A stretch of 56,062 nucleotides of DNA from positions 1-56,062 of IMG/VR virus record IMGVR_UViG_3300020473_001840. One strand, written 5' to 3'. Under the pieces are notes generated by a model that did no database searches, was not told where the DNA came from, and saw only the letters and a list, made by a program, of their open reading frames with translations. Source of the stretch: a virus. The first letter of the stretch is position 1; each line of letters opens with the position of its first letter. The translations under genes and the position numbers were made by a program. This document shows positions 1 to 56,062 of the stretch, one piece after another.

Positions 1-711
1 CATAAACTTACGCGAATCGACAAGCTCAAAGGCTTCAAGGGAAACGAGTTTACCGCATTTGGAACAGCTATCCACGCTGTATGCGAGAAGAAACTACTAA
101 AGGAAGAAATCGATGATGAAAGATTTTTTGTTCGTAGCTTTAATGATTGTATTACTGACCTCGGAGACGATGTGCATGTGGATAGCGGATTGGTTGATCA
201 AATGGTGGGACAAGGGAAAGCTTTATTACCAGAAATCGAAGAAGCAGTCGCAGACTACTTCGGAGAATACAACGTCGAAGCAGTAGAGCTAAAGCTTTAC
301 GAGCCTATTTCAGGCGAAGACGATTATATTTTCAAGGGATATATTGACGCGATTGTTTCTACACCAGATGGAAAGGTTCACATTTTTGATTGGAAAACTT
401 GTTCTTGGGGTTGGGACTCTAGACGCCGCAGCGAAAAGATGACAACCTACCAGCTTACGCTTTATAAGCACTTTTTTGCCCAGAAGATGGAAATTGATCC
501 TAAGAATGTAGAAACTCACTTTGCACTTCTTAAGAGAACAGCAAAGAAAAACAGAGTAGAACTATTTAGGGTGACGAGCGGACCAAAAAAAACCGAAAAC
601 GCTCTTAAACTATTGCATAAAGCATTATACAATATTAAAAATAAGCGGTACATCAAAAATAGGCTTTCGTGTGAGCGATGTACATTTAGGCACACAAAAG
701 AATGTCCATGA
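1..711 (+). CDS. Cas4/RecB-like PD-(D/E)XK exonuclease, 5'-truncated by window
   Basis: The reading frame is open from base 1, so the start lies upstream of the window; 236 residues are visible. Seen: a GTAIH motif near residue 21, a candidate nuclease core with Asp116 in GYIDAI and DWKT at 130-133 (Asp130, Lys132), then the QLTLYK helix common in RecB-type nucleases. Cys28 and a C-terminal cluster Cys224, Cys227, Cys235 give the one-plus-three cysteine layout of Cas4/AddB nucleases that hold a 4Fe-4S cluster. Family knowledge: such phage enzymes resect DNA ends in recombination or replication. The stop is 7 bases before the first glycosyltransferase gene. A role in CRISPR is not indicated; no array is in the window. 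Confidence 0.82.
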   Translation, partial: HKLTRIDKLKGFKGNEFTAFGTAIHAVCEKKLLKEEIDDERFFVRSFNDCITDLGDDVHVDSGLVDQMVGQGKALLPEIEEAVADYFGEYNVEAVELKLYEPISGEDDYIFKGYIDAIVSTPDGKVHIFDWKTCSWGWDSRRRSEKMTTYQLTLYKHFFAQKMEIDPKNVETHFALLKRTAKKNRVELFRVTSGPKKTENALKLLHKALYNIKNKRYIKNRLSCERCTFRHTKECP

Positions 712-718
712 GGAATAA

Positions 719-2008
719 ATGACAAAAAAGAAAATTTTGGTCTTATCTGACCACCCCTTATCTCCGTCTGGTGTAGGTACTCAGACAAAATATATGATTG
801 AAGCTCTTTTAGAAACTGGAAGATATAAATTCATTTGTTTAGGCGGGGCTATGAAGCATGTTGATTATAGGCCACAAAAAGTTGATCCCTTTGGCGAAGA
901 TTGGATGATTTATCCAGTTGATGGGTATGGAACAGACGAAATAATTCGCTCTATATTGCAAAAAGAGCGCCCCGATGCAATTTGGTTTATGACTGATCCT
1001 AGATTTTACGGATGGCTTTGGGAAATCGAAAATGAAGTGCGCGCGCATATCCCAATGATTTATTACCACGTGTGGGATAATTTTCCTGCACCGTCTTTTA
1101 ATGGTGGTTTTTATAGATCTACAGATAAGGTGGTCGCTATCTCTAAAGTCACGCAAAGTATTTTAGAAAGCGTAGCTCCTTCGGTAGATTCTGAATATCA
1201 TCCACATGCAGTAGATTCAAGTATTTTTAGAAAATATAAGAAAGATACTCCTGAATTTGATAGTGTCGGTAAAATGCGGTTTCAATTATTTAATAATACA
1301 TCTGCAAATATACAAAATATGCGCAAAAAGATATTTTTCTGGAATAACAGAAATGCTCGCAGAAAACAAAGCGGAACTTTAATTTGGTGGTTCAAAGAGT
1401 TTCTAGATGACGTAGGTCACGATCAGGCATGTCTTTTGATGCATACAGATGCAAAAGATCCTCATGGTCAAGATTTGCCACATCTTATAGGCCATTTAGG
1501 AGTCGGTCAAGGTCAAGTGTTTCTTTCAACTGAAAAAATCCCACCACAAGATTTAGCTAGTATGTATAATATGGCTGATTTTACTATTAATATTTCTGAT
1601 GCAGAAGGGTTTGGATTATCTACTTTAGAATCTCTTTCCTGTGGGACTCCTATTATTGTTAATATGACCGGCGGTTTACAAGAACAAGTCACCAATGGTA
1701 CGGACTGGTTCGGATGGGGAATTCAGCCGTCTTCTAAGGCAGTCATTGGCTCTTTGCAGGTGCCTTATATTTACGAAGATAGAATTTCACAAGAAGATTT
1801 TCATAATACGATGAAAAAAGCTCTTAATATTACCCAGAAGAGGTATAATAAAATGTGTAAATTGGGCATGAAGCATGTTAACGATAATTACAATTTTCTC
1901 ACATACAAAAAGAGATGGGTAGAAATTATGGATTCTGTTATTGAAAATAATGGTTCTTGGGAAACACGTAAAAATTACAAGCGCTGGCATCTACTGGAGG
2001 TAGCATGA
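719..2008 (+). CDS. GT4-type (GT-B) glycosyltransferase
   Basis: Product of 429 residues, the usual length for a GT-B enzyme. An N-terminal SPSGVGTQTKYM segment near residue 15 resembles the glycine-rich loop of GT4 acceptor domains. The C-terminal half has the nucleotide-sugar E-x7-E signature in DAEGFGLSTLE near residue 295, followed by SCGTPIIV and a GG loop. It should transfer a sugar from a nucleotide donor in the cytoplasm; donor and acceptor cannot be read. GAGGAA lies just before the ATG. Its stop overlaps the next gene by ATGA, so the two are translationally coupled. First gene of the glycan island. Confidence 0.85.
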   Translation: MTKKKILVLSDHPLSPSGVGTQTKYMIEALLETGRYKFICLGGAMKHVDYRPQKVDPFGEDWMIYPVDGYGTDEIIRSILQKERPDAIWFMTDPRFYGWLWEIENEVRAHIPMIYYHVWDNFPAPSFNGGFYRSTDKVVAISKVTQSILESVAPSVDSEYHPHAVDSSIFRKYKKDTPEFDSVGKMRFQLFNNTSANIQNMRKKIFFWNNRNARRKQSGTLIWWFKEFLDDVGHDQACLLMHTDAKDPHGQDLPHLIGHLGVGQGQVFLSTEKIPPQDLASMYNMADFTINISDAEGFGLSTLESLSCGTPIIVNMTGGLQEQVTNGTDWFGWGIQPSSKAVIGSLQVPYIYEDRISQEDFHNTMKKALNITQKRYNKMCKLGMKHVNDNYNFLTYKKRWVEIMDSVIENNGSWETRKNYKRWHLLEVA

Positions 2009-3255
2009 AAAAGAAAGTTCTTATTAAAGGTCCTATCCTAACTCGTTCTGGATATGGCGAGCAGGCACGTTTTGCTTTAAGAGCACTGCGCAGTCAGCCG
2101 GAAGTTTTTGAAATATTTGTTCAGCCAATTATCTGGGGTCAAACCTCATGGCTGATTGAAAACGATGAAGAAAGATTATGGCTTGATCAAACCATAGAAA
2201 AAACTATTTCTTATATTCAACAAGGAGGTCAATTTGATATTTCTTTACAAGTTACTATTCCTCCGGAGTGGGAAGCGCTTGCTCCAGTTAATATTGGATA
2301 TACAGCGGGAGTCGAGACTACAAAAGCGCATCATGCTTGGATTCAAAAAGGAAATCAAATGGATAAAATCATATTTGTTTCTAATCATTCAAGACAAGTT
2401 TTTGAAACTTCGAAGTATCAAGGAACCAACAATCAAACGGGTCAGGAAATTTTTTTACAGTCCACTTCGCCACTAGAGGTTGTAAATTATCCCGCTAAAG
2501 TTCACGAAAGCTTACCAGAGCTTGAGCTTGAATTAACAACATCTTTCAATTTTCTAACAGTTGCGCAATTCGGAATAAGAAAAAATTTAGAAAATACAAT
2601 TAAATGGTTTTTAGAAGAATTCATTGACGATGACGTTGGGCTTGTGGTGAAAACCAATCTTGCAAAGAATTGTTTGTTAGATAGAGAATTAGTAACAGCA
2701 CGTTTGCGTGCCCTCGTCACTGGCCAGAAGCCAGAGCGAAAATGCAAAGTGTATCTTTTGCACGGCGACATGACTGATGATGAGATTCATGCTTTATATG
2801 ATCATTCTGATATACATGCGATGTTGTGCTTGACTCACGGAGAAGGTTATGGTCTTCCTATGTTTGAAGCGGCATATTCTGGTATGCCTGTTGTATGTCC
2901 TGGGTGGTCTGGTCAGCTAGACTTTTTATTGAGTGAGACTGGCGAAGAAAAGTTTTACAATGTAAGCTATGATGTGCAGCCAGTACAAGAAGAAGCTGTT
3001 TGGGACGGTGTGATTATGGCTGAATCAATGTGGTGTTATGCGCGCGCATCTTCAGCAAAAAAGACCATGAGACAGTGTTACGAAGACGTTATCAATAATA
3101 AAGGTATCGCAAGTCAAAGCAAAGAATATGCTCAACAGCTTCATGAAAGATTTGAAGAAAATAAACTATATAAGCAATTTTGCGACACAATCTATAGCCC
3201 GACGACAGAAGATCAACAGTGGCTGGATGACTTGTCCAAGATAGAATTATTATGA
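2005..3255 (+). CDS. GT4-type glycosyltransferase
   Basis: Product of 416 residues. The N terminus has GPILTRSGYGEQAR, a GT-B acceptor-domain loop. The C-terminal donor domain carries THGEGYGLPMFEAA near residue 277, with the E-x7-E pair, then GMPVVCPGWSG. It resembles the preceding gene in domain order but is clearly divergent. The start ATG overlaps the upstream stop by four bases and its own stop overlaps the next gene in the same way, so three glycosyltransferases form one coupled unit. Donor sugar unknown. Confidence 0.85.
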   Translation: MKKKVLIKGPILTRSGYGEQARFALRALRSQPEVFEIFVQPIIWGQTSWLIENDEERLWLDQTIEKTISYIQQGGQFDISLQVTIPPEWEALAPVNIGYTAGVETTKAHHAWIQKGNQMDKIIFVSNHSRQVFETSKYQGTNNQTGQEIFLQSTSPLEVVNYPAKVHESLPELELELTTSFNFLTVAQFGIRKNLENTIKWFLEEFIDDDVGLVVKTNLAKNCLLDRELVTARLRALVTGQKPERKCKVYLLHGDMTDDEIHALYDHSDIHAMLCLTHGEGYGLPMFEAAYSGMPVVCPGWSGQLDFLLSETGEEKFYNVSYDVQPVQEEAVWDGVIMAESMWCYARASSAKKTMRQCYEDVINNKGIASQSKEYAQQLHERFEENKLYKQFCDTIYSPTTEDQQWLDDLSKIELL

Positions 3256-4103
3256 CTGTAGTAGGGTTTGTATCTGATTTTTTTAGAGAAGATCTTTTAG
3301 GAGGCGCCGAAAGTAACGATAATAATTTAATAAATTATCTTAATCAATACTTCGAAGTTAAAAAAATCAAAAGTGCAAACTTTTCTTTAAAAAATGTTTC
3401 CGATTGTGATGCACTAATAATCAGTAATTTTTTGTTTGTTCAAGACGAAGTATTACGCGCCGTAGTTAAATCTAATAAGTATATTATCTATGAGCATGAT
3501 CACAAGTATGTATCGACCAGAGATCCCGGCAAATTTTTAAACTTTAAAATACCAACAAAGCATTTAGTTTACAGAGAACTTTATGAAAAAGCAGATACAG
3601 TGGTGGTGCTAACGGAAATTTGCAAAAAAGTTTTAGATGAGAATTTACCTTTAGTAAATACTCACAGTATAGGATGCAGCTTGTGGTCAGATAATACTTT
3701 TAAACTTTTATCGTCTTTAAACAAAAACACGTCTTCTAAAGATTTGTGTGTTATGAAAAGCGCCAATCCCACTAAAAATTATAAAAACACTATAGATTTT
3801 TGTAAAACAAATAAATTAGATCCAGATTCGATAGAAAGCAATGATTATGAGGAATTTCTAAAAATCATGTCTGAATATAAAAGATTCTTATTTATACCGA
3901 CTGTGTTAGAAACTTTCTCTCGTATTTGCGCCGAAGCAAAAATGTTAAACTTGTCTGTTATGACTAATAAAAAATTAATTGGATTTTTTAGTGAAAATTA
4001 TAGCAGTCTTAGCGGTGATGAACTTATTAGCACCCTTAAAGAAAAAAATGATAAAGCGTATATGTTTTTTCGAAAAAAGTTGGAGGAGATTTGCCAGCAA
4101 TAA
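3252..4103 (+). CDS. divergent GT-B glycosyltransferase (GT4-like)
   Basis: Product of 283 residues, shorter than usual GT4 enzymes. The N terminus contains LLGGAESND near residue 16, the glycine-rich loop of the acceptor domain. TVLETFSRICAEAKML near residue 217 retains the E-x7-E donor-binding pair. The middle is compressed, so this is a minimal or degenerate GT-B protein. The final 13 bases overlap the next gene. It is the third member of the coupled glycosyltransferase run. It could be catalytically weak; the motif suggests it still binds a nucleotide sugar. Confidence 0.68.
   Translation: MTVVGFVSDFFREDLLGGAESNDNNLINYLNQYFEVKKIKSANFSLKNVSDCDALIISNFLFVQDEVLRAVVKSNKYIIYEHDHKYVSTRDPGKFLNFKIPTKHLVYRELYEKADTVVVLTEICKKVLDENLPLVNTHSIGCSLWSDNTFKLLSSLNKNTSSKDLCVMKSANPTKNYKNTIDFCKTNKLDPDSIESNDYEEFLKIMSEYKRFLFIPTVLETFSRICAEAKMLNLSVMTNKKLIGFFSENYSSLSGDELISTLKEKNDKAYMFFRKKLEEICQQ
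4082..4088 (+). promoter_or_regulatory. strong Shine-Dalgarno for a TTG start
   Basis: GGAGGAG sits 2 bases before a TTG codon at 4091 and inside the end of the upstream gene. No ATG occurs near the N terminus of the epimerase frame, and the NAD-binding motif begins only six residues in. This strong site therefore decides the start as TTG. Confidence 0.7.
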
Positions 4104-4951
4104 TTACAGGCGCCGCCGGATTTATAGGCTCTCACCTGAAAAACAAATTGGGATCAAAAACTAAATGTTGTGATCCGGCAGATTTATCAATGATGTGTCC
4201 TTCGACGCTGGAAGAAATTATCAACAATAAGAAATTGTCCATTGAGGCTGTATTTCATCTTGGCGCTATTTCTTCAACTACAGAAAGTAACATTATTAAA
4301 CTTACTGATAATAATATTTTATTTAGTTGTCGTCTTTTAGACGCGTGTATTAAAAATAATATTCCGTTTGTGTATGCGTCATCTGCATCTGTTTACGGCG
4401 CCGGTAAGCATGGCTTTGAAGAGGATGTTTCGCTATCGCCTCTTAACTATTATGCAATTAGCAAAGCATCGTTTGATATGTATGTTAATCAAAAAATAAA
4501 AGATAATCCATTAGCAAAAATTGTGGGTTTAAGATATTTTAACGTATACGGCAAAAATGAAGAGCACAAAAAAGACATGGCTAGCCCAGTCCACAAATTC
4601 TGGAAACAGGCCAACGATACTGGAATTATAAAAGTTTTTGAAGGTAGTGAAGAGTTTTATCGAGATTTTATTCATGTTGATGATGTGGTAAACATCACCT
4701 ATAATGCTCAATATTTTACTAATTCTGGAATCTATAATGTAGGCACGGGAAAAAGCCGTAGCTTTATGGACGTTGCAGAAATAATTGCTTCAATATGCAA
4801 GGCAGAAATCAAACAAATTCCGTTTCCTAATCATCTTGCAGATAAATACCAAAAGTATACTCAAAGTAATAATAATAAAATAATAAACGCCGGCATAACT
4901 GAAAAATATACTACTTTAGAAAATGGTATAAGGGAAGTAATAAGTGATTAA
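4091..4951 (+). CDS. hldD: ADP-L-glycero-D-manno-heptose 6-epimerase-like
   Basis: A 286-residue extended SDR protein. Seen: TGAAGFIGSHL for NAD(P) binding, FHLGAISSTTE, YASSASVYG, a Tyr-x3-Lys catalytic pair in YYAISK near residue 119, RYFNVYG, HKKDMASP, RDFIHVDDV, NVGTG and IPFPNHL. The SSTTE, HK-MAS and IPFP blocks are hallmarks of HldD rather than general epimerases. HldD converts ADP-D,D-heptose to ADP-L,D-heptose, the donor for LPS inner core. The next two genes encode HldE-like halves, which supports the assignment. The start is TTG behind a strong ribosome site; no ATG alternative fits. The frame overlaps the upstream gene by 13 bases. Confidence 0.85.
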   Translation: MPAIITGAAGFIGSHLKNKLGSKTKCCDPADLSMMCPSTLEEIINNKKLSIEAVFHLGAISSTTESNIIKLTDNNILFSCRLLDACIKNNIPFVYASSASVYGAGKHGFEEDVSLSPLNYYAISKASFDMYVNQKIKDNPLAKIVGLRYFNVYGKNEEHKKDMASPVHKFWKQANDTGIIKVFEGSEEFYRDFIHVDDVVNITYNAQYFTNSGIYNVGTGKSRSFMDVAEIIASICKAEIKQIPFPNHLADKYQKYTQSNNNKIINAGITEKYTTLENGIREVISD

Positions 4952-5342
4952 AGTTTTCACAAATGGCTGTTTTGACATAATTCATCCCGGCCACTTGGGG
5001 ATGTTAAAATATTGCGCTTCTCTTGGAGATCACCTAATGGTTGGAATTGATTCCGATATGCGCGTAGCGCAAAACAAAGGCCTCCATAGGCCAATAAACA
5101 ATCAAGAAGTTAGAAAATTTATACTCATGAATTTTAAATGGGTAAATGATGTTACAATTTTCAATAGTGATGCTGAGCTAACAGCGCTTGTTTCTGATTA
5201 TAAGCCAGATTATATGATTGTTGGATCTGACTGGAAAGACAAAAAAGTTATTGGTTCTGAACACGCTAAATTAGTTGGTTTTTTTGATAGAATAGATGCA
5301 TACTCAACAACAAAAATTATTGAACGTATTACTAATCGGTGA
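4944..5342 (+). CDS. heptose 1-phosphate adenylyltransferase-like (HldE C-terminal half)
   Basis: A 132-residue nucleotidyltransferase with NGCFDIIHPGHL at 7-18, where His14-Pro-Gly-His17 is the ATP-binding HxGH motif, and later VGSDWKDK. The size and the GCFD motif match the cytidylyltransferase-like domain of HldE/RfaE, which makes ADP-D-glycero-beta-D-manno-heptose. Glycerol-3-phosphate cytidylyltransferases share the fold, so the substrate rests on context: an HldD-like gene precedes it and the HldE-like kinase follows. In most bacteria both activities are one polypeptide; here they are separate, overlapping frames in reversed order. The start is GTG at 4944, overlapping the hldD-like stop by 8 bases. 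Confidence 0.8.
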   Translation: MIKVFTNGCFDIIHPGHLGMLKYCASLGDHLMVGIDSDMRVAQNKGLHRPINNQEVRKFILMNFKWVNDVTIFNSDAELTALVSDYKPDYMIVGSDWKDKKVIGSEHAKLVGFFDRIDAYSTTKIIERITNR

Positions 5343-6078
5343 TAGTTGTGAAGATGTTTATCATTATGGGACATGCGATCGCATTAGCCCAGAAGCCCCA
5401 GTGCCTATTTTTAATGAAACTTCTAAAGTTATTAAAAAAGGAATGTCGTCTAATGTGCGATTAAATCTAGAAGCATTGGGTATTTTTGTGACTCATTATA
5501 CAAATAATGAAAAAATCAGTAAACATCGATTTGTGGATTCTAGACATAATCAACATCTTTTGAGATGGGATGAGGGTGAAGAAAAACAGATTGAATTGTT
5601 TAATGTTGATTTTTTACAATTAGTAAAGCAGAGTATGCCCGATGCAGTAGTTATTAGTGATTATGATAAAGGGTTTTTAAGCTTTGAAGTTTGTATCAAG
5701 ATTGTTGATTTTTGTAAACAATATGAAATACCTATTTTTGTCGATACTAAGAAAAAAGATTTGACATGTTATAATAATTGTGTTATAAAAATAAATGAAA
5801 AAGAATTCTCAAATATTGAAAACTTTCCTGTAGATTCTGAATTTGTTATAACATTAGGTGAGAACGGCGCTCGCTACAAAAATCAAATTTTCAAAACAAC
5901 GCCGGTCGAAGTTTTTGATGTATGCGGAGCAGGAGATGTATTTTTATCAGCACTTGTGTACGGATATTTAAAAACAAATTGCATTGCCGACGCTATTCCA
6001 ATAGCTAATAAACTAGCAGCTATATCGGTAACACACATGGGAACTTACGTTTTAACTAAAAAGGACATTAATCAATAA
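5296..6078 (+). CDS. heptose 7-phosphate kinase-like (HldE N-terminal half, PfkB family)
   Basis: A 260-residue PfkB-family kinase. The N terminus has GDSCEDVYHYG and RISPEAPVPIF, a segment very typical of HldE/RfaE kinases. The C terminus holds DVCGAGDVF near residue 210 with the catalytic Asp of the GAGD anion hole. The usual GGAxNVA segment reads GMSSNVRLN, so the sugar-binding glycines are partly lost. It is about 50 residues shorter than bacterial HldE kinase domains. The expected role is phosphorylation of D-glycero-beta-D-manno-heptose 7-phosphate at C1. The ATG at 5296 overlaps the upstream gene by 47 bases; a later non-ATG start is possible. Confidence 0.8.
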   Translation: MHTQQQKLLNVLLIGDSCEDVYHYGTCDRISPEAPVPIFNETSKVIKKGMSSNVRLNLEALGIFVTHYTNNEKISKHRFVDSRHNQHLLRWDEGEEKQIELFNVDFLQLVKQSMPDAVVISDYDKGFLSFEVCIKIVDFCKQYEIPIFVDTKKKDLTCYNNCVIKINEKEFSNIENFPVDSEFVITLGENGARYKNQIFKTTPVEVFDVCGAGDVFLSALVYGYLKTNCIADAIPIANKLAAISVTHMGTYVLTKKDINQ

Positions 6079-6080
6079 AC

Positions 6081-6413
6081 ATGACTTATGTATTTGATAT
6101 AGACGGTACAATCTGTACCACCACAGAGGGTGAATACTCTCAGGCCGAGCCCTATGAAGACCGTATAAGAAAAGTAAATAATTTATACGAAGAGGGACAT
6201 ACAATAATTTTTCAAACAGCAAGAGGTATGGGCAGAAGCGGCAATTCCACTGCTCTTGCATATCATTTATTCGAAAAAGGAACAAAAAAACAATTAGAAA
6301 AGTGGGGAGTAAAATATCATAGCTTATTTTTAGGTAAACCTGCTGGAGATGTGTATATAGACGATAAGGGAATTAAAGATGAAGACTTCTTTACCAATGA
6401 AACACGTAGATAA
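6081..6413 (+). CDS. short HAD-family sugar phosphatase candidate
   Basis: A 110-residue protein with the HAD motif FDIDGT (Asp6, Asp8), a TARG motif II region, a LGKP lysine loop and YIDDK motif III-IV. Such cap-less HAD proteins are common in capsule and LPS loci. In this setting it may stand in for GmhB, which removes the C7 phosphate from heptose bisphosphate, but it lacks the cysteine-rich zinc site of classical GmhB. A second HAD domain occurs at the C terminus of the gene at 11267-12250 and could do this instead. The end overlaps the next gene by 35 bases. Confidence 0.75.
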   Translation: MTYVFDIDGTICTTTEGEYSQAEPYEDRIRKVNNLYEEGHTIIFQTARGMGRSGNSTALAYHLFEKGTKKQLEKWGVKYHSLFLGKPAGDVYIDDKGIKDEDFFTNETRR

Positions 6414-6738
6414 AGGCTGGGGCTGGGAACGATGGATTGTAAATTGTGAAGAATATTGCGGTAAGCTTTTATTTTTTGAACAAGGTAAAAGGTGTTCCTG
6501 GCATTATCATAAATTAAAAGATGAGGTTTTTTATTTACAATCAGGATTAATGATAGTAAAATATTCAGACGAGGATGATATAGAAAAAGCTCAACAAATA
6601 ATTTTAAACCCAGGAGATAACTTTCATGTTTACAGAGGTCTCCGACATCAAATGGTGGCGCTCCAGCCATCGGAGCTTTTTGAGTTTTCTACACAACACT
6701 TTGATAGCGACAGTCATCGTATTATCAAAGGAGATTAA
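6379..6738 (+). CDS. cupin protein, mannose-6-phosphate isomerase type II-like
   Basis: A 119-residue single cupin. Motif 1 is GKRCSWHYHKLKDEVFYLQSG, with metal ligands His42, His44 and Glu49. Motif 2 is PGDNFHVYRGLRHQM, giving the fourth His near residue 90. A GWGWE segment near the N terminus is shared with type II phosphomannose isomerase and mannose-1-phosphate guanylyltransferase cupin domains. It could provide mannose 6-phosphate for GDP-mannose, the substrate of the Gmd encoded further on, or act as a sugar isomerase or epimerase. The ATG at 6397 is an alternative start. Confidence 0.75.
   Translation: MKTSLPMKHVDKGWGWERWIVNCEEYCGKLLFFEQGKRCSWHYHKLKDEVFYLQSGLMIVKYSDEDDIEKAQQIILNPGDNFHVYRGLRHQMVALQPSELFEFSTQHFDSDSHRIIKGD
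6727..6734 (+). promoter_or_regulatory. Shine-Dalgarno fixing the start at 6740
   Basis: AAAGGAGA lies 5 bases before the ATG at 6740. The reading frame is open further upstream to 6626, but that part lies inside the cupin gene and has no ribosome site. This site marks the true start. Confidence 0.75.
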
Positions 6739-6739
6739 A

Positions 6740-7435
6740 ATGATTTATAATATGGATTGGTTTATTAATAATATTAAAAATAAAGTACCTTTTGCTTATG
6801 CTAGATTTAATGATGGCGAGATGATGGCGATTGATCAAGTAGGATCAGTAGTGGCCCGCGGCGATCAGTACGTTGATGCATCTTTGAGTGCTGCATTGCT
6901 TAACGCTATCAAGCATAAACAAAAAAATTATTATATTGGTGTTCCTTGCTCTTTGTGTTATCCGCGCTATAATAAACTTGCTAATGAGTTGATAGGTGAT
7001 TATGAACTAAAAACATTAGCTGTTGTAACAACTAATCGTAACTGGAAAAATTTTGTAGATACGTTTCCTGCTGCGATGCAAGATAGAAAAATGATTTGGA
7101 TCGGAGGCAATGATCAGAATATAGATGCGATAAAAGATTTAGGAATTGATATTAAAAAAGCCGCTCGCCTCCCACGGCAAAATAGTTGGGACTATTATAG
7201 AGCAATTTATTCTACAATGCCGCAGTACTTCGAACCGGGTGATGTAGTAGGTATTTCGCTAGGCCCTCTGGCGCGAATCTTAGCGCGCCAATGGTTTGAG
7301 CAAAATCCCGAGGTTACTTTTGTTGATATGGGTAGTAATTTTGATCCATTTACTCGTAATGTGCGCCATAACTGTCATAAGGGATGGGAACAGACTGGAT
7401 TTAATTTAGCTAAGCCGTGCAAGGAGTGCAATTAA
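6740..7435 (+). CDS. GT-D fold glycosyltransferase (DUF1792-like)
   Basis: Product of 231 residues from the chosen ATG. ARFNDGEMMAI at 21-31 matches the R-F-x-D-G-E signature of the DUF1792/GT-D glycosyltransferase domain, in which the D-x-E pair (Asp25, Glu27) binds the metal and nucleotide sugar. Later segments are VVTTNRNW, WIGG and GDVVGISLGPLARIL, consistent with an alpha/beta fold. Family knowledge: the founding GT-D enzyme adds glucose during glycosylation of serine-rich proteins in streptococci; other members occur in polysaccharide loci. The next gene starts immediately after the stop. Confidence 0.72.
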   Translation: MIYNMDWFINNIKNKVPFAYARFNDGEMMAIDQVGSVVARGDQYVDASLSAALLNAIKHKQKNYYIGVPCSLCYPRYNKLANELIGDYELKTLAVVTTNRNWKNFVDTFPAAMQDRKMIWIGGNDQNIDAIKDLGIDIKKAARLPRQNSWDYYRAIYSTMPQYFEPGDVVGISLGPLARILARQWFEQNPEVTFVDMGSNFDPFTRNVRHNCHKGWEQTGFNLAKPCKECN

Positions 7436-8158
7436 ATGAAAATATTTTTAATAACTTCTAATAAATATACACATGTATGTCCGATTAATATTCATTTTTT
7501 GAACAAATATTGGCCTAATCAAGAAATAGTATTATTAGGGTATGAAGAAGTATCTAAACTGCAAAATTTGCCTGAGAATGTAGTAAGAAAAAATCTAGGC
7601 ACTCAAAATGATTTTGGTACAAGCTGGACTAACGGATTAATACCTTTTTTTAATAATATTGAAGATGAATATTTCATAATTTTATTAGATGATTTGATAG
7701 TTTTAAATGAAGTTGACTTACACCGTATTAATTTGCTTGAAGAGCAATTTAAATCTGGAGATGCCGACAAAGCAATGATTGGCGGCGGCTTACCATTACA
7801 ATCTTCTACAAAAATTAACGAAGAGTTGTTATTATTTAATCAGGGAGTTGATTATCGTTGCTCACTTCATCCGGCCATTTGGACTAAAGAATATTTTTTA
7901 AAATATTTAAGACCAAATTTGTCCCCGTGGGAATTTGAAATGCACAACAATAACGCAGCAAAAGGCGACGGCTATCGAGTAATTGCTAACAACTACAGAT
8001 ATCCAGCTCAACAGCACCCTTTTTCTATATTAAATTTATACAATAAAGGTAAGCTTATGATTAATAACCGCGGCGATATTTTAGATAATCAACCCTCAAA
8101 ACGATTTTTTAATAAAGAGGATTTAATTTACATATGGGAGAAACTTAATGCGTCATAA
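7436..8158 (+). CDS. putative GT-A glycosyltransferase
   Basis: A 240-residue protein with an N-terminal FLITSN strand and, near residue 80, FIILLDDLIVL, whose Asp-Asp pair resembles the DxD metal site of GT-A enzymes. A C-terminal CSLHPAIWTKEYF and PWEFE segment looks like the acceptor or catalytic region of such enzymes. I do not recognise a specific family. ATG begins one base after the previous stop, and the last 11 bases overlap the next gene. Sugar unknown. Confidence 0.6.
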   Translation: MKIFLITSNKYTHVCPINIHFLNKYWPNQEIVLLGYEEVSKLQNLPENVVRKNLGTQNDFGTSWTNGLIPFFNNIEDEYFIILLDDLIVLNEVDLHRINLLEEQFKSGDADKAMIGGGLPLQSSTKINEELLLFNQGVDYRCSLHPAIWTKEYFLKYLRPNLSPWEFEMHNNNAAKGDGYRVIANNYRYPAQQHPFSILNLYNKGKLMINNRGDILDNQPSKRFFNKEDLIYIWEKLNAS

Positions 8159-8762
8159 TCCGTGGAGAATTGTCGAAATGTTTGAAGAGTCGGTAGCTGA
8201 CTATTGTGGCTCGAAATACGCGGTAGCTACAGATAATTGCACAGACGCTCTTTTGATGTGCTGCAGATATTTTAAAGTACAAGAGGTCACTATTCCGTGT
8301 CGTACATATTTATCGGTACCTCAATCTATTATGCATGCCGGCGGCACTGTGAAACTTAAAGATTATGAGTGGAAAGGCATCTACCAACTTGAGCCTTATC
8401 CAATTTATGATGCGGCTAAAAGATTTACTTCGGGAATGTATATTCCGGGAACATTTATGTGTCTTTCTTTTCAGACTAAAAAAAATCTTAAGATTGGGAA
8501 AGGCGGCATGATTTTAACTGACGATAAAGAGGCAGTAGATTGGTTTAAATTAGCGCGTTATGAAGGTCGCGACCACGTATCTGATGATATTGAAATTTGT
8601 GGTTGGAACATGTATATGACTCCCGAGCAAGCCGCTCGCGGCTTAACGCTTCTTCAGGTATTCCCCGAACATCACGAGGATCAGGCTGAGGATCCCTGGT
8701 ACCGCGACTTGCGTTCAATGCCCTTATTTAAAGATTGTGAAATAGTAGGAGAAAAATCATGA
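8148..8762 (+). CDS. mini DegT/DnrJ/EryC1-type PLP enzyme
   Basis: Only 204 residues, against about 370 for the family. The N terminus has the cofactor-binding region (FEESVADYCGSKYAV, then TDNCTDALL). The central part jumps to YPIYDAAKRF, which holds the Asp that contacts the PLP ring, and then SFQTKKNLKIGKGGMI, which contains the expected Schiff-base Lys. About 50 residues in the middle and 130 at the C terminus are missing. It is not a frameshift: the stop couples by ATGA to an unrelated methyltransferase gene. It could be a sugar aminotransferase stripped to its core, or a non-catalytic relic. Confidence 0.72.
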   Translation: MRHNPWRIVEMFEESVADYCGSKYAVATDNCTDALLMCCRYFKVQEVTIPCRTYLSVPQSIMHAGGTVKLKDYEWKGIYQLEPYPIYDAAKRFTSGMYIPGTFMCLSFQTKKNLKIGKGGMILTDDKEAVDWFKLARYEGRDHVSDDIEICGWNMYMTPEQAARGLTLLQVFPEHHEDQAEDPWYRDLRSMPLFKDCEIVGEKS

Positions 8763-9358
8763 GCGCCGCCGGCGAAAAACCAAACAAAGAGAACATAAAG
8801 GACATGTGGGTAGTTCTTAAGGATTATGGATTTACAGTTTATTGTATTGATCAGCCGGAATATGTTGTTCAGTGGGACAAACACTTTAAAGATTTTTCTG
8901 GTTCTATTTTGGAGATTGGTGCTGGTAATGGTTTCATGGCGCGCCATATTGTAGATAATAATCCAGTAGATTATACAATTTTAGATATTCCCGATAATGT
9001 TCGAAGGCTACAAAGCAGCTCAGAATCCGCCATTGCAAATTACGAACAAATTAAATTTATTCCTTCTACTGATTATAAAAAAATATTTAAACATTCCTAT
9101 GATATATTAATTTCGCATCAATGCTTGTCCGAGACTCCTGCTTACTATTATTCTGAAATTTGGAACAATCTTGATATTAAAAATTGTTTTATAATCGATA
9201 ATTCAACAGACAAAAAAGATCCGGACTATAATGAAAAGCTAAAAAATTGGGTAGAAAATAGCTTTCAATCTACCGAAGGCACACATCGCAATTATAATGT
9301 TGATGGATATGACAAAAAAGGTATTATGGTTTATATTGGAAAAGGTAAGAAAACATGA
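8759..9358 (+). CDS. class I SAM methyltransferase
   Basis: A 199-residue protein with the SAM-binding motif I ILEIGAGNGFMARHI near residue 51 and YTILDIPD as motif II. The C-terminal half has ISHQCLSETP in the motif IV position. The NAD/SAM-fold signature is clear; the substrate is not. Placed in a glycan island, it probably methylates a sugar hydroxyl. Its ends overlap neighbours by ATGA on both sides, so it is coupled to the mini-DegT gene and to a second methyltransferase. Confidence 0.75.
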   Translation: MSAAGEKPNKENIKDMWVVLKDYGFTVYCIDQPEYVVQWDKHFKDFSGSILEIGAGNGFMARHIVDNNPVDYTILDIPDNVRRLQSSSESAIANYEQIKFIPSTDYKKIFKHSYDILISHQCLSETPAYYYSEIWNNLDIKNCFIIDNSTDKKDPDYNEKLKNWVENSFQSTEGTHRNYNVDGYDKKGIMVYIGKGKKT

Positions 9359-9960
9359 GCTTTATATTTAAATTATCGGATTCTCCGAATTTAATTCCTG
9401 TATTGGGCCAGGGTCTTCAAAAATATAATTCAGCCGATGATGAATCTATTGACCCAACAAACACAATTGAAGTGTTCAGTGATGAGATCTGGCCATCTAT
9501 TAATAAATATTTCAATCAAGATGTCCGAATGCTAGATATAGGGTGTGGAAATGGGCGCTTTGACGCTTTTTTAAGCAACCATGTGGGTCATATAGTGGCC
9601 ATCGACGCTTTTCGAGAAATGAACAAAGTACACTGTAGGCAAAATATTGAATTTGTTAAAACCACACTTCAAAAATACACCGGTGATCCGTTCGATATCA
9701 TATTTTTATTTGGGGTTTTTTATTTACAGGAAAGCTGGGGAACTGCGTCAGCATTTGAAAAGATGATCTCTATGCTTAAAGATGGAGGTGTGATAATCTC
9801 AGTTGATGACAAAAAACGAGATTTGCGCCACGATGTAAGCGATCGCCTGCCGCATGGGTATTATAATCTTGATTCATTATGCAACAGATATGGTGGAGAA
9901 ATTATTGAATCATTCGTTCAAAGAAACAACGTACATCGAATAACAGTGATTAAAAAATGA
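9355..9960 (+). CDS. class I SAM methyltransferase
   Basis: A 201-residue protein with MLDIGCGNGRFDAFLS near residue 60 as motif I and IVAIDAF as motif II. DIIFLFGVFYLQ is the likely motif IV and GGVIISVDD motif V. It is not a close copy of the preceding methyltransferase. Likely modifies a glycan residue; the substrate cannot be read. Coupled by ATGA overlaps to both neighbours. Confidence 0.78.
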   Translation: MSFIFKLSDSPNLIPVLGQGLQKYNSADDESIDPTNTIEVFSDEIWPSINKYFNQDVRMLDIGCGNGRFDAFLSNHVGHIVAIDAFREMNKVHCRQNIEFVKTTLQKYTGDPFDIIFLFGVFYLQESWGTASAFEKMISMLKDGGVIISVDDKKRDLRHDVSDRLPHGYYNLDSLCNRYGGEIIESFVQRNNVHRITVIKK

Positions 9961-10622
9961 CTATTGAAAACCCTTTTGGAAATTATAAAAATGCACATTT
10001 AGGACAATCAGCTATTTTATACGGCTCTGGTCCTTCTATTATGGATTTTAAAACTAATAAAAATGTCGTTAAAGTTGGCCTAAACGAGCAAATTTATTTA
10101 GATATAAACTTAGATTATTGGTTTATGGGAGATACTTTTCCACGCAATCCAGCAAAGTTTATAAATTGTTTTGATGATTACAATAACTATAAACCAAATA
10201 TAACAAAATTTATTAGATATCAATTATGGGGCGAAAGAGGAAGAATGCCTCTTGGAATGAAACATAGTACATATTATACATGCAATTTAGGCGGAATACC
10301 TAATGAATGTTTGTTTGAAAAAGATATTTCCCAAGGCCCCCTTATGGGTGTTGCCTCTATTTCTTTTGAAGCATTACAATTCATGCTATATGCGGGATTT
10401 AAAAATATCTATTTAGTTGGTCATGATTGTGATTATTCGTTCGGAACTTTTAGAACAGAAATTGATCATAAGTCAGAAGGCGTATTAGTGTTGCGTTATT
10501 GGAAGTTGGTTAAAGATTGGATCAGCGTTCACTATCCAGATGTTAAAATACATTGTATTAATCCAGTCGCTTTAAAAATTTTCCAAGAAGCTAGCGAGGC
10601 AGATATTATAGAAAATGAATAG
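9957..10622 (+). CDS. Maf/DUF115 or Cst-sialyltransferase-like glycosyltransferase
   Basis: A 221-residue protein. The N terminus has AILYGSGPSIMDF, the G-x-GPS loop shared by the DUF115/Maf family and GT42 (Cst) sialyltransferases. KVGLNEQIYLD then DYWFMGD follow, where those families have a nucleotide-binding Asn and strand. GVASISFEALQFMLYAGFKNIYLVGHDC near residue 135 matches their second conserved block. Both families use CMP-nonulosonic acids or related donors. The next gene, overlapping by 8 bases, encodes a CMP-sugar synthetase, which favours transfer of a nonulosonic-acid-like sugar. Short for Maf. Confidence 0.6.
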   Translation: MTIENPFGNYKNAHLGQSAILYGSGPSIMDFKTNKNVVKVGLNEQIYLDINLDYWFMGDTFPRNPAKFINCFDDYNNYKPNITKFIRYQLWGERGRMPLGMKHSTYYTCNLGGIPNECLFEKDISQGPLMGVASISFEALQFMLYAGFKNIYLVGHDCDYSFGTFRTEIDHKSEGVLVLRYWKLVKDWISVHYPDVKIHCINPVALKIFQEASEADIIENE

Positions 10623-11274
10623 TGTAGCATGCTTTATTCCAATAAAAAAGAGAAGCACCAGAGTTCCTCAAAAAAACTTTAGACTCTTGAATAATAAACG
10701 CTTGTTTGAATATATAATTGACGCTGCAATTGAATCTAAGTGTTTTAATAAAATATATGTTGATACTGATAGCGACGAAGTGAAAGAGTATTGTATATAT
10801 AAAAATATTGATATAATCAATAGAGATCCGAATCTTGCAAAAGACAGCGCTAATGGTAATGATCTATTAAACTATTGGTTTGATACTGTCCCTGTTCATG
10901 ATTATTATTTTCAGCTATTTGCTACTTCTCCATTTACCACCTCGACAACTATAAAAGAATGTGTTAAAATATTAAAAGAAAATAATAACTATGATTCAAT
11001 ATTTACAGCGTATAAAAATTGTGGATGGTATTGGTTTGAAGGCGCGCCCATAAATTATGATCCATCTGAACTACCCAGAAGTCAAGATGCTAAGCAAGTT
11101 TTTAACGAAACAACCGCTTTGTACGGAATTAGCCGCACTGCACTAGTAGAATATAAATGCCGAATTGGTAATAAGCCTTATTTCTATTTTGTTGGCGATA
11201 TTGAATCCATGGACATTGATTCAGAGTTTGATTTAAAAATAGCAGAGTTAATTGCAAAGGAGTATTATGATTAA
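10615..11274 (+). CDS. acylneuraminate (CMP-nonulosonate) cytidylyltransferase-like
   Basis: A 219-residue protein with IPIKKRSTRVPQKNF at 8-22, the basic glycine-poor form of the NeuA nucleotide loop, then VDTDSDEV, and INRDPNLAKDSANGND, the RP-LA-D block of the family. ESMDIDSEFDLKIAE near the C terminus is the conserved metal-binding DIDs region. It should activate a nonulosonic or other acidic sugar with CTP to give a CMP-sugar. No NeuB-type synthase is in the window, so the free sugar would come from the host or from genes elsewhere in the phage. KdsB is less likely, as its loop differs. Confidence 0.78.
   Translation: MNSVACFIPIKKRSTRVPQKNFRLLNNKRLFEYIIDAAIESKCFNKIYVDTDSDEVKEYCIYKNIDIINRDPNLAKDSANGNDLLNYWFDTVPVHDYYFQLFATSPFTTSTTIKECVKILKENNNYDSIFTAYKNCGWYWFEGAPINYDPSELPRSQDAKQVFNETTALYGISRTALVEYKCRIGNKPYFYFVGDIESMDIDSEFDLKIAELIAKEYYD
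11256..11262 (+). promoter_or_regulatory. Shine-Dalgarno fixing the start at 11267
   Basis: AAAGGAG is followed after 4 bases by ATG at 11267. The frame stays open to a TTG at 11252, but that codon precedes this site and would add five residues without a ribosome site of its own. Confidence 0.75.
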
Positions 11275-12250
11275 TATTGAAAATATTGGCCAAAAATTTA
11301 TCGAAATTGTAAAGTCCCCGGAATGGGAGGCGCTTCAAGAAAAGTTCAATAACTGCGATGATATTTATGTTTTAGGCCATGGAGGTAATTTAGCAGTAGC
11401 TGATCATACAGCAGTAGATATAACAAGACTTTCAAATGGACAAAAAAACGCTATTTGTCCAAGTTCTGGCATTGTGGCTACATCGTTTATCAATGATTCT
11501 AGTTTTGATCAATGGATGGTTAATTGGCTTGATTGTAGAACTGCTGTAAGAACCAAAGCACAAATGAAAAGATCATTAGTATACGGAATATCATCGTCTG
11601 GAAAATCTACTGATGTTATTAAGGCGTTGCAATGGGCTTCCCAAAACGGAATGCAGACAGCTCTTGTGACTGGCCAGCCTATGAATATTCCAGTCCCAGG
11701 TCTCACGGTTGTAGAGCTAGGCACTCAATATTACCACTCTACCGAGGTATTAACTCTTTTGCTGCAGTATCAACTTACGCATGGTTCGGGCCGCGAATGC
11801 CCCTCAATAGGTCATAACAGTTCAGATGACCTAAAGAAAGCGAACTGGAAAGGAGGAAAAATCCGAGAACACAGCTATCCAGACGAACAAATCAATATTG
11901 GTGTTGATTTTGATGGCGTTGTTCATAAAAATTCAAAGGGTTATTATGATGGTACAATATACGATGAGCCAATTCAGGGCTCGAAAGAGGCCTTACGGCG
12001 CTTGTCTGAAAAATATACTATTATAATGTTTAGCGCTAAAGCGCGAACTGATCGAGGTCTTGTGAATGGTAAGACAGGCATTGAACTGATATGGGAGTGG
12101 CTTGAAAAGCATGATATGGCTCAATATGTAAGCAAAGTAACTGCAGAAAAACCACGAGCATGCTTTTATATTGATGATAAAGCAATTCGTTTTGAAGATT
12201 CGTGGAAACAATTATTTGACAAATTAGAACATTTAGGTTATGATATTTAA
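11267..12250 (+). CDS. SIS-domain (GmhA-like) isomerase fused to a HAD phosphatase domain
   Basis: A 327-residue two-domain protein. Residues about 25-180 form a SIS domain: VLGHGGNLAVADHTAVDITR resembles the GmhA phosphosugar loop, and GISSSGKSTDVIKAL matches its ISTSGNS block. Residues about 205-327 form a HAD domain with GVDFDGVVH (DxD), MFSAKAR and CFYIDDKAIRFED. GmhA makes D-glycero-D-manno-heptose 7-phosphate, and a HAD enzyme later removes the C7 phosphate, so the fusion joins two steps of the heptose route. The catalytic Glu and one His of E. coli GmhA do not align cleanly (Asp stands at the Glu), so another phosphosugar substrate is possible. Confidence 0.75.
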   Translation: MINIENIGQKFIEIVKSPEWEALQEKFNNCDDIYVLGHGGNLAVADHTAVDITRLSNGQKNAICPSSGIVATSFINDSSFDQWMVNWLDCRTAVRTKAQMKRSLVYGISSSGKSTDVIKALQWASQNGMQTALVTGQPMNIPVPGLTVVELGTQYYHSTEVLTLLLQYQLTHGSGRECPSIGHNSSDDLKKANWKGGKIREHSYPDEQINIGVDFDGVVHKNSKGYYDGTIYDEPIQGSKEALRRLSEKYTIIMFSAKARTDRGLVNGKTGIELIWEWLEKHDMAQYVSKVTAEKPRACFYIDDKAIRFEDSWKQLFDKLEHLGYDI

Positions 12251-12269
12251 ATAAAAACGGAGTTTATCA

Positions 12270-12977
12270 ATGAAATTACTTTTAACCACAAGAGCCGATC
12301 AAACCGTAGAGGGATGGGCTCAATTAGTTCATCCAGTGTTTCGAAAATATGCTGAACGCGTCAGTGCAGATTTCTTAATTTTAGATGAGTCATTAAATTG
12401 TAATGCTGCCCGTTCTGGTATCGGCGATGGTCTTTGGCATTTTAGAATTATGAAGCACTATGATCTTCACGAAGAATATGATAGAATTTTACATCTTGAT
12501 AGCGATATTCTGTTAACTCCTGAGTGCCCTAATTTATTTGACCATGTTCCGTACGATAGTATCGCGACTGTGTATGAAGATGTGGGTTCAAGAAAACCAC
12601 AAAGAGTACAGTGTATGTTAAATGCGCAAAATCAGTTTGGAGACATTGGGTGGCGCGATGGCTACATTAATACAGGTGTTTTTCTTACTTCGAAGTGTCA
12701 TCGCGATATTTTTCAACCAATAAATGGTAGATTTTTTACCGATTGGGGCACCGACGATGTGCACATTGGCTATCAAATCAAGAAACTTGGATATAAGGTA
12801 GCCCCATTGGATTACCAGTTTAACCATATGACAATGTTTTCAGAAGCATGGAACGGTAGTCCTGACCGATTTGATTCTCATATAATTCACTATGCTGGTC
12901 GCGGCATTTTTGATGAAGGAGTTGCAACAGATAAGTTGCATCAAGCCTCTTTAGATTATAAGAGATTATATGAATGA
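12270..12977 (+). CDS. GT8-like glycosyltransferase
   Basis: A 235-residue GT-A protein. YDRILHLDSDILLT near residue 70 carries the D-x-D metal motif in the form typical of GT8 (LDxD). DGYINTGVFL follows, the conserved NxG segment, and later TDWGTDDVHIG and HIIHYAG, matching the C-terminal His metal ligand region. GT8 enzymes add glucose or galactose, retaining, often to LPS core. A 19-base gap with CGGAG precedes the ATG, and the stop overlaps the next gene by ATGA. Confidence 0.8.
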   Translation: MKLLLTTRADQTVEGWAQLVHPVFRKYAERVSADFLILDESLNCNAARSGIGDGLWHFRIMKHYDLHEEYDRILHLDSDILLTPECPNLFDHVPYDSIATVYEDVGSRKPQRVQCMLNAQNQFGDIGWRDGYINTGVFLTSKCHRDIFQPINGRFFTDWGTDDVHIGYQIKKLGYKVAPLDYQFNHMTMFSEAWNGSPDRFDSHIIHYAGRGIFDEGVATDKLHQASLDYKRLYE

Positions 12978-13801
12978 AAAAACTTATTGCAGGCCCATGG
13001 ACGGGCGAGTTCGGGTGGGAATTGTTTGCGTGGCAAGCTTATATTCGGGCACTTTCAACAAAATTTGATCACACAACAATAATTTCTCGCGTTAATTCGC
13101 GCGCCTTATATAGTGATTTTGCAGATAATTATATTGCATACGAGCCACAAGGCGGCAATCCAGATGCTTTTTTTATGCACAACTTAGATATTAGAAGCGC
13201 ATTTAAAGACGCAGTTAGAAAAAACAATATTGTTCTTACTGAGGGTACTTCGGTAGTTTTGCCTCGTCGTATAGGATTCCCTCCGCATACTCATTACACA
13301 CAAATGGTAATGTTTGGCAAACATACTATTAAACCTAAATATGTTGTTTTGGGAGACACCGGAAAACGAAAGTATAAAAGATATGATTATATTTTTCATC
13401 TTCGCCGGCGGCCGCTGCGCCAAGAAGATAACTGGAGCACCGAAAATTGGATTAAACTGAAAAACCTTTTGGGCAATAAAAAAATTGCATGTATTGGTAC
13501 CAAAAGTGAATCTGGCCACATTGAAGGAACAGCAGATCTTCGAGATATGAAACTAGAAAAGCTGCTTCCTATACTTCGAAGTGCTGATTGCGCATTTGGT
13601 TCGTCATCTGGCCCTATGCATCTTGCGAGTCTTTGCGGGCTTCCGCATGTAGTATGGTCTATACCTCAGAACAAAATTAGATATGAAGATAACTGGAATC
13701 CTTTACAGACGCCAGTTTTATTTAATAGTGACTATGACTGGCATCCAGCGCCTGATTATATTTACGAAAAGTTTTTACAATGGAGACACAATAAAAAATG
13801 A
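12974..13801 (+). CDS. GT9-like (heptosyltransferase-type) glycosyltransferase
   Basis: A 275-residue GT-B protein. AGPWTGEFGWELFAWQ at the N terminus is a glycine-rich acceptor loop. SADCAFGSSSGPMHLASLCGLPHVVW near residue 205 closely follows the GT9 donor motif (SGPMHLA, with His and Pro in place). FHLRRRPLRQEDNWS near residue 145 provides the basic donor-phosphate contacts. GT9 enzymes are the LPS heptosyltransferases that use ADP-heptose, so this is the natural consumer of the pathway encoded upstream. It is somewhat short, and a non-heptose donor cannot be excluded. Confidence 0.72.
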   Translation: MKKLIAGPWTGEFGWELFAWQAYIRALSTKFDHTTIISRVNSRALYSDFADNYIAYEPQGGNPDAFFMHNLDIRSAFKDAVRKNNIVLTEGTSVVLPRRIGFPPHTHYTQMVMFGKHTIKPKYVVLGDTGKRKYKRYDYIFHLRRRPLRQEDNWSTENWIKLKNLLGNKKIACIGTKSESGHIEGTADLRDMKLEKLLPILRSADCAFGSSSGPMHLASLCGLPHVVWSIPQNKIRYEDNWNPLQTPVLFNSDYDWHPAPDYIYEKFLQWRHNKK

Positions 13802-14841
13802 AAACTATCGAAAGTCCAATTTTACAAAGAGACAATTTACATATTTTTAAAAGCTTAAGAGAGAAAAAAGAACTCTTAAAAGGCAGTCGGATTCTTATAA
13901 CGGGCTCTGATGGTTTTTTAGGAAGAACAATTGTATCATTTCTCAAATATCTAAATGATAAGCAATTTTCTGATAAAGACAAAGTTAAGATTATTGCAAT
14001 TGATTACAAAGATTACGATATTTGCAATTCCTTGGATTCATTTATTGAAGAGGGCCCAATAGACTATATAATTAATTGCGCTGGTATAGCGTCTCCTAAG
14101 AAGTATTTAAAAGCACCTTTAAAGACTTTAGACGTATCTTATTTGGGCACCAAGAGTGTTTTCGATTTGGCGCGCCTAAGAAATACAAAATCAATATTGA
14201 TGTTTTCATCTAGTGAAGTATATGGTACTCCAGACCCGGAAAATATTCCCACCAAGGAAGAATATATCGGAACTGTTACCACTTTTGGTAATCGTAGTTG
14301 TTATGATATTGGAAAAAACGTTTTAGAAACTTTATCGTATGTGTATTATACTAGCTACAATGCACCAGTAAATGTTTTAAGGCCGTTTAATTTATATGGC
14401 CCCCTGATGGATTTATATGATGGAAGAATTGTTCCAAATATTTGTAAATCTATGATTAATCAAACAGATTTTTCTGTTTATGGAAGCGGTCAACAAACGC
14501 GCACATACTGCTATGTTGCGGACGCGATGGTATATATGTTTCACGTACTGTTATCTGATAGCTTTGGTCAAATTTATAATATTGGCTCAGAAGATGAAGA
14601 ATTATCGGCGTTACATATCGCAGAAAAAGCATACAATCTTGTAGATGTACCCAATTCTACATTTGTGCAAAAGCCATACCCTGAAGAATACCCAAACCAA
14701 GAGCCCCGCCGGCGCTGTCCTAATATTTCAAAAGTGAAGACACTATCCAGATACTCTCCACAATATTCTTTTGAAAAAGGCTTCCTATCTTGTTATATGT
14801 TTTTTAGTCAGATTGCAGAGGACAAAAGCACCAATGCATAA
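13798..14841 (+). CDS. UDP-glucuronate decarboxylase-like (UDP-xylose synthase family)
   Basis: A 347-residue extended SDR protein. Seen: ITGSDGFLGRTIV near residue 34, CAGIASPKKYLKAPLKTLDV, FSSSEVYGTP, a Tyr-x3-Lys pair in RSCYDIGKNVLET near residue 165, FNLYGPLMDLYDGRIVPN and VYGSGQQTRTYCYVAD. The ASP-Y--P-KTL, Y-x3-K-x3-E and DGR-V-N blocks are diagnostic of UXS, which oxidises and decarboxylates UDP-glucuronate to UDP-xylose. The adjacent gene encodes a UDP-glucose dehydrogenase-like protein that would make UDP-glucuronate. Its C terminus overlaps that gene by 8 bases. Confidence 0.82.
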   Translation: MKTIESPILQRDNLHIFKSLREKKELLKGSRILITGSDGFLGRTIVSFLKYLNDKQFSDKDKVKIIAIDYKDYDICNSLDSFIEEGPIDYIINCAGIASPKKYLKAPLKTLDVSYLGTKSVFDLARLRNTKSILMFSSSEVYGTPDPENIPTKEEYIGTVTTFGNRSCYDIGKNVLETLSYVYYTSYNAPVNVLRPFNLYGPLMDLYDGRIVPNICKSMINQTDFSVYGSGQQTRTYCYVADAMVYMFHVLLSDSFGQIYNIGSEDEELSALHIAEKAYNLVDVPNSTFVQKPYPEEYPNQEPRRRCPNISKVKTLSRYSPQYSFEKGFLSCYMFFSQIAEDKSTNA

Positions 14842-15694
14842 AGTAGGAGTTATTGGAAATGGCTTCGTCGGCTCGGCTATAGCCAGCGGCTTTGGACTTC
14901 ACGCAGATGTTAAAGTTTACGATGCCGATTCTCGTAGGTCAATTAACACATTTGATGAAGTTATGGAATGTGAGTTTATATTTGTAGCTGTTCCGACGCC
15001 TATGCATTTAGGCGATAACAATAAAATAGACCTATCAATTGTTAAGGACACGTTCAGCAAAATTTCAAACTACAGCCAGGAATATCAAGATAAAAACAAA
15101 ATTATTATTTTAAAATCTACCGCAATTCCCGGAACAACTGAGTCTTTGCAAAAAGAATTTCCCACCTTAGATATAGCTTTCAATCCTGAATTTTTGACTG
15201 AGAGAAATGCCCGCCTAGACTTCATTAACACATCTAGAATTGTAATTGGTGGAAGCTCGACGGTTTGCGATCGAGTAGAGCAGCTTTATAGAGTTCGCTT
15301 TCCGCACACTTCCATTATCAGCACAGATCCCACATCTGCAGAATTTATCAAATATATGTGTAACTGTTTTTTCTCAGTTAAAATATCTTTTATGAATGAA
15401 ATGAAACAGGCCTCTGAAGCGCTTGATTTAAGTTGGATAGATGTTATGAATGGATTTTTATCTGACGGTCGGATAGGAAATTCCCACGTAGATGTTCCGG
15501 GTCATGATGGTCATTTAGGATTTGGTGGTAAATGTTTTCCAAAAGATCTTAATGCATTTATAAATTTATTTAATGATATACATGTTGAACCTACAATGCT
15601 TTCGGCAGCGTGGAGCAAAAATATGGAAGTAAGAAAAATTAAAGATTGGGAAAGTATCAAAGGCGCCACGTCTGGAAAAAACAATAAGGATTAA
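14834..15694 (+). CDS. UDP-glucose/GDP-mannose dehydrogenase-like, C-terminally short
   Basis: A 286-residue protein from ATG 14834 (chosen because VGVIGNGFVGSAIA follows at once). Seen: FVAVPTPM, KSTAIPGTT, FNPEFLTERNARLDFI, AEFIKYMCNCFFSVKI and GFGGKCFPKDL near residue 229, which holds the catalytic Cys. All core motifs of the family are kept. Usual members have 390-450 residues; the C-terminal UDP-binding domain is absent. Short versions of this type could still function, or this copy may depend on a partner. It probably makes UDP-glucuronate for the decarboxylase-like gene just upstream. Confidence 0.8.
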   Translation: MHKVGVIGNGFVGSAIASGFGLHADVKVYDADSRRSINTFDEVMECEFIFVAVPTPMHLGDNNKIDLSIVKDTFSKISNYSQEYQDKNKIIILKSTAIPGTTESLQKEFPTLDIAFNPEFLTERNARLDFINTSRIVIGGSSTVCDRVEQLYRVRFPHTSIISTDPTSAEFIKYMCNCFFSVKISFMNEMKQASEALDLSWIDVMNGFLSDGRIGNSHVDVPGHDGHLGFGGKCFPKDLNAFINLFNDIHVEPTMLSAAWSKNMEVRKIKDWESIKGATSGKNNKD

Positions 15695-15699
15695 AAGTC

Positions 15700-16854
15700 A
15701 TGATTACTTTAGTAAAAGATACTATTGATAAGACCGATATTGATGAATTGATCACATGGCTCAAAAAATATCCTCGCCTGACTAAAGGCGAACAAACTAT
15801 CAAACTAGAACAAAAGTGGGCTGAATGGCTCGGTACTGAGTATGCGGTATATGTAAACTCGGGATCTTCAGCATTGTTGCTTATGATTTATGCATTGATT
15901 GAGGCTGGATATGTATCTCAGAATGATAAAATTGTAGTTCCAGCTTTATCATGGGCAACGGATTTGGCGCCCGTAATTCAATTTGGGCTAGACCCGGTGT
16001 TGTGTGATATTAACCTTGAAGACCTCTCAGTTAATTTGCAGCATTTAGAAAAGATTTTTATAGAACAGTCTCCCAAGGCACTGATATTGGTATCAGTGCT
16101 GGGCCTAACTCCTCAAATGGATAAAATAGTTAATTTGTGTGAGAAGTACAATGTGCACTTACTCGAAGATGCGTGCGAAAGCACAGGTAGCAAATTTAAA
16201 AGTAAAAAGTTAGGTAATTTTGGCTTAATGTCCGCTTTTTCTTGTTATTTTGGTCATCATTTTAGCACTATTGAAGGTGGATTCATCAACACTAATAGCA
16301 AATTTTTATATGATTTGTTAAAAATGTTGCGCTCACACGGCTGGAGTCGAGATTTAGATCAGCAAGGAAAAGAGTATTTTGGCGCTAATGATGGAACAGA
16401 GTTTGATAATTTATATCGATTTTATGTACCTGGATTCAATCTAAGATCTACTGACTTGCAAGCATTTATTGGTTTAGGCCAAATTGATAAATTAAACAAG
16501 GCAAACCAAATAAGAAATGAAAATTATTTGTTTTATTGCAATAATATTAAAAATAATTATTGGATGCCTGCTGGGCAAGATAACTTTATTAGCAATTTTG
16601 CGTTCCCTCTCATACACCCCAGCAGAGATAATCTTGTAAAAGAATTTCAACAAAATAATATTGAAATCAGACCTTTAATCTGTGGCTCTATGGGAACACA
16701 GCCAATGTATAAAAAACGCTATAAGCCTGTGTCTTTAAAAAATGTATCTATTGTTGATCAGTATGGTTGCTATATTCCAAATCATCCAAAGCTTACTGAG
16801 CAGGAGCTTGATACTATCGTTAGCATTGTTAATAAACATGTGAGTAATGATTAA
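15700..16854 (+). CDS. colD: GDP-4-keto-6-deoxymannose 3-dehydratase-like (ColD type)
   Basis: A 384-residue DegT/DnrJ/EryC1-fold PLP enzyme of full length. VNSGSSALLL binds the PLP phosphate and LLEDACES holds the ring Asp. The segment where aminotransferases have the Schiff-base Lys reads YFGHHFSTIEGG, with His186-His187. A His there is the hallmark of the ColD and RfbH 3-dehydratases, which use PMP rather than a lysine-bound PLP. GFNLRSTDLQAF follows. ColD, fed by Gmd, makes GDP-4-keto-3,6-dideoxymannose on the way to GDP-colitose. The two next genes are an Fcl/ColC-like enzyme and gmd, which fits the pathway exactly. Confidence 0.78.
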   Translation: MITLVKDTIDKTDIDELITWLKKYPRLTKGEQTIKLEQKWAEWLGTEYAVYVNSGSSALLLMIYALIEAGYVSQNDKIVVPALSWATDLAPVIQFGLDPVLCDINLEDLSVNLQHLEKIFIEQSPKALILVSVLGLTPQMDKIVNLCEKYNVHLLEDACESTGSKFKSKKLGNFGLMSAFSCYFGHHFSTIEGGFINTNSKFLYDLLKMLRSHGWSRDLDQQGKEYFGANDGTEFDNLYRFYVPGFNLRSTDLQAFIGLGQIDKLNKANQIRNENYLFYCNNIKNNYWMPAGQDNFISNFAFPLIHPSRDNLVKEFQQNNIEIRPLICGSMGTQPMYKKRYKPVSLKNVSIVDQYGCYIPNHPKLTEQELDTIVSIVNKHVSND

Positions 16855-17756
16855 TGTTTGAAAAAGTATTGGTATTGGGAGGCACTGGATTCTTAGGCTC
16901 TAGAATGAAATTGCATAAGCCTGAGTGGACTTATGTTGGCTCAAAAGATTGTAATCTTATTGATAGTAAAGAGTGTTATGAGTTGTTTAGTGACATAAAG
17001 CCAGATGCTATTATACACTTGGCCGGCCGAGTTGGAGGAATCAAAGACAACGCTCAAAGACAAGCAGAATTTTTTTATGATAATGTAATGATTAATACCA
17101 ATGTAATTCACCAAGCGTATAAGACCAATATTCCTCGGGTGTTGTGTGCGCTTAGCACATGTTGTTATCCGAATGAGGTGCAAAAATATCCTCTTACAGA
17201 AGACGATATTTTAAATGGTCCTCCCGCTCCTACAAACTTATCATATGGATTTGCAAAAAGAGTTTTATATATACAAACTAAATCATATAGAAGCCAGTAT
17301 GGATTGAATTACTCTTGCTTTTGTCCATCTAATATTTATGGACCTCAAGATAATTTTTATAATGATAAATCACACTTTGTGGCCGCTATGATAAGAAAAA
17401 TTTATAATGCACCCCAAAAAGGATCAGTGGAATTTTGGGGAACCGGTCGCCCACGGCGCCAGCAACTGTATGTAGATGATTTAGTAAGAATTATACCTAC
17501 GTTATTAGAACGGCACAATAGCGATTGTCCTGTTATTGTGGCACCAAGCGAGAATCTTACCATAAAAGAGATGATCGATGTGTGTGTGAAAGCTTCCGGA
17601 AAAGAAATTATGCCTATTTTTAATGGAAAGCTTGATGGACAATATCGGAAAGATGGAGACAATAAAAATCTTTTAAAATTGTTGGGAAATTTTAACTTTA
17701 CAAAATTCAAAAATGGATTGAGGGAAACTTATGAGTGGTATGCAGAACAACAATAA
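16854..17756 (+). CDS. GDP-L-fucose synthase / ColC-like epimerase-reductase
   Basis: A 300-residue extended SDR enzyme. [12 protein letters not shown] binds [30 protein letters not shown] and a Tyr-x3-Lys pair in [11 protein letters not shown] near residue 135 are the strongest Fcl (WcaG) features, with [11 protein letters not shown] and WGTGRPRRQ after. Fcl makes GDP-L-fucose; ColC is its close homologue and makes GDP-L-colitose. The neighbouring ColD-like dehydratase makes colitose the better guess, but the motifs alone do not separate them. It overlaps ColD by one base (TAATG) and gmd by 26. Confidence 0.82.
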
Positions 17757-18747
17757 AACAGCTTTAATTACAGGAGTTACGGGCCAAGATGGCTCATACT
17801 TGCTAGATTTATTGCTAAAAAAAGGCTATCATGTTGTTGGCGTCAAGAGAAGAACATCTTTGATAAATACTGATAGAATTGATCATGTTTTTGAAAATGA
17901 AGAAAATGTTATGATGTTTGATTTTGTTTATGGTAATATGATAGACAGTGGAAATCTCTACAGAATTTTACAGGAACACAAACCAGACGAAATCTACAAT
18001 CTAGCTGCTCAATCACACGTAAGAGTGTCGTTCGACACACCAGAAGAAACTTCTGAAATTGTAGCAATGGGTACCCTTAGACTTTTAGAAGCCGCAAGAA
18101 ATGTTTGTCCTCAAGCTAAAATTTATCAAGCTTCATCTTCAGAGATGTTTGGTGATAATCCCATCGTTCCACAGGACGAGAATACAAGATTAATGCCGGC
18201 TAGCCCATACGCATGCGCAAAAGTTTTTGCACACAATCTTTGTAGAAATTATCGTAAAAGTTATGGTATGCACGTATCGAGTGGGATTTTATTCAATCAC
18301 GAATCCCCTCGCAGAGGGGAGACTTTTGTAACTCGTAAAATTACAAGAGCCGCTGCAAAGATTCGTTTAGGGCTTCAAGATACTTTATATTTAGGTAATC
18401 TGGATGCTAAAAGAGATTGGGGATTTGCGGGAGATTATGTAGAAGCAATGTGGAAAATGTTGCAGCAGGAAGAGCCGGACGACTATGTTATAGCAACAGG
18501 CGAAACGCACACCGTTCGTGAGTTTTTGCAGGAAGTTTTTGAATATGCAGGTTTGGATGTACAGAAGCATGTAGAAATCAATCCTCGTTTATTTCGCCCT
18601 CATGAAGTGCCTCTTTTATTAGGGGACCCTGCCAAAGCAAAAGAACGCTTACATTGGGAACCAAAAATCAAATTTAAAGAATTAGCCAGAATGATGTATG
18701 ATTATGATCTGGCTGAATTAAAAAAAAAGGAGCTAAGTAATGGATAA
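17731..18747 (+). CDS. gmd: GDP-mannose 4,6-dehydratase
   Basis: A 338-residue enzyme with every Gmd hallmark: [44 protein letters not shown], a catalytic Tyr-x3-Lys in [12 protein letters not shown] near residue 155, [17 protein letters not shown] and [10 protein letters not shown]. It converts GDP-mannose to GDP-4-keto-6-deoxymannose, the common precursor of fucose, colitose, perosamine and rhamnose. With the two preceding genes it completes a GDP-colitose or GDP-fucose route. It is the last gene of the glycan island and overlaps the next small gene by 8 bases. Confidence 0.93.
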
Positions 18748-18970
18748 TAACGCAGATAGCAAAACTCATAAGCTATCAACACAAGCGCTTGGAGCGGTTA
18801 TGATGGCGCTTCAGGAAGCATTGTTAAATGAGTTGGACATTGTTCCAATATTGAAAAACTTTGATTTAGTTGAAACGCAGGAAGGGCTTATGGTAAAAAA
18901 TCCCCCTACTGTAAGATTTAGCGACAATAGCGCGATTACTAATACAGATTTAGAAAATATGGTTAAGTGA
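18740..18970 (+). CDS. small hypothetical protein
   Basis: A 76-residue protein that I do not recognise. It is predicted mostly helical at the N terminus ([20 protein letters not shown]) with an acidic, Asn-rich C terminus. It starts inside the end of gmd and its stop overlaps the next ATG (TGATG), so it belongs to the same transcript. It marks the change from glycan genes to core phage genes, ahead of a zinc-ribbon protein and the late sigma factor. Confidence 0.65.
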
Positions 18971-19236
18971 TGCCTCGCTATAGGTATCAATGTAAGTTAT
19001 GTCTGGAAAGTATAGTTGTTATTCATGGTATTGATGAATGTTACACTGATTGTGAAAAATGTAAATCGTCAAATGTTATGGTAAAGCTGTTATCTAAGCC
19101 TGTAATACAGAAAAAGGGAGATGTCTCATCCAGCACAAAGACAGGACAACTTACTCATGAATATATTGAAGCAAATAAAGAAATTCTACAAAAACAAAAA
19201 GATAATCTAAAAGAGAGTGAATATGACCCGTCTTGA
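18970..19236 (+). CDS. FmdB-like zinc-ribbon protein
   Basis: An 88-residue protein from the ATG at 18970; a GTG one codon earlier is less likely. PRYRYQC at the N terminus and two knuckles, Cys8-x2-Cys11 and Cys27-x2-Cys30, match the FmdB zinc ribbon. The rest is charged and probably helical or disordered. Small zinc ribbons of this kind are frequent in phages, often near regulatory genes. Its position two genes before a gp55-like sigma factor allows, but does not prove, a transcription role. Confidence 0.7.
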   Translation: MPRYRYQCKLCLESIVVIHGIDECYTDCEKCKSSNVMVKLLSKPVIQKKGDVSSSTKTGQLTHEYIEANKEILQKQKDNLKESEYDPS

Positions 19237-19567
19237 GATAATATTAAGTGCTATTCTTTTCATATCGATATTATTTAATATTGGAATTTTCACATATACT
19301 CGAATGGTAATTAGTCGACTTCTGTTAGTCTCAGAAGAGCTAGGAGATTTACAACAAATGATTAATGGATTTGCATCCCATTTAAAAGCTGTTTATGAAT
19401 TAGATTCGTTTTACGGAGATGACACTCTGCGTGGGTTGTTGGAGCATGCTATCTCTTTTAATGAGCAGCTTGAGACTTTTGAAGAAATATATTCCCTAAC
19501 TGAGGCTGAGGAGACACAAGAAAAAATAGAAGATGAAGCAGAAAACACAAAAGAAAAGACGCGCTAA
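19223..19567 (+). CDS. small inner-membrane protein, single TM
   Basis: A 114-residue protein from the ATG at 19223 (a GTG at 19217 is possible). Residues about 3-25 form one hydrophobic segment (LEIILSAILFISILFNIGIF). The remainder has a conserved-looking YELDSFYGDDTLRGLLEH block and a strongly acidic, Lys-rich C terminus, probably cytoplasmic. Function unknown. The last 35 bases overlap the sigma factor gene, so production of the two is coupled. Confidence 0.65.
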   Translation: MTRLEIILSAILFISILFNIGIFTYTRMVISRLLLVSEELGDLQQMINGFASHLKAVYELDSFYGDDTLRGLLEHAISFNEQLETFEEIYSLTEAEETQEKIEDEAENTKEKTR

Positions 19568-20237
19568 GCGCAAAAATCATTATTTTACACAAGAACATGA
19601 GAATGCAATTATTAAGTATTCTCAAACTACATGCATCAGGGATAGAACGGAACTATATGTAAAATGGATCCAGCCAGCATTCGATGAAATGGTGGATAAA
19701 ATAGTTTTTACTTATAAATTTACTAATTTACCAAATTGTGACGTTTTAAGAGATGAATGCAAAATTTGGCTAATGACCATTTTAGACAAGTACGATCCCA
19801 GTAAAGGCTCTAAAGCCTTTTCCTACTTCTCGGTAATTACAAAAAATTGGTTTATTCATAAGGTAAAGCGACAACAGAAACGTAATAAACGCGAGGTAGA
19901 TTATGAGGCCGTCTCAAAAAGATTTGAAGAAGAGTATCTCTCTACTAACGACTCGTATGTTACCAACAGAGAAGAGCAAGAATTCTGGAATTCGTTTTAT
20001 TCTGAACTTAAATCATGGGACACGTCAAATATGAAAGAAAATGATTTAAAAGTATATCAAGCTATTAATATCCTTTTTGAGTCCAAGGATGATATCGATA
20101 TTTTTAATAAAAAGGCTATTTATTTATATCTACGCGAAATAACGGGTTTAAACACCAAACAAATCGTTAACTCGCTAAAAAAGTTTCGAAAGAAATATTT
20201 TTTATTTAAGCAAGACTGGGAAAATGGAGAATTATGA
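19533..20237 (+). CDS. 55: T4 gp55-like late-transcription sigma factor
   Basis: A 234-residue protein with a very basic N terminus, then LRDECKIWLMTILDKYDPSKGSKAFSYFSVITKNWFIHKVK near residues 70-110, which matches sigma region 2 as found in T4 gp55 (the DPSKG-AFSYF and NW blocks). A C-terminal helical part follows (TGLNTKQIVNSLKKFRK), ending in the acidic DWENGEL. Family knowledge: gp55 directs host RNA polymerase to late promoters and touches the sliding clamp through its C terminus. It sits directly upstream of the baseplate genes it would serve. No gp33-like coactivator is recognised in the window. Confidence 0.82.
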   Translation: MKQKTQKKRRAKRKNHYFTQEHENAIIKYSQTTCIRDRTELYVKWIQPAFDEMVDKIVFTYKFTNLPNCDVLRDECKIWLMTILDKYDPSKGSKAFSYFSVITKNWFIHKVKRQQKRNKREVDYEAVSKRFEEEYLSTNDSYVTNREEQEFWNSFYSELKSWDTSNMKENDLKVYQAINILFESKDDIDIFNKKAIYLYLREITGLNTKQIVNSLKKFRKKYFLFKQDWENGEL

Positions 20238-20524
20238 GCAAGAAAGATTTGGATTCTTTAATTAATGAAGCTCTAGATAACATACGTAGTGATCGAAAAG
20301 CAGCTAGAGAATTTTTAAATGAAATCGCAAATCAAATTGCAAACAATTCTGAAGAAAACAAGTACTTAAGCCCTGTAGCTGCAAAGCACATAGAAACGCT
20401 TCAAAGATCTAATGAGCAGCTTGTTAAGCTTATTGGAATTAGACAAAAAGATTCTAAACAAACTGCCGTGCTTTCTGAAGAAGATAAGTCCAGCTTGTTT
20501 GACATGATACAGGGGGGCACATGA
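20234..20524 (+). CDS. small hypothetical phage protein
   Basis: A 96-residue, mostly helical and charged protein of the type MSKKDLDSLINEAL, with a C-terminal DKSSLFDMIQGG. It overlaps the sigma factor stop by ATGA and ends directly against the next start. Not recognised. The position between the late sigma factor and the first baseplate gene and its coiled-coil-like pattern would suit a small structural or assembly factor; this is a guess. Confidence 0.6.
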   Translation: MSKKDLDSLINEALDNIRSDRKAAREFLNEIANQIANNSEENKYLSPVAAKHIETLQRSNEQLVKLIGIRQKDSKQTAVLSEEDKSSLFDMIQGGT

Positions 20525-21976
20525 ATGTCTACGCCTACTACACCAGCCGAAGGGCGCACGTTGTTAGCAGGAATCGTTCGAAAACGTTCGCCAAACCACC
20601 CCAACGCCACTAAAAATGCTGTTATTTTCATGGTTCGTGTGTTAACAAAGCCGCTCCCCTATAACAGTAACTCGGCTAAGATGATTATCGGCGATGGCTA
20701 TTATCCTTCTGCCGGGAATCCTAATGACGAAGATCGCCCCTATAAAGATCAAGAAGATCAGGTTCCACGTATAATGTTTCGCGGCCGAATTATTTCATCT
20801 AACAATGGTTTGAGGCCTCATATTTTTCTAAAAGATCCATGTAGAATTACATCTGCAGTTAAGGTAGATAAATTAAATCGACTTATTCATGACCATACAA
20901 TGTTTATTTCTAAACAATCATATAGCGGAATTGTTCCAAAGTTGGGAGACGTGGTACAGGTTGTGTTACAGAAGTCGGATTTTGACGGACCAGAATTAAA
21001 AGTTGCTCATTTTGATGAGATTATGGACACCTCTGATGGTGAATTTTATGATGCTAGCGAGCATGGCGCAGGCTGTAGTAGTTTAAAATACATGATAGAA
21101 ACAGGCGGTGAAAGCTCTTATACAAATTTAGCTACAACTGCCGGCAGTGGAGATCCCTGGAGTGCGAAAAGAGACATGACCGAATTGGTAAAGGAGATCA
21201 GAGCATCGGACGATCTATCTACAGAAGTAATAAGAACTCCCGCCGGCGCTGGTCTTGATCCAACAAAACTACTTAATCGTGTAATACAGACAGCTAACAA
21301 GTTTAATGTTACTGCTTCGGCTTCATCTACTACAAGCGCGCTCATCGGTACGCGAGGACAAGGAGTACATGAAACAAAAGAGCCGGCATTCAGCAATGTT
21401 GTTGAAATGTGGGCGAGCAATACAGATCTTGCTAAAGGCAAAAGACAATCGTGGGGAGAAAGTCAAGCAAAGAACCGAATAGCATGGTCTGCGGCGTACA
21501 TTAATTATATAATACGTCCCCAAGATCCAACTTTTCAAGCTGGGACATGGTATTATGGGCACACTAACTACACCAAGGTAGGCTGGAAGGCTCGAAGTAC
21601 TAGTCAGTATCAAGATTGCAAATGGTATCCTTACAGCCTTATTGATGAAACTGTTGAGCCGGCCGTAGGAGATATATTTATTTTTGAAGGTAGGTATAAG
21701 GGATCAAAAGACCATGCATCACATGGTGATATATGTTATAAAATTGTAAAATCTGGAACCAAAACAACTTATATGTTAGCCGGCGGTAATATGCGAAATA
21801 CTAACATTATTGATGCTTATGTTTTTGGGGGCGACGATGGTTTGTTAGGAAAAGATGCAAAAATTAAACCATATACTGCACCATCAACAGCTCGCGGAAA
21901 AAAAGCCGATTATGGATATGAAGGTCACACCGGCAATCCAAAATATAAATTAATTTTAAAAAAAATGAAAAAATGA
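20525..21976 (+). CDS. baseplate hub protein with DUF2272-like cell-wall hydrolase domain
   Basis: A 483-residue protein. The N-terminal part (about 45-170) is beta-rich with SGIVPKLGDVVQVVL, resembling an OB or hub domain. Residues about 315-440 match the DUF2272 pattern: IAWSAAYINYII near residue 320, WYYGHTNYT, then VGDIFIF, HASHGDICY with a conserved His, and MLAGGNM. DUF2272 domains are thought to hydrolyse peptidoglycan. Joined to a hub-like part ahead of gp25 and gp6 genes, it is probably the structural lysin that opens the wall during injection, in the role of T4 gp5. The first residue of the W-x-A-A motif is Ser, not Cys. Confidence 0.65.
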   Translation: MSTPTTPAEGRTLLAGIVRKRSPNHPNATKNAVIFMVRVLTKPLPYNSNSAKMIIGDGYYPSAGNPNDEDRPYKDQEDQVPRIMFRGRIISSNNGLRPHIFLKDPCRITSAVKVDKLNRLIHDHTMFISKQSYSGIVPKLGDVVQVVLQKSDFDGPELKVAHFDEIMDTSDGEFYDASEHGAGCSSLKYMIETGGESSYTNLATTAGSGDPWSAKRDMTELVKEIRASDDLSTEVIRTPAGAGLDPTKLLNRVIQTANKFNVTASASSTTSALIGTRGQGVHETKEPAFSNVVEMWASNTDLAKGKRQSWGESQAKNRIAWSAAYINYIIRPQDPTFQAGTWYYGHTNYTKVGWKARSTSQYQDCKWYPYSLIDETVEPAVGDIFIFEGRYKGSKDHASHGDICYKIVKSGTKTTYMLAGGNMRNTNIIDAYVFGGDDGLLGKDAKIKPYTAPSTARGKKADYGYEGHTGNPKYKLILKKMKK

Positions 21977-22004
21977 AAAACAATTAAAATGGAAGAAATT
22001 TATT

Positions 22005-23030
22005 ATGTCCGATCCTAAATCACCCAAATTACACGATCTTTCAGAATTAAAAGATTATCGAAGACAAATTGCTACAGATGTTTACGCAAGATTCAAACTT
22101 AATCAAACTGTGAATATAGTTCCTGATGATTCAGGCTTGCTCAACACGCATGTTAAACAAAAAGGGCTTCATATGATCCGCGGCGCCGCAGAACAAATGC
22201 TGCAAAATCAAGGAGCTACTATTGTTTTAGGTCGCGAAAGGCTAGCAGGTATTGGAACAAGTTATGGTGGAAAAGGCGCCTCTCCGCACGGTAAAGGCAC
22301 AAATGCGATTCGATTAACATCGGGCCCCGGCTCTAGAGGTAGTTCCGGAAAAGGATATAAAGATGGCACCCATTATGATCCTTCGTTTTATAATGACGCG
22401 GCTACAATTTACTGTTCAGACATAACAGATCCCGATACAGCTATTGGAACATGTGATGGCCCTTTAGGTAACCAAAAGACCCAATCAGCGATTATAAATT
22501 TTGCTGATCAGTTGCGTTATTTTGGAGTTGGTGGTGTACAAATTTGTACTGGCCATCCTACTACTGCGAAAGGAATGAGTCAAACTGGAATGATAACCTC
22601 GCATGGAGGAAAGATCGAACAAGCGCCCCCAATCGTCTTATCGGCTGGAAATACTGATGGAACAAAACCAATTTGGGGATTGCCTGGAATATCAGCTAAT
22701 GATGAAGTAGACATTCTTCAAGGAGTCGCGCGCGGCCAAAATACGACTGAATGTATTCGCGAACTATCTAATATTTTAGATAAAGTTATTGGAGCGCTAA
22801 TACGTTTGGGAATTTATCAAGGAGCTTTCGCCGCAATCCTGGGTATTACAGTACCCCCAGGCATTCAGCCGCATCATGCTGGAGCCGCTGGTATTATGGT
22901 TAATGAAACATATGCTAGTTTTATTACAAGCCTCGTTCAATTACGATTGACCAAAGTTTTTTGGGAAATAATGTATTGCGAAGAGGGAAGTTCAAAAAGC
23001 GTTAAAAGCTTAAACGTATTCTCATCATAG
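22005..23030 (+). CDS. putative baseplate/spike structural protein
   Basis: A 341-residue protein of unknown family. It has a glycine-rich, probably disordered or fibrous region (about 75-125), then AATIYCSDITDPDTAIG and INFADQLRYFGVGGVQICTG, a motif style I associate with phage baseplate or spike proteins that carry short repeated beta strands. The C-terminal third is helical and hydrophobic. It lies between the hub-hydrolase gene and a giant structural gene; GGAAGAAA precedes the ATG. A role in the central hub or spike is inferred from position. Confidence 0.55.
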   Translation: MSDPKSPKLHDLSELKDYRRQIATDVYARFKLNQTVNIVPDDSGLLNTHVKQKGLHMIRGAAEQMLQNQGATIVLGRERLAGIGTSYGGKGASPHGKGTNAIRLTSGPGSRGSSGKGYKDGTHYDPSFYNDAATIYCSDITDPDTAIGTCDGPLGNQKTQSAIINFADQLRYFGVGGVQICTGHPTTAKGMSQTGMITSHGGKIEQAPPIVLSAGNTDGTKPIWGLPGISANDEVDILQGVARGQNTTECIRELSNILDKVIGALIRLGIYQGAFAAILGITVPPGIQPHHAGAAGIMVNETYASFITSLVQLRLTKVFWEIMYCEEGSSKSVKSLNVFSS

Positions 23031-23038
23031 GAAAAAAC

Positions 23039-26000
23039 ATGTCCACCTCTAAATTTTTAGAATTTCAAGATACTGATGAATCAGGAATTATAGATCAATG
23101 CGATGATTTGGTTAAAGTACCTGAACAAAAAGTTTGTCCCCCGTGCAGCAAGAATCCAAGTTTTATAGCGCCAGATTGGAAATCTAAAGATGTAGACGAA
23201 CCTTGGTTAAATGAAAAAACATGTAAGTTTGAAATTACTATAGTCACAAATCATACATCTCTTATACCTTCTGTTGATGCGACGGATGAGGAAGCTGAGG
23301 AATATGTGAATGGCTTGTTTGAAGAGCATGAAGAGTTAGCTATTGATGGTATATTGGTGTATTTTCAAAAAGAAAACTCAGATCAAAACATTGATGATTT
23401 GAAATCAGCTATCAAATATGAGAAATACGATTTAGATATTCGTATGGGCTCAAAAGTCAAATTGTTATATTCTTTGCCTTATGAAGATGTAACAAGTCTT
23501 TTAGATAGTTCTGATGATGATACTCAAGAAGAAGAGGAAGATGCTACTGAATCCGGAGACATCACTGCGTCCTATAATGCGGCAGAATTAAATTCAAGAA
23601 TGTTGAAAATTCGAAAAGCATTGCATCTCTATGGTAGATATTTAAATTTATACAGACAAGTCGATAAAGGAAATTTAGTATTTGAAGATGAAGGAAGAAT
23701 TTTTTACTTAAAAAGATACGGGGACAACGGCATAACAGGTACCGGTACTCTTGAGCGAGTAATAAAAGATATTGATTCTTTTTTAAGCAAAAAAGGTTAT
23801 CGTTTGCGTGGTGGTAAAATATCTAGTATTGGAGGCTCCCCAATTAATGAAATTGAATTTGTCTTCACATCAAAATATGTTTTAAAAAAAATATCAATTA
23901 CCACATTTGAATGTGGAGATAAACAATTTCATTTTGGCAAAAAGAAAATCAAGTCTTTAACTAAAAAAGGTCACTTTAAAGACAAAACCGCTATGGGATA
24001 TTTAGCACAAGTCGACTCAATGTACGACAAACTCACAGCACGAGAACCCCCAGAGTGGACTGAGTTTGTTGAAACTTATACATATCCTAAAGTTATAGCT
24101 ACAGTAAATTGGCCAGAGAACAGAATAACCGAAACTAATTCAACTGATATGACAATACAAAGTTGTGTTGGTGAAGCCCTAGCGGAAGAGTTTAAAACAC
24201 TAGGAGCAGACATCCTTGATTTTGATTTTAGTCTCGCAGATGCTCTTTTATATTTATTTAATAAAAGTGTATGCAAAGAAAATATTAATGAAGTTCAACA
24301 AGATGCGATTAAATTGAATTTAGTATACGATCCTCGTACTAAAGATAAAACAAAAATTTTGGAGCTAGCAAAACAACAAGCCTTTCAACAACTTCAAATA
24401 GACGGTTCTGTTTTTGTGTCAGCGTGTCGTAAATTGGCTACTAATGGAGATGAAAAAAATTCTTCTATTAATAATATTAAAGATTTGTTTTCTATTGTGT
24501 TTTCTAGGCTTAAAGTCTGTGGAATGACCGAATTTGCACTTGAGGCATCAAATTGTTTAATGCAGCAGCTGCCGCTTGAACAAGTATTGAATAGTGTAGT
24601 TAAGTCAGCTCTTCAAAACATGTCTCTTGAAAATTTCGGAGAATTATTTTTAAATAAAATACCTCCCGAAGATCAACAAGCAATCAGGGCCCTTGTTGAA
24701 AGAAAACTGAAATCTAATGACTTGTTTAAAGATGATTCAACAAACGATAGAGTGAGCAACTATATTCAAAATGGAGTTGATCCTGGCCAAATTACTAATC
24801 TTGAGCCTTGGACAATAAAAGAATTAATAGCAAAAATCAAAGAAAGGCCTCGTCAAGGCGCCGGCGGCCTGGGACAGCCAGCCTCCGGAGAGCAAGGCCT
24901 TGTAGCGCGCAGCGTAAACAATCAAACACGAACTTTAGCACAAAGATATGATAAAGATGCCCCTTCTAATGCTTTGCAAGCTGAATCTTCTGTTGTAATG
25001 GAGGTGTATGTACAGGCATTGTTGGAACATTACAAAGAAGATCTTCTTTCCGTAGTGGATATACTGGGCAATTTTCCTGGCGCCCAACTTATTACTAAAT
25101 CATTGCTACTCCTCGACTGCCCGCAGCCTCCTCTTTTTGAGCCTTCTGTGGCGGACTTTATAAAAGACATTGAGTTGCCTTTTTGTCGCGGCATAGATGA
25201 TATTACATTTCCTGTGATGAGAAATCCTTTAGAGTGGTTGCCCGAATGGAAAGACATCACTGGTCAATTTCCAAAAATTGCAAAACATGCATTACAGCAA
25301 GTTTTAGTTTCTGTTTTGACAAGATTGATGGTAAAAATATGCGAGATAATCGGTACCGGTATGTGTAAAATTCTTGGAGCTGGTGGTAATATGGCCATGG
25401 CCGCTCTTGGTATAGGTTCAGATCAAGATGGCGTTGTAGATAATAGAGATACTGTAAAAGATCTAATCAAAGAAGCAATCTGCGGTCAAGATGCTGATGA
25501 TCAGAAAGTAGAGGATACTCTTACAGATATATATGAAAAACTTGGCCTAGGCGCCACAGCCCTAGCAGACACTGAACAGCTACTTAATTTTGCTGAAGAT
25601 CAATCTCAATATTTAAGTCGCCAAGAAATATTTGATATGTATTTAGGCGAAGCATCTCCAGAGGCCCTTGACGTCATGGATGCTTTAATAGAAGATGCTT
25701 ATCCTGAATATAGAGATGCACTTCCTAGCAAAGAATCAATCGCAGACTTTGCAAAAGGAATTGGAGATTTAATGCCTGCGTCTTTCAAGGACTCAATGCG
25801 TAACTTTGCAGATGATTTAGACGATGATGACCCTGTTCCGGCTAATCCTTCGCTATGTGCAACTCCTGAATTAATAGAGCAATTTTGTGAATCTAGAGCA
25901 GCGCTGCTAAGTTCGCGAGCGACAGAATCTCAAACTGCACAAATGTGTCGGAATATTCAAGATGAAACCCGCGAGAAGTTAGACGAACTTACTAATGCTA

Positions 26001-29000
26001 TCCAGCAGGGGCCATCTGATTTAGTATCAAATGCTATTCCACAAGTGATATCTGATCCTGGATGTGAAAACGGAATTGTTCCTTTTGAGCCGGCAGTCGT
26101 ATCAGCTGGAGCTGTAAAATCTTTAAATAGCATAATGAAACAAATACAGCTTGAATATGTACAGGATATGATAGGAAACGGACCCGGTGAAAAAAACTGG
26201 GGTCTTTTGAATATGATTTTAAGTGATACTATGGGCAATCCTTTAAGTGCACATAATCGAAAAGCATCCAATAATCCACTTTATGTTAGTTTTGTTAACT
26301 CTGATGGATCTATATTGCAAAAAGGACAATTTCCGCAGTATGTTGCTGAATGGCTTCAAGAAGAATTGACGTCACAAGCCAGTCGAATAGAATATGTGGG
26401 AAGTAATACGATAGAAGAGCTTCCGGATATATATGTCTCTTATGAAACTTTAGGAGTTAGAGAAAGTAAATTTTTTCCTTTAGAGCTGCCTACGTTGGGT
26501 TGGGGCACAACTTATATTATGGCTCCAGGTGGGATTACTTTTCAACAACAAGCACGAAAAGCTAGCTCAGATCTTTCTTTATCTTTTGCAGACAATAACA
26601 TGGGTCGCGGCGGCACTTTTCAGTATGGATTTAGTGCACAAATGTATCTATCAGAACTTAGGCGCAGTACATTAACTGATTATTCTCCGGGCGGCTTCGG
26701 GAGATCTGTGCGCGGTGTTGACGATACGCCTTTAATTATGAAAACCAATATGAAAAGCGACAATGCCAGAATAAAGATAACTAATTTTTATAATACGTCA
26801 CCTACAGCGACTCCGATTTCTATTGTAGCGAATCTTTTTGCAGGAAATGACCCGGATGAAGATGGCTCAGGAAATTCGAAACTATCAAATTTTGCAGCAA
26901 TCTTTGGACTCAGCGGTGAGTCTATACAGGAAGAAATATTGTTTGAATTTTTAGCTGTAGATGATACGATTAATATTAATGAAATGGCTGATTATCCGAC
27001 ATTTCAATCAAGTTTCCAAAAAGAAAATGAGCACATGCCTCAAATTATATTATTAGAAGAAATGTTAACACAAGCAGAAATGAAAGTTCCAGGGTTAAAA
27101 GATGCCGAAACGCCTTTAGAAGCATTTAGTTTACCTTCTATTGCTAATGAACTAAAGACAGTTCATGACTTGTTTATGACGTATATGAGTCGAACTCTGA
27201 TATCTGAAGTAGCTGATAATGAAGCAGCTTTTCTTTACGGAGCAGCGTATGACGACATAACACAGGATGATATTCAATATGTCGTAGTCCCTGATACGAC
27301 TGACTCCGAAGGGGGAACTTTGTATTCTGAAGCTACCATCGATGGTAAAAAAATAAAAAATGCAGATGCAATACTGGGAATAAGTCGTATGCAATATGAA
27401 ATTGAGTATGAAGGTCGAGAAGGAGAAAATAGAGTCTTTTATCTTGATCCGTCTGAGTTTGGATTAAGCTACGTAAACCCTAAGATTTACATCAAGCCTG
27501 TAGCTAATCAAGGATGGCTCGGCCTTATAGATGTTTTATTTCCAGAATTAAGCTTATGCAAAGATGGTAAAGTAGATTTAATTAATTTTTCTGAGATAGA
27601 ACAACAAATAGAAGAAACCTACAATAGTATTCCAATGGATGAGAGACTTCAATATAATGAAGATTGCGCAACTGAATTACCATATAATAGAATCTTAGAA
27701 AGACAATCAGCAGCTGGCATTCAAGGTATTATTCATGCAGCTTGTAGAATTTTTGGTAGCACTCACTTTATTAAAACATTGGCGACTTTCACAACGTTTA
27801 AGCCCGATTTTGATGAGTCATATAGCAATATATACTCTCAGTATATTGTAGAAAATATGGAAAAATCTCTCAAAAGCTCTCAAGGCGCTGGTTGGGAACG
27901 TTTTAATTCTTTTAAAGATTATGAATTTTGGTATAGTTTCTTAGAACAGTCTGTACAGACATACGGAAGATTGGTAGATGATGGTACCATATCAGATCCC
28001 CCTGATTTTGTTTTGCGAGCATTGTTTAGTATTAATAAAATGCAAGAAACTTACAAAGTTCCCACAAGAGAAGATTGGAGAATCGGCCGCGAGAATATAT
28101 TTGAATCATATGAAGAATTTAAGCAAAAATCAAATTTCGAAGCAATTCAACAAACAGAGGGCCCTGCCAAAAGAGTTCTTCAAGAATTTGTAAAAATGGA
28201 ACTTATTTCTATGGCTGAAAAGTTTGTGGTAAATTTGCAAACGGTCAACATGACTCCGTTATATGATAATGTTTACTATTATTTTCTTATGAACTTCACA
28301 CAAGGCGGCATTGATCTAGATATAGATAAAGAAATAATAGCTACAGTTGCTACCCCAACCACTGCAGATCTTGGATATACTTCGAATGTTGCAAATCATA
28401 TACATTCGTTTCAAGTAGATGACGCCGGAAACGGATGGGCATATGAAGCTTACCATCCGACTCAACCAAAAATTTATCACAAGCATGAAATCATAAATTG
28501 GGAAGTGCAAGAAGCACAAAGTGAATGTTATCCCTCATGTAAAGATTTATATGGGCTTGATGGTATCGGCCCACATGTGCATACAATTGGGAAAACAACT
28601 GTTCCCATTGGTGATATTGAATCATATAATTACGAAGGGCTAGATTATGAGGATCCTTCGAGACCTTTTGTGGTTGAAAAGTATATTTCTATTAATGGAG
28701 TTAAATATGGAATTGAGGAAGGCACAGAAATAATAAAAGCGAATGACTTATCATTAAATATTTCAGACGTCTATCCAGGTACATTAGAATTAGTGTATAA
28801 ATCTTCTGAAATGCAGACGGCCGAGAATTCCTCTACCGATGCCCGATTTTTGCCAGAAGAAGGCACTGAAGGAGAGCCCATAGGCGTTGAGGGCCAGCTA
28901 GGTGTTCGAAATGGTTTAGAGTTTTCAATAATTGTAGATGGGCAAAAGCTCGCTATTACAAGTGTAGAAGTAGATGCAATGGATTATCCTATTGGCTTGT

Positions 29001-29575
29001 ATATACCGCCTCAAGCAAATTCAAAAGAGTTGCTTTGTTTAATTAAATTATTAGAAGAAGATGAAAAATTTAGATTAGTTACGCGTTATATCTTTCCTAT
29101 TAATAAAGTTTTATCAATGATTGCTATCTATAATGATTTAGGATTTTTACCATCCATTGGAGAAGTTACGGGAGATGTCGGGTTTCCCGCTAGTGTTGGA
29201 ATGCAAGCTAGCGTCGATGAGTTTGATAATTCGGTGGATTTAAGCAACAGTAAAAGGGGCTGGGCTTCTGCATATGATCGAGTTCCTGGACCATTTTCAG
29301 GATGGTTTGTAAGAGAATGGGACAACTGGGATCAGGAACTTTTAAGGAATTCTAAGAGTAGACTTAAAAAATTGTTTAAAACTTTTTATAACTCACGAGA
29401 TTTCGATGAAAGTTTTAAAATGATGTTTGAGTTTGACCCAATACAGTTTTCCATACAAAACTTAAAAGATGCACTGCGCCCTCGAAGCTTAAAATCTATG
29501 CTTCCTAGGTGGCGAAGAGGTAAAATGATAAATGCAAATCCGCTCGATACAAACAACAAAGTGTGTAAAAACTAA
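23039..29575 (+). CDS. giant virion protein (2178 aa) with three HxH motifs
   Basis: A single open frame of 2178 residues with no recognised full-length family. An N-terminal CPPC-containing segment is followed by an acidic Glu-rich loop near residue 165, then long helical parts rich in CxxC-like cysteines and a Gly-rich linker near 610. Residues 1787-1848 hold three His-x-His motifs (1787, 1814, 1846) plus Cys1830-x3-Cys1834, a pattern of metal-binding beta regions such as those of T4 gp12-type fibres. Its place between the hub genes and gp25 suggests a large hub, needle or tape-like component. AGGAAAA precedes the ATG. Assignment as structural is from context. Confidence 0.6.
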   Translation: MSTSKFLEFQDTDESGIIDQCDDLVKVPEQKVCPPCSKNPSFIAPDWKSKDVDEPWLNEKTCKFEITIVTNHTSLIPSVDATDEEAEEYVNGLFEEHEELAIDGILVYFQKENSDQNIDDLKSAIKYEKYDLDIRMGSKVKLLYSLPYEDVTSLLDSSDDDTQEEEEDATESGDITASYNAAELNSRMLKIRKALHLYGRYLNLYRQVDKGNLVFEDEGRIFYLKRYGDNGITGTGTLERVIKDIDSFLSKKGYRLRGGKISSIGGSPINEIEFVFTSKYVLKKISITTFECGDKQFHFGKKKIKSLTKKGHFKDKTAMGYLAQVDSMYDKLTAREPPEWTEFVETYTYPKVIATVNWPENRITETNSTDMTIQSCVGEALAEEFKTLGADILDFDFSLADALLYLFNKSVCKENINEVQQDAIKLNLVYDPRTKDKTKILELAKQQAFQQLQIDGSVFVSACRKLATNGDEKNSSINNIKDLFSIVFSRLKVCGMTEFALEASNCLMQQLPLEQVLNSVVKSALQNMSLENFGELFLNKIPPEDQQAIRALVERKLKSNDLFKDDSTNDRVSNYIQNGVDPGQITNLEPWTIKELIAKIKERPRQGAGGLGQPASGEQGLVARSVNNQTRTLAQRYDKDAPSNALQAESSVVMEVYVQALLEHYKEDLLSVVDILGNFPGAQLITKSLLLLDCPQPPLFEPSVADFIKDIELPFCRGIDDITFPVMRNPLEWLPEWKDITGQFPKIAKHALQQVLVSVLTRLMVKICEIIGTGMCKILGAGGNMAMAALGIGSDQDGVVDNRDTVKDLIKEAICGQDADDQKVEDTLTDIYEKLGLGATALADTEQLLNFAEDQSQYLSRQEIFDMYLGEASPEALDVMDALIEDAYPEYRDALPSKESIADFAKGIGDLMPASFKDSMRNFADDLDDDDPVPANPSLCATPELIEQFCESRAALLSSRATESQTAQMCRNIQDETREKLDELTNAIQQGPSDLVSNAIPQVISDPGCENGIVPFEPAVVSAGAVKSLNSIMKQIQLEYVQDMIGNGPGEKNWGLLNMILSDTMGNPLSAHNRKASNNPLYVSFVNSDGSILQKGQFPQYVAEWLQEELTSQASRIEYVGSNTIEELPDIYVSYETLGVRESKFFPLELPTLGWGTTYIMAPGGITFQQQARKASSDLSLSFADNNMGRGGTFQYGFSAQMYLSELRRSTLTDYSPGGFGRSVRGVDDTPLIMKTNMKSDNARIKITNFYNTSPTATPISIVANLFAGNDPDEDGSGNSKLSNFAAIFGLSGESIQEEILFEFLAVDDTININEMADYPTFQSSFQKENEHMPQIILLEEMLTQAEMKVPGLKDAETPLEAFSLPSIANELKTVHDLFMTYMSRTLISEVADNEAAFLYGAAYDDITQDDIQYVVVPDTTDSEGGTLYSEATIDGKKIKNADAILGISRMQYEIEYEGREGENRVFYLDPSEFGLSYVNPKIYIKPVANQGWLGLIDVLFPELSLCKDGKVDLINFSEIEQQIEETYNSIPMDERLQYNEDCATELPYNRILERQSAAGIQGIIHAACRIFGSTHFIKTLATFTTFKPDFDESYSNIYSQYIVENMEKSLKSSQGAGWERFNSFKDYEFWYSFLEQSVQTYGRLVDDGTISDPPDFVLRALFSINKMQETYKVPTREDWRIGRENIFESYEEFKQKSNFEAIQQTEGPAKRVLQEFVKMELISMAEKFVVNLQTVNMTPLYDNVYYYFLMNFTQGGIDLDIDKEIIATVATPTTADLGYTSNVANHIHSFQVDDAGNGWAYEAYHPTQPKIYHKHEIINWEVQEAQSECYPSCKDLYGLDGIGPHVHTIGKTTVPIGDIESYNYEGLDYEDPSRPFVVEKYISINGVKYGIEEGTEIIKANDLSLNISDVYPGTLELVYKSSEMQTAENSSTDARFLPEEGTEGEPIGVEGQLGVRNGLEFSIIVDGQKLAITSVEVDAMDYPIGLYIPPQANSKELLCLIKLLEEDEKFRLVTRYIFPINKVLSMIAIYNDLGFLPSIGEVTGDVGFPASVGMQASVDEFDNSVDLSNSKRGWASAYDRVPGPFSGWFVREWDNWDQELLRNSKSRLKKLFKTFYNSRDFDESFKMMFEFDPIQFSIQNLKDALRPRSLKSMLPRWRRGKMINANPLDTNNKVCKN

Positions 29576-29605
29576 AACTAGTTGTAATTATTATGAGGTT
29601 TTAAT

Positions 29606-29971
29606 ATGTCTTCTATAGGAATACAATTACCTATTGTTTATAATAGTCATGACGGTTTTAAAATGATTAAAACTGTGCGTACAATGTTGCGTCAAAATCT
29701 TAAAATGTTGCTTTTAACAATTCCTGGCGAAAGAGTGATGGAGCCTAATTTTGGAGTAGGGGTGGCTACTTACTTATTTCAAAATTATTCTGAGAATGTT
29801 ACTGCAGAGATCAAGCGAAAAATCACACAGCAAGTCGACCTTTACATACCCGCGTTAAGACTACAGAGTATCAATTTTCAAAACAATCCAGATTTCAACT
29901 CTATGAGAATAATTATTCAATATCAAATTCCAGATATTGGAATCAATGATTTGCTAGATATTACTATTTAA
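29606..29971 (+). CDS. 25: baseplate wedge protein gp25-like
   Basis: A 121-residue protein, the normal size of T4 gp25. It has the family core LLLTIPGERVMEPNFGVGVATYLF at about residues 34-57, including the conserved Glu-Arg and the P-x-FG-G segment, and a typical C-terminal strand. Gp25 forms the conserved inner wedge core and starts sheath polymerisation in contractile tails. The gene is followed at once by the gp6-like gene, the usual order. Strong evidence that this virus has a contractile tail. Confidence 0.9.
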   Translation: MSSIGIQLPIVYNSHDGFKMIKTVRTMLRQNLKMLLLTIPGERVMEPNFGVGVATYLFQNYSENVTAEIKRKITQQVDLYIPALRLQSINFQNNPDFNSMRIIIQYQIPDIGINDLLDITI

Positions 29972-29988
29972 TTAAGGAATTTAACTAC

Positions 29989-31782
29989 ATGGCCAAAAAC
30001 AACCGAAATTTACCAATTAATTATACTAATCGTGAGTTTGAATCAATACGTGCCGATTTAATGGAAATTGCGGAACGATTTTATCCCGATACATTTCAAG
30101 ATTTTAGTGAAGCATCTTTTGGCTCTTTAATGCTTGATGCTGTAGCCTACGTAGGAGATCAGTTAAACTTTTATTTAGACTATAGTGTTAATGAGTCGTT
30201 TTTAGATACGGCATATGGTCTTGATAATATTATAAGACAAGGTAGGATTTTAGGCTATAAACTTGAAGGGCGCCCATCTGCATATGGAGAAGTTGCTATT
30301 TATGCAGAGATACCGGCAGATCCTGGCTCCCTAGGACCTTCTCCCGACTACCTTCCATTGGTTAAGCGCGGCACAATGCTATCTTCAGAAGGCGGTGTTG
30401 CTTATGTGTTGACTGAAAATGTAGACTTTAGTGATCCAAAAAATCCCATAGTTGTTTCTAAAGTAAACAACATAACTGGAGAACCCACGCATTATGCAGT
30501 TAAAGCTTACGGAAATGTTGTTTCAGGGCGTTTCGGAAAAGCAGAATATATAGCTGGTGATTATGTTAAGTTTAAATCAATTAATTTAGATATCCCTAAT
30601 CTTGCTGAAATAATCTCCGTTGTTGATTCTGATGGAAATGAATATTTTGAAGTAGAGTATCTTTCACAAGACATAATTTATCAAGAAATAGCTAATAATA
30701 ATTATAAAAATGATAATGTTCCATCTATTTTGAGGCCACGCCTTGTAAATAGGAAATTTACAGTTGTAAGAACGAGTAACAATGTGAGATTACAATTTGG
30801 CTCTGGAGAAGAATCTAATACTGATATTATTGCTAAGCCACAAAAAGTTGCCGTAGATATTTTTGGAAAAGATTATGTCACAGATATGACTTTTGATCCA
30901 ACAAGGATTACTAAAGGAAGAAATTATGGGATTGTGCCGGCTAATACAACTCTTACAGTTGTTTATAGAACAGTATCCGGAATCAACAACAATAGCGCCG
31001 TTAATACTATTACTAGCGTGACTTCTCCGATCACAGAATTCAAAAATGAAGAATTATTGTCGAATTCGCAAGTTGCAGCAGTGGTGTCCTCGCTTGAATG
31101 TACAAATGAAAAACCAATGCTTGGAAATGTAACATATCCAAGCAGTGCGGAAGTTAAACAACGTGTTTATGATACGTTCCCGACGCAAAATCGAGCGGTA
31201 ACTCAAACTGATTATGAAAATCTAGTGTATAGAATGCCCGCAAAATATGGCTCTATCAAGAGATGTTCGGTTCAAAAAGATGCCGATTCTTTAAAAAGAA
31301 ATTTGAATATGTATGTTATTTCTGAAGATTCGTTCGGAAAATTAACTAAAACTAACAGCACAATCAAAAATAATTTAAAAACATGGCTAAATCATTATAG
31401 AATGATGAATGATACAATAGACATATTAGATCCATATATTATAAATTTGGGAATTGAATTCGTAATTGTAGCAGTAAATGATTCACAAAAGGGTGCCGCT
31501 ATAGAACAAAGTATGACTGTTTTAGCTCGCTCTTTAAAAAATGGATTTTATATTGGAGAGCGTTTCGATATCTCTTCTATATATGCAATATTGAAAAGAG
31601 TACCGGCGGTTTTAGATGTTGTAAAAGTAAGAGTTATTAATAAAACAGGCACCCAATACTCCAATACCGTTTTTGATATAAACAGCAACACTTCTCCTGA
31701 CGGAACACAAGTAATTTGTCCAAAAAATGCTGTTTTTGAATTTAAGTATCCTCAAACTGATATAAAAGGCAAAGTTAGATAA
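29989..31782 (+). CDS. 6: baseplate wedge protein gp6-like (baseplate J family)
   Basis: A 597-residue protein. The N terminus, INYTNREFESIRADLMEI through SFGSLMLDAVAYVGDQLNFYLDYSVNESFL, is the clear gp6/Baseplate_J signature (residues about 9-75). A central domain (TVSGINNNSAVNTI near 330) and a C terminus with TQNRAVTQTDYENLVYRMPAKYGSI near 405 match the wedge family as well. Gp6 dimers form the ring that joins the wedges of the baseplate. It lies 17 bases after gp25 and overlaps the next gene by one base (TAATG). Confidence 0.9.
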   Translation: MAKNNRNLPINYTNREFESIRADLMEIAERFYPDTFQDFSEASFGSLMLDAVAYVGDQLNFYLDYSVNESFLDTAYGLDNIIRQGRILGYKLEGRPSAYGEVAIYAEIPADPGSLGPSPDYLPLVKRGTMLSSEGGVAYVLTENVDFSDPKNPIVVSKVNNITGEPTHYAVKAYGNVVSGRFGKAEYIAGDYVKFKSINLDIPNLAEIISVVDSDGNEYFEVEYLSQDIIYQEIANNNYKNDNVPSILRPRLVNRKFTVVRTSNNVRLQFGSGEESNTDIIAKPQKVAVDIFGKDYVTDMTFDPTRITKGRNYGIVPANTTLTVVYRTVSGINNNSAVNTITSVTSPITEFKNEELLSNSQVAAVVSSLECTNEKPMLGNVTYPSSAEVKQRVYDTFPTQNRAVTQTDYENLVYRMPAKYGSIKRCSVQKDADSLKRNLNMYVISEDSFGKLTKTNSTIKNNLKTWLNHYRMMNDTIDILDPYIINLGIEFVIVAVNDSQKGAAIEQSMTVLARSLKNGFYIGERFDISSIYAILKRVPAVLDVVKVRVINKTGTQYSNTVFDINSNTSPDGTQVICPKNAVFEFKYPQTDIKGKVR

Positions 31783-33353
31783 TGCTACGCAGATATACGG
31801 CTAGCGCCGATAATACGATTGTAAACGCTTACCAGCCTAATCTTACTACGCGCGGAACAGGTTCAAACATGGGGCGCGCTGATATTATAGAAGTGTTTTC
31901 TATTTACGGCCGTGTTACGACAAGTTCTCAAGAATTGTCGCGCGCACTTATTAAATTTCCAATAACCACTATTAGTTCAGATCGGACATCTGGGAAAATT
32001 CCAGCCAGTGGCACCGTTAGCTTTTATATGAAGGTATACAATGCTCCTCACGCTAGAACGACGCCGGTTGATTATAAACTTGTTGCTGCAGCCGTTACAA
32101 AAGAATGGCAGGAAGGAGATGGTTTAGATCTTGAAGGGTATAAAGATCTTGTACAAGGAAATATAGGCTCTGATTGGATTCAGGCCCGCGAAGGAACTAA
32201 CTGGACTAGTGTTGGAGGCGATTTCAAGGGCCATGGCGACACGAGTGGGGAGTATGTGTATGAACAATCGTTCCCGCAGGGAACTGAAGACATGGAAATT
32301 AATATTACTCCCATGGTCGAGCACTGGATTGCTGGAGATATTAGCAACTATGGCGTAATCATAAAACTATCAGGCAGTTATGAAGCCCGAGCTTCAGCCG
32401 CATATGTAACAGAAGATTCTAGTGTAGCATTGAACACCACGGGCGCAACGAAATCATATTATACAAAAAGATTTTTTGGAAAAGGTAGTCAATTTTTCTT
32501 TAAAAGACCTGTTATTGAAGCGCGCTGGGATTCTACTACTAAAGATGATCGAGGTAATTTCTATTTTAGCAGCTCTCGGGCGCCCTCCGCAGACAATTTA
32601 AATAAAATTTATTTTTACAATATGATCCGCGGAAGATTAAGAAATATTCCTGGAATCGGAACCACATACGGAACAGCAGACTCTACTGTAAGAATCAGTC
32701 TTTTCTCAGGCTCTAAAGACAATTCTAGACCATCAGGCTCGGCGCTTACGATGTGTAATTCGGTCACTGTGGTAACTGGTGGCTGGGTGTCGACTGGAAT
32801 ATATTCATGTTCTATTTGCATTGCGTCCTCGTCTACCTCTCCTCTATATGACGTGTGGTTTTCAGGAAGCAATGCAATAGCAAATGCCGCAACAAGTACA
32901 AAGCAATATTTTACAGGTACCATTCAGCCATTGACATATGATACTGGAATCAGCACAGCCGATGAGGTTTATAGATTGGCGGTTACCAACTTACAGCCGC
33001 GATATTTAGCCAAAGATACGGTAAGATTAAATCTTTTTGTAAGAGAAAAATATTGGAAACCAACCATTTATACCGTAGCGAATTCTCAAGTAGAGTCACA
33101 AACAGTAGTTAGTGCATCCTATAGAGTTTACAGGCTTTTAGACGGCTATGAGGCGATAACTTACGGCACAGGTAGCGATTATCATACTGGTTTATCGTAT
33201 GATGTATCTGGTAACTACCTTGACTTAGATATGAGTTTACTAGAATCTGGCTACGCTTATGGATTAAAATTTGCTTTTTATGACGACCGAAACGCTTCGT
33301 GGCAAGAACAACAAGAAGTATTTAAGTTTAGAGTAGAAGATTATGAGTATTAA
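31782..33353 (+). CDS. virion protein with N-terminal DNRLRE-like beta domain
   Basis: A 523-residue protein. Residues about 1-200 follow the DNRLRE pattern: an N-terminal ASADNTIVNAYQPNL, a SRALIKFPI strand, a TKEWQEGDG segment, and a C-terminal GTEDMEINITPMVEHWIAGDISNYGVIIKLSG block with the W-x-NYG motif. DNRLRE domains are adhesive beta-sandwiches found mostly in bacterial surface proteins. The rest is Ser/Thr-rich beta structure with repeated SGSN-like turns. It is coupled to gp6 and overlaps the giant next gene by 11 bases, so it is likely a peripheral baseplate or adhesion component. Confidence 0.65.
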   Translation: MLRRYTASADNTIVNAYQPNLTTRGTGSNMGRADIIEVFSIYGRVTTSSQELSRALIKFPITTISSDRTSGKIPASGTVSFYMKVYNAPHARTTPVDYKLVAAAVTKEWQEGDGLDLEGYKDLVQGNIGSDWIQAREGTNWTSVGGDFKGHGDTSGEYVYEQSFPQGTEDMEINITPMVEHWIAGDISNYGVIIKLSGSYEARASAAYVTEDSSVALNTTGATKSYYTKRFFGKGSQFFFKRPVIEARWDSTTKDDRGNFYFSSSRAPSADNLNKIYFYNMIRGRLRNIPGIGTTYGTADSTVRISLFSGSKDNSRPSGSALTMCNSVTVVTGGWVSTGIYSCSICIASSSTSPLYDVWFSGSNAIANAATSTKQYFTGTIQPLTYDTGISTADEVYRLAVTNLQPRYLAKDTVRLNLFVREKYWKPTIYTVANSQVESQTVVSASYRVYRLLDGYEAITYGTGSDYHTGLSYDVSGNYLDLDMSLLESGYAYGLKFAFYDDRNASWQEQQEVFKFRVEDYEY

Positions 33354-36300
33354 AAAACTATTTGATTCAAATAGAAACTACAGTGGCTATGCCGACGACA
33401 AAGAAAGGTATGAATTTGTAGAATCAAAAGATAACGCAGCGCAAATTTTAAAAAAAGATTTAACATTTACGCCTCAAATAGATTATTCTGATCCGGCCAA
33501 TTTTATTAAATATAGCTCCGCTTATTTGTTTTATAAGGGTGCTTTAGATAAAATTTCTGATTACTATCCTTATGACGGATCAAGCGCTGAAAAGACTAAA
33601 TTTTATAACTCACTGCTAGAAGGCGAAAAATACATTTTCGATAGCCTTTATCCTTCTAGCACAGGTTATATTCTTTTATCAGCAGATGGATGGGGTTCTC
33701 GATCTGGCGCCGTTACGTCCGATGGCTACGGCCTTCCTTCCTCATTAGAATATATCACCTTTAAAGGCGGCCCGCTCTCCTCTTCTTCAGGGCCACTTTC
33801 GTCACAGGGCCCTAATCCCGAAAGTGATAAAATTCATCATGCGAATATTTACGATGAAAATATATATCGAACAGCTGGGCTTCCCGATAGTTATGGAAAA
33901 GGAACTAGGCTATCTAATTTAAGATCAAATTTTGATACAGGCGTTACAGTAGAATTTTGGCTAAAAAAGCCAGCTTTCACTAATACTAATACATCTAAAG
34001 AAGTAATATTAGATGTTTGGAACAATTTCGCTACTTCTAGTAATTCTTATGGACGCCTTACGATTGAGTTGACTGGAGCGGCCACAGGAAGTCCGTTTAT
34101 TTTTACTGTTCAATCGGGCACAACATCTACCGCCTTAAAACACACTACAATCGGTAACGATTTTACCACTGCCTCTATCACTGGATGGAATCATTTTGCT
34201 TTTTCGTTTTATAATACTGGAAGCAATTTTGTTGTAAAATTATATAAAAACGGCGTTTTAAACGACTTTAATACTTATAATTCTAATATTAATGAGCTTA
34301 ATTCAAAAGGCATGATGGGACGCATTGGTGCCCTTTTAACAGCGCCTTCGGGTTCTTCAGCTACGGCAGGAGCGGGTAAATTAAGCGGGTCTTTAGATGA
34401 ATTTCGTTTCTGGAAGGTTACAAGAAATTCTCAACAAATTAATAGAAATTGGTTTGATAATGTTGAGGGAGGAACCAATACAGATATTTCAAACACAACA
34501 TTAGGCGTGTATTATAAATTTAACGAAGGTATAGTGGGTTCCAGCAGTATCGATAGCATAGTTTTAGATTATGCCGGCAGAATTAGTAACGGAACGTGGA
34601 CTGGATATGATTCATATAGTAGAAATACTGGCTCTGCGATAGTTTCCTCTAGCGCTGCGATTTTCGAAAAGCAAGATCCAATTATTCGCACTCAGCATAC
34701 TCAATTTTTAAACCTTAGTTCTTCATTAATGGGAACTGGTTCTTGGTATGATCTTAATAATAATAGCGCTTTTGTTAATTATGTTCCTTCGTGGATCATA
34801 GAAGATCATGAAAATAATAGTAACGAGAATTTAAAAGTAATTTCTCATATTATGGGTTCTTATTTTGATAAACTTTATTTGTTAGCAGAGCAGATACCCA
34901 AAATCAAACAAGTAAATTACTTCACAGCGTCAGTTCCGCCAGTTCCGTTTGCTCGCCATCTTCCACAGTCATTAGGGCTATATACCCCAGATACTTTTAT
35001 AGATTCTTCAATAGTAGAAAGATTGTTAAATCGTGGAGAAACAACTTTATTTGAAGGCAATCTTCAAGATACAAAAAATGAGATTTATGTAAATCTTTAT
35101 AACAATCTTACCAATATTTTTAAATCAAAAGGGACTACCCGAGCAATAAAAAATGTATTTAGATGTTTTAACCTTGATGATTCGTTGTTGCAGTTTAGAC
35201 AATATTCTTCCAATACAACGTATGATTTAGAGAATAATTTAGTACAGAAAAACATATCTAAAAATTATTCAGATTTTAGTAAAAAACTCAATACCGGTTC
35301 TGTTGTTTATCAAGCTGTTGATTCCTCAAATGCTAATAGTAGCGGGTATATTTCAGGAAGCTATGGCTCTCCTAATGAAGTTGGCGTAGAGGACCCGTTC
35401 GGCGCAACAGTTGAAGCGTCAATAACATTTCCATTTTATATCAAAAGGCTAACTTACGATAGCCGCAATAATTTAAGTAGCTCGCTTTTTGGACTCCACA
35501 CAGTTAATACGGCCAGCGCCGCCTCCCTTAACGGAACGCTTACTACTCTCCAGAATGTTTACAGTAAACAAGACTATGCAAATTTTCAAGTATATGCAGT
35601 TCGAGACAAAAAGAAATCAAAAAATGCATATTTCTTATTGACTTCTTCTTTTTCTCCGTATCCAATTCCTGCGCTTTCTAGCAGTGTATTTTTTGATGTA
35701 TACAATAATAATAATTGGAATTTTTCAGTTAGGCTAAGACCCACAGGATACCCATTGGCTGGCTTAGTTTCTGGATCCTTAACATATACTTATGATGTAA
35801 TTTTCAAAGGAACTAACTCTGTTTTAGGCACTGTATATAATAGTTTTGAGGTATCTAGTTCTATCAGCTATGCTCTAGGTTCTAATTTCTTACGCTCACC
35901 TAAGAGAATTTATATTGGTAGCCGTCGTGAAAATATTACAGGCTCTTTGCTGGTTCCATCAGATGTTATGGTTTCCAATGTTAAATACTGGACAAAATTT
36001 CTTGATAATCAATCACTCTTACAGCACACAAAAGACCAATTCAATGCAGGAATTTCAGGCTCTTATCAAAATATTTCACCTCTACATCCTAGTGGTTCTA
36101 ATTTAGATCTTCTTAATGCAAATACTTTAGCTTTAAATTGGGATTTTGAAACAGTCACCAGTTCGAATAGTACAGGAAATTTTGTAGTAACAGATTATAG
36201 TTCAGGCTCGGCATTAATTAGAAATAATTTTAATTGGCTTGGAAAAGTAAGCGGCTATCAGCATACAGGCTATGGATATAATTTTCCTAATTCTTCTGAA

Positions 36301-39300
36301 AATGTTATAGAAAGACGGCAAATTAATAATTTTGAATTCGTTGATCCTGAGCAAGTTGTCTCGTCCGAAATGATTAACATCTTAGATCAAGATGATATGG
36401 TTTTCGATATTGAGGAAACAGTGCCTGATTATCTTTTTACACTTGAAAAAAGCATGCAAAATGCTGTTTCAGATGAAATGCTTAAATTTTTTGCAGGAGT
36501 GATTGATTTTAATAATGTTATTGGCGCGCCCGTTAATAGATATAGAGATAGATATAAAGACTTAGAAAAACTCAGAGAAGTATTTTTTAGGCGTGTTACA
36601 AAAACTAGCAATGTAGAAAAATTTATTGGATATTACAAGTGGTTTGACGATGCTATCTCGACAATTGTTGAACAATTAATACCGGCTTCTGCTGATTATA
36701 TTCCCGATGTAATGAATGTAATTGAGCCTTATGTTCTTGAGAGGAATAAATATCAAACTAAATTTCCTACTCTTGAATTTAAACAGCCTGATATTGAAGC
36801 TCCTATTTATGGCATTAACGAGCAGTTGTATAATGCACGAACTGGCCGCTCCCCTGTTTCAGCCTCGCAATGGATTTCAAAATCTAAAAGAAATCAAGCA
36901 TACGATATATTATATTGGAAAGATCGAGCTGAAAGAGACTCAACTGAGCTATCGTCAGGGAATGCCACTATCAACACTCAACGACAAACTGTACGCAGAA
37001 TTGTTGCTAGCCAGCCTTTTTTAAGTAAATCTCTCCCATTAGTTAGAACTATAGATGGAACTCGTTATCAAGTACAAGAATATCAAAGACGTAATTTCCA
37101 AAGACTTTACACATATAGTATAAAAACAGGCTCTACTATACATGGTGGTGTTAATTTTGAGCCTTCTAAAAAAATAGAATTTACGTATAACGCTCTTTAT
37201 CCAGCAGGACCAGTTGATGATGGCGACGGTGGTATGTTTATACCTCAAAATGTTCTTGTTTCGTTTATGAACGAGTTAGAAAACTTACCGGTTAACAAGG
37301 ATCCAAAGCCAGACTGGATTAAGACTAAAAGACATATAAAAGTTTATCACGGTAGAGACTATGGTGAGGGCCTCACATATAGCAATGTTAAATCTTCTAT
37401 AGCCTTTCCTTTCAATCTTTTTGATACCACTGTTAATAGTGGATTCCAGGCAATTGTTAATTCACGAATTACCGGAAATGTTACTATTACTAACTTGCAC
37501 AATGATGTCTATGGTCCACACATGGAAAAACCAATGCAAGGCCCGTTTACAAATTATGCGGTGGGTGGTCACCAATCTAGACACATAAGAATAAATACTG
37601 GCTCTGATACATATTATAACCGTCCTGAAGCATGGAAATTGTTACTTGGAACTTGTAATAATGACGCGACGACAATAGCTTATTCTGGCGCTATTGGTAT
37701 GGCTGGCGCAGATTATCCGTGGCCTGAAGCGAATGCTGTAGGCGCCCGCCCATATCCAATGACGGCTTCTCAAAAAGCGGTTTATTATCGAGATATGATT
37801 GCAAAGCGTCCTCTTAATATCAGAAATATTCGTCACACAACGGGGGCTGTTGAGAGCACTTCGGAAGCCGGCCGCGGCTTTACTGTATTAGGAAACTTTA
37901 ATCACAACTATGACGTAGTTAATACATTTGGTGCTTATTCAAATCCGCGAGCCTTTATCGAGAATCAGCCAACACTTCCGGTTAAAGCGTTCCCTCAAAG
38001 AGCGACCTCTTCTACTTCAACAAACACAATTTTAGACATTCATAGATATTCAGGAGTTGAATCTCTAGGTAGAACACTGTTTGTTCCAGATTATGCTGTA
38101 AATTATTTGCGGGGAAATATTTCTCCTCCTAACAAATCTGTAATTAGGACTAAATTTGGAGCCCCAGGCGGAATAGAAACCAGTACGCCGGCCTATACAG
38201 ACTTCCGATCGGATGAGTATTCAGTTTATAATACAATAAATTATAGAAACCTCACTGTTATCAAGCCTCAGCAGGGCCCTAGCGGAACACTGAGCACTTT
38301 TGCCGCCAACCTTCAGACGGGCTCGATCCGCGTTAATGATATCCATGGAAAACCTTTTGGACTTCGCGCTTTATTAGCTAGACATTCTGCACAATTTGGT
38401 CGCGATAGCCTGTGGATTACAGGCACTACAGCCCGAGTAGATGGCCCTGAACAAACTGCTGGTGGGCCCGGAGCAACGTACAATCAGTTCCCAAGTTTTC
38501 AAAAAGTCAATAGAAATAAAATCCGACAGATGAAGATTAATGCCGCCGGCGCATATTATACCTCTTCTATCTATGATAATGCATTTATTACACAACAAAT
38601 TCCAAAATCCACGCTTCAGTATGCATGGATTACAGCATCTTACAAAACCTTAAATGATCGTTTTGGTATCGTAAGATCTGATTTTAGAGTAAGCACGTCG
38701 GCTGGCTATAAAGATTCGATTGAATTCTTACAATCTGGAGAATTTATATCTTATAATGCTGCAGGCGTAAGAATATTTGGAAAAGACGAAAGATTTGTTG
38801 GTGGCTCTCCTCATGGTCGTACAGATTTTGTTGGACTTAATACTAATGTGCTTGATGTTCCAGTAACATCATCTAGCCTTTTGGGCAATTCGACTACTTT
38901 AACAGATTATTACAATTCTAATTTAATTGACGGCCTCAATACGGAAGGCACAGCTAGTATTTTTAATGCATTAATTTTAAATCGTCAAGGGCCATATGGC
39001 TGGCCATCGTGGAAACATTTAAGAGTCGGAGATCAAAGTAAGCTTTTAAGACTGGACAAGAGAAACAATCGAGTACGCTTCTTGTCTTCAACAGGATCTC
39101 ACGGCAGCACCGCAGAATTTGAAATGCCGCCTGTATCATTGCGAGGTCGCACGCTTCAAATGGCGATTGAAGATCCAAATGCGGCAGCGCCCCCAGGATT
39201 TGAAGAAGTAGACGCGCCAACTACTTCAACAAAAGAGGCCGGCCCCGGCGGCGCGTCGGCAATAACAGAAGGTGTAGCTGAGCGCTACGTAATGCAAGCA

Positions 39301-42300
39301 TGGAATGCGGATTTTAGTAACAATTATATTTATTTCAATCGCTCCACTTTTGATGATCAGTTTAATTTAAGCTCAGATGATAAAATAACTGCTGGAGAGC
39401 AAGCGTTACAAATCGCTACTTCTGAAAATTTTGCATTAGATTGGGTTATTTATACAGAAAATATTTTCCCATCTCAAAGAAACGAGTTTTTATCTCACTC
39501 TCGTACACGTCTTGGTTACGATAATAAATATTGGAGAAATTCTAATGCGGATCGTGTAACTTTAGGAGACACTCTCGATAACAGTTTAGATATCGACATT
39601 TCACAAAGCTCCTGGCCGCTTGATGCACCATCTGATTTTATGACAAGAACTAAGGTGCCTTTTGTAACATGGTTAGTTGTTCCGACGACAAGCTCTGCGC
39701 AACTTAAAGCTGCTCGAAATACATTAGCAAATTCAGCTTCAGCAGGAGAAATGCAAAATACCTATTCCACATACTTCACTAGTAGCAATCATATTACACG
39801 CTTAAGTCGTTTTGAGTGCGGGGGCATTTTGACTCCTGGCGTACTTTATGCTCGAAAGCAAACTATATCGACACCTACATCAGTAGTATCTCCATCAGGA
39901 ATGATCATCCCTCAAACTGGCTCTGGCAAACCTCTTCCGTTTGCTTCAACTAAGCAAATTCAAGTATTTGCCGGGGAAGCTTTATGGGAGGCTGGCTCTA
40001 AAGCTGGAATATTGGTTTCTACTACAGCCTCAGCAGCTATAGGTCGACGCGCCATCGGAAGCCCAGTTAAGTGGGTATCGCGCCCCACTCTTCCGTGGTT
40101 TAATTCCTATGAAGACTTTAACTATTTAATAAAGAAAGTCAGCGATTCAATCGAATTCGCAGTAGTGCCTGAATATAGGTATAGCGAACATGTTGAAACT
40201 TATCAGACTGTAGGCTTTTTTAATGAAGGAAATTGGGATACTTTCCACATTCCAGAAACTAATATTAGTAGTTCAGATGATACTTTTTATCTTGACTACT
40301 CTAATTCTGAATTTTTGAAAGAATTTTTAAAAGTTGAAGAATTAAGCGGATTAAAAGCTAAAGAAATCAGGTTAGTGTGCAGCGGTACCATTAGATTTAA
40401 TCCATATAAAGGTTTTTATCCGGCCCAAAGAACAATTGATATCGCAAACATGTTTTGGAAGACATATGGATATCCTGACTGGCAGACCGATCTTGGTGAT
40501 TATACAGAGTCAGGCCAGATATCTGGATCTTCACCTAAGTGCCTTTATCAGCCTTTCTTCGCACCTGGAATATTATACAATTCTATAAAATCCGGGTTAG
40601 CTGTTGATTGGCCTTTGGTTATGAATTTTGATAAAATTGATCGAGTGCAATATGGCGACTCGGTAACCGGAAAGAAAGATAACTGGGCAATAACAACTTT
40701 AACAGCGTCGATGCCGGCCCAGGGCCCTTTTTATGATTATAGAGTTCCATTTGAAGCTTTAATTCAACCCCGAGTGTATGTGGATTCTACGCAGTATGTA
40801 GATATGGACGCACATCCTTCGTGTTCTTTGGTAAATATTACGCATTCATTTAATCCAGGAGGCGGCGACGATACTTTATACACAGCTATGGTTTCTAATT
40901 TTATTGCCGAAACTATGAATTGTTTCTTAGAAAATTCTGGTCCGACTAAAATTAAATCTAATCCGTTTACAACTAAATTAATTCAAAGCGGCAGCGTGTA
41001 TGGAGCCAGACTTAAAATAAGAAGATCGATGTCTGGCTCACGAGATTACAGTTATGAATCGGGCTCTAGCAATACTGGATTCACAACGGCGCGCGCCTAC
41101 TTTAAAGATGGTGGTCGCCGCATTGTTTCCAATTCTGCCGGCACAGTGTTTAATTTCTCGCAAGACGAAAAAGGCTTTCCGATTCCGCAAGATCCAATAA
41201 GAAATTCAAAGTATCGCGAAAATTTTACAATGTATAGCCGTCCAACAGCCTTTGGTCCCCCTACGGCTGGTATTTCTGAGGGCCAAAAAACAACCATGTC
41301 GAAATATGCTACCGAGACTGTGTTTGATAGTTTTAATGGCTCTAATACCGCTTATACTCCTCCTTATTACAATGGAGAAGCTTGGTGTGATCTTATATTT
41401 AGAGCTTCTAGTTCTGTTAATGCAGCCGGCGCACAGTATACTTTAGCAGACATCATGGCCAACACAAAAGCTATTTATTGGAGAATAGATCCTGGATATG
41501 CGACTGGAAGCTTCACGACTGCAACCAATCCGCAAAAAACACACAGATACGCCACTACGCTAGTATATGACGAAACGCTCACCGATGGTAAGTGCCGCGC
41601 GCCATATACTGGACAATATATCAATCAACATTCTATGCAGTTGAGTGCTAGTATAAATATTTTTGGAAGAGACCGCGTGCAAGTTGTAGAAGACATTGAT
41701 CCAGTTCATGTTACACTGGACCCGAGTGGCGAATCAACTTACGAGCAGTGGGTCATTCAACCTAAATGGGAAACTCCCATGTTAAATTTCAGTGACTTGT
41801 CTGAGTATAGACCGCTAATTAGTTCGGAAATATCACTACCTTCAAATTATGGTCAAGCTTCTGTTCCGCGTGGAATGTGGCATCAGTTTGGAATAATAGA
41901 TTCTGATTTTAACCGCGGCATTTATCTAGAAATATCAGATATTCCGCCCACATGGCTTGAAAATCATTACGATACTTTAATAAATGATACAATTTATAAT
42001 AATTATAATGCAAAAATAAGCGGCTCTAATGTAATTCACGATATGAAATCATTAGTAGATTTAGTTGGTTTTGAAACAGCTGAGTCATCTGTTAAATTAG
42101 GCCGCATCAAAGATTCTTTGACTATTGAAGAGGCTGTTGTAGCGGTACCCTATATTGTTGAGACTATCGATCGAAGAAAAGCCGATGGAACATATGAAGC
42201 ATATGATCTTAAAAAGTTCATTAGTATTCCGGGCGTACGCGTCCTAGGTGCCACTAGTTCTCCTAGTACCACTAGGATAGGTGATTCGCTTGAAGCAGCT

Positions 42301-43101
42301 GGCGAATCCGTACGCAGGCAAATAGAAATGATGCAAAAATATATATTCCCCCCTGAGCTTGATTTTCTAACTTGGTCGGATGAAATTGATCCTATGGTGA
42401 TGTATGTTTTTGAGTTTAGTTATACTTTTGATAAAGATGATTTATCATATATATGGCAGAACACTGCTCCTCGCGATTATAAACAGATTACGAAACAAGC
42501 TACATCTGTGTCGCATGAATTAATAAATACAGAATTATTATCTGAAGCTAACCTGAGTGATAATGAAACACTTCGATGGATGATATTTAAAGTCAAGCAG
42601 CGATCGCAAAGACTGCATTCTGATTTTAAAACAAGCGACTCCATTAATGCGCCTGCAACGCACTTACAAAGCTATAATCCAGTCACAGAAACGTTTGAAG
42701 TTGCCTCATTGCCGCCTCGTTTATATAATTGGCCTTATGATTATTTATCTTTCGTAGAGAAAGTTTCTATAGATGTTCAAGTTTTATTTAAGGAAGACGA
42801 AGATGTTTTAACGCATAGAGATGATTCTGAAGTCCAATACGAACTCAGCACCGGTCCTATGAATAATCCACTCGGTTCGCAAACACTAGCTGATTTAAGT
42901 TTTTATAACAATATAGTAGGTGCAGATCAAAGAATATCCTCCGGATTCCTCGCACCAGTTACTACCAATACAGCGGGAAATCGTTTCTCGACAATGAGTT
43001 ATGGACCGGCCAACGTTAGGCTTGATACCGGTAAGTTAAGTCGAGATACAGATTCTGACTCTGATTTTCAAGAAATGGATATAGATTACGCAGGCGAATA
43101 A
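33343..43101 (+). CDS. giant tail/baseplate protein (3252 aa) with LamG/ConA-like domain
   Basis: A single 9.76 kb frame with no internal stop. Residues about 195-375 form a LamG/concanavalin-like domain: VTVEFWLKK, WNHFAFSF, LYKNG and a closing LDEFRFWKV helix pattern. The following YYKFNEG and DYAGR segment is typical of the same sandwich. Long Ser, Gly and Asn-rich beta regions follow, with a conserved-looking core near residues 1585-1650 (TKFGAPGGIET, DEYSVYN, NYRNLTV). Its position after gp6 corresponds to the outer wedge genes of T4. It may combine wedge and receptor-binding roles; the LamG fold often binds sugars. Function inferred. Confidence 0.65.
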   Translation: MSIKKLFDSNRNYSGYADDKERYEFVESKDNAAQILKKDLTFTPQIDYSDPANFIKYSSAYLFYKGALDKISDYYPYDGSSAEKTKFYNSLLEGEKYIFDSLYPSSTGYILLSADGWGSRSGAVTSDGYGLPSSLEYITFKGGPLSSSSGPLSSQGPNPESDKIHHANIYDENIYRTAGLPDSYGKGTRLSNLRSNFDTGVTVEFWLKKPAFTNTNTSKEVILDVWNNFATSSNSYGRLTIELTGAATGSPFIFTVQSGTTSTALKHTTIGNDFTTASITGWNHFAFSFYNTGSNFVVKLYKNGVLNDFNTYNSNINELNSKGMMGRIGALLTAPSGSSATAGAGKLSGSLDEFRFWKVTRNSQQINRNWFDNVEGGTNTDISNTTLGVYYKFNEGIVGSSSIDSIVLDYAGRISNGTWTGYDSYSRNTGSAIVSSSAAIFEKQDPIIRTQHTQFLNLSSSLMGTGSWYDLNNNSAFVNYVPSWIIEDHENNSNENLKVISHIMGSYFDKLYLLAEQIPKIKQVNYFTASVPPVPFARHLPQSLGLYTPDTFIDSSIVERLLNRGETTLFEGNLQDTKNEIYVNLYNNLTNIFKSKGTTRAIKNVFRCFNLDDSLLQFRQYSSNTTYDLENNLVQKNISKNYSDFSKKLNTGSVVYQAVDSSNANSSGYISGSYGSPNEVGVEDPFGATVEASITFPFYIKRLTYDSRNNLSSSLFGLHTVNTASAASLNGTLTTLQNVYSKQDYANFQVYAVRDKKKSKNAYFLLTSSFSPYPIPALSSSVFFDVYNNNNWNFSVRLRPTGYPLAGLVSGSLTYTYDVIFKGTNSVLGTVYNSFEVSSSISYALGSNFLRSPKRIYIGSRRENITGSLLVPSDVMVSNVKYWTKFLDNQSLLQHTKDQFNAGISGSYQNISPLHPSGSNLDLLNANTLALNWDFETVTSSNSTGNFVVTDYSSGSALIRNNFNWLGKVSGYQHTGYGYNFPNSSENVIERRQINNFEFVDPEQVVSSEMINILDQDDMVFDIEETVPDYLFTLEKSMQNAVSDEMLKFFAGVIDFNNVIGAPVNRYRDRYKDLEKLREVFFRRVTKTSNVEKFIGYYKWFDDAISTIVEQLIPASADYIPDVMNVIEPYVLERNKYQTKFPTLEFKQPDIEAPIYGINEQLYNARTGRSPVSASQWISKSKRNQAYDILYWKDRAERDSTELSSGNATINTQRQTVRRIVASQPFLSKSLPLVRTIDGTRYQVQEYQRRNFQRLYTYSIKTGSTIHGGVNFEPSKKIEFTYNALYPAGPVDDGDGGMFIPQNVLVSFMNELENLPVNKDPKPDWIKTKRHIKVYHGRDYGEGLTYSNVKSSIAFPFNLFDTTVNSGFQAIVNSRITGNVTITNLHNDVYGPHMEKPMQGPFTNYAVGGHQSRHIRINTGSDTYYNRPEAWKLLLGTCNNDATTIAYSGAIGMAGADYPWPEANAVGARPYPMTASQKAVYYRDMIAKRPLNIRNIRHTTGAVESTSEAGRGFTVLGNFNHNYDVVNTFGAYSNPRAFIENQPTLPVKAFPQRATSSTSTNTILDIHRYSGVESLGRTLFVPDYAVNYLRGNISPPNKSVIRTKFGAPGGIETSTPAYTDFRSDEYSVYNTINYRNLTVIKPQQGPSGTLSTFAANLQTGSIRVNDIHGKPFGLRALLARHSAQFGRDSLWITGTTARVDGPEQTAGGPGATYNQFPSFQKVNRNKIRQMKINAAGAYYTSSIYDNAFITQQIPKSTLQYAWITASYKTLNDRFGIVRSDFRVSTSAGYKDSIEFLQSGEFISYNAAGVRIFGKDERFVGGSPHGRTDFVGLNTNVLDVPVTSSSLLGNSTTLTDYYNSNLIDGLNTEGTASIFNALILNRQGPYGWPSWKHLRVGDQSKLLRLDKRNNRVRFLSSTGSHGSTAEFEMPPVSLRGRTLQMAIEDPNAAAPPGFEEVDAPTTSTKEAGPGGASAITEGVAERYVMQAWNADFSNNYIYFNRSTFDDQFNLSSDDKITAGEQALQIATSENFALDWVIYTENIFPSQRNEFLSHSRTRLGYDNKYWRNSNADRVTLGDTLDNSLDIDISQSSWPLDAPSDFMTRTKVPFVTWLVVPTTSSAQLKAARNTLANSASAGEMQNTYSTYFTSSNHITRLSRFECGGILTPGVLYARKQTISTPTSVVSPSGMIIPQTGSGKPLPFASTKQIQVFAGEALWEAGSKAGILVSTTASAAIGRRAIGSPVKWVSRPTLPWFNSYEDFNYLIKKVSDSIEFAVVPEYRYSEHVETYQTVGFFNEGNWDTFHIPETNISSSDDTFYLDYSNSEFLKEFLKVEELSGLKAKEIRLVCSGTIRFNPYKGFYPAQRTIDIANMFWKTYGYPDWQTDLGDYTESGQISGSSPKCLYQPFFAPGILYNSIKSGLAVDWPLVMNFDKIDRVQYGDSVTGKKDNWAITTLTASMPAQGPFYDYRVPFEALIQPRVYVDSTQYVDMDAHPSCSLVNITHSFNPGGGDDTLYTAMVSNFIAETMNCFLENSGPTKIKSNPFTTKLIQSGSVYGARLKIRRSMSGSRDYSYESGSSNTGFTTARAYFKDGGRRIVSNSAGTVFNFSQDEKGFPIPQDPIRNSKYRENFTMYSRPTAFGPPTAGISEGQKTTMSKYATETVFDSFNGSNTAYTPPYYNGEAWCDLIFRASSSVNAAGAQYTLADIMANTKAIYWRIDPGYATGSFTTATNPQKTHRYATTLVYDETLTDGKCRAPYTGQYINQHSMQLSASINIFGRDRVQVVEDIDPVHVTLDPSGESTYEQWVIQPKWETPMLNFSDLSEYRPLISSEISLPSNYGQASVPRGMWHQFGIIDSDFNRGIYLEISDIPPTWLENHYDTLINDTIYNNYNAKISGSNVIHDMKSLVDLVGFETAESSVKLGRIKDSLTIEEAVVAVPYIVETIDRRKADGTYEAYDLKKFISIPGVRVLGATSSPSTTRIGDSLEAAGESVRRQIEMMQKYIFPPELDFLTWSDEIDPMVMYVFEFSYTFDKDDLSYIWQNTAPRDYKQITKQATSVSHELINTELLSEANLSDNETLRWMIFKVKQRSQRLHSDFKTSDSINAPATHLQSYNPVTETFEVASLPPRLYNWPYDYLSFVEKVSIDVQVLFKEDEDVLTHRDDSEVQYELSTGPMNNPLGSQTLADLSFYNNIVGADQRISSGFLAPVTTNTAGNRFSTMSYGPANVRLDTGKLSRDTDSDSDFQEMDIDYAGE

Positions 43102-43136
43102 AATTTTAGCAATAAAGATAATTAATAGAGAACAAA

Positions 43137-44210
43137 ATGAAATTTTTTAACAAAAAAGAACAAGTGATGGATTTTAAGTTGACTTCTTATGGTCAATATT
43201 TGTTGTCTAATGGAAATTTCAAGCCAGTTTATTATACATTTTATGATGATAATGTTTTGTATGATGGAAAATATGCACATATTAGCGAGTCATCAAACAC
43301 TGTTTACGATAGAGTTAAAAACAACACACAGTATATGCAAACTCAAACACTTTTTGAAGAAGTGGAAAACAGCGTTCAGAAAATAATTAAGGTTGGTTCA
43401 TTGTCTTATTACGCTGGAGATGTCGAGCCAATCGCTCAAGATCCTAGAAAGGATACTTTTCATTTTGAACACCCTATAGGAGATGCATATTTAGAAGGAG
43501 ATACGAATGTTGCCCCGGCCTGGAAAGTAGTATTACTTCAGGGTGAAATTTCTTCCTCAGCTACTAAAGATGTATTAAATAATTTTGATATACCGCAAAT
43601 AAACATTACGGCAAATTATAGAAAAAAAGTTGCTAAAGCTTCTAATTTTTACAATGATGCAGTCGCGGATCTTAACACAGATGCGTTTGAAGAGCAAATA
43701 AGAGGAGCAATAAAAACAGCTACTTTTGAAGATGGTAATGTTATTTTCTTACAGCGTCCTGAATTAGTTATATATGCAGAAGAAGTTAACACAATGTTAT
43801 TAATGGAGAATTATGATATAGAAGTTTTTGAAATTTTAACGGCTTCTTTACCTGCTGCATGTCCTACTTGCGACAAGCAGGATACATTTTCGCGAAAATA
43901 TTTTATCAATGAGATGAAAAAAGTAGAGAACGGCTTTTTAACTGAAGAAATGGCTAATCCTACTTTATACGGTAGTGCGCATCAACAAGCCTATGCGACT
44001 ATTAATGAACAAACGTCTAGTGTGGGCTATTATTTCAACATGTACAAAGATCAAGAAATTGATGCTTCTTTGGCTTGCAGATCTGCGCAGATTTTTAACA
44101 AACAATCATATTATATTGATTTAGATTTTGACTGTGATAATCTAGATGATCAGGGGCTTGGAATTGTACCTGATATATATGGCAAGGTAACGGAGTCTGA
44201 GCTATGTTAA
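43137..44210 (+). CDS. phage structural protein, tail or baseplate
   Basis: A 357-residue protein. The N-terminal part reads KEQVMDFKLTSYGQYLLSNGNFKPVYYTFYDDNVLYDG, a block I associate with conserved structural proteins of marine myoviruses, though I cannot name the family. A CPTCDKQ segment near residue 243 is the only cysteine pair. The gene has its own leader of 35 bases with AGAGAAC before the ATG and overlaps the next gene by 7 bases. Probably part of the outer baseplate or tail-fibre attachment. Confidence 0.55.
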   Translation: MKFFNKKEQVMDFKLTSYGQYLLSNGNFKPVYYTFYDDNVLYDGKYAHISESSNTVYDRVKNNTQYMQTQTLFEEVENSVQKIIKVGSLSYYAGDVEPIAQDPRKDTFHFEHPIGDAYLEGDTNVAPAWKVVLLQGEISSSATKDVLNNFDIPQINITANYRKKVAKASNFYNDAVADLNTDAFEEQIRGAIKTATFEDGNVIFLQRPELVIYAEEVNTMLLMENYDIEVFEILTASLPAACPTCDKQDTFSRKYFINEMKKVENGFLTEEMANPTLYGSAHQQAYATINEQTSSVGYYFNMYKDQEIDASLACRSAQIFNKQSYYIDLDFDCDNLDDQGLGIVPDIYGKVTESELC

Positions 44211-47056
44211 CAGCTGTTTCAAATAATAAAATGGCGGCATGCGGCAATACTTTGCCTGCTCTTTATATTGAAAAAGTTGCTGTTTATGATTCGTATTTAG
44301 AAGTTACATTAACATATTATATATACGCATCCGCAGCCCAAGATATATCTGAAGTAGTAAGCACCGTTTCAGATGTAAATTTTTATGTGTGCCCGGTTTT
44401 TGATGGATACCCAGCACCAGAAGAAGTGTCTGGTATAGCTTATGGAGCACAAGATATATCTAAAACTAATAGAATAGGCCAACTTATATCGTTAGGCAGG
44501 GGTGTGCCTAATTATATATCAAAACTTATGGAAAGCGATGAAATGTTTGATGTATTTATCGCTGATGATGACGAGGATTTTAACTATTATTCTCTTTACA
44601 ATCATAAAGGAGCTTTTGGTATCTCTGCTAATGAGTTTGAATTGGTAGAAGAAGAAGTGGGTACTATTTTTAGAACTGCAAAATACAGCAGAACTCTCAC
44701 AATTACCCCAGACTATCTTGGAACCTCAACCCCCTCATCAGACGATATTAGTGATTCTTATGGTGATATATTCCTTAATGCGGCAAATTTAGATTTTGAT
44801 TTAACATTAATTAGTTTTTCAACAACCGTAGATCTTGGTCATGATTTTGGAGGCGAAATGTTTGCAGAGTTTGCGACCAGTTTAAATGAGACGCCTCGTC
44901 TAAAAAATCTTTACAGAGGCTTTTTCTCAGATATATCGCACCAACATATATTTAAGCGTGGCCAGATGCACAAGGAGCCTATACCGGCATATGTGCTACC
45001 AAATATGATTCCCTATAATGGCGATGTTTTACAAACTATCAATGGAGACTATCGACAAGCAAACGCAACTGTAAACAATGCTATGATGGTTAGCAGATTT
45101 AGAGAATTGCTTCAAGAAAGCACATCCGCCCACGGAGAATATTTTGATTCAGCCATGTCTACGTTTACTATGCTGCTGATACAATTTGCAGAATCTCCAT
45201 TTTTGTTGAAAAATCTTAACGAATTTGGCTTGACTTATGTAGATAAATCACGCGCTACAGTTCCAGGGCGCTGGTATCATTCTTTTAGAAGAACATTGTT
45301 GTCTTTAAATGATATGGTCCGTCAATTACCTATGCTAAGAAAACAATTAATTACCACCCCTGTTCTTATTGATTATAGAAGCGAAACAGAACTTAACTAT
45401 ACATCCCCGGATCCGGGCACTTATGATACAAGTGAAGATTACATTTTTACTAATGAGGGATCATTCATAATGTCTCGAATAGGGATCTTTGATCGAAGTC
45501 AGTATACGTGGCTGTCGGAGGATCCGGATATCGCCGAAAAAGATACCGGTGATGCTTTAATAGATACTGATCTCTTTTACAGCCTTGAATATGTTAATGT
45601 AGATACAGGATTTTTCTTTTTTGATTATGAAAAAGCGATTAGAACTCAAACAACGTTATCACATTATTTAAACTTTGATGCTTTGACCTCGTTCTTTGGC
45701 CAGGGGCTAATAAATCAACATTTTAAACTTGATGAAGTTGAGCTTTGGCGATTTAATTCTGATGGTACGATAATCTCTAGACAACAGACAACATACGATA
45801 GTTCGTTAGAATCTTCAGGGCCTTCTATTGTGTCTGCTAGCGCAACAGTTTCTTATGGTACTGTTTCTGATATGGGATATTCGCCTGGATTGCTGTCTTA
45901 TAATTATGATACTGAAGATGTCGGCGACGAACGTTTAGGAGTAGCGGCGCAACTATCAGACAATACTGAAATTTTGTATCCTGAATTAATGTTGAGGAAT
46001 TTTGCACTTCCAGGACAAAGTGAGCAAAACGAATATCGATTAATGGCGTTTCAATTTATGGGCCTTTACGATTCTGATGGAACTTATGAAACTAGCCCTC
46101 GTATTGATGATTATTATGTTGCATCAGTTACATGCATTGATTACACCAAGCAACTCATTATGGCTATGACCAGTTCATTAGCAAATTATACTACTGGCTC
46201 CTTTGCCGACTATCTTGCCGCAGCTCAAGAATATTGTAGCTACAATAATGTTGACGGTTTTTTTAATGATTTTTTCGCTAGCAATGCTGAAGCTCAGTTT
46301 GGTGGAGAACCCGGTAGCGCACCGTGGATTTGGGCGCCGACTATTTATAATCTTCATCGAGAAATGTTGTATGCACATTTTGGTGGAAATTTACAGCTTT
46401 TAACGTCAAATACTATAAGCTTGAGTGAGCGTATTTCACCACATACAGGCCGTCTAGACGAACTCGAAGATTTTGCAGAAGATCTTCAAGGATTGCTGGA
46501 CTTTTATGATTCGATTGATTTAAGTGCGTGGGGGTCGGAACGCTCAATTACATTCGGCAGCACGCAAGTACCAGTTTCTCAATTTGGAAGACCGACTTTC
46601 CCAGATTTTGAAATTGATCCTATCTACGAAGATCCAGATTACGAACCGCCTGAACCCGAGCGAACTTGGCACGAAACTCATATATATACATACGAGTTTG
46701 GCAAATACTTTATAGGTGTTGATGATGGTAAACTCAAGGCAGCGCTGACAACGAGGTTGAACAATTGGAATGCAGGAACGAGCAGTGATCCAGAATTTAA
46801 CGATGATTATCAAGAGATGTGGGACGAAATAGAAGAGTGGATTGAAGCTTATGACGGCGTAGTACGAGACGAAGTAGAAGACGGAGACGCATCAGCTTCT
46901 AGAACTGCAAGTTTTCAGGACGAAGTTGATCCGGAATGGAACGACATCCACTGGCCTCATGATATGCTGCTCTATGAATTTAAGATCTCGTATAAGGATG
47001 GAGACAAAAATGATGGCCGGGTAGATGTCTGGGAAAAAGCGTATTATATTGGTTAA
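44204..47056 (+). CDS. structural protein, acidic C terminus
   Basis: A 950-residue protein of no family I recognise. It is beta-rich with many Tyr, Asp and Ser residues. The last 180 residues are strongly acidic (PDFEIDPIYEDPDYEPPEPER and EEWIEAYD) and contain WHETHIYTYEFG. The start overlaps the previous gene by 7 bases, and 14 bases separate the stop from the next small gene. Co-transcription with the 357- and 912-residue genes suggests a tail-periphery role. Confidence 0.55.
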   Translation: MLTAVSNNKMAACGNTLPALYIEKVAVYDSYLEVTLTYYIYASAAQDISEVVSTVSDVNFYVCPVFDGYPAPEEVSGIAYGAQDISKTNRIGQLISLGRGVPNYISKLMESDEMFDVFIADDDEDFNYYSLYNHKGAFGISANEFELVEEEVGTIFRTAKYSRTLTITPDYLGTSTPSSDDISDSYGDIFLNAANLDFDLTLISFSTTVDLGHDFGGEMFAEFATSLNETPRLKNLYRGFFSDISHQHIFKRGQMHKEPIPAYVLPNMIPYNGDVLQTINGDYRQANATVNNAMMVSRFRELLQESTSAHGEYFDSAMSTFTMLLIQFAESPFLLKNLNEFGLTYVDKSRATVPGRWYHSFRRTLLSLNDMVRQLPMLRKQLITTPVLIDYRSETELNYTSPDPGTYDTSEDYIFTNEGSFIMSRIGIFDRSQYTWLSEDPDIAEKDTGDALIDTDLFYSLEYVNVDTGFFFFDYEKAIRTQTTLSHYLNFDALTSFFGQGLINQHFKLDEVELWRFNSDGTIISRQQTTYDSSLESSGPSIVSASATVSYGTVSDMGYSPGLLSYNYDTEDVGDERLGVAAQLSDNTEILYPELMLRNFALPGQSEQNEYRLMAFQFMGLYDSDGTYETSPRIDDYYVASVTCIDYTKQLIMAMTSSLANYTTGSFADYLAAAQEYCSYNNVDGFFNDFFASNAEAQFGGEPGSAPWIWAPTIYNLHREMLYAHFGGNLQLLTSNTISLSERISPHTGRLDELEDFAEDLQGLLDFYDSIDLSAWGSERSITFGSTQVPVSQFGRPTFPDFEIDPIYEDPDYEPPEPERTWHETHIYTYEFGKYFIGVDDGKLKAALTTRLNNWNAGTSSDPEFNDDYQEMWDEIEEWIEAYDGVVRDEVEDGDASASRTASFQDEVDPEWNDIHWPHDMLLYEFKISYKDGDKNDGRVDVWEKAYYIG

Positions 47057-47070
47057 ATTGGAGATTTAAA

Positions 47071-47685
47071 ATGGGTTATAAAAGTTTTTCTACATCAAAG
47101 TTAAAAAATGCTAAAAAAATGAAAGCTGTACGTGAGCGCGCTAATCGCAGATTAGTAAATGGAAGTTACGAGTCTAATCTAAATAGCGTCTCTTTTAAGC
47201 TTAATAATGCTGAACAAATTTTGCGCAGAAAAGGTGTTGCTGTACAATCGCACAATTATGAAGTTCAAGGAATGATAGACATGATTGCAACGTCAAAAGG
47301 CGACACCTCTCAAACTGAAAAGATTAAACAGGTGGCTACTGCGTACGCCGTTCTAGAATCAATAGGCATCTCGGCTATCCCCAACCAGCCCAGATCCCGC
47401 ACATTTATGAACACTGACCCTTTACACTTAAAGGATGCAAATTCTCCAGTAGATATTGAACGTGTAAAAAAAGAAAAAAATGAACTTATTTCAACCAAAA
47501 AAAGCTTTAAAGATCATAAAAATCCATTTTATAATTTAGATGCAAACATATCCAAACAAGAGTTGAGAGAAATTAGAAATCGTAAAAAAATGGATGAAAT
47601 GGTTAATCCTTCTAATGTAGCGGCCGCATTTTTTGATTTAAACATGCTAATTAGTAGTGTACCAACACTAGGACAATTTAAATAA
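47071..47685 (+). CDS. basic hypothetical virion-cluster protein
   Basis: A 204-residue Lys/Arg-rich protein with MGYKSFSTSKLKNAKK at the N terminus, an NAEQILRRKGV helix near residue 46 and a coiled-coil-like KKEKNELISTKK region near 133. Not recognised. High positive charge is unusual among the acidic tail proteins around it, so it may bind an acidic partner such as the C terminus of the preceding 950-residue protein. It overlaps the next gene by one base. Confidence 0.5.
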   Translation: MGYKSFSTSKLKNAKKMKAVRERANRRLVNGSYESNLNSVSFKLNNAEQILRRKGVAVQSHNYEVQGMIDMIATSKGDTSQTEKIKQVATAYAVLESIGISAIPNQPRSRTFMNTDPLHLKDANSPVDIERVKKEKNELISTKKSFKDHKNPFYNLDANISKQELREIRNRKKMDEMVNPSNVAAAFFDLNMLISSVPTLGQFK

Positions 47686-48419
47686 TGGGAGCCGCTACAT
47701 ACATAGAGGCCTCTGGTTCGGCCGCCCCGGAAGAAGCAACTTATACCGATGCTGCACTTGAAGGCTTCGATGTGGCTGCCGGCACTGATGCGTCCGGATC
47801 AGTAGGTATAATTTATTCTCTTGAAGCATTCGATGAGAATGGATTCTATTTTGACCTTACACCAGGGTTTGCAGTCTCAGGAGATGCTGAGAATATTGCT
47901 AACATACTTCAAACCATATCAAGCAGCCAAATGACTCTTGTACAAGAAATATATATGTACACGCTTGATGTTCCAAGCGAAGGAGATAGATATATAACAA
48001 TAACATCCCCCGGATACAACGGTCTTACAGATCCTGTAATTTCTAGCTTCGCCGAAGATACCATACTCACACCTGGCGATCCATTCGGTACTTCTTTTAC
48101 GCAACATCTTCAGGCGGGAGACTATACTATTACATTAGATGGCGCCGAAGTAACTGGTCTTATATCGCAATTTGGAAATCCAAATGCGCTGGGTTCTTCA
48201 ACAGCTGAGTTGATAGAGGGAATAATATCTGATGTTGCTTCAACTGTAGAAAATTCATATATTTCTAGACGCGTCCATTTACCGCGCACAAAAGCTTTGA
48301 GAATATTACCACGTGAATTTTCAACGTTAGCTCCCATCCCTATCGCCCAAACTGGTTCATTTGATAGTGCGGCTTCTACACTAGCGTCCACAATGACTAC
48401 GGAATCTACGGGATATTAA
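47685..48419 (+). CDS. hypothetical tail-cluster protein, Ala/Ser-rich
   Basis: A 244-residue acidic protein with an Ala/Glu/Ser-rich N terminus (EASGSAAPEEATYTDAA) and beta-strand patterns after that. A VHLPRTKALRILPREF segment near residue 193 stands out as basic. No family is recognised. It starts on the last base of the preceding stop, and the next gene begins one base after its own stop, so it is translationally coupled on both sides. Confidence 0.5.
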   Translation: MGAATYIEASGSAAPEEATYTDAALEGFDVAAGTDASGSVGIIYSLEAFDENGFYFDLTPGFAVSGDAENIANILQTISSSQMTLVQEIYMYTLDVPSEGDRYITITSPGYNGLTDPVISSFAEDTILTPGDPFGTSFTQHLQAGDYTITLDGAEVTGLISQFGNPNALGSSTAELIEGIISDVASTVENSYISRRVHLPRTKALRILPREFSTLAPIPIAQTGSFDSAASTLASTMTTESTGY

Positions 48420-48420
48420 T

Positions 48421-51159
48421 ATGAGTTCAAAAGTTAAAACATTTAATTTTATTAATAGAGGATTGGTGTCTTCTTCTGGGCCCACATTGCGTACTGCTTT
48501 AGGAGGCGGTTATTGGAAGCTTGAAGCCGAAGTTGATAATACAACAGAGCCTGAGTTTGTCTCTTTGGGAGACGGTTCTGGCGTGGGTTCTGCCGGCCGC
48601 GAGCTTCCCGAAAATGATATTTTTTCTCGTGTATTGACTGATTGGCCTTTAAGCACCACTAGTAGCGCTAGGGTATCAGTTCCAAGTTATAAAGTGGCTG
48701 TTAGACTTGTGGGCGAAGCGGATCATATTGCTGATGATGCAGAGTGGAGAACAATAATTGCTGGTGGCTCTTATGGAACCGCCTCTTACGAAGGCGTATT
48801 CATGCCGCGTTCGTATGACGACACTAGTTTTGAAATTCAAATGCCTTATATGCCGCTTTATTTGAAGACATATGATTATGAGAACTATGAAGACTATGAA
48901 GTGTTTGGCTTAGGGTACGACTACAATCATCATATAAGTGAATTTCAAAATTATATAATAGATATTGATAGTGAACTACAAATTCCTAGTTATTATTTAT
49001 TATTAAATCATAAGCTTGGATTTGAAGATCAAAATAGTGAAGCTTTTAACAACTTATTAAGTCGCGAAGGAACAGAGTCAACTGAGCATATTTTAAGCAT
49101 ATATTCAACTCAATTCCCGCCTGTATATGATATAGACGCAGCAGATTTTGAATTAGAAACCGGCATATTTTTAGATAAAATACATAATATGGTTGGTTAT
49201 TTTACTGGCTCTTTTATTACCACGCCATTGTCTGCGTCTACCATTCAAGATGTAGAGTATATGGGAAAAAACTTATTTTTCAATAAAACGTCCCAGTTTA
49301 GAACGTTTCTAGAGTCGTTACAATACAAAGATCGCATGCCTTATTATGCCAAACTTAGTGTTCCGGTCACGGACACAGAGGGCACTTTTTATACTTATAT
49401 ATCAAGCTCTGGTTTTGAAAATATTATGCTAACTTATTTAAAGGAATATTTTGTAGACAAGCCACAGCAAGCAACTACAATTACATATGAAAACTATGTT
49501 AATGGTCTTTACCCCGTTGCTTCAAGTATATCAGAGGAACATGTTGTTGATGGAGATTTTCGATTTCCCCAATATACTTTTAAAGCATGCAATCTATACA
49601 CAATGATTCTGGATACATTTAGAAATTCAGCCAGAGAAAGAGAGGGAGATTTTTGTATTGTTGGGGGTCAAGATGCTGATCGACAAAAAATCATTAATTC
49701 GATAGGCAGATATCGATATTGTAATACAGTGGCTGCATTAAATCTGCTAGAAAAAGTCAATGAACATTTGACCATAGACACTCCTATTCCTGGCCTTAGC
49801 TTAAACCCAGGCAATGAAACGCAATTAGAAGATTTATTGAATGCATCTCAAGAATCCCGCTATAGCGAAATACTTGCCTATAGAATTGAAAAAAGAAAAC
49901 CGTATAGAGCGGCGGATACCACCGATGTTGCGACTGAAGAAGTTCCTTCAGGAAAAGTGCTTCAAAACTTCTTAATTTCTAATGCTAATACGTTGTTGAG
50001 ATCAAATTCAAATAGAGATGGGTTTACCATATTTGATTCCCAAATCAAATATGGGGAACAATATACATATTCAATGTTTGCATATGTTTTAATAACTGGA
50101 TTTAGTTATGGTATATCTGATACGGTAGTAAGTAGACAATTGGCGACAACGGCAAGTTCGGACACCGCTGATACTACGTATTGTGTAGAGTTTTATAATC
50201 CATTTAGATCTAACTTTCCAACAAGAGATAGGCTTGTTTACACTGATGGATTTTCATATTCAACTCCAGCAACAAGTAGCTATTATACAGCAGCTCAATT
50301 AAATTCACCGTATAGATACCTTGCAGATTTTAATTTTTCATGTGAACCGTTGCTGCAGATTGTAGAGGTGCCATTAGGCGGCAAAGCACTTACAGTGTTA
50401 GATCACCCTATGCAAGAAATAGATTTATCTCCGTTTCAAAGAATGGACGCTTCACAGACTATAGGATTTTTAGTTAATTTAGAGTCCCCTCAATCATTGA
50501 CTTTTCCGACGATATTGACTGAAAATGATTTTGATTATAGATCAAAATATCTGGTCTCTAACGATCTTATTGATACTGATAAAATCAGCGATCGCTGCCG
50601 ATCGCAGCCCAATCGAGTTCAAATATATCGAAAAACCACAATGCCTAGAAGTAAAACAGATTTTAGCGAAGAGGATTTAATTGTCGAAAAAGATTTAATA
50701 TTGCCGAATACTTCTTATAGTTTAACAAATTGTGTACACGAAGAAAGAGTACAGACTAATAAAGAATATTATTATTTAATGAGATTTATAAGCAACAATG
50801 AAACCATTGGACATACAACTGCCGTTGTTAAAGCGCAATTAGTTAGCGATGGAGGCTATATATATTCTTTATTCGATCAATTTACAGAGCAAGATTTGTT
50901 AGAAGTGTATTCGGACAATATAGCCCCAATAACTCCTGCGATTCAATTTAAAAAATTAATGCAGATTATTCCCAATATTCATCAAATAGCGCTTGATGAT
51001 ACAGATGTAGATTATACAAATAGCTCATACAGCGAAATTTCAAATTTAAAAGTAGGAACAATGGACGAAAGTATTTTTGATAAAACTTTTAAAATTAGAC
51101 TAACATCTAAGAAAACAGGCAAAAAAATTGATTTAAATGTAACTTACAAATTAAATTAA
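48421..51159 (+). CDS. large structural protein with fibronectin-III-like segments
   Basis: A 912-residue protein. The N-terminal 200 residues are beta-rich (SSKVKTFNFINRG). From about residue 485, LAYRIEKRKPY followed by ISNAN and GEQYTYSMFAYVLITG, and again QIYRKT then EYYYLMRFISNNE near 780, look like paired strands of fibronectin-III-type domains, though I cannot confirm the fold. KVGTMDESIFDKTFKIRLTSKKTGKKIDLNV ends it as a beta hairpin. No enzymatic motif is seen. Probably a tail or baseplate outer structural protein. Confidence 0.5.
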   Translation: MSSKVKTFNFINRGLVSSSGPTLRTALGGGYWKLEAEVDNTTEPEFVSLGDGSGVGSAGRELPENDIFSRVLTDWPLSTTSSARVSVPSYKVAVRLVGEADHIADDAEWRTIIAGGSYGTASYEGVFMPRSYDDTSFEIQMPYMPLYLKTYDYENYEDYEVFGLGYDYNHHISEFQNYIIDIDSELQIPSYYLLLNHKLGFEDQNSEAFNNLLSREGTESTEHILSIYSTQFPPVYDIDAADFELETGIFLDKIHNMVGYFTGSFITTPLSASTIQDVEYMGKNLFFNKTSQFRTFLESLQYKDRMPYYAKLSVPVTDTEGTFYTYISSSGFENIMLTYLKEYFVDKPQQATTITYENYVNGLYPVASSISEEHVVDGDFRFPQYTFKACNLYTMILDTFRNSAREREGDFCIVGGQDADRQKIINSIGRYRYCNTVAALNLLEKVNEHLTIDTPIPGLSLNPGNETQLEDLLNASQESRYSEILAYRIEKRKPYRAADTTDVATEEVPSGKVLQNFLISNANTLLRSNSNRDGFTIFDSQIKYGEQYTYSMFAYVLITGFSYGISDTVVSRQLATTASSDTADTTYCVEFYNPFRSNFPTRDRLVYTDGFSYSTPATSSYYTAAQLNSPYRYLADFNFSCEPLLQIVEVPLGGKALTVLDHPMQEIDLSPFQRMDASQTIGFLVNLESPQSLTFPTILTENDFDYRSKYLVSNDLIDTDKISDRCRSQPNRVQIYRKTTMPRSKTDFSEEDLIVEKDLILPNTSYSLTNCVHEERVQTNKEYYYLMRFISNNETIGHTTAVVKAQLVSDGGYIYSLFDQFTEQDLLEVYSDNIAPITPAIQFKKLMQIIPNIHQIALDDTDVDYTNSSYSEISNLKVGTMDESIFDKTFKIRLTSKKTGKKIDLNVTYKLN

Positions 51160-51162
51160 ATA
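51156..51162 (+). promoter_or_regulatory. possible late-promoter-like element (weak)
   Basis: TTAAATA differs by one base from the last seven of the T4 late consensus TATAAATA and lies 18 bases before the ATG at 51181, close to the start of the largest repeated gene pair. It overlaps the end of the preceding gene. Only one weak match among many short gaps, so chance is likely. Confidence 0.2.
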
Positions 51163-51180
51163 ATATTTATAAGAGAACAA

Positions 51181-52173
51181 ATGGCTTTTTTAGACAATTC
51201 AGGTACAATAATAATAGACGCAGTTTTAACTGATGTCGGCCGTAAACAAATGGCACAAGGAAAATTTAAGATTTCTAAATTCTCTTTAGGCGATGATGAG
51301 CTTGACTATAGCTTGGTGGACGTGGATGACGACGACTATGATAAAATAGAAGCGCTCCCAATAATGGAGGCTTTTGCGAACGATGGAGCTGTTATTAATT
51401 ATGGGTTAAAAGATTATAATAGTGACGATATATTGTACATTCCAGAAATTAAAGTAAATGAATTATTAAACGTTAGTGTGAAAAAACACTCAGCCCAGCC
51501 AGATTATTATTATTTAACAGTTAACGAAGAGACATCTCGAAAGCTTAAGTCTTTGCTTGGTTCTACTGAGTATTATTTACAAAACAATAGCTATTCGCAG
51601 AATAAAATTATATTTGAATCAGGAATACATAGTGACAAAATTCCACGTTCACAAAAATCTAGAGAGAGATACATATTAAACTACAATTTATTAGACAGAT
51701 ATTTTATAATTAACTGTGATCGAAGATTTGTTGAAAAAGTTATGACTATAAACACGCAAGGTTCATATTTTGAAAACGATGCGGCAAATACTTTATTTTT
51801 TAATTTTGGCGCTTTGACCGAAATCGCTCCGTCTTCACTAAGTAAGGTTTCAGAATATCATAACTCGTATATAACACAAGCAATTGATAATTTAATTTAC
51901 AGCTATTCTGTTGCTTTAGACAGATCTCATTCCGCTATTAACGGCCCCCGCGGCACCGTTTCGGCCTGTAATTTTAAACTTATTAATGAACTAACGGTTA
52001 ATAGCAATCAAACAACAGATTTTAGATACGTCAAGTTTGGAATGACTGATCAAACTCTTTTCGGAGGATCTGATAAGTTTGACTATATTGATACAGTGGT
52101 GTATATCGAAGGCATCTCTAGCGCTGCAAGATTAGAAGTGCCTATCAGAATTTTAAGATATGCCGGCACTTAA
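51181..52173 (+). CDS. tail/fibre structural protein, first of a tandem paralogue pair
   Basis: A 330-residue protein starting MAFLDNSGTIIIDAVLTDVGRK, with SLGDDELDY shortly after. The C terminus has AINGPRGT and DYIDTVVYIEG, and ends in VPIRILRYAG. The gene at 52224 shares this layout end to end, with divergent middles. Not a named family to me, but the first 20 nucleotides of the two genes are identical and the motif order is conserved, so they come from a duplication. Likely a fibre or baseplate-peripheral subunit. Confidence 0.55.
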   Translation: MAFLDNSGTIIIDAVLTDVGRKQMAQGKFKISKFSLGDDELDYSLVDVDDDDYDKIEALPIMEAFANDGAVINYGLKDYNSDDILYIPEIKVNELLNVSVKKHSAQPDYYYLTVNEETSRKLKSLLGSTEYYLQNNSYSQNKIIFESGIHSDKIPRSQKSRERYILNYNLLDRYFIINCDRRFVEKVMTINTQGSYFENDAANTLFFNFGALTEIAPSSLSKVSEYHNSYITQAIDNLIYSYSVALDRSHSAINGPRGTVSACNFKLINELTVNSNQTTDFRYVKFGMTDQTLFGGSDKFDYIDTVVYIEGISSAARLEVPIRILRYAGT

Positions 52174-52223
52174 ACTATACTTTATTCAAATAATTACTAT
52201 TTATGTTAAGAGAGGAAAAATAA
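52174..52223 (+). other. largest intergenic gap, leader of the second paralogue
   Basis: This 50-base gap is AT-rich and holds CTATTTATG about 20 bases before the next ATG, followed by AAGAGAGG as ribosome site. The 51160-51180 leader of the first paralogue has TATTTATA and AAGAGA in the same order, so a short leader element seems to have been copied with the gene. No hairpin terminator is evident. Confidence 0.4.
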
Positions 52224-53231
52224 ATGGCTTTTTTAGACAATTCCGGCGACATCATTCTTGATGCCGTACTTACTGAAACCGGTCGTCAAAGACTTTCCGA
52301 GGGTTCTTTTAGTATTAATAAGTTTGGCTTAGGTGATGATGAAATCAATTACGGAACTTATAACTTATCACATCCATCTGGATCTGCATATTATGATTTA
52401 GAAATTATGCAAACGCCCATTTTCGAGGCAACCACAGCGACGGTTGCAAATATAAACTATGGACTTTTAAATATCACGAGGACCGATCTAGAATATTTGC
52501 CCACTATTAATATTAATGAAAAAACAAAAGTAGGCGGCTTAGTAAAATATGGAGGAATGTTTTATGTGGCTGTTAATGAAACTACTCGCACAAAACTAGA
52601 AGCTGAAAGCAACATAGGCACTAATGCTACCAGATCCGGAGAGACGTCGCTGCCTTATGTCTGTTTTGAGACTGGTCTAGATACTCAGGATATCGCCGCG
52701 ACTGCAGATAATAGAAGTGGCTATATAGTTAGCACTGGCTTATTAGATCTTTCGTTTGTGATAAATGCTGATTCTCGATTTATTACAGGCATTGGAGGTG
52801 TAGATAGCACTAGTACGTTTTTTAACGATACCTCCGATAACTCTTTGACTTCGACTCTAACTATGTCGTATGTTTATCGAAGTTCTGCTTCGACCATGTT
52901 GGATAATTATTCGACTTATACAATCAGCGCTTGCAAAAATCTTGTTTTTGAACCAGATACAGGAGATGATAACGATATTTCAGCAATTAAGGGCCCCCGC
53001 GGTTCCTTCAGCGGTCTCAATGTTCAAGCGGCTGGAGAGCTACAAACAGAAGCCGATGGAACAAGATCACCCAAATACGCTGACTATGGTACTGTCGCTA
53101 GCAGCCCAAGTGGCTTGAATGCAGTGTATGATTGGATTGATACGACTGTATATCTACAGGGATCTCGATCTGGAGCTACTTTACAAATCCCAATAAGGCT
53201 TATAAGATATGTAAGCGGAACGCCCTCATAA
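52224..53231 (+). CDS. tail/fibre structural protein, second of a tandem paralogue pair
   Basis: A 335-residue protein starting MAFLDNSGDIILDAVLTETGRQ, then FGLGDDEINY, with C-terminal AIKGPRGS, DWIDTTVYLQG and IPIRLIRY. These anchors align with the gene at 51181. The middle parts (LLDLSFVINADSRFITG against LLDRYFIINCDRRFVEK) also match. The pair may give alternative or paired subunits in a hetero-oligomer. Function not known; no enzymatic motif is visible. Confidence 0.55.
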   Translation: MAFLDNSGDIILDAVLTETGRQRLSEGSFSINKFGLGDDEINYGTYNLSHPSGSAYYDLEIMQTPIFEATTATVANINYGLLNITRTDLEYLPTININEKTKVGGLVKYGGMFYVAVNETTRTKLEAESNIGTNATRSGETSLPYVCFETGLDTQDIAATADNRSGYIVSTGLLDLSFVINADSRFITGIGGVDSTSTFFNDTSDNSLTSTLTMSYVYRSSASTMLDNYSTYTISACKNLVFEPDTGDDNDISAIKGPRGSFSGLNVQAAGELQTEADGTRSPKYADYGTVASSPSGLNAVYDWIDTTVYLQGSRSGATLQIPIRLIRYVSGTPS

Positions 53232-53250
53232 ATTTGGAGAGAAATAATAT

Positions 53251-54327
53251 ATGTCTGTAAAAAATTACGAAACAATTGACTTAAACAATGATGTAACAAC
53301 TACAAAAACATTGTTACATGAAGCGCTACCCTTGACGGGAACAATCGTCAGCGGAACCTATGGTACGTTTCGAAGCGAGAATAACGTTAAGAACTACACG
53401 CATGGTATGTTCCAGTCGGTGTATGATTATCCATACTTAAGTTCTTCGGCAAACCATATTTTTGATGTTACTGTTGGGTATGCTGGGTTGTCAGTCTGCT
53501 CTGCTTCTACTAGCACACAAAACGCCAAAAAGATTAATAATTATGTTGAGTTTGCGCAGACATTACTTGGGTATACTGGCTCTCTCACCGATCCGGCCAA
53601 TGAAGTTAGAAGATTTGAAAGTGACCTGAACCTTGACGGCACAAACGCGATGGAAGAAGTCTTTATGATTAACTTTTCTCGATTGCTGACGAAAGACCAA
53701 ATCAAGAAAGGAAGCTTTAGCATGACGCTAGGCACCGGAAGCTGGGATACTCCATTTGCGGCACACGGCAACAATACCCTCACTGATGCATCCGCATCTG
53801 TTGACGGAACAGGCGTAGCAAATGTTCAAGGAGGTGATTATGGACTTCTAGTGTCCAGCTTTAGTCGCGTTGTTGAAGGTGTGATCTTCTATCAAGCAGG
53901 TATTGTGGTGGTGACCGGATCTGCGTTTACGAGCGGTAGCACGCCTGTTGGGGATTTTTATAAAGAGCCCGGCGGTGAAAAGAAGACGTTTCAGAATGCC
54001 CTGACCGCTTCTGCGATCACAGGAGCATGCGATGCTATTCGCCACAGAATTCAAAATATTTCGTTTAACAACACAACCGAAATTAACTCTAAGATTTACT
54101 TCTGCAGAGTGCCGCATAATAAATTTAACTACAGCTCTAACCCAACTTATTTGAGCGGTAGCAAAATTCGAGTAAAGAATAACGCTTCCGATTCTCCAGT
54201 GGCTTATATTACAACGGTTGGTTTATATAACACAGCGAATGAATTATTGGCTGTAGCAAAATTATCTGAACCGATTAGAAAAGACCCCACTAATGATTTA
54301 ACAATACGGGTTCGCTTGGACTATTAA
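53251..54327 (+). CDS. tail structural protein, shorter member of second paralogue pair
   Basis: A 358-residue protein with LDLDGTN-like and EVFMINFSRLLTKDQIKKGSFSM segments in the middle, then EGVIFYQAGIVVVTGS near 213 and a C terminus with KFNYSSNPTY, YITTVGLYN and NELLAVAKLSEPI. The style of the C terminus is common in phage virion proteins and is shared with the next gene. GGAGAG precedes the ATG. Probably a fibre or whisker-type component near the gp8-gp12 equivalents; exact role unknown. Confidence 0.55.
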   Translation: MSVKNYETIDLNNDVTTTKTLLHEALPLTGTIVSGTYGTFRSENNVKNYTHGMFQSVYDYPYLSSSANHIFDVTVGYAGLSVCSASTSTQNAKKINNYVEFAQTLLGYTGSLTDPANEVRRFESDLNLDGTNAMEEVFMINFSRLLTKDQIKKGSFSMTLGTGSWDTPFAAHGNNTLTDASASVDGTGVANVQGGDYGLLVSSFSRVVEGVIFYQAGIVVVTGSAFTSGSTPVGDFYKEPGGEKKTFQNALTASAITGACDAIRHRIQNISFNNTTEINSKIYFCRVPHNKFNYSSNPTYLSGSKIRVKNNASDSPVAYITTVGLYNTANELLAVAKLSEPIRKDPTNDLTIRVRLDY

Positions 54328-54329
54328 TA

Positions 54330-55556
54330 ATGTCTTTAAAGAAATTTGGTGAAAATGATGTTTTCATCAATACGATGAAGGCATATCCGAGCAATGAATT
54401 TGTAATATTTGATGCAAAAGTTTTTTGGAACAGTGTTCCAGAGCAATCTGGCGCCCGAAATACCCAGGTGCGCAATGTGCCTCCTGGTTTTGTAAGCTTA
54501 TACGAATATAATATCGATCGGCCATTAGTTTCTACTGGGCGCAATATAGGCACAAGCAGTATCAAAGATAATGGTAGAATTTTTCCATGGATTTCAAAAG
54601 ATTCCGCCGGCGCTAGTTTTACATCTGTTAACAAAGTAACGTATACTAATGAGTTTCGTTTTGGCGATATTCTTACAAGCTCGTATCCACTTTCGGCGTC
54701 TATCACAAGAGAGTATATTACAACTCCTTATGCATCAACTGCTTCGTATAATTCACATTATGTGTCTTTAAGAAATCGATTAAACTATTATGGAATTAAA
54801 AGCCTTCATTATAAAGTTTCTTCTTCGTATGGAAATAAAAATACTCAAACTCTTAATTTAATATCGATACCTAGTATATTTTTTGGCTCTCAGATCAAGC
54901 CCGGCTCAGTGTCTTTAAAGTGGTATTACACGGGCTCGCTAGCAGCGGAACTACAAGATATTCGCCAAAACGGAGAACTTGTCCAAGTAGGTCCTCCGGG
55001 ATCAGAAGGCTCCTCTTCAATTGCAGGAGTTGTGCTGTATGACGAAGGGTTTTTGCTTTTAACTGGATCGTGGCAGATTAATCAAGAAAATATTAACTTA
55101 GTTGCTGGAGGTGCTGCTGATAAGCCTAAGTGGATTTATTTTGGCGCCGGCGCACAAGATGGAGTCAATCAATCGTCTGCAGGCGCAAGCTATCAAAATG
55201 CAAGCTTTAATCTTTCTTTCAAAGGCACTACTGAAACTCAAGTAGTGACTATGTTTGCTCATGCAAAAAAAGGCCAGGTAAATTATTCAACGAATCCATC
55301 TTTTATAAAGCACGGCCAAGCTAGAGTTTTTTATACTTCGTCGCGTGAGTATATTGAGCCTACTAATTTAGAAATTAAAAATGTGGTAAGTTCGGCATTC
55401 GATGATTACGAGGTTTCTTTCAAGCGAAGTGTTTTTGTTTCGCGAGTTTGCATATATGATAAAGATAAGAACTTGATGGGCATCGCCTCAATGGCCAATC
55501 CAGTTTTAAAAGAAGAAGACGAAGATTTATCTTTTAAACTCAAGATAGACATATAG
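54330..55556 (+). CDS. tail structural protein, longer member of second paralogue pair
   Basis: A 408-residue protein. Its C-terminal third matches that of the gene before it: IAGVVLYDEGFLLLTGSW, QVNYSTNPSF, VSRVCIYDKDKNLMGIASMANPVL. The N-terminal half differs (MSLKKFGENDVFINTMKAYPSNEF), so this looks like one conserved attachment module joined to two different N-terminal domains. Two bases separate it from its neighbour. It is the last structural gene before the RuvC-like gene. Confidence 0.55.
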   Translation: MSLKKFGENDVFINTMKAYPSNEFVIFDAKVFWNSVPEQSGARNTQVRNVPPGFVSLYEYNIDRPLVSTGRNIGTSSIKDNGRIFPWISKDSAGASFTSVNKVTYTNEFRFGDILTSSYPLSASITREYITTPYASTASYNSHYVSLRNRLNYYGIKSLHYKVSSSYGNKNTQTLNLISIPSIFFGSQIKPGSVSLKWYYTGSLAAELQDIRQNGELVQVGPPGSEGSSSIAGVVLYDEGFLLLTGSWQINQENINLVAGGAADKPKWIYFGAGAQDGVNQSSAGASYQNASFNLSFKGTTETQVVTMFAHAKKGQVNYSTNPSFIKHGQARVFYTSSREYIEPTNLEIKNVVSSAFDDYEVSFKRSVFVSRVCIYDKDKNLMGIASMANPVLKEEDEDLSFKLKIDI

Positions 55557-55568
55557 TATAATATTAAT

Positions 55569-56062
55569 ATGATATTAGGAATAGATGTTTCAACCAGTAT
55601 TACTGGTTTTGCGATTGTTGCAGAGGGCGAAATTGTTTTTTATGATTCTGTTGACTTGCGTAAATATAAAAACTTATTTGAGAAAGCGGAAAGAATAAAA
55701 GAAGCAATTTTCAACTTGTTTGATAACTATCAATATGATAGGGATTCTAATCACTGGATAGAAATCGACCAAGACGCAGAGAATAAAATCAACCACATTT
55801 ACATTGAACAATCTCTTCACATGTTTATGGGCGGAAAATCGTCTGCAAAAACCCTTTCAACGCTCACGCGCTTTAACGGCATTGTATCGTGGCTTGTATA
55901 TGAGATGTTTAACATGGAGCCCAAGTTTATCGGCTCCACGTCAGCCCGCAAGCAAGCCGGCATTAAAGTTCCGAGAGGACAAAAAGCAAAGCAAGTTGTT
56001 TTACAATATTTACTTGACAACGAGCCCGCTTTCAAGATAGAATACACAAAGCACGGAAATCC
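55569..56062 (+). CDS. RuvC-like Holliday junction resolvase, 3'-truncated by window
   Basis: The ATG at 55569 opens a frame to the window end; 164 residues are visible. MILGIDVSTSITGFAIV at the N terminus places the first catalytic Asp at 6 in the RNase H-like fold (RuvC has GIDPG-TGYG there). HIYIEQS puts a second acidic residue at Glu80. SARKQAGIKVPRGQKAKQVV near 138 resembles the RuvC VK-A-GxG-A-K block. The expected later acidic residues are beyond the window. Phage RuvC-like enzymes resolve branched DNA before packaging. The gene follows the tail genes by 12 bases. Confidence 0.82.
   Translation, partial: MILGIDVSTSITGFAIVAEGEIVFYDSVDLRKYKNLFEKAERIKEAIFNLFDNYQYDRDSNHWIEIDQDAENKINHIYIEQSLHMFMGGKSSAKTLSTLTRFNGIVSWLVYEMFNMEPKFIGSTSARKQAGIKVPRGQKAKQVVLQYLLDNEPAFKIEYTKHGN

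Follow-up and report, generated by a model that had tools for sequence, protein, structure and literature searches.

A fixed-site, exchangeable glycan-synthesis locus in a widespread lineage of uncultured marine T4-related phages

Large clusters of sugar genes are already known from T4-like marine phages. The LPS clusters of T4-like cyanophages such as P-SSM2, S-SSM7 and S-CAM1 are found in some cyanophages only, and in 2010 it was unknown whether LPS-like clusters of this kind are functional or represent stuffer DNA (PMC3037559). Pelagimyophages are likewise marine T4-like phages with variable sugar genes; their glycosyltransferases (GTs) are described as sitting among tail-fibre genes of the hypervariable host-recognition region, dispersed as groups of two or three (PMC7029224). 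In Flavobacterium phage immuto and Microcystis phage Mel-JY01, a PD-(D/E)XK nuclease gene is followed by two adjacent GT genes and then by further GT and methyltransferase genes, joined in immuto by aminotransferase genes. Outside the phages, the chloroviruses PBCV-1 and NY-2A glycosylate their capsids autonomously by means of virus-encoded soluble GTs, the core of the glycans being conserved and the outer sugars specific to each virus (PMC9614988), and the bacterial Wzx/Wzy O-antigen (rfb) loci combine a fixed site and conserved flanks with an exchangeable interior of sugar genes.

Here we describe a widespread lineage of uncultured marine T4-related phages whose glycan-synthesis locus is both fixed in position and exchangeable in content, and it is this combination that is new. 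The locus shares kinase, nucleotidyltransferase, GmhA, cupin and epimerase genes with the cyanophage clusters, which, however, lack the GT gene pair (g1-g2) that opens it; the S-SSM7 cluster also occupies another genome position, before gp13. Unlike the dispersed pelagimyophage genes, those of the present lineage form a single contiguous cluster at a fixed site. The clusters of immuto and Mel-JY01 do contain g1-g2 homologues, but at ~29-32% identity, and they are smaller (~6-11 kb) and do not adjoin the sigma gene. The gene pattern of soluble GTs, conserved pair and variable remainder fits the chlorovirus type, although chloroviruses are giant viruses of eukaryotes. The locus also recalls the rfb loci, from which it differs in residing in a virus and in lacking a flippase, a polymerase and an initiating transferase (phosphoglycosyltransferase).

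The window analysed is the whole 56,062-nucleotide IMG/VR record IMGVR_UViG_3300020473_001840. A preliminary description of it placed 23 consecutive co-directional genes at 719-18747, between a Cas4-like nuclease and a late sigma factor, and this layout is borne out: all genes lie on the plus strand, as do the flanks, with intergenic distances of -47 to +19 bp. On the left the island is flanked by a PD-(D/E)XK (Cas4-like) nuclease (1..711; PF12705 E 2.9e-9), whose reading frame is open from base 1, so its 5' end is cut by the contig. The right flank consists of three small conserved ORFs (18740..19567, beginning at 18740, 18967 [zinc-ribbon] and 19217; in 75-78 of 82 loci) and a gp55-like late sigma factor (19533..20237; phrog_234), whose PHROG match of E 9e-4 is weak by itself but is backed by at least 594 relatives. 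The 'T4-like' attribution rests on homologues of gp25 (E 3e-18), gp6 (E 3.5e-17) and gp55 in the window and on a gp23-family major capsid protein (E about 1e-60) in 14 of 16 relatives, the capsid region itself lying outside the window. An exact T4-type late promoter, TATAAATA, is not enriched in the window, and the k-mers upstream of structural genes proved in late-promoter mapping to be mainly coding or ribosome-site signal.

The same two flank genes enclose a gap of 8.6-25.4 kb in 44 related IMG/VR contigs. We read 42 islands, that of the window included; nuclease and sigma factor are present in 42/42, and in every case the gap is a dense co-directional island with an ORF coverage of 96-102%. 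Because flanks and layout recur in more than 40 other contigs, the window is not a chimera of host and phage sequence. So many routes in a single phage had been thought unusual; in reality, all relatives that we examined and that have both flanks proved to possess an island of this size. What is unusual is the wholesale replacement of islands between relatives. The interiors comprise 263 families and 27 gene-content types with a median pairwise sharing of 6%, the variable families are sugar enzymes, and islands are unrelated between phages whose core proteins are 77-90% identical. Two distant phages have one set of 25 genes in common, arranged in the same order, and island gene order is retained over long divergence. 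Fourfold sites are saturated in the pairs G016/G019 and G004/G035, so these island types are old and recent transfer of every shared island is ruled out; clearly recent transfer is confined to one block shared by G009 and G033. Island genes evolve at a dN/dS of ~0.04, equal to that of core genes, indicating purifying selection. Two near-complete genomes contain no second glycan cluster elsewhere.

Deeply conserved within the island is the GT4 pair at its 5' end, g1 (719..2008; PF00534 E 5e-12) and g2 (2005..3255; PF00534 E 8e-6, just under cut-off), present in 42/42 and 41/42 islands, respectively. The EX7E motif is invariant in the g1 family, and g2 matches g1 in profile comparison. Adjacent homologues of the two genes occur in phages of Flavobacterium, Microcystis and Rhodothermus. 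GT4 folds are generic. The top PDB match of the g1 AF2 model, and likewise of g2, is 3oy2, and the solved fold closest to both is that of the chlorovirus GT B736L, with a sequence identity of just 15-17%. This match is no proof of protein glycosylation, because the acceptor of B736L itself is not known and the NY-2A capsid glycan contains no mannose (PMC9614988).

Pfam and NCBIfam profile searches assign sugar functions to the majority of the 23 genes. The preliminary count of at least eight GTs was too high: besides g1 and g2, profile support extends to g9 (6740..7435; GT-D fold, PF08759 E 7e-9) and g17 (12270..12977; GT8, PF01501 E 9e-5, near cut-off), while four further genes are GT-like by motif or weak matches only. 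These are g3 (3252..4103), which has no Pfam family and is GT4-like by its conserved ETxSRxVVEA stretch, belongs to a family found in 22/42 islands and showed no significant match to g1 in profile comparison; g10 (7436..8158), again of no Pfam family, with a GT-A-like LDD motif read by eye; g14 (9957..10622), weakly MptE-like (PF01973 E 0.0035, under cut-off); and g18 (12974..13801), where a heptosyltransferase (GT9)-like GPMHLASLCGLP motif was read by eye and neither Pfam nor PDB sequences gave a match. Further products of the island are a cupin, g8 (6379..6738; PF07883 E 9e-7), with ~80% identity wherever present, a short (204 aa) DegT-family protein, g11 (8148..8762; PF01041 E 2.6e-22), of equal length in 20 islands, the methyltransferase-like g12 (8759..9358; PF05175 E 9e-5, just under cut-off) and the methyltransferase g13 (9355..9960; PF13489 E 4.5e-10).

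Four activated-sugar routes had been proposed, and two of them are well supported as predictions from sequence. For ADP-heptose, all five enzyme kinds are present: the HldD-type 6-epimerase g4 (4091..4951; TIGR02197 275.4 bits, cut-off 274.6), alone in passing its curated cut-off; a split pair of HldE C-domain-like nucleotidyltransferase, g5 (4944..5342; TIGR02199 E 2.9e-31), and N-domain-like heptose-7-phosphate kinase, g6 (5296..6078; TIGR02198 E 6.9e-42), both under cut-off; a GmhA-like SIS isomerase fused to a HAD domain, g16 (11267..12250; TIGR00441 E 3e-8 and TIGR01689 E 3e-5, both under cut-off); and the small HAD phosphatase g7 (6081..6413; TIGR01689 E 1.1e-11, under cut-off), which is EcbF/BcbF-like rather than GmhB. 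A GDP-colitose-type route is supported by the GDP-mannose 4,6-dehydratase g23 (17731..18747; TIGR01472 461 bits, cut-off 415), the ColD-type PLP 3-dehydratase g21 (15700..16854; best PDB relative WbdK/ColD, E 6.9e-58), in which His replaces the PLP Lys, and g22 (16854..17756; NF047922 E 4e-59, under cut-off), which represents ColC only as a GDP-fucose synthase-like SDR. A UDP-xylose route is only plausible; the SDR epimerase/dehydratase g19 (13798..14841; PF01370 E 6e-37), whose best NCBIfam matches are mixed, is possibly UDP-xylose synthase-like. The gene after it, g20 (14834..15694; TIGR03026 E 6e-53), encodes a short UDP-sugar 6-dehydrogenase with the catalytic-Cys motif GGKCFPKD. The fourth route, nonulosonate, is unsupported: a CMP-sugar synthetase-like cytidylyltransferase is present (g15, 10615..11274; PF02348 E 7.7e-21; PseF-like, under cut-off), but no NeuB-type synthase was found among the island's Pfam/NCBIfam matches.

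Genes for exporting a lipid-linked glycan are absent. No polytopic protein (at least four hydrophobic segments) occurs among 1058 island ORFs, and hence no GtrA/GtrC-like component of a gtrABC-type cassette; Wzx, Bac_transf and Wzy, and with them any flippase, lipid-carrier transferase or polymerase, are missing from 17 phage records, while 9-13 of 14 control genomes were positive.

What could be the role of such a locus? Host-surface remodelling, virion decoration and superinfection exclusion had been named as candidates, and they are the right ones; with lipid-carrier and export genes lacking and the GT pair conserved in phages of hosts in different phyla, the evidence leans towards virion decoration, though not decisively. 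We consider the glycosylation of a phage protein in the cytoplasm, giving rise to exchangeable virion 'glycotypes', the best explanation, with the chances evenly balanced. To its more specific form, a dedicated glycotype locus in which priming by the GT4 pair takes place on a virion protein encoded by the phage and the swapped cassette individualises the virion glycan, we give slightly less than an even chance. The phage would make its own activated sugars in the infected cell, namely ADP-heptose, a GDP-colitose-type sugar and probably a UDP-uronic acid or pentose. The g1 and g2 products would begin the glycan on an acceptor that all members of the lineage have in common, most likely a phage structural protein that receives its sugars in the cytoplasm and would thereby give the virion a glycotype. 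The variable enzymes may then lengthen and methylate the glycan, so that each phage ends up with a structure of its own. Replacement of islands between phages probably proceeds by recombination in the conserved flanks, and escape from whatever recognises virion glycans may be the selective reason. An argument by analogy also favours a virion glycan: cyanophages carry the same heptose cassette as the window (44-47% for g6 homologues), yet heptose is missing from marine Synechococcus LPS (PMC4515613).

The main rival is host-surface remodelling or superinfection exclusion, which is possible but rather unlikely. Here phage enzymes would, during infection, add or replace sugars on host lipid A-core or another surface glycan and block adsorption of competing phages, and island diversity would mirror the receptors of competitors or the serotypes of hosts. 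LPS typically contains sugars such as heptose and colitose, and the soluble GTs of the LPS core need no flippase either, both of which count against a virion glycan. Frequency-dependent selection would account for the diversity, and this function has been proposed for pelagimyophage GTs (PMC7029224). Still, the effect is of brief use to a lytic phage, which nevertheless keeps ~18 kb, seroconversion-type and O-antigen export genes are lacking, and one GT pair is common to phages of hosts in different phyla. Decoration of modified phage bases against restriction is very improbable. T-even phages glucosylate hydroxymethylcytosine, some T4-like phages use pentoses, and UDP-pentose genes are plausible in the window; but the thymidylate-synthase/hydroxymethylase family was found in 0/16 relatives (eight of at least 187 kb), with phage immuto and 9/14 controls positive, and heptose, colitose, sulfotransferases and up to eight GTs far exceed known DNA glycans. 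That the islands are head-filling stuffer or functionless genes passively acquired from hosts, as raised for the cyanophage clusters (PMC3037559), is scarcely credible despite their freely varying content, being largely refuted by the low dN/dS, the dense coding and the gene order held over long divergence.

As to the hosts, a scan of genome contigs with g1 returned five contigs, each from a metagenome bin of a different taxon. In one such bin the phage tmRNA has no good match except on a contig that is apparently the phage itself, and elsewhere in the 80 genomes of that bin's phylum it matches over short tRNA-like ends only; a scan of seven genomes of another order, run without a control, gave no match.

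For the present lineage, in place of the uncertainty that surrounded marine LPS-like clusters, there is clear sequence evidence of strong purifying selection, a fixed site and exchange of genes. As the GT pair also occurs in a Flavobacterium phage that is in culture, the question of its acceptor is open to direct experiment. Should the glycan reside on the virion, free marine phages would have a serotype-like diversity, the viral equivalent of serotype switching in bacteria, and some agent able to read virion glycans would have to select for it; should it reside on the host, the islands would offer a wide range of chemistries for superinfection exclusion. In both cases the locus supplies sugar enzymes that have yet to be characterised, among them short UDP-sugar dehydrogenases, short DegT proteins, sulfotransferases and GT29-like enzymes.

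Within this complete viral record of 56,062 bases, positions 719-18747 hold 23 genes, all on the + strand with intergenic gaps of -47 to +19 bp, most of them assigned to nucleotide-sugar and glycosyl-transfer families (Pfam, NCBIfam). A Cas4-like PD-(D/E)XK nuclease, truncated by the contig end, lies to the left, and three small conserved ORFs followed by a gp55-like sigma factor lie to the right, which bears out the co-directional run between these flanks given in the preliminary description. Its inventory stands in part. Among the four activated-sugar routes claimed, ADP-heptose and GDP-colitose-type routes are firmly predicted from the genes, UDP-xylose is only plausible, and nonulosonate is not supported because no NeuB-type partner was found for the CMP-sugar synthetase-like gene at 10615. 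At least eight glycosyltransferases had been counted; four have profile support (719, 2005, 6740 and 12270), and four other genes are glycosyltransferase-like by motif or weak match.

The HldD-type epimerase at 4091 passes its NCBIfam cut-off (275.4 vs 274.6), while the rest of the ADP-heptose set, namely a separate HldE-type nucleotidyltransferase and kinase, small HAD phosphatases and a GmhA-like isomerase, falls below the curated cut-offs in every case. The GDP-mannose dehydratase at 17731 passes as well (461 vs 415), and the SDR at 16854 is GDP-fucose-synthase-like. In the DegT protein at 15700, whose best solved relative is ColD/WbdK (E = 6.9e-58), GHHFSTIEGG aligns opposite SHHIATMEGG, and this motif, read by eye, puts a predicted histidine at the position of the PLP lysine usual in aminotransferases. 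DegT enzymes usually measure ~380 aa; a conserved half-length member (~200 aa) occurs at 8148-8762, in 20 related islands and as gp172 of phage immuto. Related islands also share the short UDP-sugar dehydrogenase at 14834-15694 (261-287 aa), which keeps the catalytic-Cys motif GGxCxPKD but is not matched by the C-terminal domain family.

The lineage is marine. IMG/VR contains at least 594 relatives of its sigma factor, on contigs that reach 203 kb, and the top 80 are 75-90% identical to it; gp23 of the T4 major capsid family turned up in 14 of the 16 relatives searched for it (E ~1e-60), and the closest annotated phages, at ~30% identity, infect Flavobacterium and Microcystis. Two near-complete relatives carry a one-piece tmRNA upstream of the island (RF00023, E 6e-53; contig G024 59924-60255, L227/L228, and L239:5525-5864 on the - strand, with tags ANNNNHFEQRLAA and ANNNNYFEQRLAA) together with five to eight tRNAs. 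The large structural genes adjoining the sigma gene (22005-29575) also vary fast, being ~32-36% identical between relatives whose sigma factors are ~80% identical; a giant structural ORF of 3252 aa (33343-43101) aligns partially, at 52-54%, to longer counterparts.

Across 44 contigs with both flanks on one stretch, the nuclease-to-sigma gap measures 8.6-25.4 kb (median 19.0 kb), in a sample that started from the window and required both flanks, so that island-less members could be missed. The 42 islands read, the window included, have coding densities of 0.96-1.02 and nearly all ORFs co-directional. After clustering, the nuclease, the first glycosyltransferase (g1, 719-2008) and the sigma factor occur in all 42, the second (g2, 2005-3255) in 41, and two small ORFs next to the sigma gene in 40 and 39. 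In two islands g2 reaches ~690 aa, apparently through fusion with an additional domain (L183:12714-14777, L173:1804-3882). By gene content the 42 islands form 27 types. Their remaining genes belong to 263 variable families, a count that higher clustering sensitivity would reduce; 141 of these are singletons, and the median overlap between two islands is 6% of the variable families. By Pfam they include epimerases, glycosyltransferases (GT2, GT4, GT11, GT29), methyltransferases, sulfotransferases, formyltransferases, cupins, DegT enzymes, cytidylyltransferases and radical-SAM proteins.

Descent accounts for very little of the island content (Spearman 0.14, 861 pairs). Between the related contigs G013 and G032, core proteins are 77-90% identical and the islands hardly overlap. 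G016 and G019, with cores 41-71% identical, keep one shared set of 25 island genes from 22 families, in conserved order and with a median identity of 79%. In most shared island types the fourfold sites have reached saturation, so the types are old; those in genes 17-20 of G009/G033 are unsaturated (0.28-0.55 vs ~0.7), a pattern that indicates recent transfer of this block. LPS clusters in T4-like cyanophages (PMC3037559) and glycosyltransferases in pelagimyophages (PMC7029224) make the general kind of locus known; in the open-access library searched, no paper described for this lineage an island that sits at a fixed site, is replaceable and keeps a conserved glycosyltransferase pair.

Homologues of g1 and g2 lie side by side in Flavobacterium phage immuto, Microcystis phage Mel-JY01 and Rhodothermus phage RM378. 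The first two have a homologous PD-(D/E)XK nuclease, then the pair, then other sugar genes; RM378 has the pair alone, with a weak g2 match (E = 5e-11). That phages whose hosts belong to different phyla carry this one enzyme pair suggests an acceptor of phage origin. A g1 homologue 63% identical also occurs in CP070664.1, a candidate division WOR-3 metagenome-bin chromosome (2.8 Mb assembled), where the phage is either misjoined or integrated. For the AlphaFold models of both g1 (pLDDT 88) and g2 (pLDDT 92), the top-scoring PDB structure is chlorovirus NY-2A B736L (3oy2), which in the case of g2 leads by four orders of magnitude. B736L binds GDP-mannose; its role is unproven, and mannose is absent from the NY-2A capsid glycan (PMC9614988).

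What could the glycan be attached to? The 1058 island ORFs have at most three hydrophobic segments each. Seventeen phage records contain no flippase (PF01943; 13 of 14 control genomes positive), initiating transferase (PF02397; 9 of 14) or polymerase/ligase (PF04932; 9 of 14), and neither a second glycan cluster nor a flippase-sized polytopic protein was found in two near-complete genomes. A thymidylate-synthase-fold gene, which T-even hydroxymethylcytosine requires, is missing in all 16 relatives. Most simply, therefore, the glycan would be built in the cytoplasm on protein or host lipid A-core, without phage-encoded lipid-carrier export and without T-even-type DNA as target.

Attachment to the host surface is the function others propose for pelagimyophages (PMC7029224); the island sugars are LPS-like and soluble core glycosyltransferases work without a flippase, and we regard this acceptor as possible, if rather unlikely. 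Phage DNA is highly improbable given the missing thymidylate-synthase-fold gene, and whatever probability the virion, the host surface and DNA leave goes to other acceptors or no function. Stuffer DNA is very unlikely because median dN/dS in island genes (0.042; 31 pairs with measurable dS) is close to that in core genes (0.046; 66 pairs).

We favour the virion, to which we give about an even chance, because export genes are lacking, the pair is conserved across hosts and its fold relative is viral. A different group of phages, by analogy, points the same way: marine Synechococcus LPS is without heptose (PMC4515613), and the same heptose cassette is found in cyanophages. Chlorovirus capsid glycans combine a conserved core with virus-specific outer sugars (PMC9614988), a pattern that the island genes also fit; the glycan of these phages may likewise decorate the virion.

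What the first reader, a model, noticed from the sequence alone, without database searches (positions are those of the whole stretch)
4091..13801. Near-complete phage ADP-heptose pathway with a GT9-like transferase
HldD-like (4091), HldE nucleotidyltransferase half (4944), HldE kinase half (5296), GmhA-like SIS domain (11267) and HAD phosphatases (6081 and the 11267 C terminus) cover every step from sedoheptulose 7-phosphate to ADP-L,D-heptose. A GT9-like gene at 12974 belongs to the heptosyltransferase family. ADP-heptose is both an LPS donor and a known bacterial signal to mammalian innate immunity, so a viral route is notable.
Basis: partly seen in the sequence, partly recalled or inferred. 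Interest (0 to 1): 0.85.

Follow-up and report, generated by a model that had tools for sequence, protein, structure and literature searches.

The report
Phage heptose pathway with substitute isomerase
This virus fragment carries a compact five-gene set that very probably builds ADP-heptose, a sugar bacteria use on their surface; related phages carry the same set, and the usual first enzyme (GmhA) appears to be replaced by a small unrelated metal-binding protein that nobody seems to have recognised.

Summary
HldD (4091-4951) passes NCBI's cut-off for ADP-heptose epimerase and keeps all four catalytic residues. The adenylyltransferase (4944-5342) and kinase (5296-6078) match the two HldE halves best. 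An EcbF-type HAD phosphatase (6081-6413) follows. As a phage trait this is not new: P-SSM2, S-CAM1, S-SSM7 and other cyanophages carry the cassette.

The SIS-HAD fusion (11252-12250) has a GmhA-like fold, but its relatives sit beside CMP-ulosonate cytidylyltransferases, keto-deoxy-acid aldolases and once a true KdsA; 7 of 10 of those records lack HldE genes. GmhA is absent from 16 of 16 large phage records that carry the cassette.

It accompanies the kinase in 42 of 48 complete viral contexts and 31 of 31 cyanophage or marine records. It is fused to the HldE adenylyltransferase in two contigs. In two cyanophages it lies between HddA- and HddC-like genes of the GDP-heptose route. Its model (pLDDT 96) matches D-lyxose/D-mannose isomerases first and shares their metal site and essential K, E and D. 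Most likely it is a GmhA substitute, a cupin sedoheptulose-7-phosphate isomerase. This is inferred, not assayed.

The parts
4091..4951 (+). [quoted passage not shown]
   Evidence: TIGR02197 275.4 bits, over the curated cut-off; best PDB profile hits 1eq2/2x6t/4ej0 HldD; E. coli S116/Y140/K144/K178 kept as S98/Y121/K125/K160; start region read
4944..5342 (+). HldE-type heptose-1-phosphate adenylyltransferase, stand-alone domain, HPGH motif
   Evidence: TIGR02199 E 2.9e-31, phrog_7878 2.1e-42
5296..6078 (+). HldE-type heptose-7-phosphate kinase, stand-alone, short PfkB (260 aa), GAGD motif kept
   Evidence: TIGR02198 E 6.9e-42; best PDB 4e84 heptose 7-phosphate kinase 2.7e-26; 36-48% identical to cyanophage kinases
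6081..6413 (+). EcbF/BcbF-type HAD phosphatase, proposed heptose-1,7-bisphosphate 7-phosphatase (GmhB role). Its phage relatives are annotated 'phosphoheptose isomerase'
   Evidence: TIGR01689 44.8 bits, phrog_1238 1.7e-29; best PDB 9iqw capsule biosynthesis protein; in other cassettes a GmhB-type HAD is present instead
6379..6738 (+). Cupin, proposed metal-dependent sedoheptulose-7-phosphate isomerase replacing GmhA (H42, H44, E49, H90 metal site; K47, E102, D111)
   Evidence: co-occurrence, fusion to HldE adenylyltransferase, HddA-cupin-HddC, AF2 and Foldseek, profile alignment, residue counts
10615..11274 (+). CMP-ulosonate (PseF/KdsB-like) cytidylyltransferase; start of a second sugar route
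   Evidence: TIGR03584 81 bits, PF02348 75 bits
11252..12250 (+). SIS-HAD fusion; most likely isomerase plus phosphatase (KdsD/KdsC-like) of the CMP-ulosonate route, not GmhA
   Evidence: GmhA-like fold; neighbours in relatives are a CMP-sugar synthetase, an HpcH/HpaI aldolase and a KdsA; 7 of 10 records with it lack HldE kinase and adenylyltransferase
12270..12977 (+). GT8-like glycosyltransferase
   Evidence: PF01501 22.6 bits, just below the Pfam cut-off
12974..13801 (+). GT9-like glycosyltransferase (heptosyltransferase superfamily), acceptor unknown
   Evidence: family alignment A9, 4 of 5 members match PF01075, not the window protein itself
719..3255 (+). two GT4-type glycosyltransferases upstream of the cassette
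   Evidence: phrog_2170; PF00534 above cut-off for 719 and just below it for 2005

Best explanation
[quoted passage not shown] Proposed order of steps. (1) The cupin 6379 isomerises sedoheptulose 7-phosphate to D-glycero-D-manno-heptose 7-phosphate with a bound divalent metal, through a cis-enediol as in D-lyxose isomerases. (2) Kinase 5296 makes the 1,7-bisphosphate. (3) HAD 6081 removes the 7-phosphate. (4) Adenylyltransferase 4944 makes ADP-D,D-heptose. (5) HldD 4091 epimerises C6. Family membership for steps 2, 4 and 5 is shown; step 3 is inferred from family and position; step 1 is inferred from context, fold and active site. The product probably feeds the adjacent glycosyltransferases, which decorate either the host surface or the virion (inferred; the acceptor is unknown). 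The SIS-HAD at 11252 is not part of this unit.
For: HldD passes its equivalog cut-off and keeps its catalytic residues. HldE halves are best in their own families. The unit recurs: of 48 viral kinase loci with at least 4 kb on each side, 46 have the adenylyltransferase, 42 the cupin, 33 HldD, 24 the HAD, 2 a GmhB, 1 a GmhA-like SIS. No GmhA in 16 of 16 large phage records with the cassette, three of them whole cyanophages. Cupin-GmhB-adenylyltransferase-kinase-HldD gene runs in L054, L056, L071 and a cupin-adenylyltransferase fusion in L030 and L031. Among 50,697 phage records, all 31 cyanophage or marine records with the kinase have the cupin, and none of the 13 records found with E. coli GmhA does. 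In Bellamy and SynMITS9220M01 the cupin overlaps an HddA-like kinase (279-287 bits) and an HddC-like guanylyltransferase. The step shared by the ADP and GDP routes before the kinase is the isomerase. AF2 pLDDT 96.2; Foldseek's first six PDB hits are D-lyxose isomerases, and an archaeal phosphomannose isomerase is also among them. The profile alignment places H42/H44/K47/E49/H90/E102 on the D-lyxose isomerase motif. K47, E102 and D111 are invariant in 47 of 47; [quoted passage not shown] Cupin and kinase distances correlate as well as kinase and adenylyltransferase (Mantel r 0.56 and 0.54, 0 of 999 permutations).
Against: No biochemistry. Cupins are functionally diverse and D-lyxose isomerase acts on unphosphorylated sugar. 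Six of 48 loci lack a nearby cupin and still lack GmhA. SynMITS9220M01 also carries a GmhA-like SIS with a second HddA-like kinase. The HldE halves score below NCBI's strict cut-offs and the kinase lacks a segment around the PfkB lid. D111 is matched to D-lyxose isomerase by eye just beyond the end of the profile alignment. The window has its own SIS-HAD of GmhA-like fold, which could act on the same substrate.
Confidence: 0.62

Rival explanations
1. One reading: the SIS-HAD at 11252 is a GmhA (and second GmhB) and the cupin does something else, such as modifying the finished sugar.
For: The model's best folds are GmhA structures; profile match to E. coli GmhA 6.9e-10, with the phosphate-binding GISxSGxS loop kept; it lies within 6 kb of the cassette, and L085 and L012 carry it near the cassette too.
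Against: Catalytic E65 becomes D and the C-terminal catalytic His is not recovered. Seven of 10 records with it have no HldE kinase or adenylyltransferase. Its immediate neighbours are CMP-ulosonate synthetases, HpcH/HpaI aldolases and a KdsA above its cut-off. Nearly all cassettes lack it.
Confidence: 0.2
2. The cupin belongs to the heptose route but is not the ketose-aldose isomerase; it is a mutarotase or epimerase on heptose 7-phosphate or on NDP-heptose, and the host supplies GmhA.
For: KdgF cupins and the CapF cupin domain are also among the top folds. The ADP route uses the beta and the GDP route the alpha anomer (established knowledge), so anomer control could matter. The host genomes were not checked for GmhA.
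Against: The metal site plus K47/E102/D111 match aldose-ketose isomerases (PMC8378251). Cyanobacterial LPS, including marine Synechococcus WH8102 and CC9311, lacks heptose (PMC4515613), so hosts have little reason to keep GmhA.
Confidence: 0.2
3. The genes are decayed or packaging filler rather than a working pathway, a possibility raised for cyanophage LPS genes in PMC3037559.
For: No expression or product data; the genes are patchily distributed among phages.
Confidence: 0.05
4. The HldE/HldD-like enzymes act on a different sugar phosphate, for example a hexose.
For: HldE halves are below the equivalog cut-offs; part of the cassettes lack a nearby HldD.
Against: HldD acts at C6 of a heptose and passes its cut-off; no other kinase or adenylyltransferase family scores close; the same cupin accompanies a second, non-homologous heptose-7-phosphate kinase family, HddA.
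Confidence: 0.1

Closest known systems
Bacterial ADP-L-glycero-beta-D-manno-heptose pathway (E. coli GmhA, HldE, GmhB, HldD)
   Same: HldE kinase and adenylyltransferase families, HldD with all four catalytic residues, a HAD phosphatase
   Different: HldE is split into two genes; the phosphatase is EcbF-type; GmhA is missing from the unit and a cupin is present instead
Cyanophage 'LPS' cassette, T4-GC 304-308 (P-SSM2, S-SM2, S-SSM7, S-CAM1)
   Same: same five families (adenylyltransferase, kinase, HAD, cupin, HldD), proteins 36-66% identical
   Different: gene order differs (HldD first and on the same strand here); the window phage is a distant T4-like virus; those records call the HAD 'phosphoheptose isomerase' and the cupin 'cysteine dioxygenase' or 'nucleotidyltransferase'
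[quoted passage not shown] cyanophages Bellamy and SynMITS9220M01, Caulobacter phage Cr30
   Same: the same cupin sits between HddA- and HddC-like genes in two cyanophages; Cr30 has HddA-like plus GmhA
   Different: other kinase and nucleotidyltransferase families; not present in the window
D-lyxose/D-mannose isomerases (TsLI 7nzo, B. subtilis 2y0o) and cupin phosphomannose isomerases
   Same: fold, 3-His 1-Glu metal site, essential Lys and acidic residues; ketose to manno-type aldose chemistry
   Different: 119 aa single barrel without the extra helices; about 20% identity; substrate proposed to be a 7-carbon phosphate
Kdo pathway (KdsD, KdsA, KdsC, KdsB)
   Same: the SIS-HAD combines an isomerase-type and a phosphatase-type domain and lies next to CMP-ulosonate synthetases, once with KdsA
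   Different: in several loci an HpcH/HpaI aldolase stands in place of KdsA; no synthase is seen in the window

Membership tests
HldD (ADP-heptose 6-epimerase) | equivalog model above cut-off | tested here: met
   275.4 vs 274.6 bits
HldD (ADP-heptose 6-epimerase) | catalytic S116, Y140, K144, K178 | tested here: met
   S98, Y121, K125, K160
HldE adenylyltransferase and kinase | best family match among all NCBIfam models | tested here: met
   TIGR02199 2.9e-31, TIGR02198 6.9e-42
HldE adenylyltransferase and kinase | score above the curated equivalog cut-off | tested here: not met
   108 of 181.5 and 144 of 345 bits; filed as HldE-like, not as HldE equivalogs
GmhA | equivalog cut-off, catalytic Glu65 and C-terminal His | tested here: not met
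   33.8 of 209 bits; E65 replaced by D; His not recovered in the alignment
GmhA | SIS fold and phosphate loop | tested here: met
   model pLDDT only 67.8
GmhB | GmhB family match | tested here: not met
   HAD 6081 matches EcbF/BcbF instead
GT9 heptosyltransferase | PF01075 match | tested here: inconclusive
   4 of 5 family members match, best 1.7e-5, but not the window protein
D-lyxose isomerase-type cupin isomerase | 3-His 1-Glu metal site plus catalytic Lys, Glu, Asp | tested here: met
   with PMC8378251; D111 placed by motif beyond the profile alignment
D-lyxose isomerase-type cupin isomerase | PF07385 family match above cut-off | tested here: not met
   16.0 of 20.8 bits, E 0.0072; works like it, not filed as a member
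sedoheptulose-7-phosphate isomerase (activity) | conversion of the substrate | not testable with these tools
   needs an assay

The most novel reading that the evidence does not exclude
A virus-borne cupin, unrelated to GmhA, is the sedoheptulose-7-phosphate isomerase of both ADP-heptose and GDP-heptose routes in many T4-like aquatic phages, which thereby make heptose from a host metabolite even in hosts whose own LPS has none.
Probability: 0.58. Interest if true: 0.76.

Novelty: new variant of a known kind. Interest (0 to 1): 0.63.

Why it matters
GmhA is described as the first enzyme of glycero-manno-heptose synthesis (PMC5387315), and I found no second family in the papers searched. If the cupin does this step, it is a case of non-orthologous replacement, it fills the missing step in phage genomes annotated for many years, and it corrects two misleading annotations copied through phage databases ('phosphoheptose isomerase' on a HAD phosphatase, 'cysteine dioxygenase' on the cupin). 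It also raises a testable biological question: cyanobacterial LPS lacks heptose, so phages of those hosts would be making a sugar foreign to the host surface.

Tried and rejected
SIS-HAD as GmhA/GmhB fusion: kept only as a rival after the neighbourhood and presence tests. Bacterial origin of the cupin cassette: the genome-collection hits L100-L103, L106 and L107 look like phage contigs binned into MAGs; L104 and L105 (Halobacteriovorax MAG) carry the cupin without any cassette gene. In 299 genomes of one phylum no other strong copy linked to heptose genes was found; the 500-aa hits look like NeuB-like synthases with a C-terminal cupin, not ManC as I first thought (read from sequence, not tested). 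PDB profile search with the GT9-like family gave only chance hits. Host assignment was not possible: the baseplate protein is about 30% identical to Microcystis and Flavobacterium phages and another structural protein had no match. Literature searches for a cupin sedoheptulose-7-phosphate isomerase found nothing relevant. Cyanobacterial host genomes could not be searched for GmhA because no cyanobacterial handle was available.
Full report
OBSERVATION. The window is a 56,062-base linear IMG/VR virus record with baseplate-wedge and weak late-sigma matches of T4-like type. HldD, the HldE adenylyltransferase half and the HldE kinase half are each best matched by their own families, HldD above its curated cut-off. 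Its catalytic residues are all kept, and the closest solved structures of the phage HldD and kinase families are HldD and heptose-7-phosphate kinase. The five genes HldD, adenylyltransferase, kinase, HAD and cupin at 4091-6738 lie on one strand and overlap or abut.

PRIOR ART. tblastn against 50,697 phage records finds the kinase mainly in T4-like cyanophages and marine single-cell viruses, with HldD, adenylyltransferase, HAD and cupin beside it. PMC3037559 noted that clusters T4-GC 304, 305, 307 and 308 co-occur in P-SSM2, S-SM2 and S-SSM7 and called them LPS genes of unknown function; by the P-SSM2 record these are the adenylyltransferase, kinase, cupin and epimerase. PMC7378029 reports heptose genes in a cyanophage and PMC7029224 rfaE in pelagimyophages. 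A phage heptose route is therefore known.

THE MISSING GmhA. Over 48 viral kinase loci with full context, the adenylyltransferase is present in 46, the cupin in 42, HldD in 33, HAD or GmhB in 26, and a GmhA-like SIS in 1 (a 6-kb count gives 53 of 58 for the cupin and 2 of 58 for GmhA). None of 16 large phage records with the cassette, including three whole cyanophage genomes, has a GmhA match even at E 0.001. Features annotated 'phosphoheptose isomerase' in the cyanophages examined are the HAD protein with a DxDxT motif. SynMITS9220M01 is an exception: it carries a separate GmhA-like SIS with a second HddA-like kinase.

THE SIS-HAD AT 11252. Its N-terminal domain is GmhA-like in fold and by profile, but far below the GmhA cut-off and with E65 changed to D. 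Nine homologues were fetched. Their neighbours are PseF/KdsB-like CMP-sugar synthetases, in the contigs L088 to L092 an HpcH/HpaI aldolase directly upstream, and in L090 a KdsA above its cut-off. In the window the CMP-sugar synthetase gene overlaps the SIS-HAD gene. Seven of 10 records have no HldE kinase or adenylyltransferase (several are short fragments). It reads best as the isomerase-phosphatase of a CMP-ulosonate route.

THE CUPIN. Four lines point to the isomerase step. First, linkage: cupin and kinase co-occur in 31 of 31 cyanophage or marine phage records (the three other kinase records, one fecal contig and two records of a 735-kb phage, lack it), and the 13 records found with E. coli GmhA share none with the cupin. 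Second, fusion and operons: in L030 and L031 the cupin is fused to the HldE adenylyltransferase, and in L054, L056 and L071 cupin, GmhB, adenylyltransferase, kinase and HldD follow in that order (in L054 with a gap before the kinase). Third, a second pathway: in cyanophages Bellamy and SynMITS9220M01 the same cupin overlaps an HddA-like D-glycero-D-manno-heptose 7-phosphate kinase and an HddC-like guanylyltransferase. HldE and HddA kinases are unrelated, and the step they share upstream is the formation of heptose 7-phosphate from sedoheptulose 7-phosphate (established knowledge). Fourth, structure: the AF2 model (pLDDT 96.2) has D-lyxose isomerases as its six best PDB matches. The profile search had already listed D-lyxose, L-ribose and mannose-6-phosphate isomerases among other cupins. 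Profile alignment puts the HxHxxKxE motif, the second His and E102 on those of bacterial D-lyxose isomerases. K47, E102 and D111 are invariant in 47 of 47 and H42 in 46 of 47. [quoted passage not shown] D-lyxose isomerase chemistry, ketose to manno-type aldose, is the chemistry GmhA performs on a seven-carbon phosphate. The cupin diverged together with the kinase (Mantel r 0.56, 0 of 999); by itself this shows co-inheritance, not function.

WHAT IS SHOWN AND WHAT IS INFERRED. Shown: the families, their order, co-occurrence, fusion, active-site conservation. Inferred: activities, the identity of the phosphatase, and the use of the product. Glycosyltransferases of GT4, GT8-like and GT9-like type flank the unit. 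Cyanobacterial LPS lacks heptose (PMC4515613), so in those hosts the sugar is unlikely to serve ordinary core LPS; a modified host surface or a decorated virion are both possible. The host of the window phage is unknown.

VERDICT. The new point is the cupin: probably a non-homologous sedoheptulose-7-phosphate isomerase, testable with one complementation and one enzyme assay.

Noticed in passing
L002:10731-11054, L003:10728-11072 and other cyanophage records: RefSeq/PHROG name 'phosphoheptose isomerase' (phrog_1238) is attached to a small HAD phosphatase, and 'cysteine dioxygenase' (phrog_7851) to the cupin; both names mislead pathway reconstruction.
   Followed up: yes
L107:1888-3585, L002:7964-9646 and about 30 other loci: A NodU/CmcH-type carbamoyltransferase is the commonest extra neighbour of the cassette (37 genes in 30 loci), suggesting a carbamoylated sugar in many phages; none was recognised in the window.
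   Followed up: partly
L004, L101, L102, L103: Some cassettes lie beside transketolase-like genes and a class II aldolase family gene; the transketolase could bear on sedoheptulose phosphate supply.
   Followed up: no
L090:4289-8167: Phage contig with a KdsA above its curated cut-off, a CMP-ulosonate synthetase, an HpcH/HpaI aldolase and the SIS-HAD: a phage Kdo-like route.
   Followed up: partly
L100-L103, L106, L107: Contigs in archaeal, planctomycete and Rhodobacteraceae MAGs carry the cassette and look like phage contigs, probably binning contamination.
   Followed up: partly
L104 and L105 (about 8.0-8.3 kb): A Halobacteriovorax MAG holds two near-identical stretches with a stand-alone cupin of this family and no cassette gene nearby.
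   Followed up: no
window 8148-8762: DegT/DnrJ aminotransferase-like ORF of only 204 aa matching PF01041 in pieces; the same short form recurs in L085, L093, L100 and L012.
   Followed up: no
window 23039-29575 and 33343-43101: Giant ORFs of 2178 and 3252 aa without any PHROG match, in the structural half of the window.
   Followed up: no
INPHARED records OR845372, OR845414: Short 'phage' records (2.7-2.9 kb) carrying E. coli-like gmhA (97%) or an enterobacterial-type hldD; possibly host DNA.
   Followed up: no
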